Below are positions 1-43,809 of a stretch of 43,809 nucleotides of DNA, one piece after another; position 1 is the stretch's first letter, and the number at the start of each line of letters is the position of its first letter. A program made the position numbers and the translations under genes. The stretch covers positions 1-43,809 of the forward strand of contig JAUZOD010000035.1 of the NCBI GenBank assembly GCA_030706635.1, written 5' to 3'. Under the pieces are notes generated by a model that ran no database searches, was not told the DNA's origin, and saw nothing but the letters and a program-made list of their open reading frames with translations. This DNA is from Bacteroidota bacterium (lineage in GTDB: Bacteria > Bacteroidota > Bacteroidia > Chitinophagales > Chitinophagaceae).

Positions 1-273
1 GGAGAAGATGAGGTCTTTCGGCGGTATATTCATGATATCAGTTGTCATGGAAAAACGGTTTTCGTTCCGGCATACCGTAACAGGCTGGAAGAATATAGTC
101 TTCCTGAGTTGGAAAAACTGAAATCCGACGGACTCGTGGAATTTGACAAAAATCAAATAAACGTTACAAAAGAAGGGAGGAATTTTATACGGAATATCTG
201 TCATGCATTTGATCTGCACATGCTGAAAACCAAGACGACGGGCGGAGTGCCGCTGTATAGCAAGGCCATTTAG
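1..273 (+). CDS. hemN: Oxygen-independent coproporphyrinogen III oxidase, C-terminal end (partial)
   Basis: The open frame from base 1 to the TAG at 271-273 encodes the last 90 residues of a HemN-type protein; the start lies outside the window. The C-terminal winged-helix-like segment is recognisable from the order EEYSLPELEKLKSDGLVEF, VTKEGRNFIRNICHAFD and a closing PLYSKAI. HemN is a radical-SAM enzyme that converts coproporphyrinogen III to protoporphyrinogen IX without oxygen in haem synthesis; its Fe-S motif would be upstream of the window. Anaerobic haem synthesis fits the neighbouring nitrite reductase and the low-oxygen oxidase genes. The nirK gene starts 67 bases downstream on the same strand, so the two may be cotranscribed (inference). 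Confidence 0.85.
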   Translation, partial: GEDEVFRRYIHDISCHGKTVFVPAYRNRLEEYSLPELEKLKSDGLVEFDKNQINVTKEGRNFIRNICHAFDLHMLKTKTTGGVPLYSKAI

Positions 274-340
274 AAGGTATTCCGTTGGTTTTCCTTACCT
301 TCGGAGGGATAAACCTCACCAGCTCCCTAATCTTTCACCA

Positions 341-1360
341 ATGAAGTATCTTCTCATTGCAGCAATAACCGGATTATTTTGCTCCTGCCAGACCAATGAT
401 AACGGAAAAGAAAAATTGATTCTTGGTTCTCCAAAAGCCGTAGTAACCGATCAGATAAATAAAGATACGAGTATCAGGGGCCCTTTGGCTTATGCGCCGG
501 AAGTACCTAAAACTGCGGACGGGGATACGATAGATGTAAAAATGGATGTACATCACCGGATGTTTAAGATCTCAAAAGATGTAAGCTTCACCTCCTGGAT
601 GTTTGGAAATGCTGTTCCGGGCCCTGTATTGAAAGTTCGTGTGGGTCAGACCGTGCGATTCTCCATGACCGACCGTTCCAATGACACGATGAGGAATGTG
701 GGCATGGACATGAATATGGCGCCCATGCAGCATTCCATTGACTTCCATGCGGCTATGGTAAATCCGGAGGATAAGTACAGAAGTATCCAGCCTGGCGAGA
801 CAATAACATTCACCTGGACCGCAAACTATCCCGGCGTATTCATGTATCACTGCGGAACGCCCATGGTGCTCATGCACATGATCTATGGGATGATCGGAAT
901 GGTCATTGTCGAACCGAAAGAAGGATTTCCGGGAAAGCCCGACAGGGAATTTGCTATTGTTCAAAACGAGTACTATCTGTCGAAAAAGGGCGACTATTAT
1001 GTTCCCGATACAGCCAAAGCAAGATTGAAGCAACCCAGTTTTGTAACTTTTAACGGGAAAGTGGCCCAGTATGTCGTGCATCCTTTAAAAGTCAAGGCGG
1101 GTGAAAGGATTCGTTTATACATCATGAACGACGGGCCTAACAATGCCACTAATTTTCATGTGATTGGAACCATCCTGGATAAGGTATGGCTTGACGGGAA
1201 CCCAAAGAATCAGTTGGTTGGCATGCAATCGGTTTTCCTGGGCCCTGCAAGCGGCGCCATCGTGGAATTTGTTGTACCGGAAAAGGGAACATATACTTTC
1301 GTGGATCATTCCTTTGCCGATGCTGACATGGGCGCGATGGGCTCATTTCAGGCTGATTGA
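341..1360 (+). CDS. nirK: Copper-containing nitrite reductase (lipoprotein)
   Basis: This 339-residue two-cupredoxin protein should reduce nitrite to nitric oxide outside the cytoplasmic membrane. All metal ligands of the NirK family are visible: type 1 copper H131, C171, H179 and M184; type 2 copper H136, H170 and H323; the catalytic pair D134 (in HSIDFH) and H273. The N-terminus is a lipoprotein signal with the lipobox FCSC, acylated at C16, so the enzyme is probably membrane-anchored. Length is normal for the core family, without a fused cytochrome or extra cupredoxin. It follows hemN by 67 bases. I could not find a good FNR-type box and -7 pair directly upstream, unlike many genes further along, so it may be read from the hemN promoter. 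Confidence 0.93.
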   Translation: MKYLLIAAITGLFCSCQTNDNGKEKLILGSPKAVVTDQINKDTSIRGPLAYAPEVPKTADGDTIDVKMDVHHRMFKISKDVSFTSWMFGNAVPGPVLKVRVGQTVRFSMTDRSNDTMRNVGMDMNMAPMQHSIDFHAAMVNPEDKYRSIQPGETITFTWTANYPGVFMYHCGTPMVLMHMIYGMIGMVIVEPKEGFPGKPDREFAIVQNEYYLSKKGDYYVPDTAKARLKQPSFVTFNGKVAQYVVHPLKVKAGERIRLYIMNDGPNNATNFHVIGTILDKVWLDGNPKNQLVGMQSVFLGPASGAIVEFVVPEKGTYTFVDHSFADADMGAMGSFQAD

Positions 1361-1401
1361 TCTCATCCTTTTCTTCCGGATGATACTGCTGCCTGTTCTT
1401 C

Positions 1402-1467
1402 CTGATTAAAATCATAAGAATGGCTGATCCATCTTACTATTCCCCGACGATACCCGCGCTACTTTTA
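1402..1467 (+). promoter_or_regulatory. FNR-type box and -7 element for the adh-usp-CoA-transferase operon
   Basis: CTGAT-TAAA-ATCAT at 1402-1415 is followed by TACTTTTA (TAnnTTTA) at 1460-1467. Centre-to-centre distance is 55 bp, the same as at eight other promoters in this window. Transcription would start at about 1471, essentially at the ATG at 1472, so the message may be leaderless (inference). Confidence 0.7.
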
Positions 1468-1471
1468 TCTG

Positions 1472-2512
1472 ATGAAAGCACTTGTATATCATGGTCCCGG
1501 CAAGAAATCCTGGGATGAAGTAAACCGGCCTGTATTGCAGGCATCTACAGATGTTATTGTGAAGATGGTGAAAACGACCATTTGCGGTACTGATCTGCAC
1601 ATCCTGAAAGGTGATGTGCCGGAAGTGACCGAAGGCAGAATACTCGGGCATGAAGGCATAGGTGTCATAGAGGAAGCCGGGAATGCGGTGAGCAGCTTCA
1701 AGAAAGGCGACCGGGTACTGATCTCCTGCATCAGTTCCTGCGGGAAATGTGCCTATTGCAAAAAAGGGATGTATTCCCATTGCGAAAACGGTGGGTGGAT
1801 ACTCGGCCATCTGATAGACGGAACCCAGGCTGAATATGTAAGGATTCCCTTTGCAGATAATAGCCTTTACCCCATTCCTGCAGGCGCTGATGATGACGCC
1901 ATGGTGATGTTAAGTGATATTCTGCCCACCGGCTTTGAATGTGGTGTGCTGAATGGCCAGGTGAAGCCGGGAGATACCATGGCTATTGTAGGCGCCGGAC
2001 CGATAGGTCTTGCCGTATTGCTAACTGCCCAGTTCTACACGCCGGCCAGCATCATTATGGTTGACGTGGATGATAACAGGCTCGGGGTAGCCAAAAAATT
2101 TGGCGCCACCCATGTGATCAACAGCCAAAAGAATGATGTGATCAAAACAATATTTGCACTTACTGAAAACAGGGGAGTGGATGTTGCGGTTGAAGCGGTC
2201 GGGGTGCCCGCAACTTTTGAACTCTGTCAATCCATTATTGCACCCGGCGGGCATATCGCCAATGTTGGCGTGCATGGTAAATCAGTGGAACTGCATCTGG
2301 AAAAACTATGGGCACAGAATATTACCATCACCACAAGACTTGTCGATACGGTCACAACGCCCATGTTGCTAAAAACCGTAAGTTCCGGAAAGCTCCAGCC
2401 GGAAAAGCTGATAACCCATCATTTTAAATTAAGTAATATCATAGAGGCCTATGAAACTTTCGGGCATGCAGCAAAGGAAAAAAGCCTGAAAGTGATTCTG
2501 AGCAACGAATAA
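1472..2512 (+). CDS. Zinc-dependent alcohol dehydrogenase
   Basis: This 346-residue medium-chain dehydrogenase has the catalytic zinc site (C in TTICGTDLH and the GHE motif) and the structural zinc cluster CGKCAYCKKGMYSHC at about residues 90-104. The Rossmann motif GAGPIGLA lies near residue 174 and an acidic residue follows the second strand (VDVDD), which favours NAD(H). It should interconvert an alcohol and its aldehyde or ketone; the exact substrate cannot be read from the sequence. It is first of three same-strand genes with a USP (gap 28) and a CoA-hydrolase/transferase (gap 29). With the upstream FNR-type box this suggests a fermentative operon that reoxidises NADH when oxygen or nitrite is short (inference). 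Confidence 0.9.
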   Translation: MKALVYHGPGKKSWDEVNRPVLQASTDVIVKMVKTTICGTDLHILKGDVPEVTEGRILGHEGIGVIEEAGNAVSSFKKGDRVLISCISSCGKCAYCKKGMYSHCENGGWILGHLIDGTQAEYVRIPFADNSLYPIPAGADDDAMVMLSDILPTGFECGVLNGQVKPGDTMAIVGAGPIGLAVLLTAQFYTPASIIMVDVDDNRLGVAKKFGATHVINSQKNDVIKTIFALTENRGVDVAVEAVGVPATFELCQSIIAPGGHIANVGVHGKSVELHLEKLWAQNITITTRLVDTVTTPMLLKTVSSGKLQPEKLITHHFKLSNIIEAYETFGHAAKEKSLKVILSNE

Positions 2513-2540
2513 ATCATCTGATCATTTTAAATATTTTTTT

Positions 2541-3365
2541 ATGAAAAAAATACTTTTTGCCTGCGACGGGGATCATTTTCCGGAAGGCGCATTTAAATTC
2601 ATCAAATCGCTGCAGGTGAGTGAACCCGTGACCCTGAAAGGAATGTTTTTTACCGGAATAGCCATCCGGCAGCTAAGTTCCCCGGTTTATAGTTCTTTTG
2701 CCGCGCCCTATGTTCGGCTGGTGGAAGAAGAAAAGCAATCCATCATCAGAAGCAGGGAGAGATTTATTCATGAATGTGAATCCTATGGTATCCGGCACAA
2801 GATCGAAGAGTATGAAAACGGCTGGGATCAGGAACAGTTTATCAAAGAAACCCGTTTTGCCGATCTGGCGCTGATCAGCGAACAGTTGTTTTGCAAAGAA
2901 ATTCTTCAGGATCAGCCCAATTCATTTATGGAAGAAGCGCTTCGGATAGCCGAATGCCCTGTAATGATCATTCCTGAAAGTTTTTCATCTGTTGAGCGTA
3001 TCGTGGTGGCCTACGATGGCAAAAAAGAGAGCGCATTCGCGCTGAAACAGTTTAGTCATCTCTTTTCCCTGTTTGACGAATTGCCTGTTGAGTTCGTCTA
3101 TGTAAAAGACGACGAAACGGACGATATTCCCGACATGGATCTGTTGAAAGAGTATTCGAATGCTCATTTTGATTCCGGAAATATTACCAAACTGCACTTT
3201 CAGGCCGACCAGTCTTTTCGTGAATGGCTTCAGAATAAAAAGTCTACACTGTTGGTTGCCGGCTCCTTTTCCAGGTCGGGAACATCCATGTTATTCAAGC
3301 CGAGTTTCGTAGAACAGATCATCAGAAAAAGCTCGATACCGGTATTTATTGCCCATAACGTTTAA
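2541..3365 (+). CDS. Universal stress protein, tandem UspA domains
   Basis: The 274-residue protein carries two UspA folds: about residues 1-150 starting with MKKILFACDG, and 155-274 ending in VPVFIAHNV-like residues. The first fold contains the family pattern of an ADLALIS strand and an ECPVMIIPE strand; the second begins with RIVVAYDGKKESAFALKQF. The usual ATP motif GxxGx9G(S/T) is degenerate here (AGSFSRSGTSMLF). USPs of this two-domain type help survival in growth arrest, but the molecular role is generally unknown. It sits between an alcohol dehydrogenase and a CoA-transferase in one operon. At least four more full paralogues and one remnant lie within 30 kb, an unusual density. Confidence 0.9.
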   Translation: MKKILFACDGDHFPEGAFKFIKSLQVSEPVTLKGMFFTGIAIRQLSSPVYSSFAAPYVRLVEEEKQSIIRSRERFIHECESYGIRHKIEEYENGWDQEQFIKETRFADLALISEQLFCKEILQDQPNSFMEEALRIAECPVMIIPESFSSVERIVVAYDGKKESAFALKQFSHLFSLFDELPVEFVYVKDDETDDIPDMDLLKEYSNAHFDSGNITKLHFQADQSFREWLQNKKSTLLVAGSFSRSGTSMLFKPSFVEQIIRKSSIPVFIAHNV

Positions 3366-3394
3366 CCATCCGCTTGAGTCCATATCCTCCCATT

Positions 3395-4681
3395 ATGTAT
3401 TTAACATCAGCACAGGCTGTCCGGCAGATCAGTTCCGGAAGCAATTTGTTCATTCAAACCGCCGCTGCTGCTCCGCAGCAGTTGATCAAGGCACTGGCTG
3501 CGAGGGCCAGTGAATTGAAAAACATTAGTATTTATCAAATGCACACGGAGGGAGAGGCCCCTTATGCGGCAAGCGGCATGGAAGATGTATTCAGGGTAAA
3601 ATGTTTCTTTATCGGGGCAAATCTTCGTAAGGCCGTCCAGGAAGGAAGGGCAGACTATATTCCGGTATTCTTAAGTGAAATCCCGGCTTTATTCAGAAGC
3701 GGGGAAATAAAAATTGATTTTGCGCTGATCCAGGTGTCTCCCCCTGATGAACATGGGTTTTGCTCCCTCGGTGTATCGGTGGATATTGCGCCGGCGGTTT
3801 TAGAAACAGCCCGCTGCATCATTGCCCAGGTCAATCCCAATATGCCCAGAACGCATGGTGGCGGATTTATCCATAAAAGCAAAATCAGCACCCTGGTGGA
3901 AGTGGACGACGAAATCCCTGAAGTGAAAATAGAGGAGGCGGATGCATTGACCTGTTCCATTGGCCGGCACGTGGCATCCCTGATTGAAGACGGCGCCACC
4001 CTGCAAATGGGTATCGGCAAGATTCCCAACGCCGTTCTCAGCATGCTCGGCGGACATAAAAAGCTCGGGATCCATACAGAAATGTTCTCCGATGGGGTCA
4101 TCGATCTGATTCAGGCGGGTGTGATTACCGGTGAACTGAAGAAAAAGCATCGATATAAAATCGTTTCCAGTTTTATGCTGGGGACAAAACGGCTGTATCA
4201 GTTCGTACATGATAATCCCCTCATTGAAATGCTGGATATTGGCTACGTGAACGACACCCATGTTATCCGGCAGAATCCTAAAGTGACGGCGATCAACAGT
4301 GCTTTGGAAGTGGATATTACGGGGCAGATCTGTGCCGATTCCATCGGGCCAAAAATGTATTCAGGCGTAGGCGGCCAAATGGATTTTATGCGCGGCGCTT
4401 CATTATCGCAGGGTGGGAAACCCATCATTGCCCTGCCTTCCACAACCAGTAAAGGCGAGAGCAAAATTGTTTCGATGCTGAAACCCGGCGCCGGCGTGGT
4501 AACTACCCGGGCCCACGTCCACTATGTTGTCACGGAATACGGGATTGCCTATTTGTACGGCAAAACCCTGACAGAACGCGCAAAAGCCTTAATTGATATT
4601 GCTCACCCCATGCACCGCGAAGATCTGTCTGCAAAAATGCGGGAGCGGGTGTCTCAGCCTTTTCCGCTCATCTTACGCTGA
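3395..4681 (+). CDS. Acetyl-CoA hydrolase / 4-hydroxybutyrate CoA-transferase family protein
   Basis: The protein of about 428 residues belongs to the acetyl-CoA hydrolase/transferase family. The motif IHTEMFSDGVIDLI near residue 230 carries the likely catalytic glutamate of the family, and GGGF, GVGGQMDFMRGAS and EYGIAYLYGKTL blocks follow in the expected order. It should move CoA between acyl-CoA and an acid such as acetate or 4-hydroxybutyrate, or hydrolyse acetyl-CoA. I chose the ATG at 3395; the frame also runs upstream to a TTG at 3374. It ends the adh-usp operon and its last 28 bases overlap the end of the convergent cytochrome c gene. Together with the dehydrogenase it suggests acetyl-CoA disposal during fermentation. 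Confidence 0.88.
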   Translation: MYLTSAQAVRQISSGSNLFIQTAAAAPQQLIKALAARASELKNISIYQMHTEGEAPYAASGMEDVFRVKCFFIGANLRKAVQEGRADYIPVFLSEIPALFRSGEIKIDFALIQVSPPDEHGFCSLGVSVDIAPAVLETARCIIAQVNPNMPRTHGGGFIHKSKISTLVEVDDEIPEVKIEEADALTCSIGRHVASLIEDGATLQMGIGKIPNAVLSMLGGHKKLGIHTEMFSDGVIDLIQAGVITGELKKKHRYKIVSSFMLGTKRLYQFVHDNPLIEMLDIGYVNDTHVIRQNPKVTAINSALEVDITGQICADSIGPKMYSGVGGQMDFMRGASLSQGGKPIIALPSTTSKGESKIVSMLKPGAGVVTTRAHVHYVVTEYGIAYLYGKTLTERAKALIDIAHPMHREDLSAKMRERVSQPFPLILR

Positions 4682-5193
4682 ATACTTTTTACCTTGACAA
4701 GGGCCAGCAATGCTCCGATCAGCAGGAATACCAGGATCAGATAGGCGCCGGCGAACCCCCAATTGTTTAACGTATTTAAGGACAAGGGCAAATAAGCCGG
4801 GTGGATCTTTTCAGGCCTGAAGGGAGCAGTCTCACTTGCACTGCCGGTAATTGCTGAAGATTTAATGTAGTCTATAATACCGTTAATATCACTGCTGGTA
4901 AGATCAGGATGATCAGGCATAGGTATTTTGTTGAATTTGTCATACAGGGCAACAGCATAGGGATCGCCGCCCTTAATCACAGTCTGGGAAGAATGGACAA
5001 ATTTGATGATCCAATCCATAGGACGTCTTTGGTCAATGCCTGCCAGAGCAGGTCCGGTTACTACTTTGTTTATATTATGACATCCGGCACACCGGGAAGA
5101 AAAAATGATCTTTCCCGCATCTGCCGGAGGAGCGGCAACGGAGCAGATAGTATTGGCAAGCATAAGAAAAATTAAAATGAATATCGGTTTCAT
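4654..5193 (-). CDS. Membrane-anchored cytochrome c (oxidase operon)
   Basis: This 179-residue protein has an N-terminal signal segment, one haem c motif CAGCH at about residues 35-39 and a probable axial methionine in KIPMPDHPDL. A C-terminal hydrophobic helix (AYLILVFLLIGALLALV) anchors it to the membrane. It is the last gene of the ba3 oxidase operon and is a reasonable electron donor to the CuA site of subunit II. I start it at the ATG at 5193; a TTG 15 bases upstream is in frame. Its 3' end overlaps the convergent CoA-transferase gene by 28 bases. The role as donor is inferred from gene position. Confidence 0.87.
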   Translation of the reverse strand: MKPIFILIFLMLANTICSVAAPPADAGKIIFSSRCAGCHNINKVVTGPALAGIDQRRPMDWIIKFVHSSQTVIKGGDPYAVALYDKFNKIPMPDHPDLTSSDINGIIDYIKSSAITGSASETAPFRPEKIHPAYLPLSLNTLNNWGFAGAYLILVFLLIGALLALVKVKSIQRKMSGKG

Positions 5194-5230
5194 CGTATTA
5201 TATTTCAAATTGTTTCTAATTTAATTTTGG

Positions 5231-5833
5231 CTAATTGCTCAATTTTTTGATGTCCTGTATCAGCCTGTCCACATCGTCTTTATCGGTACCCTCGTAGAAG
5301 CCCCTGATTCTTTTTTGTTTGTCGATTAAAATCAGATTGTCGCTGTGAATAAAATCATCAGGGCCCCCATCACCATCCGTTGCAGAAACCAGCAGCTCTT
5401 TTCGGGCAAAACGGTATAATTCCTTTTTATCGCCTGTAAGCAGCGACCAGTTGCTGCCGACGCCCAGCCGTTCGGAATAAACTTTTAATTGGCCTGCGCT
5501 GTCCCGTTCAGGATCCACACTGAAGGAATTAATCACCAGCTTCCTGTCTCCGTAAGCCTGCACTCTTTTTAACTGATACATCATTTTAGGGCAAACTGAC
5601 ATGCAATGAGTAAAGAAAAAATTTGCGACAACCACCTTATTCTTCCAGGAATCCTCACTGATGGTATTATCGTATTGATCGGTGAATTGAAAACGCCCTA
5701 TCCGATGATTTTCGGGACCGAGAACCGGTAAATTCTCAACGTGTTGCTCATACCATTTTACAACCGCAAATACACTCAGCGGAACAATGACCACGACGGC
5801 AACAAACAGCCAAAGCGTTGTTATCTTTTTCAT
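5231..5833 (-). CDS. SCO1/SenC copper chaperone for oxidase assembly
   Basis: The 200-residue protein has an N-terminal membrane anchor (residues 5-25) and a thioredoxin-like SCO domain. Its copper ligands are C77 and C81 in the motif CMSVC and H163 in DDFIHSDNLILID. SCO proteins deliver copper to, or reduce, the CuA site of cytochrome oxidase subunit II. The start codon overlaps the stop of subunit I (ATGA-type 4-base overlap at 5830-5833), so the two are translationally coupled. This supports a dedicated assembly role for this ba3 oxidase. Confidence 0.92.
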   Translation of the reverse strand: MKKITTLWLFVAVVVIVPLSVFAVVKWYEQHVENLPVLGPENHRIGRFQFTDQYDNTISEDSWKNKVVVANFFFTHCMSVCPKMMYQLKRVQAYGDRKLVINSFSVDPERDSAGQLKVYSERLGVGSNWSLLTGDKKELYRFARKELLVSATDGDGGPDDFIHSDNLILIDKQKRIRGFYEGTDKDDVDRLIQDIKKLSN

Positions 5834-7563
5834 TTGTTCTCTGCCGTTACTGATGTTTTTGGAGATCCCGCTGCCGGCCTGTCCGAAGGAACCGGCTGAA
5901 CCGGAACGGGGTTGTCAGGCGCAAAAGCCGGTGCACCCGCAGCAGGATTATTGGCTGCACTCAGGAATGCCGGAACGTAGGATATCACCAGGATAATAGC
6001 CATGGTAACCAGCCAGGGTTTGAAAGTATCAAACAGGGCAATGCGCTTTTCATCGTGCAGGGCTTCACTGACGGGTAAATCCAGTTTTGGTTCATCTTTT
6101 TTTCTGCCAAACATGGTCCCGAAGAATACGACAAAAAACAACAGGGCCGCGATCGTCATGATGATGCCGCCTGCCAGGGCCAGCAGGGTGGTGGGCACCC
6201 ATTCGGGAGTAAATAATTCATTTTTCGGATTTAAATAGGTCATTCCCAAATTAGTTCTTCTGGGCTCTCCGATCAAACCACCCCAGGATAACCCGGTAGA
6301 GAATATGAGAATGCCGATTGTCCATAAATAAGGGATGATCACGTTGACCTGGGGCAGGAATATCCTTTTGCCGGAATTGGTTGAATACAGGTAGGTACTC
6401 ATGCCGATGATGCTCAGGAAGACAGGCCCGGCAACGGTCATGTGAAAATGACCGGGAAGCCATGCCGTATTGTGTATTACAGCATTTAACGGACCTGATG
6501 CATTCACGATTCCGGTGAGGCCGCCAAAAATGAAAAGAAATAATCCGCAAATCAAATAGGCAAATAAAAACTGGTCCGGATCCAGGTAGGGCAGTTTTTT
6601 AAAGAATCCCAGCAGTCCTTTCGCTCCGCGCCGGCGTCCCGCATATTCCAGGGATGCAGCAATGGTAAAGGCTGTAATAAAACTTGGAAGCACGACGCCG
6701 AAGGTTAATAAACCCTGGAACAATTTCACGCCTTTAGGAATGGAGGGGTCACTGAACTGGTGATGAACTCCTACCGGCACGGAAAGGATGAGAAAGAGAA
6801 ATAAGGCGATTCGTCCGGCCAGGTCAGAATACAATTTTCCCCCCGCCAGTTTGGGAAGCATAGTATAATACATGATGTAAGCAGGGAGTAACCAGAAATA
6901 AACCAGTGCGTGTCCGAAGAACCAGAATAAGGTTCTGGCAAGAGTAACATTTATCGTTTGTTTCCATCCCATAGCCCATGGCAGCAGGAGGACCAATACT
7001 TCATAGGCAACGGCCAGGGTGCATACAAACCAGATGGTAAAATTTACCAGTGTGCCTAAAACCGCTAAAGGCGTCTTTACTTCTTTATTTTCTTTTTTCC
7101 ACCGCATATACATTCCAGCCCAATCAAACAGGGGTATCCAGGAACCCACCAGGAGAAGGGCGGCGCCCAGATAAAATAAAGGATGCGCTTTCAGGGGTGG
7201 ATAGAATGTATAAAGAACCGAAGCCTTACCCGAAAGCATTGCCCAGGCAGCCATCAGCGTGCCGGTGGTCATGAGCCAGAAACTGAGCCACGCCACTTTC
7301 CTGTTTGGTTCTTTCTTAAAATAAAAGGTAAGCGTTGCATGGCCGAAGGCCACCGCAAAAAATGACGTCAATACAACCGCATTGATTACGCCGTGCAGTG
7401 TGAGACCCTGATAATAGTCCAGGTGTGCGAATTGAGATTGATGGATCACGCCCGAGCGGTAGACTGTTTGCATCAGACCATGATAAATGCCGATGGTTAA
7501 CAGACTAATGGGAATCCCAAGCTCCCAGTAGATTAACCGCTTTAATGATTTGGAGATCTGCAT
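5830..7563 (-). CDS. cbaA: ba3-type cytochrome c oxidase subunit I
   Basis: The 577-residue membrane protein is a type B haem-copper oxidase. Ligands match the Thermus ba3 enzyme at a near-constant offset: H57 and H374 for the low-spin haem, H218, H267 and H268 for CuB, H372 for the high-spin haem, and Y222 in HALVY for the His-Tyr cross-link. The sequence YFWLLPAYI after that Tyr is typical of ba3 and not of aa3 or cbb3 enzymes. The roughly 50-residue tail is Pro/Ala rich. The enzyme reduces oxygen to water with proton pumping, and ba3 enzymes usually have high oxygen affinity. It is cotranscribed with subunits IIa and II (9-base gaps) and with Sco and cytochrome c. Confidence 0.95.
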   Translation of the reverse strand: MQISKSLKRLIYWELGIPISLLTIGIYHGLMQTVYRSGVIHQSQFAHLDYYQGLTLHGVINAVVLTSFFAVAFGHATLTFYFKKEPNRKVAWLSFWLMTTGTLMAAWAMLSGKASVLYTFYPPLKAHPLFYLGAALLLVGSWIPLFDWAGMYMRWKKENKEVKTPLAVLGTLVNFTIWFVCTLAVAYEVLVLLLPWAMGWKQTINVTLARTLFWFFGHALVYFWLLPAYIMYYTMLPKLAGGKLYSDLAGRIALFLFLILSVPVGVHHQFSDPSIPKGVKLFQGLLTFGVVLPSFITAFTIAASLEYAGRRRGAKGLLGFFKKLPYLDPDQFLFAYLICGLFLFIFGGLTGIVNASGPLNAVIHNTAWLPGHFHMTVAGPVFLSIIGMSTYLYSTNSGKRIFLPQVNVIIPYLWTIGILIFSTGLSWGGLIGEPRRTNLGMTYLNPKNELFTPEWVPTTLLALAGGIIMTIAALLFFVVFFGTMFGRKKDEPKLDLPVSEALHDEKRIALFDTFKPWLVTMAIILVISYVPAFLSAANNPAAGAPAFAPDNPVPVQPVPSDRPAAGSPKTSVTAENK

Positions 7564-7572
7564 AATCCGGAT

Positions 7573-8049
7573 TTATTGGTTTTTGTTATTTATGGTACCC
7601 GGAGGGTAGTTTACAATTACCTCGGCCTGCATGCCCTGATGCCCGATGCCGCAATATTCGTGGCAGATAATTTTGTATATACCGGGCTTCTCAAACTTCA
7701 CGGTGGTTTTATTGATATTCCCGTAGATGGCCATCATGTTTACATTCTTTTCCGTAATATTAAATCCATGGACGACATCTTTGGAAGTGACAAAAAAATC
7801 AACTTCACTTCCAACGGGTACTACTATTTGCGATGGCTGAAACTGCCACATTTGGGCGACCGCATAAACCTGATACGTTTCCTTATCCAGCCGCGTAACC
7901 TTAGGCTCCAGATAGGTTTTATTGAAGGGCAGACATTCGGGAAGGTCATTATTTCTTCCCCTGGCATAAAGAATGGAAAATATGAAAAGGGAGAGTACGG
8001 ATCCGGTTACGAGGAGAACCTTCTTTTCTGATTTATCTATAGCAGACAT
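7573..8049 (-). CDS. cbaB: ba3-type cytochrome c oxidase subunit II (CuA)
   Basis: The 158-residue protein has one N-terminal membrane helix (residues 11-28) and a cupredoxin domain. CuA ligands are H94, C129, E131, C133, H137 and M140, within the motif CHEYCGIGHQGM. This is nearly the Thermus ba3 motif, and the positions keep a constant offset of about 20. It accepts electrons from cytochrome c and passes them to subunit I. The single-helix short form is typical of ba3 subunit II; aa3 subunit II has two helices. Gene gaps are 9 bases on both sides. Confidence 0.95.
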   Translation of the reverse strand: MSAIDKSEKKVLLVTGSVLSLFIFSILYARGRNNDLPECLPFNKTYLEPKVTRLDKETYQVYAVAQMWQFQPSQIVVPVGSEVDFFVTSKDVVHGFNITEKNVNMMAIYGNINKTTVKFEKPGIYKIICHEYCGIGHQGMQAEVIVNYPPGTINNKNQ

Positions 8050-8058
8050 AAAAATGGT

Positions 8059-8217
8059 TTAGACTCGTTTAAGCATTAAAAAATAGACCCCGTACCATAT
8101 AGTTATCCCAAGAATAATTAATAATATGAAAAAGGCCATGGCCCCTTTAGGTCTGAATTGCCGGTCAAATTCTTCGTTGGATAACTGATCCTCCGGAAGG
8201 TTGTTGATTGATTTCAC
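8059..8217 (-). CDS. cbaD: ba3 oxidase subunit IIa (small membrane subunit), GTG start
   Basis: This 52-residue gene is first in the oxidase operon. I read a GTG start at 8215-8217; the in-frame stop upstream is at 8227-8229 and no ATG precedes the membrane helix. The C-terminal half, FRPKGAMAFFILLIILGITI followed by WYGVYFLMLKRV, closely matches in layout the ba3 subunit IIa of Thermus (KPKGALAV... then a WLGVY motif), a single helix filling the place of the missing second helix of subunit II. The 24-residue acidic N-terminal extension is extra. The gap to cbaB is 9 bases. Confidence comes from motif, size and position together. Confidence 0.85.
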   Translation of the reverse strand: MKSINNLPEDQLSNEEFDRQFRPKGAMAFFILLIILGITIWYGVYFLMLKRV

Positions 8218-8233
8218 TATGATTATTTAAAAA

Positions 8234-8299
8234 CAAAAATATGCGCGGGTGAATAGTAAGTGCCTGATCTATTGCAGGGAAAGAACTGATTTTAATCAG
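8234..8299 (-). promoter_or_regulatory. FNR-type box and -7 element of the ba3 oxidase operon
   Basis: On the minus strand CTGAT-TAAA-ATCAG (8299-8286), a perfect 5-base inverted repeat, lies upstream of TATTTTTG (8241-8234), a perfect TAnnTTTG. Centres are 55 bp apart. Transcription would start near 8229, giving a leader of about 12 bases to the GTG at 8217. No TTTG -33 element is visible, consistent with activator dependence. Confidence 0.78.
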
Positions 8300-8392
8300 A
8301 TATGTCAGGATTATTACCGCTTGTATTTGCGATATGCATACAAGATATACTCCAAGGGTTGGTTATGCGAAGATCCTGAATATCGGTGTGCC

Positions 8393-8449
8393 AAAAAAAA
8401 TCCGGCGAGCAGGTTCAGGTCGGCATTATTTGCATACCTCCTGACCGGA
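8393..8449 (-). terminator. Rho-independent terminator of the DUF2892 operon
   Basis: On the minus strand an interrupted stem pairs TCCGG/CAGG (8449-8436 region) with CCTG/CCGGA (8414-8401), followed by a run of eight T (complement of 8400-8393). The hairpin overlaps the last codons of the 8426-8800 gene and separates it from the oxidase promoter. Confidence 0.6.
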
Positions 8450-8800
8450 TAAAAACCTGGCCAGAGCCCGGTGCAATTCTATATGGGCGTCATAAATATT
8501 CTTCATGCGGTCAAACAAATCATTTTCACAGGGAGTGGTCCTGGGGGTATCATAGGTATGGTTATTACCCGCCCAGTATGTGGTTCCATTATTCAGGCTT
8601 GCCAAAAGCACGAACTCCGTCGTATCCAGGCTCCTGGAAAGTACAGCAATGTCTTCCATAAATTTATTTTTTGGACCGGTCTCAATGTCTTCCCCCAAAT
8701 TCAGCCTCAATTCCGCCTTAATCCTTTCCAGTTCATTGCGGACAGATTGAATCTGGCTGACCCAATACATGCGTTCTTTATAAATATAGCCAATCGTCAT
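8426..8800 (-). CDS. Hypothetical protein, mostly helical
   Basis: I do not recognise this 124-residue soluble protein. The first 45 residues are heptad-like (QIQSVRNELERIKAELRL) and may form a coiled coil. A later Asn/Thr/Gly/Tyr-rich segment, NNGTTYWAGNNHTYDTP, links to a second helix with HIELHRALARFLSG. It has one cysteine in PCEND and one near the C-terminus. It follows the DUF2892 gene by 11 bases on the same strand and ends in a terminator, so it is the second gene of a two-gene unit under an FNR-type promoter. An alternative start is the methionine at residue 11. Confidence 0.6.
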   Translation of the reverse strand: MTIGYIYKERMYWVSQIQSVRNELERIKAELRLNLGEDIETGPKNKFMEDIAVLSRSLDTTEFVLLASLNNGTTYWAGNNHTYDTPRTTPCENDLFDRMKNIYDAHIELHRALARFLSGQEVCK

Positions 8801-8811
8801 TTTACAAAATT

Positions 8812-9033
8812 TCAGTCTGTTTTATTCTTTCCGGATATGGTCCGGATCCCAAATAACCCATATATGGGACAATAGCCGAAGGTTGCTGTGAGGAGCAGGA
8901 CGATGGCAAAAATCCAGGAAATGATAAAAGCGGGATTTTCCAAATGCTTACTCATGGCTATTTCGATAAGTACAATGCCTGCGATGAGCCTGATCGTCCG
9001 GTCTGCGATACCCAAATTTTGCTTTATCTGCAT
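8812..9033 (-). CDS. DUF2892 (YgaP-like) small inner-membrane protein
   Basis: The 73-residue protein shows the DUF2892 pattern: a short start, NLGIADRTIRLIAGIVLI as helix 1, then a second hydrophobic stretch (AFIISWIFAIVLLLTATFGYCPIYGLFGI). The motif FGYCPIYGLFGI at the end of helix 2 is typical of the family. A longer frame starts at 9051, but that start overlaps the -7 element at 9049-9056, so I place the start at the ATG at 9033. In some bacteria this domain is fused to rhodanese domains; here it stands alone. The function is not known. Confidence 0.82.
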   Translation of the reverse strand: MQIKQNLGIADRTIRLIAGIVLIEIAMSKHLENPAFIISWIFAIVLLLTATFGYCPIYGLFGIRTISGKNKTD

Positions 9034-9048
9034 AAAATTAGTTGTGCC

Positions 9049-9115
9049 CAAAGATATCCAGGGCCAACGTCCGATCTGTATGACCTCAAGCTTTTCAGCT
9101 TGTGATTTTAATCAT
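9049..9115 (-). promoter_or_regulatory. FNR-type box and -7 element for the DUF2892 operon
   Basis: Minus strand: ATGAT-TAAA-ATCAC (9115-9102), then TATCTTTG (9056-9049), a perfect TAnnTTTG. Centres are 56 bp apart. The predicted start of transcription is near 9044, which supports the downstream translation start at 9033. Confidence 0.72.
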
Positions 9116-9136
9116 GATTCGGACCTGTCCGAAATG

Positions 9137-9180
9137 ATGACTAAGATCAGGCTCAAAAAGCCGGCGGCCCCGTAGTTTTG
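9137..9180 (+). promoter_or_regulatory. FNR-type box and -7 element for the second alcohol dehydrogenase
   Basis: ATGAC-TAAG-ATCAG at 9137-9150 and TAGTTTTG (perfect TAnnTTTG) at 9173-9180 have centres exactly 33 bp apart. The left half-site has a C in place of T, as at several other sites in this window. The predicted leader to the ATG at 9236 is about 50 bases. Confidence 0.7.
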
Positions 9181-9235
9181 CCAAATGCCTGCTGACTGAT
9201 CAAATGCCTGATAACCTTTCTAAATTAGATATTAC

Positions 9236-10243
9236 ATGAAAATGCCGGATCTAATGCAAGCAATGGTATTGACCGAGCCGGGAAAGCCGCTTGTTCCTAA
9301 AGCTGTCGCCCTGCCGGTTCCCACAGCCGTCCAGGTATTGGTAAAAGTCATCGCCTGTGGCGTATGTCGTACGGACCTTCACATTGTTGACGGGGAACTT
9401 AAGCATCCAAAACTGCCACTGATTCCCGGACACGAAATTGTGGGTATGGTTATGAAAACCGGCACTGAGGTGACAAATTTAAAAGAAGGGGAATTGGTTG
9501 GTATTCCCTGGCTGGGCTATACCTGCGGTAAATGCAGATTTTGCTTAAAGGGTCAGGAAAACCTGTGTGAACAGGCAGCTTTTACAGGATATACCCTGGA
9601 TGGAGGATATGCAGAATACACGGTAGCTCACCATCAGTACTGTTTTCCTCTTCCCGTGCAATATGCGAATTCATCCGGAGCGCCCTTGCTTTGCGCCGGG
9701 CTTATCGGGTACCGGGCATATAATATGATTGATGACCAGTCAGAAAAGATAGGAATTTACGGATTTGGGGCGGCCGCGCATATTCTGATACAGGTTGCAG
9801 TTCAGCAGGGCAAAAAGATTTATGCATTCACCCGGAAGGGAGATTTGGTTTCGCAGGAATTTGCGATAAAGCTTGGGGCCGTTTGGGCGGGCGATTCGTT
9901 ACAAACCCCGCCGGAAAAGCTGGACGCCGCAATCCTATTCGCGCCGGTAGGCAGCCTGGTTCCCAAGGCATTATTGGATACAGACAAAGGAGGTATAATT
10001 GTTTGTGGCGGCATTCACATGAGTGATATACCTTCGTTTCCCTACCGTTTGTTATGGGAGGAGAGAGTAATCAGATCAGTCGCCAATCTCACACGAAAAG
10101 ATGCAGAAAGCTTTTTGAAGCTGATATCACAGGTGCCCATCCAAACTGAAACTCAGTTGTTTCATTTGCATCAGGCGAATGAAGCCCTGGATAGTCTACG
10201 TGCCGGCCGTATCCGGGGGGCCGCAGTTTTGACGATGGATTGA
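9236..10243 (+). CDS. Zinc-dependent alcohol dehydrogenase (AdhA-like)
   Basis: This 335-residue medium-chain dehydrogenase has catalytic zinc residues in ACGVCRTDLH and PGHE and a structural zinc cluster CGKCRFCLKGQENLC at about residues 98-112. The nucleotide-binding loop is GFGAAAH in place of the usual GxGxxG, so the third glycine is replaced. The PWLGYTCGKC block is typical of the YjgB/AdhA subgroup that oxidises short alcohols or reduces aldehydes. It is distinct from the first dehydrogenase at 1472. The first possible ATG is used; methionines at residues 3, 7 and 10 are alternatives. The FNR-type promoter 56 bases upstream suggests induction when respiration is limited (inference). Confidence 0.88.
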   Translation: MKMPDLMQAMVLTEPGKPLVPKAVALPVPTAVQVLVKVIACGVCRTDLHIVDGELKHPKLPLIPGHEIVGMVMKTGTEVTNLKEGELVGIPWLGYTCGKCRFCLKGQENLCEQAAFTGYTLDGGYAEYTVAHHQYCFPLPVQYANSSGAPLLCAGLIGYRAYNMIDDQSEKIGIYGFGAAAHILIQVAVQQGKKIYAFTRKGDLVSQEFAIKLGAVWAGDSLQTPPEKLDAAILFAPVGSLVPKALLDTDKGGIIVCGGIHMSDIPSFPYRLLWEERVIRSVANLTRKDAESFLKLISQVPIQTETQLFHLHQANEALDSLRAGRIRGAAVLTMD

Positions 10244-10347
10244 CCTGATCCGGCATTATCCGAATCTGAAGATTAGTATTGGGTCATATTTTTCAGACCT
10301 CGACATCTGTAATCTTAAAGACCTGTGTTCGAACTAAATGGGAGACC

Positions 10348-11058
10348 ATGATCATTTTAATAACGCTTATGACATTTATTTCTCCCGTGGCGGGGGGACT
10401 TCTTGCCCTGCGTTTTAAAAGTCATTACCGGCTTTTTATGGCTTTCAGCGCGGGTGCTGTCATAGGAATGAGCCTTCTTGACATGTTACCCCAAGCTCTC
10501 GGCCCCGGACGCGGAGGATACAGTCCTGAAATGATCACTTCCGTGGTCACGTTAGGGTTCATCGTTTACATGTTATTGGACAGATTCGCACTATTACATA
10601 AACATATTAATGTGTCCGGGTTGAAAGTGAGAGCCTGGCTCGGGGCAGGTAGTTTTTCTGTTCATAGCTTTTTTGATGGCGTTATAATAGGATTAGCGTA
10701 TCAAACCACTCCGTCTATGGGAATAATCATCGCGACAGGAGTAATCGCTCACAATTTTTCGGATGGCATAAATACCGTTATTGCTATTTCCAAAAACAAC
10801 AGGAGTACCCGCAGCGCTTATAAATGGCTATTGGCCAATTCCATAGCCCCGGTGGCGGGAATAATGTCAACCTATTTATTCAACCTGCCGATTCCCGCTT
10901 TTTCATTGGTGTTGGCGCTTTTTTGCGGTTTCTTCTTATACATGGGCTCCAGCGACCTGCTACCCGAAAGCCTCGAAGTGTACTCCCGATGGAGCATACT
11001 TGTAACCCTTGCCGGGTTTGCGACTATATATCTCGCTCTTCAAATATCGGCCCTGTAA
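10348..11058 (+). CDS. ZIP family metal transporter
   Basis: The 236-residue membrane protein has ZIP-family metal-site motifs: HSFFDG in helix 4 and HNFSDGIN in helix 5, with about eight hydrophobic segments. ZIP proteins import Zn2+, Fe2+ or other divalent ions; some relatives work in other directions, and selectivity is not visible. The open frame continues upstream to 10279, but the first 23 residues (KTCVRTKWET-like) are not membrane-like. I therefore start at the ATG of MIILITLMTF. It lies 104 bases after the dehydrogenase gene. I see a TATTTTTC at 10287-10294 but no convincing FNR-type box at 33 or 55 bp. Confidence 0.85.
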   Translation: MIILITLMTFISPVAGGLLALRFKSHYRLFMAFSAGAVIGMSLLDMLPQALGPGRGGYSPEMITSVVTLGFIVYMLLDRFALLHKHINVSGLKVRAWLGAGSFSVHSFFDGVIIGLAYQTTPSMGIIIATGVIAHNFSDGINTVIAISKNNRSTRSAYKWLLANSIAPVAGIMSTYLFNLPIPAFSLVLALFCGFFLYMGSSDLLPESLEVYSRWSILVTLAGFATIYLALQISAL

Positions 11059-11102
11059 ACCCTTCAGTAGATTGCGGGCAGCCCTATAAGTCATCCTTGG
11101 GG

Positions 11103-11146
11103 CTGACTTAAATCAGATGCAGGCACCGGTTAATTATTTACGTTTG
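11103..11146 (+). promoter_or_regulatory. FNR-type box and -7 element for the USP at 11201
   Basis: CTGAC-TTAA-ATCAG at 11103-11116 and TACGTTTG (perfect TAnnTTTG) at 11139-11146 have centres exactly 33 bp apart. The predicted transcript starts near 11150, downstream of the longest-frame ATG at 11117, so it selects the ATG at 11201. Confidence 0.75.
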
Positions 11147-11200
11147 ACAAAATATAAAGGCTTAGCGGCAGGGCGTACTCATCATTGTCAACAAAATCTT

Positions 11201-12046
11201 ATGCTTAAAATACTGGCACCCACAGATTTTTCCATCAACTCAAAGGCGGGACTCCGGTTTGCTTTGCGATGGTCTGCCCAACAGAAATTAGAAATTATAT
11301 TTATCCATATTTTCCATGTTAACCGCCTCCCTCAATGGACTGATGCGGACTTTAATATAAATGTGGACATGGAAGCCGAAGACAAAACACGCAGGCTTCA
11401 CAAATTTGTTCAGGCCTTGTATAAATCAACAAATATAAATCCGGCGAAATACTCATGCGTTGTAAAAAACGGCCTTTCGGCCGATATAGGCATCATGGAC
11501 TTTTGCAGGAATTATAAAGGCATAGACTTCATATGTATCGCAACGCGAGGTGCGGGAAAGTTGGATAAATTACTGGGCACCACTACCGGAAACCTGACAA
11601 CCAAGTCTCCTGTACCGGTAATCACCGTACCGGGAAATTACCGGGCAAATTCCATTAAACGCATACTGTATGCAACTGATTTTCGAAATTACAAGGAGGA
11701 ATTAAGAAAAGTAGCAGCTTTTGCCCGGCCGCTGGGAGCAAAAATAAACGTGCTGCATTTAAGCCGGTCGAATGACGTGTTAGCTGATGGTAAAACAATT
11801 AACAATCAGTTTAAAGGCAAATTTTACAAGAACATAGATTTAGAAATAGACAAAAGCCAGACAGGGCAATCCCTGCTTACAAATCTGCAAAAACAGATTA
11901 AGAGGTTAAAGCCTTCCCTGATTATTATGTTTACTAACCAGCACAGAAGTTTTTTTCAAAGAATTGCATTTCCAAGCAAGACCGAAAAGGTATCATTCAC
12001 CACAACGATTCCGCTGCTATCGTTTCATAAGGAACAAAAGACGTAA
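11201..12046 (+). CDS. Universal stress protein, tandem UspA domains
   Basis: The 281-residue protein starts MLKILAPTDFSINSKAGLRF. The first UspA fold (about residues 1-145) keeps an ATP-type motif, RGAGKLDKLLGTTTGNL, in the place of GxxGx9G(S/T), so it may bind nucleotide. The second fold begins with IKRILYATDFRN and is more divergent. The longest frame starts 84 bases earlier, but its extra residues do not look like a USP and the predicted transcription start lies inside that stretch. It differs clearly from the other USPs here, which have degenerate ATP motifs. It is followed after 137 bases by a permease and a P-ATPase on the same strand. Confidence 0.88.
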   Translation: MLKILAPTDFSINSKAGLRFALRWSAQQKLEIIFIHIFHVNRLPQWTDADFNINVDMEAEDKTRRLHKFVQALYKSTNINPAKYSCVVKNGLSADIGIMDFCRNYKGIDFICIATRGAGKLDKLLGTTTGNLTTKSPVPVITVPGNYRANSIKRILYATDFRNYKEELRKVAAFARPLGAKINVLHLSRSNDVLADGKTINNQFKGKFYKNIDLEIDKSQTGQSLLTNLQKQIKRLKPSLIIMFTNQHRSFFQRIAFPSKTEKVSFTTTIPLLSFHKEQKT

Positions 12047-12183
12047 TAAAATGTTTTTTCCAGACAATTTTCTCCTTAAATCTCATGCCGGGGACCGTTA
12101 CATATAATAGCTTAGGCAGAATCTTCTGATGTCGGGAAGGCTGTTCGGTTTAATATCCTTTGGATTAAAAAAACAAAATCGTT

Positions 12184-13209
12184 ATGCATAATTCGCCAGG
12201 TTCGCTCATGTTAAAATATTCGTTACTGACGCTCACGGCGGCGATTATTATGTTTTTTGGTAAAACGCTCTTTATTCCGCTGTTCTTCGGTTTGTTGATT
12301 GCTATGATTATGCATCCAATCAGTAAATGGCTAGAACGCCGTGGGTGGAATAAATCGCTCGCTATCGGGGTTTGTATACTGATTGTAACCCTGCTCATTT
12401 CCCTGTTGGTTGCCCTGCTTATCTGGCAGCTCAACGTATTCAGAGGCGATACGCCCCTGATTGTGCGTATGATTAAAGAAACCTCAGGGCATTTGAATGC
12501 CTGGTTGCTGGACAATCTGGGCATAACAGCAGCAACACTGAATAATTGGACTGATAAATTGACGGGTATGTTCGGAAGCAAATTATCCTCAACCATTCAG
12601 ATGATTATTAACAGCTTTTTTGTAGCTCTGCTGATACCCATCTTCACAGCATTAATCATGAGTCGACGGAAGGTATTGGTTGAATTTTTAAGGTCGATCT
12701 TGCCTGAGAGGCACAGGCAGAACCTCGACAAGATCCTGCTGATCACCATTCATACCTATTTTAATTATATCAAGGGGATGATTATGGTTTATGTTATTGT
12801 GGGCATACTCAACAGCATTGGGCTACTGGCATTAGGCGTAAAGCATGCCATCTTATACGGCATGTTGTGCGCCATTATGACCATCATCCCGTATATCGGA
12901 ATTACCATCAGCGCTTTATTGCCTATATCGGTTATCTGGATGCAAACCGGAAATTTCTGGTACCCATTGGGCGTAATAGCCATCTTTAGTTTCGTTCAGT
13001 ATTTGGAGGCCAATGTCATTTTTCCGAAGGTAGTAGGCAGCCAGCTGGAAGTGAGTACCCTGGCTATGCTGGTGTCTATCATACTGGGAGGAATTATCTG
13101 GGGAGTGGCAGGCATGGTGTTGTTCATCCCCTTTGTAGCGATTGCAAAAATTATTAGCGACCATATTGAAGAGTGGAAACCCATCAACTTATTGATCAGC
13201 AGAAAATAA
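12184..13209 (+). CDS. AI-2E family transporter (PF01594 type)
   Basis: The 341-residue membrane protein has seven to eight hydrophobic segments in the AI-2E/PerM layout. These are an early LFIPLFFGLLIAMIMHPISKWLERRG, a long middle soluble segment (residues about 95-145), and a late block with PYIGITISALLP, EANVIFPKVVGSQLEVSTL and GIIWGVAGMVLFIPFVAI. Members include autoinducer exporters and ion antiporters, so the substrate is open. It is followed by a P-ATPase gene after 7 bases, hence the same operon. The 137-base stretch before it shows no box of the type seen elsewhere. Confidence 0.87.
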   Translation: MHNSPGSLMLKYSLLTLTAAIIMFFGKTLFIPLFFGLLIAMIMHPISKWLERRGWNKSLAIGVCILIVTLLISLLVALLIWQLNVFRGDTPLIVRMIKETSGHLNAWLLDNLGITAATLNNWTDKLTGMFGSKLSSTIQMIINSFFVALLIPIFTALIMSRRKVLVEFLRSILPERHRQNLDKILLITIHTYFNYIKGMIMVYVIVGILNSIGLLALGVKHAILYGMLCAIMTIIPYIGITISALLPISVIWMQTGNFWYPLGVIAIFSFVQYLEANVIFPKVVGSQLEVSTLAMLVSIILGGIIWGVAGMVLFIPFVAIAKIISDHIEEWKPINLLISRK

Positions 13210-13216
13210 TAACCGC

Positions 13217-15832
13217 ATGACGACAGGCTGGCATCTCCAAGATATAGCCACTATATTAGAAACAACCGATAGTTCCATCGGAGGATTAACCACGCCGGAA
13301 GCGGAAAAAAGACTTAAAGAATACGGCTACAATGAAATAACCGAAGGCAAAAAAAAATCAGCCGGGCTGCTGTTCCTCTACCAGTTTAAGAATTTCATGA
13401 TTATCGCGCTGATTGGCGCGGCGGTCGTTTCGGCCATCGTAGGCGATATGGTGGACACGCTGGTTATTATTGCCATTGTTATTTTGAATGCGATTGTAGG
13501 ATTTGTTCAGGAATACCGGGCGGAAAAGGCTATGGAAGTTTTGAAAAATATGGCTGATTCAAATGCCCGGGTGATCAGAAATAATATCCTGACCACCCTC
13601 TCTTCAAGGTATTTGGTTCCGGGCGATATTATTTGGCTCGAAGCCGGAGACATTGTGCCTGCGGACGTGCGTCTAACTGAGACTATTCAACTAAAACTGA
13701 ATGAATCGGCACTCACCGGCGAATCGGAAGTGGTTGAAAAGAATACCCGCATTCTGAATTCTTACGACCTGGGTCCAGGAGACTACAGTAACATGGCGCT
13801 CAAGGGCACTTATATTACCAACGGGCGCGGCAAAGGTATTGTTGTGGGTACCGGAATGAAAACAGAGCTTGGGGAAATTGCCGCCCTGATTCAGGAACCC
13901 GGTGCACAAACCGCATTGCAGAAAAAGATGGCAGATCTTGCGAAGAATCTTGCGTATATCATTCTGTCCGTATGCGCCGTCATTTTTTTAATCGGATACC
14001 TGCGCGGAGAGACCGTAACCATCATGCTGCTTACTGCTCTATCGCTGGCGGTAGCGGCCGTCCCGGAAGCGCTTCCTGCTGTTATCACCATAGCGCTGGC
14101 AAACGGGGCAAAGAAAATGGCAAAAAAGAATGCGCTGATCAGAAAACTGTCAGCAGTGGAAACCCTGGGGTCGGTCACGTATATCTGCACAGACAAAACA
14201 GGAACATTGACGGTCAACAAGATGACCGTTGAAGAAATTGCCGGAAGACATTTTTCCCTGAATCAAAACAGCGATGTCGCCGAATTTGATTTGGAGGATG
14301 ATTATAAACAGATGCTGCGTGGCATGGCCCTTAATAATGATGTTTATCTGGATGAAAAAGGTCGTATCCTTGGCGACCCGACTGAAATCGGATTGTACGA
14401 ATTTGCACACGCCAAAGGGTACAATAAATCAGATCTTGAAAAGTTATATCCGCGGGTGGCGGAAATCCCTTTTGACTCAGACAGAAAATGCATGACCACC
14501 ATTCACCGGTATGGTACGAAATATATTGCCTACACGAAAGGGGCGGCGGAGATACTTTTCAGCAGGTCGGAGGATGGATCCGATATTGCCAGGCTCGAGT
14601 CCGAGCTGAATAAAATGCTGTCAGCGGGATTCCGTGTACTGGCATTCGCTAGCCGGGAATTCGATACGTTACCATTCGCTATTACACCGGAAATCATAGA
14701 GAGTCATTTGCAATTGGCTGGTATCGCAGGAATTATTGATCCGCCCCGCCGCGAGGCAATTCAGGCTGTCCATGAATGCAAAACCGCCGGCATCAGAACG
14801 ATTATGATAACGGGCGATCATCCTGTTACAGCCACTACCATCGCCAAACGCCTGGACATTCTGGATACGAAGGATGACCGCGTTCTTACCGGATCCGAGA
14901 TGAAAGTTATGAGCGAACAGCAAATGCGTGAAGCCGTTGTGCACGTTAAGGTATATGCCCGGGTGTCACCGGAACAGAAATTGAATATAGTAAAGGCATT
15001 GCAGAAAAATGGGGAGTATGTTGCCATGACCGGCGATGGCGTAAATGATGCGCCTGCGTTAAAACGTGCAGACATCGGAGTTGCCATGGGCATTACCGGC
15101 ACAGACGTATCCAAAGAAGCTGCCCAATTGATTTTATTGGATGATAATTTCGCGACCATTGTAAAGGCGGTAAAGGAAGGCAGAAGGATTTTTGATAATA
15201 TCAGAAAATTCATTTGCTATATCCTCATTGGCAATTCCGCAGAAATATGGGTTATTTTCCTGGCTCCTCTTCTTTCTTTGCCCATCCCATTGCTTCCGCT
15301 ACAGATCTTATGGATTAATTTAGTCACCGACAGCCTGCCTGGCCTGGCCCTTAGTGCCGAGCGAGCCGAAAGAAATACCATGCACCGTCCGCCGCGAGCC
15401 CCTGATCAGAGCATTTTTGCTGACAGATTGGGTTTGCGTATCCTGTGGATAGGCTTGTTCTTTGGCCTCCTGACACTGGGAACACAGGCTTTTGCGATCC
15501 GGCTTAAAGACACACACTGGCAAACGATGGTCTTCACGATACTTTGTGTGGGTCAATTATTCCTGGCACTGGCTATGAGGTCCGAGAAGCTGTCTTTCTT
15601 CCGTCTGGGCGCTTTCTCCAATCCCGCATTATTGTTTGTTGTTGCTGGCTCATTTATTGTCCAAATGGCCCTGATTTACAATTCTTTCTTTAATACAATT
15701 TTTAAAACGCAGCCTTTAACCGTAAGCGAGCTGGCTTTCTGCCTGGTTATCTCCTCTATGCCATTCTTTGTTGTTGAGACCGGTAAACTATTTAACACAG
15801 AAAATAAAAAGATGAAGTATACTCCCATCTGA
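13217..15832 (+). CDS. Ca2+-type P-type ATPase (P2A)
   Basis: This 871-residue ATPase has the phosphorylation motif DKTGT near residue 326, KGAAE for nucleotide binding, TGDHPVTA, DPPR and TGDGVNDAPALK. Transport-site residues of SERCA-type pumps are kept: PEALP in TM4, a TM5 Asn/Glu pair in GNSAEIW, and NLVTDSLP in TM6. It should therefore export Ca2+ or a similar cation at the cost of ATP. An N-terminal cation-ATPase domain starts with WHLQDIATILETT. It forms an operon with the AI-2E-family permease and ends just before a terminator. Reassignment to Mn2+ or Na+ is possible. Confidence 0.9.
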   Translation: MTTGWHLQDIATILETTDSSIGGLTTPEAEKRLKEYGYNEITEGKKKSAGLLFLYQFKNFMIIALIGAAVVSAIVGDMVDTLVIIAIVILNAIVGFVQEYRAEKAMEVLKNMADSNARVIRNNILTTLSSRYLVPGDIIWLEAGDIVPADVRLTETIQLKLNESALTGESEVVEKNTRILNSYDLGPGDYSNMALKGTYITNGRGKGIVVGTGMKTELGEIAALIQEPGAQTALQKKMADLAKNLAYIILSVCAVIFLIGYLRGETVTIMLLTALSLAVAAVPEALPAVITIALANGAKKMAKKNALIRKLSAVETLGSVTYICTDKTGTLTVNKMTVEEIAGRHFSLNQNSDVAEFDLEDDYKQMLRGMALNNDVYLDEKGRILGDPTEIGLYEFAHAKGYNKSDLEKLYPRVAEIPFDSDRKCMTTIHRYGTKYIAYTKGAAEILFSRSEDGSDIARLESELNKMLSAGFRVLAFASREFDTLPFAITPEIIESHLQLAGIAGIIDPPRREAIQAVHECKTAGIRTIMITGDHPVTATTIAKRLDILDTKDDRVLTGSEMKVMSEQQMREAVVHVKVYARVSPEQKLNIVKALQKNGEYVAMTGDGVNDAPALKRADIGVAMGITGTDVSKEAAQLILLDDNFATIVKAVKEGRRIFDNIRKFICYILIGNSAEIWVIFLAPLLSLPIPLLPLQILWINLVTDSLPGLALSAERAERNTMHRPPRAPDQSIFADRLGLRILWIGLFFGLLTLGTQAFAIRLKDTHWQTMVFTILCVGQLFLALAMRSEKLSFFRLGAFSNPALLFVVAGSFIVQMALIYNSFFNTIFKTQPLTVSELAFCLVISSMPFFVVETGKLFNTENKKMKYTPI

Positions 15833-15987
15833 AGTGGAAAGCCCGCAAAAGATTGGCTGACTAACATCACCGGCAATACTGATCAGCATCCTAAATTTAG
15901 TTTAACGGGAACATTATTTTTGTGGGATAAGATAATATAAACGCAGGTATGTTTCCCGTAATTAAAGCCCTGCCCTTCAAACCGAAG

Positions 15988-16014
15988 CCTCGTCAAGTTC
16001 TGGCGGGGTTTTTT
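15988..16014 (+). terminator. Rho-independent terminator after the Ca2+ ATPase
   Basis: Stem CCTCGTCA / TGGCGGGG (8 pairs, three G-T wobbles), loop AGTTC, followed by six T at 16009-16014. It ends plus-strand transcription before the convergent USP gene. A 25-residue open frame (15949-16026) runs through it and is probably chance. Confidence 0.7.
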
Positions 16015-16019
16015 ATAAT

Positions 16020-16856
16020 TCACAAATGAGCTATAAAAATTGGCTGGGTAATTGACCTGATCAGCGGATCAGCGTGACTTCCGATGAAGAACCGGGATAA
16101 AGCATTCCTTCCATAAGCACCCATAACCAGGAACATATTCTTCCGGTTAAAAAGCAGATCAAACAATCCTTCATCGGTTTTTCCTTTTATGGCTTCAAAA
16201 TGCAGGTTTGTATAGTGGTCCTTCAGCCATTCGTTAAATCTGTGTTTATCCGGATCATGCCATTCCCCGGTTTCATTTACCTGAAGAATGGTGACTTTTT
16301 TATCCTGTAGCTGGGAGAAAAGATACGTGAACTGTTTAATGGCAAATGCCGCCGATGCAGAGCCATTATAGGCAAATATTATTTCGTTCAACTCCTCAAA
16401 TCGCTCAGGAGAAATAATGACAGGGCACTCGGCCTTTTGAAGAATATCCCGGGCAAATCCGGTTGGGCTATCTTGAAACCGCTTTTTAAAGGAAGTTCCT
16501 GCATCTATCACCAGCACATCAGCAAATCTGCTTTCTTTGATAAGATCGCGGGCCGGCAAGCCCCGGTCCCTGTGTACAATGAAACTAACCCCGCTATTCA
16601 AACATTGGTCTTTAAATGCGGAAATATTTTGCTCAATCCTCGCCGTTCTGGCAATATTTGCCGCAGCATCTTCCCTGTCCGAAAACATTATAGCCCTGCC
16701 CTGGAGGTCTTTCTGCACCGGGCGAACCTCATCCTGCAGATTCTCCAAAAAGACAGCGGTAATTTTGGATTTTGTTAAATGCGCCAAATAGCAGGCGAAT
16801 TTCAATGCATTCTCATTAGGCACCAGCGCATCAATAGCAAGGAGTATCTTTTCCAT
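16020..16856 (-). CDS. Universal stress protein, tandem UspA domains
   Basis: The 278-residue protein begins MEKILLAIDALVPNENALKF. Fold 1 spans about residues 1-150 with the ADVLVID strand and KAECPVIISPE; fold 2 begins with EIIFAYNGSASAAFAIKQF and ends PIFIAHL. The ATP loop in fold 2 is degenerate (MGAYGRNALSRFF). It is closely similar in layout to the proteins at 20120 and 23831, which points to recent duplication in this region. It has its own FNR-type promoter on the minus strand and lies between a plus-strand terminator and a divergent gene. Confidence 0.9.
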   Translation of the reverse strand: MEKILLAIDALVPNENALKFACYLAHLTKSKITAVFLENLQDEVRPVQKDLQGRAIMFSDREDAAANIARTARIEQNISAFKDQCLNSGVSFIVHRDRGLPARDLIKESRFADVLVIDAGTSFKKRFQDSPTGFARDILQKAECPVIISPERFEELNEIIFAYNGSASAAFAIKQFTYLFSQLQDKKVTILQVNETGEWHDPDKHRFNEWLKDHYTNLHFEAIKGKTDEGLFDLLFNRKNMFLVMGAYGRNALSRFFIGSHADPLIRSITQPIFIAHL

Positions 16857-16870
16857 AATCAGAATTTACA

Positions 16871-16965
16871 TAAAACTAGCATTCCGCAGCTGATGGTTAC
16901 TGAGTACAATCAAAAAACTGTGTGATTTTGATCAGCATACTAACAAATTGCGAATCATATCTTCA
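16871..16965. promoter_or_regulatory. Divergent promoter region with one shared FNR-type box
   Basis: The box GTGAT-TTTG-ATCAG occupies 16922-16935. On the minus strand it reads CTGAT-CAAA-ATCAC, and TAGTTTTA (16878-16871) lies 54 bp downstream for the USP at 16856. On the plus strand the hexamer-like TATCTTCA (16958-16965) lies exactly 33 bp downstream for the gene at 16984, but it differs from TAnnTTTG at two positions. The minus promoter is well supported; the plus promoter is weaker. Confidence 0.62.
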
Positions 16966-16983
16966 TAATTAAACCTTCCGGTC

Positions 16984-17751
16984 ATGAATTCCGTCGCGCT
17001 AAAAAGAGAACATGTGGCAGTCGGACTGCCGAAGTACAGGCCGGCAGTTTCCATCATTCAGTCTTTTGATCAAAAAATAGACCTAAAAAGAAATCTGGAT
17101 TATAAATTGAAAATTGCGCTGGAAAAGGCTGAAAGGGAACTCATGGCAAATTATCCGGCAAACCTGGTCATTCCTGTTATAAAAAAGCTTCGCCATCTAT
17201 CCGGGTTGAAATATGATGCTGAAAAAAAAGGCGTTGCCATTTATGTTTCTACTGCGGTGGAAAAGATTTTTTATCTTGATATTAATGTGGAAGACAAAAT
17301 TATAATTGACGAATCATTTGAGATCCGGGACCTGGCGCATAGCAAAAAATTGAGCATCAGATATTTAGTGCTTATACTGCATGCTGCATCCTTTAAAATG
17401 TATCTCTGCAGGTCATCTGTATTTACACTCGTCAAAACTGAAGCAACAGAAAGGGTATCCGATGCCACGGTTAACAATGGAAAGCAGGCGTCAGATCAAT
17501 TTCTCCATCGCGCTGATAAAGAAGTTTCCATTTTAGTGAAAGCATATTCCCTGCCTGTATTTGTGATGGGACCAAAAAGGCCACTACAAAGATTCAAACA
17601 CTTAACAAAATGCGGGCAGTCTATCGTGCAATATATTTACGGAAGTTATTTGAATAAAAAAACAATCCATATCTACAAAGTTCTGAAGCCCCATTTGGCT
17701 TGCTGCGAAAATGAACAAAATGGAATTTGTGGTCGCGTCCCGCCGGATTGA
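16984..17751 (+). CDS. baeRF3-like protein (bacterial eRF1-like fold), C-terminally truncated
   Basis: The 255-residue protein fits the bacterial family related to archaeo-eukaryotic release factor 1 (baeRF family 3). Family features are PKYRPAVSIIQSF near the start, LDYKLKIALEKAERELMANY, GVAIYVSTAVEKIFYLDINV, then SFEIRDL and LPVFVMGPKRPLQRFKHLTK. Family members as I know them are near 360 residues, with a further domain after the VLKPHL point. Here the frame ends about 20 residues past that point, so the last third is missing. It may be a functional short form or a decaying gene. The function of the family is unproven; a link to stalled ribosomes has been proposed from the fold. The following CHAD gene is 55 bases away. 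Confidence 0.65.
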   Translation: MNSVALKREHVAVGLPKYRPAVSIIQSFDQKIDLKRNLDYKLKIALEKAERELMANYPANLVIPVIKKLRHLSGLKYDAEKKGVAIYVSTAVEKIFYLDINVEDKIIIDESFEIRDLAHSKKLSIRYLVLILHAASFKMYLCRSSVFTLVKTEATERVSDATVNNGKQASDQFLHRADKEVSILVKAYSLPVFVMGPKRPLQRFKHLTKCGQSIVQYIYGSYLNKKTIHIYKVLKPHLACCENEQNGICGRVPPD

Positions 17752-17806
17752 AAAGCAGATGAAAGTCTCTCGATAGAGTTTAAACCGGTGTATTAATTGG
17801 AAAAGT

Positions 17807-18625
17807 ATGGAAAAGCTAAAAGTAAATACGGATGTAATAAAAAGATTAAAAGATATTAAGAGACTTTCACGAAAAATTCACAGATATTTTGAAGCAGACG
17901 ATATTCACGTATTCAGGACGGAGACCAAAAAGTTAAGGGCGCTCCTGCGGTTGGTGGGGACTGACCGCATCGAAGGGAAAAAGCCGGCGCTTCCCAAACA
18001 CTTGAAGGACTTATACCGGGTTTTGGGTGCAATCCGAAGCCTGCAATTACAGCAGCAAAATATCAGCGCCGCAATCGCAGAGGATGGTGAGGGCGGCATG
18101 TGCAGAACTTATTTGAATCTCCTGAATGCAAAGGAAGCCGGGAAAATGATTAAGGCGGAAACTTTGCTAATAAATAAAAAGGCGCTCCAGAAAGAAATGC
18201 AACGTATCACCGGAGCGGTTCCCAAAAAAATAGGAAATCCGGGGATTGATAAATTTATTAAATTGACAGGAAACAGACTTCAGCAATTAGCAAATGAGGA
18301 AATCCTTTCAGAAGAATCGCTGCATATGCTTCGAAAATCATTAAAGGACCTGTTATATTGTTGGTCATATATCAAAGCGGATCTGACCCTGTCTCCAGCT
18401 TTTCCAACCAGAAAGGATATACGCAAAATTGTTGATTTGCTTGGGGATTTTCGGGACATTTTGATGGGAATTGTTCAATTAGATTCCGACTTGATATATA
18501 TAAATAATGAAAGCGAGCGCACATGGCTGCTCAACATCAGAACCCAGTGGCAACATAGAAAGGATGAAATCAAAAGGCAGGTAAATATAGAATTGCCGAA
18601 ATTGAAATTTGACTCAGTTATATGA
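17807..18625 (+). CDS. CHAD domain protein
   Basis: The 272-residue, strongly helical and basic protein shows the CHAD pattern of conserved His and basic residues in two repeats: DIHVFRTETKKLRALLRLVG near residue 33 and SLHMLRKSLKDLLYCWSYI near residue 168. CHAD domains bind inorganic polyphosphate through these basic faces. Here the domain stands alone without a CYTH triphosphatase partner. Polyphosphate binding would fit a stress or stationary-phase role, though this is inference. It follows the truncated baeRF3-like gene on the same strand and may share its promoter. Confidence 0.8.
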   Translation: MEKLKVNTDVIKRLKDIKRLSRKIHRYFEADDIHVFRTETKKLRALLRLVGTDRIEGKKPALPKHLKDLYRVLGAIRSLQLQQQNISAAIAEDGEGGMCRTYLNLLNAKEAGKMIKAETLLINKKALQKEMQRITGAVPKKIGNPGIDKFIKLTGNRLQQLANEEILSEESLHMLRKSLKDLLYCWSYIKADLTLSPAFPTRKDIRKIVDLLGDFRDILMGIVQLDSDLIYINNESERTWLLNIRTQWQHRKDEIKRQVNIELPKLKFDSVI

Positions 18626-18699
18626 GATCTGGGACTGTTAAATCTCATTTAGCAGGCTTTCTGACGCTTTTTCCATTGTGTGGTTCCCAATTCGGGTCA

Positions 18700-18924
18700 T
18701 TAAATACTTCTTTTTTTATAGTTCAAGATGGCCCATCCATTGAATACGAATGCAAAGCCAAGCAATGCCAGAATCTGTGTTTTTATGTCCGCCAGCCCGC
18801 TGCCTTTGAGCATAACCATTCTCATGACCTGAATAAAATATGATACAGGATTTAGCCTGGTAATGAACTGAGCCCATTCAGGCATGCTTTCAATGGGTGT
18901 ATACAAGCCGCTGAACAAATTAAA
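18700..18924 (-). pseudogene. ABC-2 type permease, C-terminal fragment
   Basis: In the minus frame ending at 18700 the sequence reads as the last 75 residues of an ABC-2 export permease: LFSGLYTPIESMPEW, then FITRLNPVSYFIQVMRMVML and a final hydrophobic helix. In intact transporters about 300 residues precede the LFSG motif. No start codon with a plausible N-terminus is present. The sequence upstream switches abruptly to the beginning of an outer-membrane efflux protein, so this is one side of a deletion. Confidence 0.8.
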
Positions 18925-19106
18925 CTGGTCAGGTCTTTTTGCCTGATCAGCGGGTAATTTGTTCTGGCTAGCAGGTAGGCGTTCTCGATGGACAAGATTT
19001 TTATCGCCTGTGCCACTGCGCTGGCGCCGCAGACAGAAAATAAGCCCAGCAGGAAGATCGAGATTGCCGAAAGAAGGGGATTTTTGTTTGTTTGAACAGC
19101 GTTCAT
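18925..19106 (-). pseudogene. TolC-like outer-membrane efflux protein, N-terminal fragment
   Basis: From the ATG at 19106 the minus strand encodes a signal peptide (LLSAISIFLLGLFSVCGASA) followed by ILSIENAYLLARTNYPLIRQ, the standard beginning of a TolC-family protein. After about 59 residues the sequence runs out of frame into the ABC-2 permease end at about 18922-18930. TolC, adaptor and permease genes usually stand in this order in efflux operons. The simplest reading is one internal deletion that removed the rest of tolC, the adaptor and most of the permease. The frame remains open for 25 more residues of permease DNA in the wrong frame. Confidence 0.78.
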
Positions 19107-19244
19107 ATTATTTACAGTCTGATAGTTTGATTTTTAAAGAGATCATTCTTTCCGCTTTTTAGTTGTTCTTGATATCTATTATTTATTCTGATTTATTGAC
19201 TAGGTTGAGGTTAATAAAATTATCGCGGATTTATCGGGGGGGAT

Positions 19245-19287
19245 ATGATCTAAGTCACCCACAATTGTGATTCAATTCGTACTCTGG
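19245..19287 (+). promoter_or_regulatory. Possible FNR-type box before a small membrane ORF
   Basis: ATGAT-CTAA-GTCAC at 19245-19258 keeps the TGAT/GTCA core. The nearest -7-like element, TACTCTGG at 19280-19287, lies 32 bp downstream but matches TAnnTTTG poorly. The box is plausible, the promoter weak. Confidence 0.4.
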
Positions 19288-19318
19288 TTTCCGTATCTGA
19301 TTATAGCACCAACATAGT

Positions 19319-19489
19319 ATGAAATGGAGCCATTGCATTTGGCCGATGCCGGGAGGTATTCTGTGGTATCTTCCGCTTTACTTTATTTTCCTGTTTCTTT
19401 CAATGAGAAAGAGGCCAATAAAGAAGGAAATAAGTATAATTGAACTTATCCACCAGAATATCCCGTTACTGAAAGAAGAATTGTTATAA
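19319..19489 (+). CDS. Small membrane protein (56 residues), unknown
   Basis: The frame runs from ATG at 19319 to TAA at 19487-19489. It encodes one hydrophobic helix (GGILWYLPLYFIFLFLS) with Trp-rich N-terminal residues, followed by a basic stretch MRKRPIKKE and an amphipathic C-terminus. A Trp-rich single helix then a positively charged linker is typical of small inner-membrane proteins, but I recognise no family. It sits alone between the efflux deletion scar and the flavodoxin gene, with a possible FNR-type box 60 bases upstream. Confidence 0.5.
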   Translation: MKWSHCIWPMPGGILWYLPLYFIFLFLSMRKRPIKKEISIIELIHQNIPLLKEELL

Positions 19490-19566
19490 GCCATACTTAT
19501 AAATTTTAATAAGAAATGAAGCTGTGCCTGTTATTCTGCAATCGCTGCGATATTGTCCTCATCGTA

Positions 19567-20109
19567 CTAAAGCGCCTCGGCTGAAGAAAGTTTAGCGGTG
19601 CCGGAGGTAAATTTTCTGACCGATTCTATAATATTGGAAAGATTTTCTATTTTAACTCCGTCAATATCGCTTAACATGGCCTTTTTTTTGACAGGATCCT
19701 TTTCAACCCAGCCGCCGAGCCTGAGTATCAGGGCATCCTTCCAGGAGAGTTTCTGTTTAACGAGCCTTCCGGGCAGAAAAAAGATATTCTGCGAATCCAG
19801 GAGCGATGCAGGGACGTTTCTTTTTATTATGTCTTGCTGTTTCGCAGGTTCCGACTCGGGAGTACCACAGACGATGAACAAAAAAAGCTTTTTGCCCCCG
19901 AGAAGAACTGAATTTTGTTTGAGCCATTTTTTTATCAATAACTTCCCGACATAAACAGAGCTTCCCGTTATTATATAATCAAATAAAAGCAATTTTTCCT
20001 TAGTCAGGTCATCGGCAGGTTGAACCGGCAGCTTGAGTTCAGCGCCCAGCCATTCGGCATATTGGCGGGTGGCCCCATACTTTCCTTTGTGCACAATTAT
20101 TCCTTTCAT
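19567..20109 (-). CDS. Flavodoxin-domain protein (HemG-like)
   Basis: The 180-residue protein has a flavodoxin fold: MKGIIVHKGKYGATRQYAEWL carries the FMN phosphate loop, DYIITGSSVYVGKLL the second flavin loop, and FLFIVCGTPES the third. This is the layout of HemG-type protoporphyrinogen oxidases and of flavodoxins that replace them. It could oxidise protoporphyrinogen in haem synthesis with respiratory quinone, or act as an electron carrier. The frame extends to a methionine at 20133, but that overlaps the USP gene; the ATG at 20109 leaves a 10-base gap. It forms a two-gene unit with the USP under an FNR-type promoter. Confidence 0.82.
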   Translation of the reverse strand: MKGIIVHKGKYGATRQYAEWLGAELKLPVQPADDLTKEKLLLFDYIITGSSVYVGKLLIKKWLKQNSVLLGGKKLFLFIVCGTPESEPAKQQDIIKRNVPASLLDSQNIFFLPGRLVKQKLSWKDALILRLGGWVEKDPVKKKAMLSDIDGVKIENLSNIIESVRKFTSGTAKLSSAEAL

Positions 20110-20119
20110 ATCATGGTTG

Positions 20120-20956
20120 TTAATGGTGTGCAATAAAAATGGGAAGATTAATCACTCTTACAACCAATCCGGCAGCACTCGGCCTGAACAAATCCGAAAC
20201 CAGGCTCCTGCCAAAAGCGCCCATGACCACAAACGTATTTTGCTTTCCCAGCAAATAGCTAAATAGTTCATCCTTAGCTTTCCCCTGCAGAACGTGGAAG
20301 CTGACATCGGCGTAGTGTGCTTTAACTAATCCTTCAATTTGATTCTGTTCCGGTTGATGTGAGGATTCGTCTTCCACATGAAGAATTGTTACTCTTTTGT
20401 TCTCCAGTTCAGGGAAGAGATAGATGAATTGTTTAATGGCGAAAACCGAAGACAAACTGCCGTCGTAAGCAAACAGAAGTTCATCAATGCCCTCAAAGCT
20501 GAGAGGCGAAAGAATAACAGGGCATTCCGACTTTGCCATAACCTCCTTCACAAAGGCTGTTGGTATATTTTCAGGTTCTGACTTAAACGAAGTCTCTGCA
20601 TTTAAGATGATCATATCTGCAAACCGGCTTTCGGCAATTGCTGCCTTCACGGGTGCATCCCTATCGAGGTGCGCGTAACTGCATACTCCTCTGTTTACGC
20701 AAGCCTCATTAAATAACCGTATGTTATTCTGAAAGGATTTCTCCATTTCTCGGTTTTGCGGGATGTCATCGGCTATTATTGTCTCCACAAAGGGAAGACC
20801 ATGAAAAGTCCTTAACTCGGGTAACCTGGGCTCATGAATATTTTCCAGAAATACTCCGGTTAGTTTAGAATGGCTCAGGTTCGCTGTGTAACAGGCGAAT
20901 TCTACAGCATTCATCTCAAGCTTTGCGGCATTTACGGCTAATAGAATATTTTTCAC
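20120..20956 (-). CDS. Universal stress protein, tandem UspA domains
   Basis: The 278-residue protein begins MKNILLAVNAAKLEMNAVEF and has the same layout as the USP at 16020: fold 1 with ADMIILNAETSF and KSECPVILSP, fold 2 with ELLFAYDGSLSSVFAIKQF and a final LPIFIAHH. The ATP loop is degenerate (MGAFGRSLVSDLF). The protein keeps a conserved SRFAD-MII segment also present in the paralogues. It is first in an operon with a flavodoxin gene and has one of the clearest FNR-type promoters in the window. Confidence 0.9.
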   Translation of the reverse strand: MKNILLAVNAAKLEMNAVEFACYTANLSHSKLTGVFLENIHEPRLPELRTFHGLPFVETIIADDIPQNREMEKSFQNNIRLFNEACVNRGVCSYAHLDRDAPVKAAIAESRFADMIILNAETSFKSEPENIPTAFVKEVMAKSECPVILSPLSFEGIDELLFAYDGSLSSVFAIKQFIYLFPELENKRVTILHVEDESSHQPEQNQIEGLVKAHYADVSFHVLQGKAKDELFSYLLGKQNTFVVMGAFGRSLVSDLFRPSAAGLVVRVINLPIFIAHH

Positions 20957-20972
20957 TGGAAAATTATTATTT

Positions 20973-21038
20973 CAAAAATATTTATTGCTCAACTGATATT
21001 TGATGAGAATAATCAGCGCGCATGCTGATACCGATCAG
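20973..21038 (-). promoter_or_regulatory. FNR-type box and -7 element for the usp-flavodoxin operon
   Basis: Minus strand: CTGAT-CGGT-ATCAG (21038-21025), a perfect inverted repeat, then TATTTTTG (20980-20973), a perfect TAnnTTTG. Centres are exactly 55 bp apart, and the predicted leader is about 12 bases. The -7 element is identical to that of the ba3 operon. Confidence 0.78.
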
Positions 21039-21046
21039 GACAAGGG

Positions 21047-21084
21047 AAAAAAAGTCAATACCCGTCAAAAGGGACGGGTATTGA
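21047..21084 (-). terminator. Rho-independent terminator after the BON gene
   Basis: A perfect 11-base stem, CAATACCCGTC / GACGGGTATTG at 21056-21083, with a six-base loop. On the minus strand it is followed by seven T (complement of 21053-21047). It separates the BON gene from the usp promoter. Confidence 0.85.
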
Positions 21085-21107
21085 TTCATCATTCACATTT
21101 TACAACA

Positions 21108-21776
21108 CTAAAAGACCAGTTCTTCTACGATGACTTCTAGCTGGTTATCCACGTTCATGATTCCCGGAGCTGCCCAGGCAACGTCTGCGGCGTCTTCCTT
21201 TTCCTTGATGGAATGAACCCGGCCGCGCAGGATTGCTTTGCTGCCAATGATATCAACGGACAGCTTTTCCGCATCAACGCTTGCCATACGGTGAAAGGAG
21301 TCGGTTATTTTCTTTTTAATATCAACGGGATTTGCAGCTGGCTTTACGCTGATAAAATTGTAGATGGTGCGTATTCCCGAAAGGTTCTCAATGGCAGTCT
21401 TAGCAGCTCTGCGCTGGTAATCCCATTCCACTTGCCCATCAAGGGTAACTACGCCGTCCTCCACCTTAATTTTAATTTTGTCTTCATTAATCGCGGTATG
21501 CCATTTTAAAGCATTCAAGACCGCTTCAGCGATCTCTGTATCCGTTCTGCGAAAGAATGGCGAAACCCCCACCTGGATATCCTCGGCAACCGCCCTGACA
21601 CCCGAAACCCCCTTGGCCACGCGTTCTGCAGCCAGTTTCTTTGTATAAGTGTCAACAATGCCGTTAAGCGTAACGATTCCCTCCTTTACAGATACCCCGA
21701 TTTCGGCTGCATTCAAAACGGGTTCCCAATTGAGTTGGGCAATTACATCTTTTTGAATTTGAGCATCATTTTTCAT
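21108..21776 (-). CDS. BON-domain protein with three BON repeats
   Basis: The 222-residue protein is built of three BON domains (about residues 5-70, 78-145 and 150-217). Each shows the V-x-V-x-x-G-x-V-x-L-x-G-x-V pattern, for example IGVSVKEGIVTLNGIV and IKVEDGVVTLDGQVEW. There is no signal peptide, so it is likely cytoplasmic, unlike OsmY. BON domains bind membranes or lipids, and cytoplasmic multi-BON proteins are often found with stress genes. It is a single gene ending in a strong terminator. The 225-base upstream region contains TGAC-AATG-ACCA (21881-21892), which does not fit the 33/55 rule. Confidence 0.88.
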   Translation of the reverse strand: MKNDAQIQKDVIAQLNWEPVLNAAEIGVSVKEGIVTLNGIVDTYTKKLAAERVAKGVSGVRAVAEDIQVGVSPFFRRTDTEIAEAVLNALKWHTAINEDKIKIKVEDGVVTLDGQVEWDYQRRAAKTAIENLSGIRTIYNFISVKPAANPVDIKKKITDSFHRMASVDAEKLSVDIIGSKAILRGRVHSIKEKEDAADVAWAAPGIMNVDNQLEVIVEELVF

Positions 21777-22001
21777 AACTGATAATTTTTAAATTGTTAA
21801 TTAATTTCAATAGACTTTTAAATCTGATGATATAACCTGATTCCAAAATCCTTTACAAAGAACATTAATGAGCGGGGTTCTGACAATGACCAGGGTTATC
21901 TGCGTTTGTGAGACTTGTCAATACCGGTGCCTGACAGAGCCTGTTCTCATGGAAGACCGGGTAGCAGCAGGAGAGATAGAGTTTGGTTTTCAATATTATA
22001 G

Positions 22002-23186
22002 CTACTCTCTTTGCTTAAAATAAAAAGTAAAAAGATAAAATAAGATACGGATGGATCCATAACAGGTGCTCTGCCAAAGCCTTCGCAAAAGAGTGTTTTT
22101 CGAATTCAGATCATGTTCTGTTAAGCGGATGCAATCCTTTACTATAATTGCTTCAATCTCTTCTTTTACTGCCCTGGTAAACAGTTCGTTATTTACGTCC
22201 AGGTTTAATTCTATGCTCGCAAATGCACTTATATTATTGACATTATAAGAACCCAGCGTGAGCCATTTCGCATCACATATTGCCATTTTTGCATGCAGAA
22301 TGCTGGGCTGATATTCATAAGTCTCAATTTGATTCCTTAATAGCCAGCGATACATATAACGTTCTGCCTGCTTCGCTATCCATACATCGGAGGCGCCGGC
22401 GAGGATCAGTTTTATGGTCACCCCGCGGTGAACGGCCTTCTGGATATTTCTTCTGAATTCCTTGCCAGGCAGAAAATAACTGGATACCATAATGATCTGG
22501 TGGTTAGCCTTACGGAATATCTCGCGATAACTCCTGGAAATTTCATTTTTTCGCCGCACCCAGTCATTCCGCCGCATCCTTACCAGGCAGGCCTCTGCAG
22601 CTGGTATGTCAAATTGAAGTGGTTTCCCTTCACATGGCGTCAGTTCCATATGAGCCGGGTATGCGTTCCATGTTTTCCAGCATAGCACGCAAAGACCCCT
22701 TGCTATTTCCCCTTCTGCATATAAGGCAAAATCCAGCCATGCCGGCTCACCCGGAATATCGTTATAATTATTGCTTAGGTTTATGCCCCCGACCAGAGCA
22801 TATCTGGTGTCTGTGACCACCAGCTTATGATGCAGGCGTCGTCCGAAATAATAGTACCGGCTTTTAAATATGGGTTCAAAAAAGCGAAAATGGATACCGG
22901 CGTCTGTTAACTTCCGGATAAAAAGCGGAGAGATTTCCTGGGATGCGTACCCATCCGCTACAATATAGATGCTGACATTTCTCCCGGCGGCAAGAATAAG
23001 CTTTTCAGCAACGTATTTTCCAGTTTCATCGTCAGTAAAAATATACATTTGAAGATGTATGGATTCCTGTGCCTGATCGATTAACTGATACAGTTGTTTG
23101 AAATATTCCTTTCCGCCCCGAACAAGCCTGATCCTGTTATTTGCGGTATACCCCGAAAGCGCCGTTTTTGACTCGCCGGAAGACAT
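22002..23186 (-). CDS. Phospholipase D-like protein (cardiolipin synthase type)
   Basis: The 394-residue protein has two HxKxxxxD motifs, H119/K121/D126 and H298/K300/D305, each followed by a Gly/Ser-rich turn (GGINL, GSYNVN), the signature of PLD enzymes. The closest architecture is ClsB-type cardiolipin synthase lacking the N-terminal membrane helices. It would join two lipid headgroups or act as a phosphodiesterase; lipid synthesis is most likely. The gene follows a DUF302 gene by 48 bases on the same strand. A second lipid-synthesis pair lies at 40009-41419. Confidence 0.85.
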   Translation of the reverse strand: MSSGESKTALSGYTANNRIRLVRGGKEYFKQLYQLIDQAQESIHLQMYIFTDDETGKYVAEKLILAAGRNVSIYIVADGYASQEISPLFIRKLTDAGIHFRFFEPIFKSRYYYFGRRLHHKLVVTDTRYALVGGINLSNNYNDIPGEPAWLDFALYAEGEIARGLCVLCWKTWNAYPAHMELTPCEGKPLQFDIPAAEACLVRMRRNDWVRRKNEISRSYREIFRKANHQIIMVSSYFLPGKEFRRNIQKAVHRGVTIKLILAGASDVWIAKQAERYMYRWLLRNQIETYEYQPSILHAKMAICDAKWLTLGSYNVNNISAFASIELNLDVNNELFTRAVKEEIEAIIVKDCIRLTEHDLNSKNTLLRRLWQSTCYGSIRILFYLFTFYFKQRE

Positions 23187-23234
23187 ATCCTGAAGTTGAT
23201 CAATTTATTATTGGAAAACTTCCACCCAACCGCT

Positions 23235-23621
23235 TTAAATATTCCGGAGGGCCTCCAGCAGGGATTCTTTCACTTCGCTGGCGAAGGTTTTCAGATTCAG
23301 GTCATCAATATGGTGTACTATTTCTTCCGGGTTGATCACTGATATCTCGACCTCGGCATTATCATGTTCCTGAACAACGACATTGCACGGAAGAAAAAGA
23401 CCCAGCTTATCTTCCTCTAATAAACCTTCGTATGCATATTGCGGATTGCAGGCTCCCAAAATAGTATAATTCCGAAAATCCACGTTCAATTTGTTTTTAA
23501 ATGTCTTTTTTATATTTATGGATGTAATGATACCAAATCCCTGCTTTTTCAATTCTTCTGTAGTCCTTTCAATTGCCTTATCGAAAGGAAAAAAAACTTT
23601 TTTACTGAAATGATATTCCAT
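23235..23621 (-). CDS. DUF302 protein
   Basis: The 128-residue protein matches DUF302: an early FDKAIERTTEELKKQGFGIITSI, a middle YTILGACNPQYAYEGL, and a following LFLPCNVVVQEHDNAEVEISVINPEEIV. The Cys/Pro pairs in GACNP and LPCN are family-conserved. Members are common near respiration and stress genes; the fold is TBP-like and a metal- or ligand-binding role is suspected only. It has its own class-II-spaced FNR-type promoter shared with a divergent USP and is followed by the PLD gene. Confidence 0.88.
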   Translation of the reverse strand: MEYHFSKKVFFPFDKAIERTTEELKKQGFGIITSINIKKTFKNKLNVDFRNYTILGACNPQYAYEGLLEEDKLGLFLPCNVVVQEHDNAEVEISVINPEEIVHHIDDLNLKTFASEVKESLLEALRNI

Positions 23622-23638
23622 AAGAAATGATTACCTGT

Positions 23639-23734
23639 CAAACTTAATGAAATGGTTTGGCCGGTTTAATGATCTTTCTCATGAGATGGTGTGACGAGGT
23701 TCATACTCAGGCGCCTGAGGAAGGAATATGTTTG
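23639..23734. promoter_or_regulatory. Divergent promoters sharing one FNR-type box (DUF302 and usp)
   Basis: The box ATGAT-CTTT-CTCAT is at 23669-23682, centre 23675.5. Minus strand: TAAGTTTG (23646-23639), a perfect TAnnTTTG, lies exactly 33 bp away for DUF302. Plus strand: TATGTTTG (23727-23734), also perfect, lies exactly 55 bp away for the USP at 23831. A perfect 14-bp palindrome CTCAGGCGCCTGAG at 23706-23719 lies just upstream of the plus -7 element, and CCCGCGCGGG (23736-23745) covers its predicted start point. Confidence 0.72.
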
Positions 23735-23830
23735 CCCCGCGCGGGTTAAGATCCGGTGATTCCGGCGGATAACCGATAAGACGGAATATGCCGGCAGTTA
23801 AAGTAAACAAAACGATTAAATGTTCTTAAA

Positions 23831-24667
23831 ATGAAAAAGATCATAGCCGCCTTTGACAGTCTCGGATTTTCTGAAAGTACATTGCAATACGCCGTTTTTC
23901 TGGCGAAAGAATATGATGCACATCTGGTGGGCGTATTTCTGCGCGAGTCTACCCGGATAGGTTATGCGGTCTATGCAACGATTACGAAGCAGTCCGATTC
24001 AGGCAAGAGTATCTTTGATGCGATTGAAAATGCTGACAAAGAGACAATGAATAAGGCCATAATGGAATTCGAGTCCTCCTGCCAAAAAGCAAAAATCAAC
24101 TATTCCATCCACAAAGATAAAAAAGACGCTCTTCAGGAATTGCTGCATGAAACCGCCTTTGCAGACTTGCTGGTGATAAATGCGTGGGAAACGTTTTCCT
24201 ATATCGAAAATAATCTTCCGGGTTGGTTTATCAAAAATGTCCTGCATGACGCACAATGCCCAGTTTTGCTCGTCCCCAGGAAATTTGTACCGGTAAAAAA
24301 ACTTATCTTTCTGTATGATGGCAGCCCTTCTTCCATCCAGGCTGTTAAAATGTTCAGTTATGTTCTGCCTGAAATGAGCAGCCTGGAAACAAAAGTGTTG
24401 AGTGCAAAGGACGACAGATCCAACCTGCATTTGCCCGACAATAAATTAATGAAAGAGTGGATGAAACGGCATCATGCACATGTTGCCTATCAGGTTCTCC
24501 AGGGCACCGAAAAGGAAATTGCCAATATCATTTCCCATGAAGGCGCCGATGTCATCATTGTAGCCGGATCCTACCACCGAAGTGGTCTGTCCATGTTGTT
24601 TCACAGAAGCCTTGCCGATCTTTTGCTAAGGCAGACGAATGCCCCTGTTTTTATCGCGCATCTGTGA
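23831..24667 (+). CDS. Universal stress protein, tandem UspA domains
   Basis: The 278-residue protein starts MKKIIAAFDSLGFSESTLQY. Fold 1 includes ADLLVINAWETFSY and DAQCPVLLVPRKF; fold 2 begins with KLIFLYDGSPSSIQAVKMF and ends in APVFIAHL. The ATP loop AGSYHRSGLSMLF is degenerate like that of the USP at 2541. It is followed after 65 bases by a P-type ATPase, an operon-like pairing. The predicted 5' leader is long, about 90 bases, in contrast with other promoters here. Confidence 0.9.
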   Translation: MKKIIAAFDSLGFSESTLQYAVFLAKEYDAHLVGVFLRESTRIGYAVYATITKQSDSGKSIFDAIENADKETMNKAIMEFESSCQKAKINYSIHKDKKDALQELLHETAFADLLVINAWETFSYIENNLPGWFIKNVLHDAQCPVLLVPRKFVPVKKLIFLYDGSPSSIQAVKMFSYVLPEMSSLETKVLSAKDDRSNLHLPDNKLMKEWMKRHHAHVAYQVLQGTEKEIANIISHEGADVIIVAGSYHRSGLSMLFHRSLADLLLRQTNAPVFIAHL

Positions 24668-24732
24668 TGAACGCCGAAGCAGCGACGATCATACCTGAAT
24701 AATAATCTGTTTACCAAAGGATAAATCAAAAA

Positions 24733-27261
24733 ATGCCAGGGGAAACCACTCAAATCGTAAACCTGAAAGGACTGTATGAATCAGAAGTCCAGGGATTGCG
24801 AAATCAATACGGTAGAAATATCTTCATAACAGAGGAATCGGGAAATTTCAGGCGCCTTTTGCTGAAGATGGTCACCGAACCCATGTTCCTGATGTTGCTG
24901 CTTGCCTGCACGCTCTATTTTATTTTGGGGGAGCCAAAAGAAGGTATCCTCATGCTGGTTGCAATGATTTTTGTTGCTGCCATATCCTTTTATCAGGAGG
25001 TCAAGAGCTCCAGGGCTTTGAATGCACTGATACAATTCACTGAATCCAAAGTAACTGTTATTCGGGATGGTCGTGAGAAAGTTATCGCGACGGAGGAGCT
25101 TTTACCTGGTGATATCATGATACTGGAAGAGGGCAACCGGATCAATGCAGATGGGGTTGTTGTTCAGCAAAATGATTTAACCATAGATGAATCGATCATC
25201 TCGGGCGAATCCCTGCCGGTGGAGAAAAATGAAAAAGAGAACCATAATCTGCTCTTCCAGGGTACCATTATCAATTCCGGCAAGTGCTATGCAAAGGTAA
25301 CCGCCATTGGCAATAACACCGTATTGGGAAAACTTGGCAAATCAATAAGCATAATGCCTTCCGGGAAAACGCCATTGCAACACCAATTGAATCGTTTCCT
25401 GAAATTTATGGCGTTATTTGGAATAATTGCTTTTGTCATAATCTGGGTCGTGAATTACCTCAATAATAGCGAACCCATACAGAGTCTTTTATTTGCCCTT
25501 TCCCTGGCGATGTCGATTGTTCCGGAAGAAATTCCGGTAGCCTATTCATCATTTATGGCCCTGGGAGCTTATCATATGGCAAAACTCGGCATTATTGCCA
25601 GAAATCCTTCAACCATTGAAAATCTGGGTGCTGTAAATATAATCTGCATAGACAAAACCGGCACGATTACAGAAAATAAAATGGCGGTCAGGACTATTTA
25701 TGATTATGAGAACAATTTACTGGAGGAGCTGAGTCCTCAGCTTCAGGGTAAAAACGTATTACGATGGGCCAGACTGGCCAGCGAATCCGTTCCTTTCGAT
25801 GCCATGGAAAAGGGCATAGTCGAGGCATGTGAAATGTATATTGATATATCCCGTGAGACTGCACTCAAAATGATCTACGAATATCCATTAAGCGGGCAGC
25901 CTCCGATGATGACTCATGTATATGACTACGGGGGCACCAGGATAATTGCAGGAAAAGGGGCTCCCGAAAGGATTCTGAAAGTAAGTAAAATAAGCGACCC
26001 GGAAATCCTCAGCATAAGGCAGAAGATGGAGGCTATGGCTTCCCGCGGATTCCGGGTAATTGGGGTATGCAGCGCAACCCACAATGGAATATATCCAAAG
26101 GAACAAGGTGACTTTAACTGGAAATTTGAAGGCTTACTGGCTTTGTATGACCCTCCCAAAAGAGGGGTGAGACAGGTGTTGGAACAGTGGTACCGGGCCG
26201 GCATCCAGGTCAAACTGCTTACTGGCGATTTCCCTGGAACCGCAAAAAATATTGCGGGACAGGTGGGCATTATAAATTGTGAACAGGATGTAACCGGAGA
26301 CCAGGTTATGATGGCGTCTGACATAGAATTACGGCAATTTGCACAACGCACAGCCCTGTTTGCGAGGATGTTCCCGGAGGCCAAACTAAAACTAATCAAT
26401 GCCCTGAAAGCCGGAGGCAACATCGTGGCCATGACCGGAGATGGGGTAAATGACGGACCTGCGCTGAAATCTGCCCACATAGGGATCGCCATGGGTAAAA
26501 AAGGAACAGAAATAGCCAAACATGCAGCCGACCTGATTCTGACAGATGACCATCTTGAAAGAATAACCGATGCCATTGAACAGGGCAGGAGGATTTATGG
26601 CAACCTGAAAAGGGCGATCCGGTATATTATTTCAATTCATATTCCGATAATACTCACGGTAACACTACCCCTGTTACTGGGATGGAAATATGCCAATATT
26701 TTCACTCCCATCCATATTGTTTTTCTGGAATTGATAATGGGTCCGACATGCTCCATTTTTTACGAACGGGAGCCTGCTGAGTCCAATATCATGAATACCG
26801 GCCCGAGAAAGGCTACCCCCAATATCTTTTCCTCGGCTGAATTATTCATCAGCATCATTCAGGGGATTGTAATAACCATTGGTCTGCTGGCGCTCTATTA
26901 TTTTTTCATGATGCAAAATTTTACCGTAGAGTACACGAGGACAATGGTATTTATTACGATTTTGCTTTCTAATGTTTTCCTCACTTTTGCAAACCGGTCA
27001 TTTGAGAAAACAATTGCAGAAACGATCCGTTACAAAAATCAGCTTGTTCCATTGGTTCTTGGAATCTCGGTGGTATTCATTTCGGCCCTGCTCCTGGTTT
27101 CGCCTTTACAGAATCTCTTTCGTTTGACGGCCGTTCGTCCGTTACATTTTGTCTTTAGTTTAGGAATCAGCATTTTGTCCACGATGTGGTTTGAAATATA
27201 TAAGCTGGTGTCCGGGAGATCCTCAATTACCCGTTCTGATCAAATTCATGCCCTGAGCTGA
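24733..27261 (+). CDS. Cation-translocating P-type ATPase with divergent transport site
   Basis: This 842-residue ATPase has all cytoplasmic motifs: TGES-type ISGES, DKTGT near residue 310, GKGAPERIL, YDPPKRGV, LTGDFPGTAK and TGDGVNDGPALK. The membrane residues differ from Ca2+ pumps. TM4 has PEEIPVAYSS, and TM6 reads FLELIMGPTCSIF with no NxxxD motif. Its transported ion is therefore not predictable from SERCA or Na,K-ATPase rules. It lies downstream of a USP and upstream of hsp20, a set that recalls the ctpF-usp-hspX genes of the mycobacterial DosR regulon. Its last codons contain the FNR-type box of hsp20. Confidence 0.88.
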   Translation: MPGETTQIVNLKGLYESEVQGLRNQYGRNIFITEESGNFRRLLLKMVTEPMFLMLLLACTLYFILGEPKEGILMLVAMIFVAAISFYQEVKSSRALNALIQFTESKVTVIRDGREKVIATEELLPGDIMILEEGNRINADGVVVQQNDLTIDESIISGESLPVEKNEKENHNLLFQGTIINSGKCYAKVTAIGNNTVLGKLGKSISIMPSGKTPLQHQLNRFLKFMALFGIIAFVIIWVVNYLNNSEPIQSLLFALSLAMSIVPEEIPVAYSSFMALGAYHMAKLGIIARNPSTIENLGAVNIICIDKTGTITENKMAVRTIYDYENNLLEELSPQLQGKNVLRWARLASESVPFDAMEKGIVEACEMYIDISRETALKMIYEYPLSGQPPMMTHVYDYGGTRIIAGKGAPERILKVSKISDPEILSIRQKMEAMASRGFRVIGVCSATHNGIYPKEQGDFNWKFEGLLALYDPPKRGVRQVLEQWYRAGIQVKLLTGDFPGTAKNIAGQVGIINCEQDVTGDQVMMASDIELRQFAQRTALFARMFPEAKLKLINALKAGGNIVAMTGDGVNDGPALKSAHIGIAMGKKGTEIAKHAADLILTDDHLERITDAIEQGRRIYGNLKRAIRYIISIHIPIILTVTLPLLLGWKYANIFTPIHIVFLELIMGPTCSIFYEREPAESNIMNTGPRKATPNIFSSAELFISIIQGIVITIGLLALYYFFMMQNFTVEYTRTMVFITILLSNVFLTFANRSFEKTIAETIRYKNQLVPLVLGISVVFISALLLVSPLQNLFRLTAVRPLHFVFSLGISILSTMWFEIYKLVSGRSSITRSDQIHALS

Positions 27262-27302
27262 CTAAAGTCCTAAAACCGGGTATTCAACCAGAAATATATT
27301 TG
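27236..27302 (+). promoter_or_regulatory. FNR-type box and -7 element of hsp20, box inside the ATPase gene
   Basis: CTGAT-CAAA-TTCAT at 27236-27249 lies within the last codons of the ATPase. TATATTTG (perfect TAnnTTTG) follows at 27295-27302, with centres 56 bp apart. The predicted leader is about 38 bases and carries a strong Shine-Dalgarno site, AAAGGAGG, at about 27331-27339. Confidence 0.68.
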
Positions 27303-27344
27303 TGCTGACAAAATTTATCTTAATTCTAAACAAAGGAGGTTTTT

Positions 27345-27791
27345 ATGACAACTAAAGCATTAGCGAAATCCGGAGAATTTGTTCCTGCGGTTCTCAACGA
27401 TTTTTTTAAACCCTGGAATGAATGGTTTGAAAATGGAGGAAATTTTTGGGGAAAACCCATTTCGGTACCCGCAGTAAATGTTACCGAAAACACGAAAGAT
27501 TTTAAAGTATCCATGGCGGCGCCCGGTTTAAAAAAGGAAGATTTCAAAATCGACGTGGATGGTAATATGCTTACAATCAGCTCGGAAACCGGGGAAGAAA
27601 AAGAAGAAAAAGATGAAAAGTACACAAAGAAAGAGTACAGCTATTCTGCTTTTTCCAGGAGCTTTACTTTGCCGGAAGGCGTGAATAAGGAAAAAATCGA
27701 GGCTGCCTATGAGAATGGGATTTTGCGCCTGGTATTACCTAAATCGGAGGATTCAAGAAAGATTTCGGTTAAACATGTGACCGTAAAATAA
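27345..27791 (+). CDS. Small heat shock protein, Hsp20 family
   Basis: The 148-residue protein has an alpha-crystallin domain from about residue 38: VPAVNVTENTKDFKVSMAAPGLKKEDF, then the acidic EEKEEKDEKYTKKEYSYSAFSRSFTLPEGV, and finally AAYENGILRLVLPK with the conserved GxLxLxLPK. A C-terminal RKISVKHV stretch follows, carrying an IxV-type anchor. It is an ATP-independent holdase that binds unfolding proteins. The start is set by a strong AAAGGAGG ribosome-binding site, one of the few in this window, suggesting high expression. A perfect terminator follows. Confidence 0.95.
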   Translation: MTTKALAKSGEFVPAVLNDFFKPWNEWFENGGNFWGKPISVPAVNVTENTKDFKVSMAAPGLKKEDFKIDVDGNMLTISSETGEEKEEKDEKYTKKEYSYSAFSRSFTLPEGVNKEKIEAAYENGILRLVLPKSEDSRKISVKHVTVK

Positions 27792-27809
27792 TGGTTCTCC
27801 GGTTGGTAT

Positions 27810-27842
27810 AAATTCCTGCCGCTTCGACGACGGCAGGAATTT
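27810..27842 (+). terminator. Terminator after hsp20
   Basis: A perfect 12-base inverted repeat AAATTCCTGCCG / CGGCAGGAATTT with a nine-base loop; the 3' arm ends in TTT and no long T run follows. The arms end in A/T runs, so it could act in both directions. Confidence 0.75.
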
Positions 27843-27880
27843 CTGAATTATAAGCCGCACCCGGGCACTGAAATGACTAT

Positions 27881-29209
27881 ATGAAATCAGTTATTAAATT
27901 GATTGTCAGCCTTTTTCTGTGCACACTTTATAGTGATGACCTCCCTGGCCAGAATTATCCGCCGGAACTACCCATTAGCGATAGCGGAACTAATGCCGTT
28001 CAGTTGATCTATCCCAGCCTGGTAAATAAATTCTACCAGATCAACCAACAGAAGCAGTTTTGGTTTTTAGATAGCGAACAATCCCTTTTATTGCGACGCG
28101 CGCTTAAAGATGTTATTGACAGTGCAGTAAGTATTGGACTCGATGGGAGTAGGTATCATTACTCCGAACTGTTGAACTATATAAACAGTAATATACCCGA
28201 CCGATCCATAACCATGAGGATAGACAGCATTTTTACGGATGCTGCCATTGCCTTCTTTAAAGACGTCTATCAGGGAACGAATATCAGCAGTATGGTAAAT
28301 GCTGATGAGGTGTCAGCTAAGTGTTCCGAGGCTGATAATAATTATATCCTGCATAAGCTATCTGAAGCAAGATCCGCCATTTTGTTGAAACAAGCGGCAA
28401 ACTCCCTGGAACCGGGGGTCCCGGAATACCTGCTGCTGAAGGAGAAGCTTCTAAATGAATTGCAAACACAGCACCCGGACACCATTAATTTCCTGGTTAC
28501 CACCCTAAGTTTGTTTAGATGGATTTACCATTTCAGGCTGGAAAAGTTTATTTTAATCAATATTCCTTCAGCTACCTTATTGTATTATGAATCCGACACG
28601 TTGAAATTAAAGATGAAGGTAGTACTTGGAAAACCTTCAACCAGAACGCCGAGATTTGCAGCATACTGCGATTACCTGATACTTTATCCCTATTGGAATG
28701 TGCCTCGCAAGATTGCGGTCAATGAGCTGCTTCCGCTATTTACAAAATCTCCCGCTTTGGTTGACTTAATGAATATGCAGGTGGTGGATAATAAGGGGAA
28801 GATATTGGACCCCCAAAAGCTCACCTGGACAATATTTAATAAGACCAACTTCCCTTACCGTTTCCGCCAGTCAACCGGCTGCGACAATGCGCTCGGAGTA
28901 GTTAAATTCAATCTGACCAGTCCCTTTGATGTTTACATGCACGATACGAATGTAAAATCTGCTTTTCAATCATCATTCCGCTATTACAGTCACGGATGCA
29001 TCCGCCTCGAAAAGCCCATAGAATTAGGTAACTTTTTGCTGCATGACCGCCTCAATCCGGGTTTTCTTAAATCCTGCCTGAAAGATCAGAAACCGGTTAC
29101 TGTCAAATTAGATAAAGCGATGCCGGTATTTGTGATATATGGAACGGCGGGATTTGATGAAATGAAAAACATAGTCTACTATAAAGACATTTACAGGCTG
29201 ATAAAATAA
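27881..29209 (+). CDS. L,D-transpeptidase (YcbB/YkuD type)
   Basis: The 442-residue exported protein has an N-terminal signal segment, a scaffold region (about residues 40-220) and a YkuD catalytic domain. The catalytic motif is YYSHGCIRLEKP, with the active Cys near residue 371 and its conserved His in VYMHDTN. It should cross-link peptidoglycan stems (3-3 links) or attach proteins to them. The scaffold-plus-YkuD layout resembles YcbB, though no peptidoglycan-binding LysM or PG_binding_1 motif is evident. It lies between the hsp20 terminator and an unrelated promoter, so it is probably a single gene. Confidence 0.88.
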   Translation: MKSVIKLIVSLFLCTLYSDDLPGQNYPPELPISDSGTNAVQLIYPSLVNKFYQINQQKQFWFLDSEQSLLLRRALKDVIDSAVSIGLDGSRYHYSELLNYINSNIPDRSITMRIDSIFTDAAIAFFKDVYQGTNISSMVNADEVSAKCSEADNNYILHKLSEARSAILLKQAANSLEPGVPEYLLLKEKLLNELQTQHPDTINFLVTTLSLFRWIYHFRLEKFILINIPSATLLYYESDTLKLKMKVVLGKPSTRTPRFAAYCDYLILYPYWNVPRKIAVNELLPLFTKSPALVDLMNMQVVDNKGKILDPQKLTWTIFNKTNFPYRFRQSTGCDNALGVVKFNLTSPFDVYMHDTNVKSAFQSSFRYYSHGCIRLEKPIELGNFLLHDRLNPGFLKSCLKDQKPVTVKLDKAMPVFVIYGTAGFDEMKNIVYYKDIYRLIK

Positions 29210-29416
29210 ACCGGGTGAGGCCGGCCCGGATTCTCCGGAACGGCGGACGATGGACACCGCTCTTCGTACTGCAATGCATTCGCGGTTGCCAAAAAGTGCA
29301 TCTGTCCGGGCAATATTGTGAAGTTCAACATAATTCTGTTTTTATAAGGGTCAAGCCTATTATTTCGGGAAAACGGAAAAGGATCATGTTACGCTTGATA
29401 TTATTCAGCCTGGGAG

Positions 29417-29460
29417 CTGACGGGTATCATTGTTCGTCCAGGGATTGGAGAATAGCTTTA
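29417..29460 (+). promoter_or_regulatory. FNR-type box and -7 element upstream of the usp remnant and nitroreductase
   Basis: CTGAC-GGGT-ATCAT at 29417-29430 and TAGCTTTA (TAnnTTTA) at 29453-29460 have centres exactly 33 bp apart. The predicted start near 29464 leaves about 9 bases to the remnant's ATG at 29473. Confidence 0.65.
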
Positions 29461-29472
29461 CCAAAAATAATA

Positions 29473-29643
29473 ATGAAAAAGATGCTCCTGGTAATCGATG
29501 GTCAGAATGTGGACAAAAATGCTGCTCATTACGCTGCCTATCTTACGCGGCTCACCCGATCGAACTTAGTACCTGTCTTCCCCGGGGACCTGCATATTTG
29601 TTGCACATTATTAATCTTGAATCATTCATTCTTAAATATCTGA
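29473..29643 (+). pseudogene. Universal stress protein remnant (N-terminus only)
   Basis: The 56-residue frame begins MKKMLLVIDGQNVDKNAAHY and AYLTRLTRSNLVPVF, which aligns residue for residue with the start of the USPs at 16020 and 20120 (KILLAIDALVPNENALKFAC, YLAHLTKSKITAVF). After about 40 residues the similarity stops and the frame ends at 29643. The remaining 220 residues of a tandem USP are absent. The nitroreductase ATG follows after 2 bases. I read this as a deletion that left the promoter and start codon and joined them to the nitroreductase gene; a leader-peptide role is possible. Confidence 0.8.
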
Positions 29644-29645
29644 AC

Positions 29646-30281
29646 ATGGCTAACGGAGTTGCTGGTGAAAAAATTGAAAAAACGGAAACGGTAAAAATTA
29701 TTTATGCCCGGCGGGCTGTCAGAAAATACAAGGATAAACCAGTTGACAGAAAATTGATTGAACAGGTGCTGGATGCAGGTCGGATGGCTCCTTCAGCCAT
29801 GAATAAGCAACCATGGCAATTTTATGTACTTACCAAAAGAGACATGATACAATCCTTCTCCGCGGAAATAGCCGGAGTAGCCTTAAAGGGAATATTAAAA
29901 TCTGGTATTTCCGGCATGAAGCAGGTGATTAAGACGGCAGCCGGCCTTTTGCATTTTCCCCATGGTATCGATCTCCATGCTTTAAAGGATCCCGTTTTTT
30001 ATGGAGCTCCGGTCGTCATTTTCCTTAGCGCTCCCCGTGGTAGTGAATGGGCCGCTCTGGATATCGGTATGTGCGCCCAGAATATTATGCTGGCCGCGAA
30101 ATCGGCTGGACTGGATACCTGTCCTGTTGGTTTCGGAAAATATGTTGAAAACACCAAGATCTATTACAGGTTACATGTTCCGGCGACCGAAGAAGTGCGA
30201 TTGGCTATCATCATGGGCTATGGAGATGAATCGCCCGAAATGCACGAAAGGATCAGGGATAATGTATTATTCATTGACTAA
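29646..30281 (+). CDS. Nitroreductase family protein
   Basis: The 211-residue protein has the nitroreductase fold: IIYARRAVRKYKDKPV for the FMN phosphate contact, then AGRMAPSAMNKQPWQFYVL, the dimer-interface block AALDIGMCAQNIMLAAKSAGLDTCPVGF, and VRLAIIMGYGDESP. It should use FMN and NAD(P)H to reduce nitro or quinone compounds. A longer frame starts at 29430, but it overlaps the USP remnant, so I use the ATG at 29646. Nitroreductase-like Acg proteins accompany USPs and HspX in the mycobacterial DosR regulon. It is followed after 9 bases by an SDR gene. Confidence 0.88.
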   Translation: MANGVAGEKIEKTETVKIIYARRAVRKYKDKPVDRKLIEQVLDAGRMAPSAMNKQPWQFYVLTKRDMIQSFSAEIAGVALKGILKSGISGMKQVIKTAAGLLHFPHGIDLHALKDPVFYGAPVVIFLSAPRGSEWAALDIGMCAQNIMLAAKSAGLDTCPVGFGKYVENTKIYYRLHVPATEEVRLAIIMGYGDESPEMHERIRDNVLFID

Positions 30282-30290
30282 AAGCAATGT

Positions 30291-31052
30291 ATGGAAAAGA
30301 TTTTTGAGAACAAAGTGGCCATCGTGACCGGCGGGAGTTTTGGTATTGGCCAGGCAACAGCCCTTGCCTTCGTCAGGAGGGGGGCGAAAGTAGTCATCGC
30401 GGACTGGATAGAGGATAAAGAGCAGGCGACGCTAAAGCAGATAGAAGCGGCGGGAGGAGAAGCCCTTTTCGTGCAATGCGATGTTTCAAAAGCCGGAGAT
30501 ATAACAGCAATGATCGACAAAGCATTTTCTGCCTATGGCAGGTTGGATTTTGCCTTCAATAATGCCGGCGTCGAAGGGGTGTCTGCCCTCACGCATGAAT
30601 GTACCCAGGAGAATTGGGAGAGAACACTTGCTGTCAACCTCACGGGTACCTGGTTGTGTATGAAACATGAGCTGCCTCATATGCTGAAACAGGGGAAAGG
30701 AGCGATTGTTAATTGCGCTTCTGTAGCCGGGCTTATTGGCTTTACGGGTCTCCCGGCCTATGTTGCCAGCAAACATGCAGTGGTAGGCCTTACCAAGACG
30801 GCTGCATTGGAGAATGCAAAGCTGGGAATACGTATTAATGCCGTATGCCCGGGTGTTATTAGAACACCGATGATCGATAGAATAACAGGAAAAGATAAGG
30901 TGGCAGAGCAACAATTCATCAGTATGGAGCCGGCAGGTCGGTTCGGGGAACCCGCAGAAGTGGCCGAAGCGGTGGTTTGGCTATGCTCGGATGCGGCATC
31001 TTTTGTGACAGGGCACGCGATACCCGTGGATGGAGGATGGACCGCCAGTTGA
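30291..31052 (+). CDS. Short-chain dehydrogenase/reductase
   Basis: The 253-residue classical SDR has the cofactor motif TGGSFGIG at about residues 14-21, NNAG near residue 90, the catalytic Ser in NCASVAG, and YVASK carrying Tyr and Lys. An Asp after the second strand (VVIADW) points to NAD(H). The C-terminal block ASFVTGHAIPVDGGWTAS is standard. The glucose-1-dehydrogenase-like subgroup is likely, but the substrate is not clear. It follows the nitroreductase by 9 bases and belongs to the same operon. Confidence 0.92.
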   Translation: MEKIFENKVAIVTGGSFGIGQATALAFVRRGAKVVIADWIEDKEQATLKQIEAAGGEALFVQCDVSKAGDITAMIDKAFSAYGRLDFAFNNAGVEGVSALTHECTQENWERTLAVNLTGTWLCMKHELPHMLKQGKGAIVNCASVAGLIGFTGLPAYVASKHAVVGLTKTAALENAKLGIRINAVCPGVIRTPMIDRITGKDKVAEQQFISMEPAGRFGEPAEVAEAVVWLCSDAASFVTGHAIPVDGGWTAS

Positions 31053-31106
31053 AATAATTGGTTGCGGACGCCGACGGGAGTTCTTTACACAATAAACTGA
31101 AAAGTC

Positions 31107-31754
31107 ATGAAAAATTGTAACAGGGTCACATTCGCCATTATGTTGTTATCATCGATCTTCGCGATGCAGTTGTTCAGTTCCTGCGGTCCATCCGTCCAAC
31201 TGACTGCATCCTGGAAGAACAACAATGTGCGATCCGCGCCATTTTCAAAAATACTGGTCATGGCAATTGGCAAAGACCTGGAAAAGCGGAGAATGGGAGA
31301 AGATAATATAAAGTTGGAATTGAACAAACACGGCCTTACCGTGGCAACAAGCCTGGACGAATTCGGACCCGATTTTGCTAAAATGAATGACTCGGCCGGG
31401 ATGCGCGGGATATTACTAGACAAGCAATTCGATGCAGTACTCACCGTTCGTGTGTTGAATGTAGATGAGCATGATCGCTGGATCCCGGGTGATGTCTATT
31501 ATGGTCCTCTGGGATTCTACCGTGGATTTTACGGGTATTATTTCAGGGTATGGGGTTACTATAATCAACCCGGCTATTTAATCACGGATGTTGAAGTCCT
31601 GCTCGAAAGTAATCTTTACGAGGTGAGCACGGGAGAGTTGCTGTGGTCTGGCCAGTCAAAAGCATTCAGCCGGAATCCCACTCCCGCAATAGCGCGCCAT
31701 TATGCAAAAAATATTATTAAAGATATGATCAATAAGAAAGTGATCATCCCTTAA
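31107..31754 (+). CDS. Lipoprotein, DUF4136-like
   Basis: The 215-residue protein has a signal peptide with a lipobox, LFSSC, lipidated at about residue 26. The mature part begins GPSVQLTASWKNN and later has FDAVLTVRVLNV and a Tyr/Gly-rich segment (GDVYYGPLGFYRGFYGYYF). The end reads NLYEVSTGELLWSGQSKAF. This resembles DUF4136-type periplasmic lipoproteins. Function is unknown. It lies 54 bases after the SDR on the same strand, but an independent promoter cannot be excluded. Confidence 0.75.
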   Translation: MKNCNRVTFAIMLLSSIFAMQLFSSCGPSVQLTASWKNNNVRSAPFSKILVMAIGKDLEKRRMGEDNIKLELNKHGLTVATSLDEFGPDFAKMNDSAGMRGILLDKQFDAVLTVRVLNVDEHDRWIPGDVYYGPLGFYRGFYGYYFRVWGYYNQPGYLITDVEVLLESNLYEVSTGELLWSGQSKAFSRNPTPAIARHYAKNIIKDMINKKVIIP

Positions 31755-31858
31755 TCTTAATAATCCCTACCTGGCCATATATTTACCTTTGATAATATAA
31801 TTTTATAGAGAGGGTGTAGGATAATGTCCTGACTTTTGCAATATAAAACTGATCCACT

Positions 31859-32365
31859 ATGATTATTATAGTATCAGGGTTACCGGGTTCGGGGAAAAGT
31901 TACTTTGCTTCCCGGTTTGCCAAACTGATCCAAGCTGATTACATCAACAGCGACCGGGTAAGAAAGAATATATTCCCTGCCAGCTCCTATTCTGAAAAGG
32001 AGAACGCATCGGTTTATGATGAAATGTTGGAATTGACACGCCGCTCCATAAGACAAAAAAAGAACCTTGTGCTGGACGCAACATTCTACAAAAATGAACT
32101 GCGCAAAAAATTCACTGATGCCGCTGAAGGAGATATTGTATTTATCGAGGTTGCGGCCGAGGAGGCTGTCATAAAGGAGAGATTAAAACAAAAAAGAGCG
32201 GATAGCGACGCTGATTTTGAGGCCTACAAACTCATAAAGCAACAATGGGAGCCTCTGCGGGGACACCGGCTGATATTGATATCTTCACACGAGAACATAC
32301 GGGACATGCTTCGCAAAGCCCTGGATTATCTAAAGCTGAGAAATGACAAACGAGCATATTGCTGA
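31859..32365 (+). CDS. P-loop kinase-like ATPase (AAA_33 / zeta-like)
   Basis: The 168-residue protein has a P-loop GLPGSGKS at residues 7-14 and then INSDRVRKN, the pattern of small-molecule kinases of the AAA_33 and zeta-toxin group. A strand VLDATFYKNELRKKF with the DAT motif follows, and the lid is basic. It would phosphorylate a small substrate, not identified. There is no antitoxin-like neighbour. TACCTTTG (31784-31791) upstream is a good -7 element without an FNR-type box at 33 or 55 bp, so it seems outside the regulon. Confidence 0.8.
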   Translation: MIIIVSGLPGSGKSYFASRFAKLIQADYINSDRVRKNIFPASSYSEKENASVYDEMLELTRRSIRQKKNLVLDATFYKNELRKKFTDAAEGDIVFIEVAAEEAVIKERLKQKRADSDADFEAYKLIKQQWEPLRGHRLILISSHENIRDMLRKALDYLKLRNDKRAYC

Positions 32366-32612
32366 ATCGCTTTCGGAGGGCGTATTCCTGGGGCAAACCG
32401 CCCGGCCGGATCTGATCGAGATGCCATATTATTGGGTGTTATTATAAGGACTTGTCAGTTACATTTTGCAGAAGAAAAAATAATGCCATCCTGAATGCTT
32501 CGAACGGAGGGGTATATCAGCAGGACATGAGTGCTGAACTCCTTTATAATAAAGCCGATCTCAGGAATCCGTATCATTTGAATGAATTCTGTTCTTCATA
32601 TATTGTATTGAT

Positions 32613-32678
32613 ATGATGACAATCAGGAGACTAACTGGCCGTCGTCATTCTTTCTGCAATGAGAAGATTTTATCTTTA
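32613..32678 (+). promoter_or_regulatory. FNR-type box and -7 element with no gene downstream (small RNA promoter)
   Basis: ATGAT-GACA-ATCAG at 32613-32626 and TATCTTTA (TAnnTTTA) at 32671-32678 have centres exactly 55 bp apart, the same geometry as the ba3 and usp promoters. No open frame with an ATG lies between it and the terminator at 32864. Confidence 0.68.
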
Positions 32679-32682
32679 TTCC

Positions 32683-32888
32683 AATATTATCCGAGGGAGA
32701 TCGGTCAAGCAGGAGGATAGATATAACTGTTTAAAAGACAGTAAACTAACTGACCGAAACACAGTATAAAAACTGTTACCTTGATCAGGAAAATCGTCGG
32801 GTAAGACAGACGCTGTTAGAATAGTGGTTGCAAAAGACCATAACACTGCCAACGTCGACCGGGGGCAGGCTTTCGAGCCTGCCTTTTT
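32683..32888 (+). ncRNA. Candidate FNR-type-regulated small RNA, about 200 nt
   Basis: Between the predicted start (about 32683-32686) and a strong intrinsic terminator (32864-32888) there is no ATG on the plus strand. The interior has short inverted repeats: ACTGT...ACAGT at about 32728-32744 and ACAGT...ACTGT at about 32762-32777, which could form two hairpins or pair with one another in the alternative way. ACAG-ACG-CTGT near 32807 is another small stem. I know of no matching RNA family. The call rests on promoter geometry plus terminator, not on homology. An IS element begins 13 bases after the terminator. Confidence 0.55.
32864..32888 (+). terminator. Strong intrinsic terminator of the candidate small RNA
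   Basis: Perfect stem GGCAGGCT / AGCCTGCC with a TTCG tetraloop, followed by five T (32884-32888). UUCG-type loops give very stable hairpins. No protein gene precedes it for about 500 bases on this strand. Confidence 0.85.
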
Positions 32889-32901
32889 GGGTGTATTTCA
32901 T

Positions 32902-32914
32902 AAACTGTGTCAGT
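32902..32914 (+). repeat. IS256 left terminal inverted repeat
   Basis: AAACTGTGTCAGT, matching the complement of the right end at 34226-34238 over 13 bases. Confidence 0.8.
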
Positions 32915-32922
32915 CATCAAAA

Positions 32923-33001
32923 CTCCTTGGCAATCGATGTTTTTATTTGATGCTGTTGGACGATGTTCAAATGCCCGTAAAAACATCGGTTGACAAGGAG
33001 G
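32923..33001 (-). repeat. Long imperfect hairpin at the transposase 3' end
   Basis: Arms at 32923-32945 and 32978-33001 pair over about 23 bases with three mismatches (CTCCTTGGCAATCGATGTTT against CTCCTTGTCAACCGATGTTT). It lies directly after the transposase stop, inside the IS. It could terminate transcription, shield the element from outside reading, or act as a structured end. Confidence 0.7.
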
Positions 33002-33003
33002 CC

Positions 33004-34194
33004 TCATAGGTTCAGTTTTAACCGGTCTCCAAAAATAATCATTAACTGCGCCAGGGTCTTGTTCCATTTGCTGGTGATATGATCCTGGGCCAGGAACAGT
33101 AATTTCATGAGCGCCTCTTCAGACTGGAATGCTCCCTTGGATTTGGTTACCGTTCGCAGCTGCCGGTGGAAGCCTTCAATGATATTGGTCGTGTACATGA
33201 TCCGACGGACATCTTTATTGTATTGAAAGTAGTTCGACAGCCTCGGCCAGTTCCTTCTCCAGGACTCTATCACCTTCGGATAGCGGTCACCCCAGTTCTT
33301 TTCCAACTGATCCAGATTACGCTCGGCCTGTTCTTTGGTGGCTGCTTTGTAGATCAATTGCAGATCCTTCAAAAAAGGTTTTACATCCTTCCAGGACAGA
33401 TATTTCTGCGCATTGCGTACCTGGTGTACCACGCAGAGCTGTACTTCTGTTTTTGGAAAAATCGTCTCGATCGCTTCTGCAAATCCATTCAGATTATCGA
33501 TGCAGGCAATCAGGATATCTTCCACGCCCCGGTTATGCAGATCGGTCAGCACCTGAAGCCAGAAGCGGGATCCTTCACTTTCTCCGATATACATGCCCAG
33601 CAGTTCTTTGAAGCCTTCCTGGTTTACTCCGATAATGCAGTAAACAGCCCGGCTCACCACCCTTCCTTCATGCCGGACCTTGTAATGGATGGCATCCAGC
33701 CAGACAAACGGGTAAACCGCTTCCAGTGGCCGGTTACGCCAGTCCTGGATCAGGGGAAGGATCTTATCCGTTACCCGGCTGATCGTAGCCGGCGAAGCTT
33801 CCAGCCCGTACATGTCCATCAGATGATCCCGGATGTCAGAATAACTCGCTCCCCTCGCATACAGCGCAATGATCTGACGGTCCAGATCGACACCCAGCGT
33901 CTTTTGTCGTTTGGGTAAAATCTCCGGATCGAAGCTGCCATTGCGATCCCGCGGAGGCTGGATATCTACATTACCCACGGGCGTCTTCACGCGCTTTTTT
34001 CCTTTCCCGTTCTTCCGGTTGGGGCTGTCTCCCGATTCAATATGGGCTTCCAGCTCCCCATCCATGGCTTCTTCCAGGAACTCTTTCAGCAGTGGTGTGA
34101 ATACTCCGTCGCGACCCAATAGGGTGTCGCCCTTCTTGATACGTTCTGCAGCATCCTTCTTGAATGCTTCAAAATCAAAATTTGTCTTTTCCAT
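33004..34194 (-). CDS. IS256-family transposase
   Basis: The 396-residue protein is a complete IS256/mutator-type DDE transposase. The first Asp is in VWLDAIHYKVR, the second in IACIDNLNGF, and the Glu in TNIIEGFHRQLR, with the family helical insert CVVHQVRNAQKY between. The N-terminal part KTPVGNVDIQPPRDR is typical. It cuts and joins the element ends. The frame has no stops or shifts, so activity is possible. Confidence 0.95.
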   Translation of the reverse strand: MEKTNFDFEAFKKDAAERIKKGDTLLGRDGVFTPLLKEFLEEAMDGELEAHIESGDSPNRKNGKGKKRVKTPVGNVDIQPPRDRNGSFDPEILPKRQKTLGVDLDRQIIALYARGASYSDIRDHLMDMYGLEASPATISRVTDKILPLIQDWRNRPLEAVYPFVWLDAIHYKVRHEGRVVSRAVYCIIGVNQEGFKELLGMYIGESEGSRFWLQVLTDLHNRGVEDILIACIDNLNGFAEAIETIFPKTEVQLCVVHQVRNAQKYLSWKDVKPFLKDLQLIYKAATKEQAERNLDQLEKNWGDRYPKVIESWRRNWPRLSNYFQYNKDVRRIMYTTNIIEGFHRQLRTVTKSKGAFQSEEALMKLLFLAQDHITSKWNKTLAQLMIIFGDRLKLNL

Positions 34195-34221
34195 ATTTGT
34201 ATCTGTTTAAAATTACTAATT

Positions 34222-34401
34222 TTAAACTGACACAGTTTTTGGAACACTCTCAAGCAAACCGGCATTTATCATCGCAGTTTGATAGCTCACATGCTCATAG
34301 TTTTCGTTTAACATCGCGAAGATTTGAAAACCAGGGGAAATAATCTTCGGAAACTGGCCGGATATCCAAGACAATGGAAAATCCGGGTCTCCATAGTCAA
34401 C
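34222..34401 (-). pseudogene. Open stretch in frame after groEL, cut by the IS end
   Basis: Directly after the groEL TGA the same frame stays open for 59 codons into the IS inverted repeat. It reads VDYGDPDFPLSWISGQFPKI, then ISPGFQIFAML, NENYEHVSYQTAMINAGLLE and SVP. The composition is protein-like, but no ATG stands at its beginning and I do not recognise the family. It may be what remains of a gene broken by the IS or an earlier deletion. An ATG inside (MLNENYEHV) would give only 30 residues. Confidence 0.35.
34226..34238 (+). repeat. IS256 right terminal inverted repeat
   Basis: ACTGACACAGTTT, the complement of the left end at 32902-32914 over 13 bases. Confidence 0.8.
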
Positions 34402-36024
34402 TCATAACATATCCGGGGCAATGTCTGGTGTTCTATCATTCTTTTTCTCCGGTCTTTTGACTATTACACATTCCGTCGTAATAAACATCCCTGCCACAGA
34501 AGCCGCATATTCTAATGCAAGACGACTGACCTTTACCGGGTCAATTATGCCTGTCTCCAGCAGGTGTTCAAATTTTTCCGTTTTGGCATTAAAGCCAAAA
34601 TCATTTTCACCTGCCTTAACTTTTTGCAGGATCTCTGATGGCTCCAGACCTCCATTGAGTAAAATCCGCTTCAATGGCTCTTCCAGCGCCTTGCGAAGAA
34701 TCTTCAGGCCTACAAACTGATCATCATTAAGGTCCTGAATCTGCTCCAGCTCAGGCAAGCAGCGCAGATAGGCCACTCCGCCGCCTGGTACAATCCCTTC
34801 TTCCATTGCCGCACGGGTGGCATTGAGGGCGTCATCCACAATATCTTTCTTAATATTCAGCTCGATTTCTGAAGAAGCACCTACGTACACGATTGCCACA
34901 CCGCCCGTCAGCTTTGCCAGCCGCTCCTGCAATTTTTCCTTATCATAATCGGAGTTAGTGTTTTTCAACTGTTCCCGGATCTGTGCGATAGCGGCTTCAA
35001 TTCCTTTTTTGTCTCCTGCGCCTCCGACGACGGTCGTTTTATCTTTAGTAACAATGACTTTATTACACCTCCCAAGATTCGATATATCCGCATTTTCCAG
35101 CTTTAATCCTTTTTCTTCGGATATGACGGTGCCGCCGGTGAGCACGGCAATATCTTCCAGCATTTCCTTGCGGCGATCACCAAACCCGGGAGCCTTAACA
35201 GCCGCCACCTTTATTACACCCCTTAGTTTGTTTACTACCAATACCGCCAATGCCTCTCCGTCAACATCTTCTGCTATTATGAGCAGCGGCTCGTTAGCCT
35301 GCGAAATTTTGTCAAGTAACGGGATCATTTCTTTCATCCCCGAGATTTTTTTATCGTAAAGAAGGATATAAGGGTTCTCATAGACTACATTCATCTTTTC
35401 GGGATTAGTGATGAAATATGCAGAAAGATATCCCCGGTCGAATTGCATGCCTTCCACGACCTCCACATAGGTCTCAAAACCTTTCGCTTCTTCTATCGTG
35501 ATTACGCCTTCCTTACCCGCTTTGCGCATGGCGTCCGCGATCAATTTCCCTATTTCCGGGTTATTCCCAGCCGATATGGATGCCACCTGCTCAATCCTGG
35601 CGCTATCGGTGCTGACGGGAACAGCCATCTTTTTTAGTTTGGCCGTGACCAGTTGCGTTCCCTTATCGATGCCGCTTTTTATATCCATTGGATTCATGCC
35701 GGCCTCCACCTTTTTTAAAGCGCCATCTATCAGTGTCTGGGCCAGCAGGGTGGCAGTTGTGGTTCCATCTCCTGCTGACTCTGCAATACGAATTGCGGCA
35801 TCCCGCACCATCTTTACACCCAATTCTTCCACGGGGTCTTCCAGTTCGATTTGTTTGGCCACTGTTACGCCGTCACAAGACATTTGCGGCGAACCGTCCA
35901 TTTTTTCAAAGACTACGTTTCTTCCTCTTGGTCCCAGTGTTATGATTACCGCTTTTGCCAGCCGGTCTACCCCGGATTTTAATTTTTTCCGGGCATCCAG
36001 ATCATAATCAATTTGCTTTGACAT
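34402..36024 (-). CDS. groEL: Chaperonin GroEL (paralogue without groES)
   Basis: The protein of about 540 residues has the chaperonin signatures: [12 protein letters not shown] and [12 protein letters not shown] near the N-terminus, the apical-domain block with [12 protein letters not shown], and [16 protein letters not shown] towards the end. The C-terminus is [15 protein letters not shown] without the usual GGM-rich tail, and the apical-domain sequence has unusual replacements. No groES lies nearby. It is probably a second, specialised GroEL that relies on a GroES encoded elsewhere. The start is the second of two ATGs (36030 and 36024), matching MSKQIDYD-type beginnings. It is last in a five-gene minus-strand operon with FtsH. 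Confidence 0.92.
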
Positions 36025-36076
36025 AATCATTTCATTTTGCGTTATTATTATCCATTTTTTAATTCATGACCTTTTA

Positions 36077-36346
36077 TTATGCTATCGGTGGAACCTGCCA
36101 TCTTTTTAACCGGGGCAACATGTTAATCGATTGTTGAATGATATTATCCGGCAGGTTCTGCTTCTTCATTTCAGCCTGCGCAATTTCTTTCATTCGATCC
36201 AGCGTCATCCCGGGATCAGTAAATGCACCGTCTTTGTAACAGTACCTACAATATATGTCGCTTTTTGAGCCGTCTTTTTCAGTTCCGCGGTCTTCCATAT
36301 TATCAATTGGCAACGTGCAACTCTGACAGAATTTTTGGGGTTCCAT
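36077..36346 (-). CDS. Putative zinc-ribbon protein
   Basis: The 89-residue protein has two CxxC pairs: FCQSCTLPIDN near the start and YCRYCYKDGAF about 30 residues later, which can bind one zinc. A C-terminal helical part (MTLDRMKEIAQAEMKKQNLP) follows. This is the pattern of the small 'putative zinc ribbon' family. The longer frame begins at a TTG at 36370; I prefer the ATG at 36346, 27 bases after ftsH. It lies between ftsH and groEL, which hints at a link to proteostasis. Confidence 0.8.
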   Translation of the reverse strand: MEPQKFCQSCTLPIDNMEDRGTEKDGSKSDIYCRYCYKDGAFTDPGMTLDRMKEIAQAEMKKQNLPDNIIQQSINMLPRLKRWQVPPIA

Positions 36347-36373
36347 ATCGAGATGTTTTATGTTTAACAATGT

Positions 36374-38365
36374 TTAGGTGAGGGCCGCAATCGTCCTGTT
36401 TTCAGCTTTTGCCAAGGCAATAGCCGGTATATCTTCGGGTCGTTTACCGAGAACTCCTTCAATATCCTCTTTAAATATGGTTTCCTTCTTCAACAGCAAC
36501 TCGGCAAGCCGGTTCAATGATTCCCTGTTTTGTTGCAGGATCTCTTTACCGTGCTGATAAGCATCATTTACCAGTTTTCTCACCTCTTCGTCGATCAGTT
36601 TGCCGGTTTCCTCGCTAAAAGGTTTCTGAATACCCATATCTCTCTGCCCCGTCGAGTCATAATAGCTGATATTGCCGATTTTTTTATTAAAGCCGTAATA
36701 CACGACCATCATATACGCATTCCTTGTCGCTTTTTCCAGGTCATCCAATGCGCCTGACGAGACTTCCCCGAATACTACTTCTTCAGCTGCCCTGCCTGCT
36801 AACGTTGCGCATAAATATTCTGTAAATGCGGATTCACTCCGCAATTGTTTTTCTTCCGGCAAATACCAGGCGGCTCCCAGTGATCTGCCCCGTGGAATGA
36901 TAGAGACTTTTATTAAAGGGTCAATGCGTTTCAGCAGCCAGCTCACTATCGCATGACCCGATTCATGATAAGCGATTATTCTTTTTTCTTCGGGTGATAT
37001 GATCTTACTCTTTCTTTCCACGCCTGCAACCACCCTGTCGATGGCATCCAGGAAATCCTGCCGGCCCACTTTTTCTTTTTTCTTCCGGGCGGCAATTAAG
37101 GCAGATTCATTACAGATGTTTGCGATGTCGGCGCCTGAGGATCCCGGGGTTTGCGCAGCCAGGAAATGCGGATCAATAGTATCGTCTGTTAGCAGTGGCC
37201 GCAAATGAACTTTGAAAATATCCTCCCTTTCCTTCATATTGGGAAGCTCCAGATAAATGTGCCTGTCAAATCTTCCGGGACGGAGCAAGGCCGGATCCAG
37301 CATATCAGCCCTGTTTGTAGCAGCCAGCACGATCACCCCCGTGTTGGTACCAAAGCCATCCATTTCTGTCAACAACTGGTTAAGGGTGCTTTCTCTTTCG
37401 TCATTTGCACCACTCAGGAAAGCGCCTTTACCCCTTGACCTTCCGATAGCATCAATCTCATCTATAAAAACAATACACGGTGCCTTCTCCTTGGCTTTCT
37501 TAAAAAGATCCCGGACTCTCGAAGCTCCGACACCCACAAACATCTCGACGAATTCAGAACCCGAAATAGTGAAGAAGGGAACCTCTGCTTCACCCGCTAC
37601 AGCCTTAGCTAATAAGGTTTTTCCCGTTCCGGGTGGGCCAACCAGAATGACTCCCTTCGGAATTTTCGCGCCCAGCCTGGTAAAGGATTTCGGAGATTTT
37701 AGAAAGTCCACAATCTCTTTTATCTCCATTTCCGCTTCTTCCAGACCGGCGACATCATTAAAAGTGATACTGCTTTTTTCTTTCCCGATCAACGTGGCAT
37801 TTGATCTTCCGAAATTAAAAACAGATGAACCGCCTGCTCCTGTACCGGCTCCTCCCATTGATCCCCGCAAAAAATAATTCATTAGTAAGAAAAGTAAAAC
37901 GAACGGTATTAGCCAGCCGGCAATACTCCACAACGAATTGCCTTCTTTCTCATAGGTCACAGGAATCATTTCACCTGCAGGAAAATCTTTCTCCGCTTCC
38001 TCGAGTTTGCGTTCAAATGACTCCACTGATCCTATATTAAAATAATAGTGTGGCCTGGCGCTAATGCCTTCGCCAGGTTTGAGCACCTCTTTAAACATGC
38101 TGTCATTGGCAAAACTGCCTTTAATGTATACTTCCACCTTCTCACCGTTGACAATTACCATTTTTTCAACTGCCTTACGATCGAGCATAGTCGTTTTAAA
38201 CTGCTGCCAGTTGATTTCTTTTGCAGGATAAGAATTATTAGTCAACGAAGGGATCACTAGCGCGGCCAGCAGAAATGCAGCTAGCCACCACCATTGAGGT
38301 CCTTTTTTTGAATCATTAGACTTTTTAGAATTTGACTCAGCCCGGCTATTATGGGGATTATTCAT
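36374..38365 (-). CDS. ftsH: ATP-dependent zinc metalloprotease FtsH
   Basis: The 663-residue protein has two N-terminal membrane helices (about residues 27-44 and 146-166) with a periplasmic loop between. The AAA domain has Walker A GPPGTGKT, Walker [13 protein letters not shown] and the arginine-finger block [12 protein letters not shown]. The peptidase domain has zinc motif HESGH and a third-ligand Asp in [10 protein letters not shown]. It degrades membrane and unstable cytoplasmic proteins. It is probably a second FtsH, because it sits in a stress operon with GroEL. It is third of five minus-strand genes. Confidence 0.94.
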
Positions 38366-38429
38366 TCAGTAAAATTTATGCGAACCCAGCTTCCCAAAAG
38401 CGTCTGTTGCTATTCCCATGGCAAAAGAA

Positions 38430-39062
38430 TCATCCCGCTTTCCTCAGTTCTCTTAGTTTGTCGAGATAGAACATCACTTGTTCATCAGTCACCTGCGTGA
38501 AGTCTTCATAAAAAGCACCCACACCGTAGAATTCTTCGGGGCTCACTACCGTTACTACCTCATCTACTTCTTTCGATAATTTCCGGATGGCGCTCTTTGA
38601 TGCCACCGGAACACCAACAATAATTTTGCCCGGCTTGCTTTTCCGCAATACATGTACGGTGCCCAGGATGGTATTGCCTGTTGCGATACCGTCGTCAATT
38701 ACGATCACCGTCTTTCCCTCCAGATTCTCCGGCTCTTTATCGCCCATGAACCTTCTATACATCTCTTTCAACCGGATGCGGATATCCTGTAATTCCTGCT
38801 GAATGTATTGCTCTGAAACATTTTCATGGGGTATAACGAAATAATCTGTGAGACTAGCGGCGCCGATAGCGTACTCCTTGTTCATGGGATGGCCAATTTT
38901 TTTGGTAAGGACGACTTCGATAGGCAATCCCAATTCTCTTGCTACCACATAGGCGACTGGTATACCTCCGCGAGGCACAGCCAATACTACTCCGGGGTCA
39001 TCCTTATATTTCGTCAGTTTGGCTGCCAGCAACAGGCCTGCTTCTATTCTGTCTTTAAACAT
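38430..39062 (-). CDS. Phosphoribosyltransferase domain protein
   Basis: The 210-residue protein has the type I PRTase PRPP-binding motif VIVIDDGIATGNTI and an upstream LAVPRGGIPVAYVVARELG block. This family is often a neighbour of, or fused to, a dienelactone-hydrolase-like protein in stress loci, as here (38-base gap). Its substrate is unknown. The active-site pair of acidic residues, DD, is intact. Confidence 0.88.
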   Translation of the reverse strand: MFKDRIEAGLLLAAKLTKYKDDPGVVLAVPRGGIPVAYVVARELGLPIEVVLTKKIGHPMNKEYAIGAASLTDYFVIPHENVSEQYIQQELQDIRIRLKEMYRRFMGDKEPENLEGKTVIVIDDGIATGNTILGTVHVLRKSKPGKIIVGVPVASKSAIRKLSKEVDEVVTVVSPEEFYGVGAFYEDFTQVTDEQVMFYLDKLRELRKAG

Positions 39063-39100
39063 TGGGAAAGATTTATAACTTCAGTGGGTGCTTTTACTAT

Positions 39101-39760
39101 CTATTTTGTTATGGATACTGGTTTTAGATATGCTTCGAACCATGCTGATGCCAGCTTCGCCACCTCATCCAGTTTCCCCCGTTCTTCGAACAGATGAGTA
39201 GCCCCGTCTACTACCACCAATTCCTTATGGCACCGCAGTTCTTTAAGGGCCTGCTTATTTAGTTCCAGCACCTCTGTGTCAAGGCTTCCTACAATGCATA
39301 AAACCGGCGCTTTCACAGCCTTCAAAGCGTTCAGGGACGCGAGGTCGGGACGTCCGCCTCTGGAAACGACTGCTCCAACCTGTTCAAGCCCCGCAGCAGC
39401 CTGCAATGCAGATGCTGCGCCGGTACTGGCGCCAAAATACCCGATGCGGCAATTCTTCGCAGCGGGAACTCTTTCCAGCCACTCCGTCGCTCCCTTTAGT
39501 CTTTTAGTCAGCAATTCGATATTAAAGCGATTCTGATACTGATTGTCTTCCTCTGGTGTAAGCAGATCCAGCAGCAATGTGCCAAAATTTCTTTCACGAA
39601 GGTATGCGGCTACCTGCTGGTTACGGGTACTGAACCGGCTGCTGCCGCTGCCATGGGAAAATACAATTATCGCTTTTGCGTCAGGAGGAATAAATAACTC
39701 GCCGCCGAGGCCCGCTTGACCAACCTGTATAGTCACTTCTTTATGAAAGATTTTATCCAT
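39101..39760 (-). CDS. Alpha/beta hydrolase, dienelactone hydrolase-like
   Basis: The 219-residue protein has an alpha/beta-hydrolase fold: FSHGSGSSRFSTRN near residue 33 for the oxyanion area, GYFGASTGAASALQAA carrying a nucleophile in GxSxG (Ser in GAST), LCIVGSLDTEV with an Asp, and a late His in GATHLFEE. It is probably a small esterase or hydrolase. It heads the hydrolase-PRT-FtsH-zinc ribbon-GroEL operon and follows a promoter with two FNR-type boxes. Confidence 0.86.
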   Translation of the reverse strand: MDKIFHKEVTIQVGQAGLGGELFIPPDAKAIIVFSHGSGSSRFSTRNQQVAAYLRERNFGTLLLDLLTPEEDNQYQNRFNIELLTKRLKGATEWLERVPAAKNCRIGYFGASTGAASALQAAAGLEQVGAVVSRGGRPDLASLNALKAVKAPVLCIVGSLDTEVLELNKQALKELRCHKELVVVDGATHLFEERGKLDEVAKLASAWFEAYLKPVSITK

Positions 39761-39831
39761 AACGCCTGATTTTTATCCGGCTGTTGCATTAGGTGAAAGA
39801 CTGTTGCGGCTTTTCCCTTTCTTTATTGTTG

Positions 39832-39897
39832 TAAATGTACCGGTGCCGGTACACCTGAAAAATGACTACTATCAAAAACACATCTGACAATAGTCAT
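39832..39897 (-). promoter_or_regulatory. Tandem FNR-type boxes and -7 element for the hydrolase-ftsH-groEL operon
   Basis: Minus strand: ATGAC-TATT-GTCAG (39897-39884) and TTGAT-AGTA-GTCAT (39875-39862), then TACATTTA (39839-39832). Box centres lie exactly 55 and 33 bp from the -7 centre, and 22 bp from one another. An inverted repeat of 8-base arms, TGTACCGG-TG-CCGGTACA at 39836-39853, covers the region just upstream of the -7 element. On the plus strand TCACTTTG (39920-39927) lies 33 bp from the outer box, towards cdsA. Confidence 0.7.
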
Positions 39898-40008
39898 GGT
39901 TTTCCGGTACTGAATGAATTCACTTTGTGGATGTTAATTATAAGTCCGTTCGTACATGGGTATATGGACCGGATCTTCAATAAAAAATAATGAACCCTGG
40001 CGGCAAAA

Positions 40009-40842
40009 ATGAAAGGCCACAGTGCTATAAAGAAGCGGGGCGTAACCGGAATAATCCTGGTGCTGCTTATTAGCCTTTCCATTTGCAAAGGACAGAATAC
40101 CTTTATTTTTTTACTTTTGATCCTAAATCTGCTGGCAATTCTTGAATTTTATCAATTGTTTTTCCGTGCCGGAGTTATGCCACGGGTAACGATGGGTTCG
40201 ATCTTATCCACATGCATTTTAATGACTGTTGCAGTTGTTGTTACCGGGGTGGCAGTTTCAACTATTTACCTGATAAACATTCCTCTTGTGTCCGGAATTT
40301 TTATCTCGGAGTTATACCGAAAGGCTAAGAATCCGTTTCATGACCTCGCTTTCACTTTCCTGGGCATCTTTATGGTCACCATTCCTCTTTGCCTGTTTGT
40401 GACGATCGCCTTTTTACCCGTCCATTCCGGAAAGTATCACGCACAAATAATTTTGGGATACTTTTTCATTCTTTGGGCAAGTGACACGGCCGCCTATCTT
40501 ATTGGCAGCGCCTTTGGAAAACACGCCTTGTTTCCCCGGGTGTCGCCCGGCAAGACCTGGGAAGGAAGTCTTGCTGGCGCCGCCGGTGCCTTTTTGGTAG
40601 CTTATTTTGTTTCCCGCTATTTCACTGGTCTTTCTACAACCGGCTGGACCGCTATCGCCTCCATAATAGTGATAATGGGTGGTTATGGCGACCTGATCAA
40701 ATCGCTTATCAAGCGCAGTCTTAACGTGAAGGATTCCGGAACGATCCTTCCCGGCCATGGTGGCATGCTTGACCGCTTTGATACTTTACTGGGCTCGGCG
40801 CCTTTTGTTTTTGGTTACCTGATTTTGTTTCCCTATGCGTAA
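40009..40842 (+). CDS. cdsA: Phosphatidate cytidylyltransferase (CDP-diglyceride synthase)
   Basis: The 277-residue membrane protein has about seven hydrophobic helices and the CdsA signature at the end: SPGKTWEGSLAGAAGA, then GYGDLIKSLIKRSLNVKDSG and LPGHGGMLDRFDTLLGSAP. It makes CDP-diacylglycerol from phosphatidic acid and CTP. Its last 8 bases overlap the next gene, a CDP-alcohol phosphatidyltransferase, so the two probably work in sequence. It is divergent from the hydrolase-ftsH-groEL operon. The possible plus-strand promoter is TCACTTTG at 39920. Confidence 0.9.
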   Translation: MKGHSAIKKRGVTGIILVLLISLSICKGQNTFIFLLLILNLLAILEFYQLFFRAGVMPRVTMGSILSTCILMTVAVVVTGVAVSTIYLINIPLVSGIFISELYRKAKNPFHDLAFTFLGIFMVTIPLCLFVTIAFLPVHSGKYHAQIILGYFFILWASDTAAYLIGSAFGKHALFPRVSPGKTWEGSLAGAAGAFLVAYFVSRYFTGLSTTGWTAIASIIVIMGGYGDLIKSLIKRSLNVKDSGTILPGHGGMLDRFDTLLGSAPFVFGYLILFPYA

Positions 40843-41419
40843 ACAGAGTTACTATATTGTAAATGGAATTACGCTCTATCGGTTAGTTGTATTTCCCCTG
40901 CTTATTTTGCTCATTATTTATAAGCGCTTTGACCTGTATAAATGGCTGCTGCTGGTCAGTTTCTTAACAGACGCTATAGATGGCTTTCTGGCGCGCAGGT
41001 ATAAGGTGGTAAGCGTTTTAGGGGCAAAACTCGATTCAGTAGCAGACGATCTGACCATATTATCTGTCGTAATCGGAGCTATTGTATATAAACCTGAATT
41101 CATTCGGAAGGAGATGAGTCTGATCATTATACTGCTTGGCCTTTTTGTTTTCCAAACAATTTATGCCTTTGTTCAGTATGGTAAATTAAGCAGCTTCCAT
41201 ACCTATGCAGCAAAGTTTGCCGCTATACTGCAGGGAAGTTTTCTGCTCCTGCTTTTCTTTTTGCGCGAACCGGTATACTGGCTATTTTATATAGCTGCCG
41301 TGGTGACCATTGCCGACCTGCTGGAAGAAATTATTCTGGTTTGGATCCTGCCCGAATGGACGGCTAACGTTAAAGGCATATTTTGGATTATGCGGGATAA
41401 ACGTTTAAATAAAGGTTGA
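40835..41419 (+). CDS. CDP-alcohol phosphatidyltransferase
   Basis: The 194-residue membrane protein has the family catalytic motif DGx2ARx8Gx3Dx3D, seen as DAIDGFLARRYKVVSVLGAKLDSVADD near residues 46-72, with five to six hydrophobic helices. It transfers a phosphatidyl group from CDP-diacylglycerol to an alcohol, for example glycerol phosphate or another headgroup. It overlaps cdsA by 8 bases. The alcohol acceptor is not predictable; it may be a second phosphatidylglycerol-phosphate or cardiolipin route used under stress. Confidence 0.87.
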   Translation: MRKQSYYIVNGITLYRLVVFPLLILLIIYKRFDLYKWLLLVSFLTDAIDGFLARRYKVVSVLGAKLDSVADDLTILSVVIGAIVYKPEFIRKEMSLIIILLGLFVFQTIYAFVQYGKLSSFHTYAAKFAAILQGSFLLLLFFLREPVYWLFYIAAVVTIADLLEEIILVWILPEWTANVKGIFWIMRDKRLNKG

Positions 41420-41652
41420 ACTGAATGGGCGGGATACGCTTATTCGTGCTCTGCCTTTCTCTACTTTCCGGGCATTTGCCTTGTTTGGAAACCCTTATAT
41501 ATTAAAAATCATACACTTACATCAAAACGCGGTTTCTTTTTTTTTTTTAGAAACAAGCTACCTGACATGGATAATATCGAACTTCGAAGTAGAAAAGTGG
41601 GCTATTCCGGAAGTCTAAAGCGCGGAGTTTTTTAGATCACTCATCTTCACAT
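41420..41652 (+). other. Intergenic region before the histidine kinase
   Basis: This stretch of 233 bases contains an AT-rich part, a 12-base T run at 41537-41548 region flanked by GTTTC and AGAAAC, and a 22-codon frame (41567-41635) with no clear ribosome site. No FNR-type box with a matching -7 element was found. The kinase promoter is unclear. Confidence 0.5.
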
Positions 41653-43242
41653 ATGCCAAGCGATATCTTACAAATAGAAAAAGAGAGTTATCAGCATTTG
41701 GTAGAGAATGTGAGGGATTTTGCAATTTTTATGACGGATGTTTCAGGATACATTATCAGCTGGAACAAGGGAGCCGAATTTGTCAAAGGCTATACGGCAG
41801 CCGAAATAATTGGCAAACACATCTCTGTATTTTATACTCCTGAACAAATCGCGGAAGGCGTTCCCCAAATGGATTTGCAAATTACCCTGGAAAAGGGTCA
41901 GTTTGAAGATGAGGCGTGGCGGATACGCAAGAACGGAACCAGGTTTTGGGCGCATGTTGTATTTACCCTGCTAAAGGACTCCCTTGGCAATACAGTGGGT
42001 GTCGGAAAGGTCACCCGGGATATAACCAGGAGAAAAAAAGTGGAAGATGAAAATAGACGCCTCAATGATAAATTAAAGGATCAGTTACAAAAGAGCCGTT
42101 CGGAGATATTGGACTATAAACACGCCCTCGATGAGTCATCTATCGTAGCCATAACAGACCAGAAGGGGATTATACATCATGTCAATGATAATTTCTGCGC
42201 CATTTCAAAATATTCCAGGGAAGAGTTGATTGGTCAGGATCACCGGATCATCAACTCAAAATATCATCCCAAGGAATTTATTCATGATCTCTGGACCACC
42301 ATTGCCAAAGGGAAAATCTGGAGGGGGGAACTAAAAAATAAGGCAAAGGATGGCACTTTCTATTGGGTTGACACGACCATTGTCCCTTTTCTGAATGAAA
42401 AAGGGAAACCATATCAGTATCTGGCTATACGAAGTGATATTACAAAGCGTAAACTCGCTGAGGAGCAAATTCATGAGATAAATGAAGATCTGGAGAGGAA
42501 AATCAGGGAGAGAACATTGGAATTAACCAAATCGCTTGAACGTGAAATGTCGTTAAACGAAATGAAATCCCGTTTTGTCTCCATGGCCTCCCATGAATTC
42601 CGGACCCCACTGACAGCCATCCTGTCCAGCATTTCTCTGATAGAACGCTATAAGATGCCGGATCAGGAGGAAAAACGGCACAAGCATGTCGAACGAATTA
42701 AATCATCCATACGCAATCTCACGGATATTCTGGACGATTTTCTTTCTTTGGACAAACTTGAACAGGGGAAAATTGAGACCCAATGTCTGCATTTTGATCT
42801 TCAGGAATTTATTGAAGACACCATCAATCAAATGGAGGGCATGCTTAAGAAGAAAAATCAGGAAATTTTACTTATATATAATGGGCCACGGGAAATTAAA
42901 CAGGATAAGAAAATACTTCGCAATGTTCTCCTGAATCTTCTTTCAAATGCCGTGAAATATTCACCAGAAGGAAAAATAATACAGGTTCAAGTTAATGGTG
43001 ATAATGAAAATGTTTTTATCGCCATAAAGGATGAGGGTATCGGAATACCATTTGAAGCCCAACAGCATTTATTTTCAAAATTCTTCAGGGCTGGAAATGC
43101 GGTGAACATTCAGGGTACCGGATTAGGCTTAAATATTGTTCAGAAATATGTCGAATTGCTGGATGGAAATATCAGCTTTTCAAGCGAAGAAAATCAGGGT
43201 TCAGTCTTTACCGTTGGATTCCCGAAAGAGGGCAAGGGATAA
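41653..43242 (+). CDS. Cytoplasmic PAS-PAS histidine kinase
   Basis: The 529-residue protein has no membrane segment. Two PAS domains (about residues 12-127 and 150-267) are each followed by a PAC-like tail (TRDITRRKK, SDITKRKLA). A coiled coil of about 30 residues leads to a HisKA domain with phosphoacceptor H314 in SHEFRTPL. The ATPase domain has NLLSNAVKYS, DEGIGIP and GTGLGLNIV. It should be a soluble sensor of a small molecule, redox or energy signal; I cannot see a haem or iron-sulphur ligand set. It precedes two tandem receivers and may phosphorylate one or both. The start is the first in-frame ATG. Confidence 0.92.
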   Translation: MPSDILQIEKESYQHLVENVRDFAIFMTDVSGYIISWNKGAEFVKGYTAAEIIGKHISVFYTPEQIAEGVPQMDLQITLEKGQFEDEAWRIRKNGTRFWAHVVFTLLKDSLGNTVGVGKVTRDITRRKKVEDENRRLNDKLKDQLQKSRSEILDYKHALDESSIVAITDQKGIIHHVNDNFCAISKYSREELIGQDHRIINSKYHPKEFIHDLWTTIAKGKIWRGELKNKAKDGTFYWVDTTIVPFLNEKGKPYQYLAIRSDITKRKLAEEQIHEINEDLERKIRERTLELTKSLEREMSLNEMKSRFVSMASHEFRTPLTAILSSISLIERYKMPDQEEKRHKHVERIKSSIRNLTDILDDFLSLDKLEQGKIETQCLHFDLQEFIEDTINQMEGMLKKKNQEILLIYNGPREIKQDKKILRNVLLNLLSNAVKYSPEGKIIQVQVNGDNENVFIAIKDEGIGIPFEAQQHLFSKFFRAGNAVNIQGTGLGLNIVQKYVELLDGNISFSSEENQGSVFTVGFPKEGKG

Positions 43243-43264
43243 CCTGCCGACATCATAAAGCCTG

Positions 43265-43308
43265 TTGACTTACATCATCTTTACAGGATACCGGAAGCTT
43301 TAGCTTTG
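43265..43308 (+). promoter_or_regulatory. FNR-type box and -7 element for the receiver gene
   Basis: TTGAC-TTAC-ATCAT at 43265-43278 and TAGCTTTG (perfect TAnnTTTG) at 43301-43308 have centres exactly 33 bp apart. Transcription would start at about 43312, directly before the ATG at 43316, so the message may be leaderless. Confidence 0.75.
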
Positions 43309-43315
43309 TGCATTG

Positions 43316-43696
43316 ATGAAAAAGGTATTGATTATCGAGAACAGCAGGGAAATCCGGGAAAATACAGCGGAGATACTTGAACTAAATAACTATCAGGTTT
43401 TTGTAGCTGAAAAGGGCAGCGCAGGATTTGATCTGGCAAAGAAATATCTCCCGGATATTATTCTTTGCGATATCATGAGGCCGGAAACGGATAGCCGCGC
43501 GTTTCTTAGCCTCGCATCAGGAGATAAGGTAATTCGTGATATACCTTACATTTTATTTTCGGAAGATTCTGCTGACTCGCAGGTAGGAAAGCTTTCTGAA
43601 AATAAAAACAATTTATGCCTATTGTCTAAACCCTTTGAGGCGAACGATTTGCTTGATGCCATTACTGAACGATTGGATGAGAAGGGCCCATGGTAG
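43316..43696 (+). CDS. Single-domain receiver with a degenerate acidic pocket
   Basis: The 126-residue protein is one receiver domain without an output domain. The phosphoacceptor Asp is D52 in LCDIMRP, the switch Ser is in ILFSED, and the conserved Lys is K105 in LSKPFE. The acidic pair after strand 1 that binds Mg2+ is replaced: the normal DD is E8-N9 (IIENSREI). It may be phosphorylated weakly or act as a signal-insensitive partner. It follows the kinase by 73 bases but has its own FNR-type promoter. A TTG start at 43313 is possible. Confidence 0.85.
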   Translation: MKKVLIIENSREIRENTAEILELNNYQVFVAEKGSAGFDLAKKYLPDIILCDIMRPETDSRAFLSLASGDKVIRDIPYILFSEDSADSQVGKLSENKNNLCLLSKPFEANDLLDAITERLDEKGPW

Positions 43697-43744
43697 TGAT
43701 TGCGATCTGAGAGAACCTTCTGCCAGTTATCATAAACACTGAAA

Positions 43745-43809
43745 ATGAAAAACATCCTGGTTATTGATGATAATACAGATATACGCGAGAATACCGCCGA
43801 AATACTCGA
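43745..43809 (+). CDS. Receiver domain protein, N-terminus (partial)
   Basis: From the ATG at 43745 the frame runs off the window after 21 codons: MKNILVIDDNTDIRENTAEI and L. The acidic pair DD is intact here. It is nearly the same as the start of the preceding receiver (REIRENTAEIL), so this is a tandem duplicate in which only this copy keeps the standard Mg2+ site. Confidence 0.8.
   Translation, partial: MKNILVIDDNTDIRENTAEIL

Follow-up and report, generated by a model that had tools for sequence, protein, structure and literature searches.

In FNR, ANR and DNR systems and at class II Crp/Fnr promoters, a TGAY-N4-RTCA box near -41.5 goes together with a Crp/Fnr HTH and respiratory targets, and in the FixL-FixJ-FixK2 cascade a PAS kinase, a receiver and a Crp/Fnr factor serve low-oxygen genes. 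According to two reports on DosR/DevR of Mycobacterium and OsdR of Streptomyces, a response regulator under histidine kinases controls universal stress proteins, heat shock proteins and nitroreductases, and DevR binds adjoining strong and weak boxes cooperatively, parts of the protein beyond its DNA-binding domain assisting, with the proximal box overlapping the -35 element (PMC3029386, PMC5069765). The lxa locus of Burkholderia cenocepacia is described as induced by low oxygen and as aiding survival without oxygen (PMC3759415).

The window analyzed here is the whole stretch of 43,809 nucleotides of contig JAUZOD010000035.1, from a Bacteroidota bacterium of the Chitinophagaceae. It resembles the DosR/DevR regulon in its gene set (five universal stress proteins, Hsp20, nitroreductase, Ca-ATPase-like pumps, oxidase), in control by a kinase and a receiver, which is a candidate assignment here, and in its pairs of strong and weak adjacent boxes, an arrangement read here from the sequence. 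DevR is of the NarL type, whereas the candidate regulator here has no NarL-type output domain and carries a Crp/Fnr-type one with a Crp HTH, and the boxes are TGAN5RTCA with the TAnnTTTG -7 element of Bacteroidota. The three traits named above for FNR, ANR and DNR are shared as well, but most promoters here have a fixed second box 22 bp upstream, and the likely reader lacks an N-terminal Cys cluster but carries a receiver domain. The components of the FixL-FixJ-FixK2 cascade also recur, except that here the receiver is fused to the Crp/Fnr factor. The lxa locus, which belongs to another phylum, is likened to the window in its low-oxygen induction and its survival role, both presumed for the window; the comparison covers these two traits.

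Spacing of boxes and -7 elements in the window

An earlier note on this DNA had proposed a window-wide Crp/Fnr-type regulon in which boxes lie 33 or 55 bp from a TAnnTTTG-type -7 element and the -33 TTTG element is generally missing. All 15 boxes that it listed were found in their places and its distances were reproduced, although it had overlooked one promoter (box 15858-15869). In a blind scan of the window, using all 17 exact TGAYN4RTCA boxes and all exact TAnnTTTR elements on both strands, there are 17 exact pairs 10-90 bp apart, and the spacing is real, since 15 of these 17 fall at 32-34 or 54-56 bp, where the density of -7 elements predicts 0.16. When at least 5 of 6 letters are required, -7 elements are found at 54-56 bp from boxes 1402(+), 8286(-), 9102(-), 16922(-), 21025(-), 23669(+), 27236(+), 32613(+), 39862(+) and 39884(-), and at 33 bp from boxes 8286(+), 9137(+), 11103(+), 16922(+), 19245(-), 23669(-), 29417(+), 39862(-), 39884(+) and 43265(+). 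With -7 elements of the opposite strand as a control, the window and 16 kb of contig C91 together gave 3 pairs (at 32, 42 and 72) against 20. Palindromic boxes of the TGA-N6-TCA class occur in the promoters above chance, and box-like sites with at most one mismatch number 110 against a shuffle mean of 62.7, with 0 of 100 shuffles as high.

The predicted regulon with its strict geometry and TAnnTTTG-type -7 elements is supported, and the geometry is not local, as it is found again elsewhere in the order and in other members of the class. The absence of the -33 element was upheld in 80 named loci, where TTTG, sought with its start 18-31 bases ahead of the centre of the -7 element, occurs in only 2 of 54 promoters with the box at 33 (33-type) and 7 of 88 with the box at 55 (55-type). 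The promoters and associated features of the window are listed in Table 1. Behind the -7 element at 15915 there is a hairpin with a T run, which was considered as a possible small RNA (fold z -1.5); this candidate has no relatives among the fetched loci and no Rfam match. A strict hairpin rule found no terminators behind 185 promoters.

Table 1. Predicted promoters and associated genes in the window (coordinates are those of the whole stretch).
Feature	Position (strand)	Boxes	-7 element	Gene or remark
Composite promoter	1403..1467 (+)	distal 1403-1414, proximal 1425-1436 (TGAT half)	1460-1467	before Zn alcohol dehydrogenase-like gene 1472-2512
Composite promoter	8234..8298 (-)	distal 8287-8298, proximal 8265-8276	8234-8241	before 8049-4654 (CoxB-like, COX1, SCO1, cytochrome c)
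Composite promoter	9049..9114 (-)	distal 9103-9114, proximal 9081-9092	9049-9056	candidate ORF 8426-8800 behind, without Pfam match
Exception, box at 33 only	9138..9180 (+)	9138-9149	9173-9180	before alcohol dehydrogenase-like gene 9236-10243
Composite promoter	11082..11146 (+)	distal 11082-11093 (GTCA half), proximal 11104-11115	11139-11146	precedes universal stress protein with a probable start at 11201
Composite promoter	15858..15922 (+)	distal 15858-15869, proximal 15880-15891	15915-15922	no close ORF behind
Shared pair	16871..16965	16901-16912/16923-16934	minus 16871-16878; plus (weak) 16958-16965	minus: universal stress protein 16020-16856; plus: gene 16984-17751, with a remote hibernation-factor/baeRF resemblance that stays under the cut-offs
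Composite promoter	19215..19279 (-)	distal 19268-19279, proximal 19246-19257	19215-19222	toward short ORF 18852-19106 without Pfam match
Composite promoter	20973..21037 (-)	distal 21026-21037, proximal 21004-21015	20973-20980	before universal stress protein 20120-20956
Shared pair	23639..23734	23670-23681/23692-23703	plus 23727-23734; minus 23639-23646	plus: universal stress protein 23831-24667; minus: DUF302 protein 23235-23621
Composite promoter	27237..27302 (+)	distal 27237-27248, proximal 27259-27270	27295-27302	before Hsp20 27345-27791
Composite promoter	29396..29460 (+)	distal 29396-29407, proximal 29418-29429	29453-29460	before nitroreductase-family protein
Composite promoter	32614..32678 (+)	distal 32614-32625, proximal 32636-32647	32671-32678	no gene found behind, up to IS256 transposase on other strand
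Shared perfect pair	39832..39927	39863-39874/39885-39896	minus 39832-39839; plus (weak) 39920-39927	minus: dienelactone-hydrolase-like 39101-39760; plus: cytidylyltransferase-family and PgsA-like genes 40009-41419
PAS-PAS histidine kinase	41653..43242 (+)			candidate sensor
Composite promoter	43244..43308 (+)	distal 43244-43255, proximal 43266-43277	43301-43308	between kinase and receiver genes
Stand-alone receiver domain protein	43313..43696 (+)
Gene start truncated by contig end	43745..43809 (+)			21 residues

One composite promoter with two boxes

The earlier note had explained the two spacings as class I and class II activation. This division fails, because 14 of the 15 window operators have a partner box at 22 bp (at most 3 of 15 do at other spacings), and the promoters are not built on one box each; both boxes of such a pair had been recognized only at 39862/39884. 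The remaining operator, 9138, matches 1 of 8 letters at the place of the partner. In the 80 named loci, 33-type promoters have a half-conserved second box at 55 (TCA in 51/54, next-highest shift 6/54) and 55-type promoters have one at 33 (70/88, next-highest shift 4/88), and composites number 87 at a spacing of 22 against 0-6 at others. Within the window's own and relatives' islands, RTCA is present at 22 bp in 31 of 37 33-type and 16 of 28 55-type promoters, with 0-2 at other shifts.

Class I activation should permit box positions one or two turns further out, and we rejected such a ladder in the 80 named loci, where there is no peak near 65-66, 76 or 86 bp and the pair counts from 57 to 90 bp are 0-2 except for 6 at 79, a value that the reversed control also reaches in single bins. 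A half box at exactly 22 bp in both types, together with the missing outer peak, argues for one composite promoter in which either box may be the stronger. In the window, three pairs (16901/16923, 23670/23692 and 39863/39885) are each common to two divergent promoters, and sharing alone gives a distance of 33 one way and 55 the other. In Flavobacterium psychrophilum, TAnnTTTG occupies -12 to -5 (PMC9723704), which places the boxes near -41.5 and -63.5. As read from the letters, there is one kind of promoter, a composite whose two Crp/Fnr boxes abut, the distal near -63.5 and the proximal near -41.5. Two independent classes with one functional box each, class II with the box at 33 (-41.5) and class I with the box at 55 (about -63.5), would agree with the gathering of exact palindromic boxes at both positions and with the rarity of two exact boxes (5 of 70 promoters in own and relatives' islands), but we consider them very improbable given that the partner half site lies at 22 bp in most promoters of both kinds and is far rarer at other shifts, and that the peak one or two turns further out is missing.

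Recurrence in relatives, order and class

In relatives' islands, represented by 20 stretches of which some were chosen after box hits in them were known, 27 of 77 pairs are at 33, 5 at 34 and 19 at 55, compared to 14 pairs without a peak in the reversed -7 control. The 80 named loci, chosen by a protein and not by box hits, have 54 pairs at 33 and 88 at 55 out of 223, while their reversed control has 101 pairs, 1 at 32-34 and 6 at 54-56; shuffling leaves 0.5 and 0.6. In the rest of the class, the 16 genomes with REC-Crp, a fusion of receiver, cNMP-type domain and Crp HTH, contain 39 composite sites against 3 in the control, and the 12 without it contain 8 against 8. We found 20 against 15 in 111 genomes outside the class, which is near the control. 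Restriction of the composite to this window or its genus is ruled out, since it recurs both throughout the order and in other members of the class.

Regulators that accompany the composite

Two regulators accompany the composite in the order, REC-Crp and a Cys-rich FNR, and their recognition helix is the same. Expressed as raw genome counts that ignore kinship, composite sites and reversed control in 198 genomes of the order are 436/41 with REC-Crp only (134 genomes), 49/5 with FNR only (18), 42/4 with both (10) and 30/16 with neither (36). The recognition helix contains TATESLIR in all 33 named REC-Crp proteins and is GTATESLIR or GVATESLIR in 19 of 25 read, and it is GTATE(S/T)xIR in all five Cys-rich FNR proteins read from the 28 of 198 genomes that matched the FNR query. 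REC-Crp is present in at least 144 of the 198 genomes; with the best 10 candidates per genome scored, 54 have no match at the cut used. Ten of these 54 hold at least three composite sites (7 with FNR, 3 with neither), and 16 of the 144 REC-Crp genomes have no composite site. REC-Crp as the sole reader across the order was rejected because the density of sites is no lower in FNR-only genomes (0.80 vs 0.71 per Mb).

The link to REC-Crp is physical as well as statistical, with 45 of 138 composite sites at most 20 kb from a REC-Crp gene where 1.7 are expected; the other 93 are not near one. A kinase core ends at most 600 bp upstream of REC-Crp on the same strand in 43 of the 80 named loci (42/76 of those with 1.5 kb of DNA there), and the kinase core of 41653-43242 shows similarity, 46-55% among the values listed, to kinases encoded immediately before REC-Crp genes. 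Direct autoregulation of REC-Crp was rejected as a rule, a composite promoter being found within 330 bp upstream in 1 of the 80 named loci.

Candidate reader in this genome

The 21 residues at the end of the window are identical at 20 positions to the start of 2 of the 33 named REC-Crp fusions, and a different contig of this genome, C155, carries its complete REC-Crp gene. The candidate regulator P0001, a REC-Crp, matches PF00072, PF00027, PF13545 and PF00325, so the genome has a regulator with a cNMP-type domain and a Crp HTH that would fit the box. Residues 180, 181 and 185 of CRP have a role in recognition (PMC1274295), and by our own placement P0001 appears to keep the equivalents of E181 and R185 and to have T in place of R180, which would fit NTGA. 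No protein of this genome matched the FNR query at 1e-65, and no Crp/Fnr protein read in it joins the helix with a Cys cluster. We take the REC-Crp fusion as the most likely reader in this genome.

The reader could instead be a stand-alone Crp/Fnr protein encoded on contig C123, or two paralogues with one per box, and not REC-Crp alone. This third Crp/Fnr candidate (helix GTARENVVR, N-terminal Cys cluster absent) retains the E and R of the recognition helix and scores 161 bits against the FNR of genome G098, compared to 103-145 bits for REC-Crp proteins; its gene has a 55-type site about 130 bp from the start on the divergent side, and 13 of 28 relatives with REC-Crp carry 2-3 copies, which makes mixed dimers possible. 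We nevertheless regard this as unlikely, as the C123 protein has no TATES/TATET helix and composite sites follow the presence of REC-Crp or FNR and the location of REC-Crp, a tracking that was counted for these two regulators only.

Genes of the island and likely signal

The window contains five universal stress proteins, Hsp20, a nitroreductase, Ca-ATPase-like pumps, an oxidase and copper nitrite reductase-like genes, as well as GroEL, FtsH, L,D-transpeptidase-like and cardiolipin synthase-like genes. Among the genes behind 118 promoters we counted Usp 14, COX1 8, FixO 8, hemerythrin 7, Rrf2 6, ScdA_N 5 and Crp HTH 2. The window is most likely a survival island that serves under low oxygen or NO. 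A response to a general stress signal, such as an envelope or starvation signal, would suit the universal stress proteins, Hsp20, GroEL, FtsH and the L,D-transpeptidase-like and cardiolipin synthase-like proteins, which belong to the general stress genes; it is quite unlikely, however, given the oxidase and copper nitrite reductase-like genes in the window and the same promoters in relatives that precede COX1/FixO, ScdA_N/hemerythrin, Rrf2 and cytochrome c genes.

Proposed mechanism and meaning

We think it probable that the window belongs to a two-component, cooperatively read survival regulon for low oxygen or NO, with a composite operator read here by REC-Crp. We infer that two regulator dimers would bind adjacently at abutting boxes that lie on the same face, with a 22-bp spacing of roughly two helical turns, the strong box recruiting first and contact helping the second dimer onto the weak partner. 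The proximal box near -41.5 would stand in for the absent -33 element, with the distal box near -63.5, and both dimers would jointly recruit sigma-A polymerase at the TAnnTTTG-type -7 element to activate transcription. PAS histidine kinases like that at 41653-43242 would switch REC-Crp by phosphorylating it, and in relatives without REC-Crp the same operator would be read by the Cys-rich FNR through the common recognition helix.

Bacteroidota have an unusual -7 element and, to our knowledge, few known activator rules. In the open-access literature we found neither this promoter grammar nor the REC-Crp fusion described, which is weak evidence of absence. The analysis provides an exact, testable promoter grammar for apparent low-oxygen/NO survival genes in a large part of Bacteroidota, and names as its likely reader a two-component Crp/Fnr fusion that is widespread in the order. 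With a slight preference, we favor the broader reading that Bacteroidia have a DosR-like survival system of independent make, in which kinase-phosphorylated REC-Crp would act as a locked dimer pair at -63.5/-41.5 and the composite operator would be a conserved code for two sensor types, Fe-S FNR or fusion, with one helix, the sensor having been exchanged in evolution while the promoters were kept. If this is true, the arrangement known from the mycobacterial dormancy switch, in which a receiver drives pairing on a strong and a weak box, would have arisen twice from unrelated DNA-binding folds.

Spacing of boxes and -7 elements

The 15 Crp/Fnr-type boxes of the earlier note, with their distances of about 33 or 55 bp to a -7 element (centre to centre), were reproduced as given, and an independent search found 17 exact boxes (TGAYN4RTCA) in the window. 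With exact TAnnTTTR elements these form 17 pairs at 10-90 bp, 15 of them at 32-34 or 54-56 bp, where 0.16 are expected (Poisson P about 6e-25). Across the whole genome (4.58 Mb in 162 contigs, the window being the entire contig C92), box-N17-47-TAnnTTTR has 40 matches, window included, against five for the backwards pattern, and the ranges 32-34 and 54-56 bp take in 28 of the 40, including 15 of the 27 found elsewhere than in the window. Twenty stretches from eight related genomes (400 kb), chosen around genes for a receiver-cNMP-Crp fusion (REC-Crp) and partly after box hits had been seen, hold 77 pairs (27 at 33 bp, five at 34 and 19 at 55), and a reversed -7 control there gave 14 pairs and no peak.

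The predicted excess over shuffled controls is present in 80 named loci picked via the REC-Crp protein and not via boxes: of 223 pairs, 54 lie at 33 bp and 88 at 55 bp, against 0.5 at 32-34 and 0.6 at 54-56 bp in block-shuffled sequence, while the reversed control gave 101 pairs (one at 32-34, six at 54-56). There are no duplicates among the 54 and 88 sequences, but the loci contain close relatives and orthologous promoters, so these counts are not counts of independent events; the exact motifs used also favour strong sites.

A composite promoter

At 22 bp, one-mismatch boxes form 90 pairs in the islands of relatives, where the next most frequent spacing, 9 bp, has 19, and 10 in those of our genome; for exact boxes the numbers are 14 and two. 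Pooling these islands gives 37 promoters with an exact box at 33 bp (33-type), 28 at 55 bp (55-type) and five with both, and RTCA stands 22 bp from the single exact box in 31/37 and 16/28, with 0-2 at other shifts. In the named loci, TCA occurs at 22 bp in 51/54 33-type and 70/88 55-type promoters (next-highest shifts: TCA 6/54 and 4/88, TGA 3 bp off 10/88), and the proximal TCA of 55-type promoters has T in 88/88 and A in 87/88. Two RTCA half sites spaced by 22 bp and followed, after a gap of 23, by the -7 element occur 87 times there; changing the spacing leaves 0-6 matches and changing the gap 0-7. A 22-bp partner with at least 5/8 letters accompanies 14 of 15 window operators (those of the earlier note, two merged and one added), compared with at most 3/15 at each of 31 other spacings.

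The 33 and 55 modes are thus two views of a single composite promoter, TGAN5RTCA-N10-TGAN5RTCA-N23-TAnnTTT(G/A), with the proximal box at 33 and the distal at 55. The earlier reading as two separate modes, class I and class II, was not borne out, since most promoters of both types have the partner; the reported absence of a -33 TTTG was, this element being present in just 2/54 33-type and 7/88 55-type promoters of the named loci. Because excerpts of PMC9723704 place TAnnTTTG at -12 to -5, the box centres fall at -41.5 and -63.5. Three window box pairs are shared by divergent promoters, two of these with a weak -7 element on one side.

Coordinates of features in the window and, where marked, on other contigs of the genome
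Position	Feature	Observation
1460-1474	Alcohol dehydrogenase	ATG 4 bases past end of -7 element
2541, 11117, 16020, 20120, 23831	Universal stress proteins	All above Pfam cut-off
9138	Operator	Sole window operator without 22-bp partner
11117-11201	Stress protein	-7 element inside longest ORF; start likely 11201
15858	Operator	Added
15915-16012	Composite promoter	Then hairpin and T run, no ORF between
18626-19106	Short ORF	With stretches that by eye suggest degraded transporter genes (outer membrane efflux N-terminus)
18852-19106	ORF	No Pfam match
29430-29598	Nitroreductase	-7 element inside longest ORF; start likely near 29598
32614-34194	Composite promoter	No gene seen behind; then IS256 transposase on opposite strand
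39862, 39884	Operator	Merged as one
41653-43242	Kinase	
C154:11767-11832, C155:148-213	Box-to-(-7) stretch	Near-identical 66 bases

Two longest ORFs contain -7 elements, so the true starts of these genes are likely further in. The alcohol dehydrogenase message would be nearly leaderless if its -7 element is used; 28 of 200 promoters in this and related loci have at most 12 bases from -7 element to start by a crude start-codon rule. The hairpin region possibly encodes a small RNA of about 90 bases; it has no relatives among the fetched loci, no Rfam match and weak fold statistics. The island may be cut at the transposase, and the 66-base duplicate is either a repeat or an assembly overlap.

Candidate regulators

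Our genome has nine PF13545 matches, eight above cut-off, one of the nine being REC-Crp (352 residues; closest named relative a Chitinophagaceae genome, 89%). REC-Crp occurs in 28/38 relatives (this genome included) and 144/198 genomes of the order. Of 25 REC-Crp copies, ours included, 19 have GTATESLIR or GVATESLIR as recognition helix and the other six have close variants; TATESLIR is found in 33/33 named copies. With recognition positions 180, 181 and 185 (CRP numbering) taken from excerpts of PMC1274295, we read E181 and R185 as kept and R180 as replaced, and such a helix would fit NTGA boxes without an outer G. The stand-alone Crp/Fnr protein on contig C123 (helix GTARENVVR) is a live alternative as reader of the boxes. 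The predicted REC-Crp structure (mean pLDDT 82, pTM 0.58, 33-row alignment) appears, in our naming, to comprise a receiver followed by two linker helices, a beta roll, a long C-helix and an HTH; among 60 of the 188 solved-structure matches, each covers the receiver or the Crp part, and none covers both.

FNR proteins from five genomes without a detected fusion have N-terminal cysteines and helix GTATE(S/T)xIR. In a quick tree of Crp parts with several long branches, one branch (SH-aLRT 92) sets off the 28 fusions and a different one (95) the five FNR.

Composite sites against reversed control, uncorrected for shared descent, number 436/41 in 134 genomes of the order with the fusion only, 49/5 in 18 with FNR only, 42/4 in 10 with both and 30/16 in 36 with neither. 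In the rest of the class they number 39/3 with the fusion (16 genomes) and 8/8 without (12), and outside the class 20/15 (111 genomes); none of the 23 fusion-positive genomes is among these 111. Of the 138 composite sites listed for fusion-positive genomes, 45 are no more than 20 kb from a fusion gene, against 1.7 expected (22/29 genomes). The link has exceptions: at least three composite sites are present in each of 10 genomes that have no fusion match, three of which also lack FNR, and 16/144 fusion genomes have no such site by the strict pattern.

A histidine kinase core ends at most 600 bp upstream of the fusion, on the same strand, in 43/80 named loci (42/76 among those with at least 1.5 kb there). 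At the end of the window the kinase is followed by a composite promoter, a gene for a receiver protein and a further gene of which the first 21 codons are present; these match two named fusions at 20/21 residues, our own REC-Crp (P0001) at 14/21 and the adjacent receiver at 13/21.

Gene content, proposed mechanism and probable signal

Besides the stress proteins, the window encodes cytochrome c, SCO1, subunit I of an oxidase together with a subunit II-like gene, and a copper nitrite reductase-like protein that scores below the NCBIfam cut-off. It further has two alcohol dehydrogenase-like genes, a CoA transferase-like gene, two P-type Ca-ATPase-like genes and a gene distantly similar to a ribosome hibernation factor. 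Also present are a BON protein, Hsp20, GroEL, FtsH, cardiolipin synthase-like, L,D-transpeptidase-like and PgsA-like genes, nitroreductase, SDR, phosphoribosyltransferase, hydrolase, cytidylyltransferase, IS256 transposase, a PAS histidine kinase and a receiver protein.

One Crp site spans about 22 bp. Two regulator dimers would sit adjacent, with a strong box under one dimer and a weak box under the other, and the pair would replace the -33 element and give steep, signal-dependent activation. In DevR, according to excerpts of PMC3029386, regions beyond the DNA-binding domain recruit the protein to a weak neighbouring box, and by analogy a receiver-driven contact is a natural guess here. Behind 118 composite promoters are genes for Usp (14), COX1, FixO and cytochrome c (8 each), hemerythrin (7), Rrf2 and ADH (6 each), ScdA_N, P-type ATPase and YceI (5 each), nitroreductase and Crp HTH (2 each), and a ScdA_N/hemerythrin gene adjoins the fusion gene on contig C155. 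These genes and this neighbour point to low oxygen and NO as the probable signal of the regulon.
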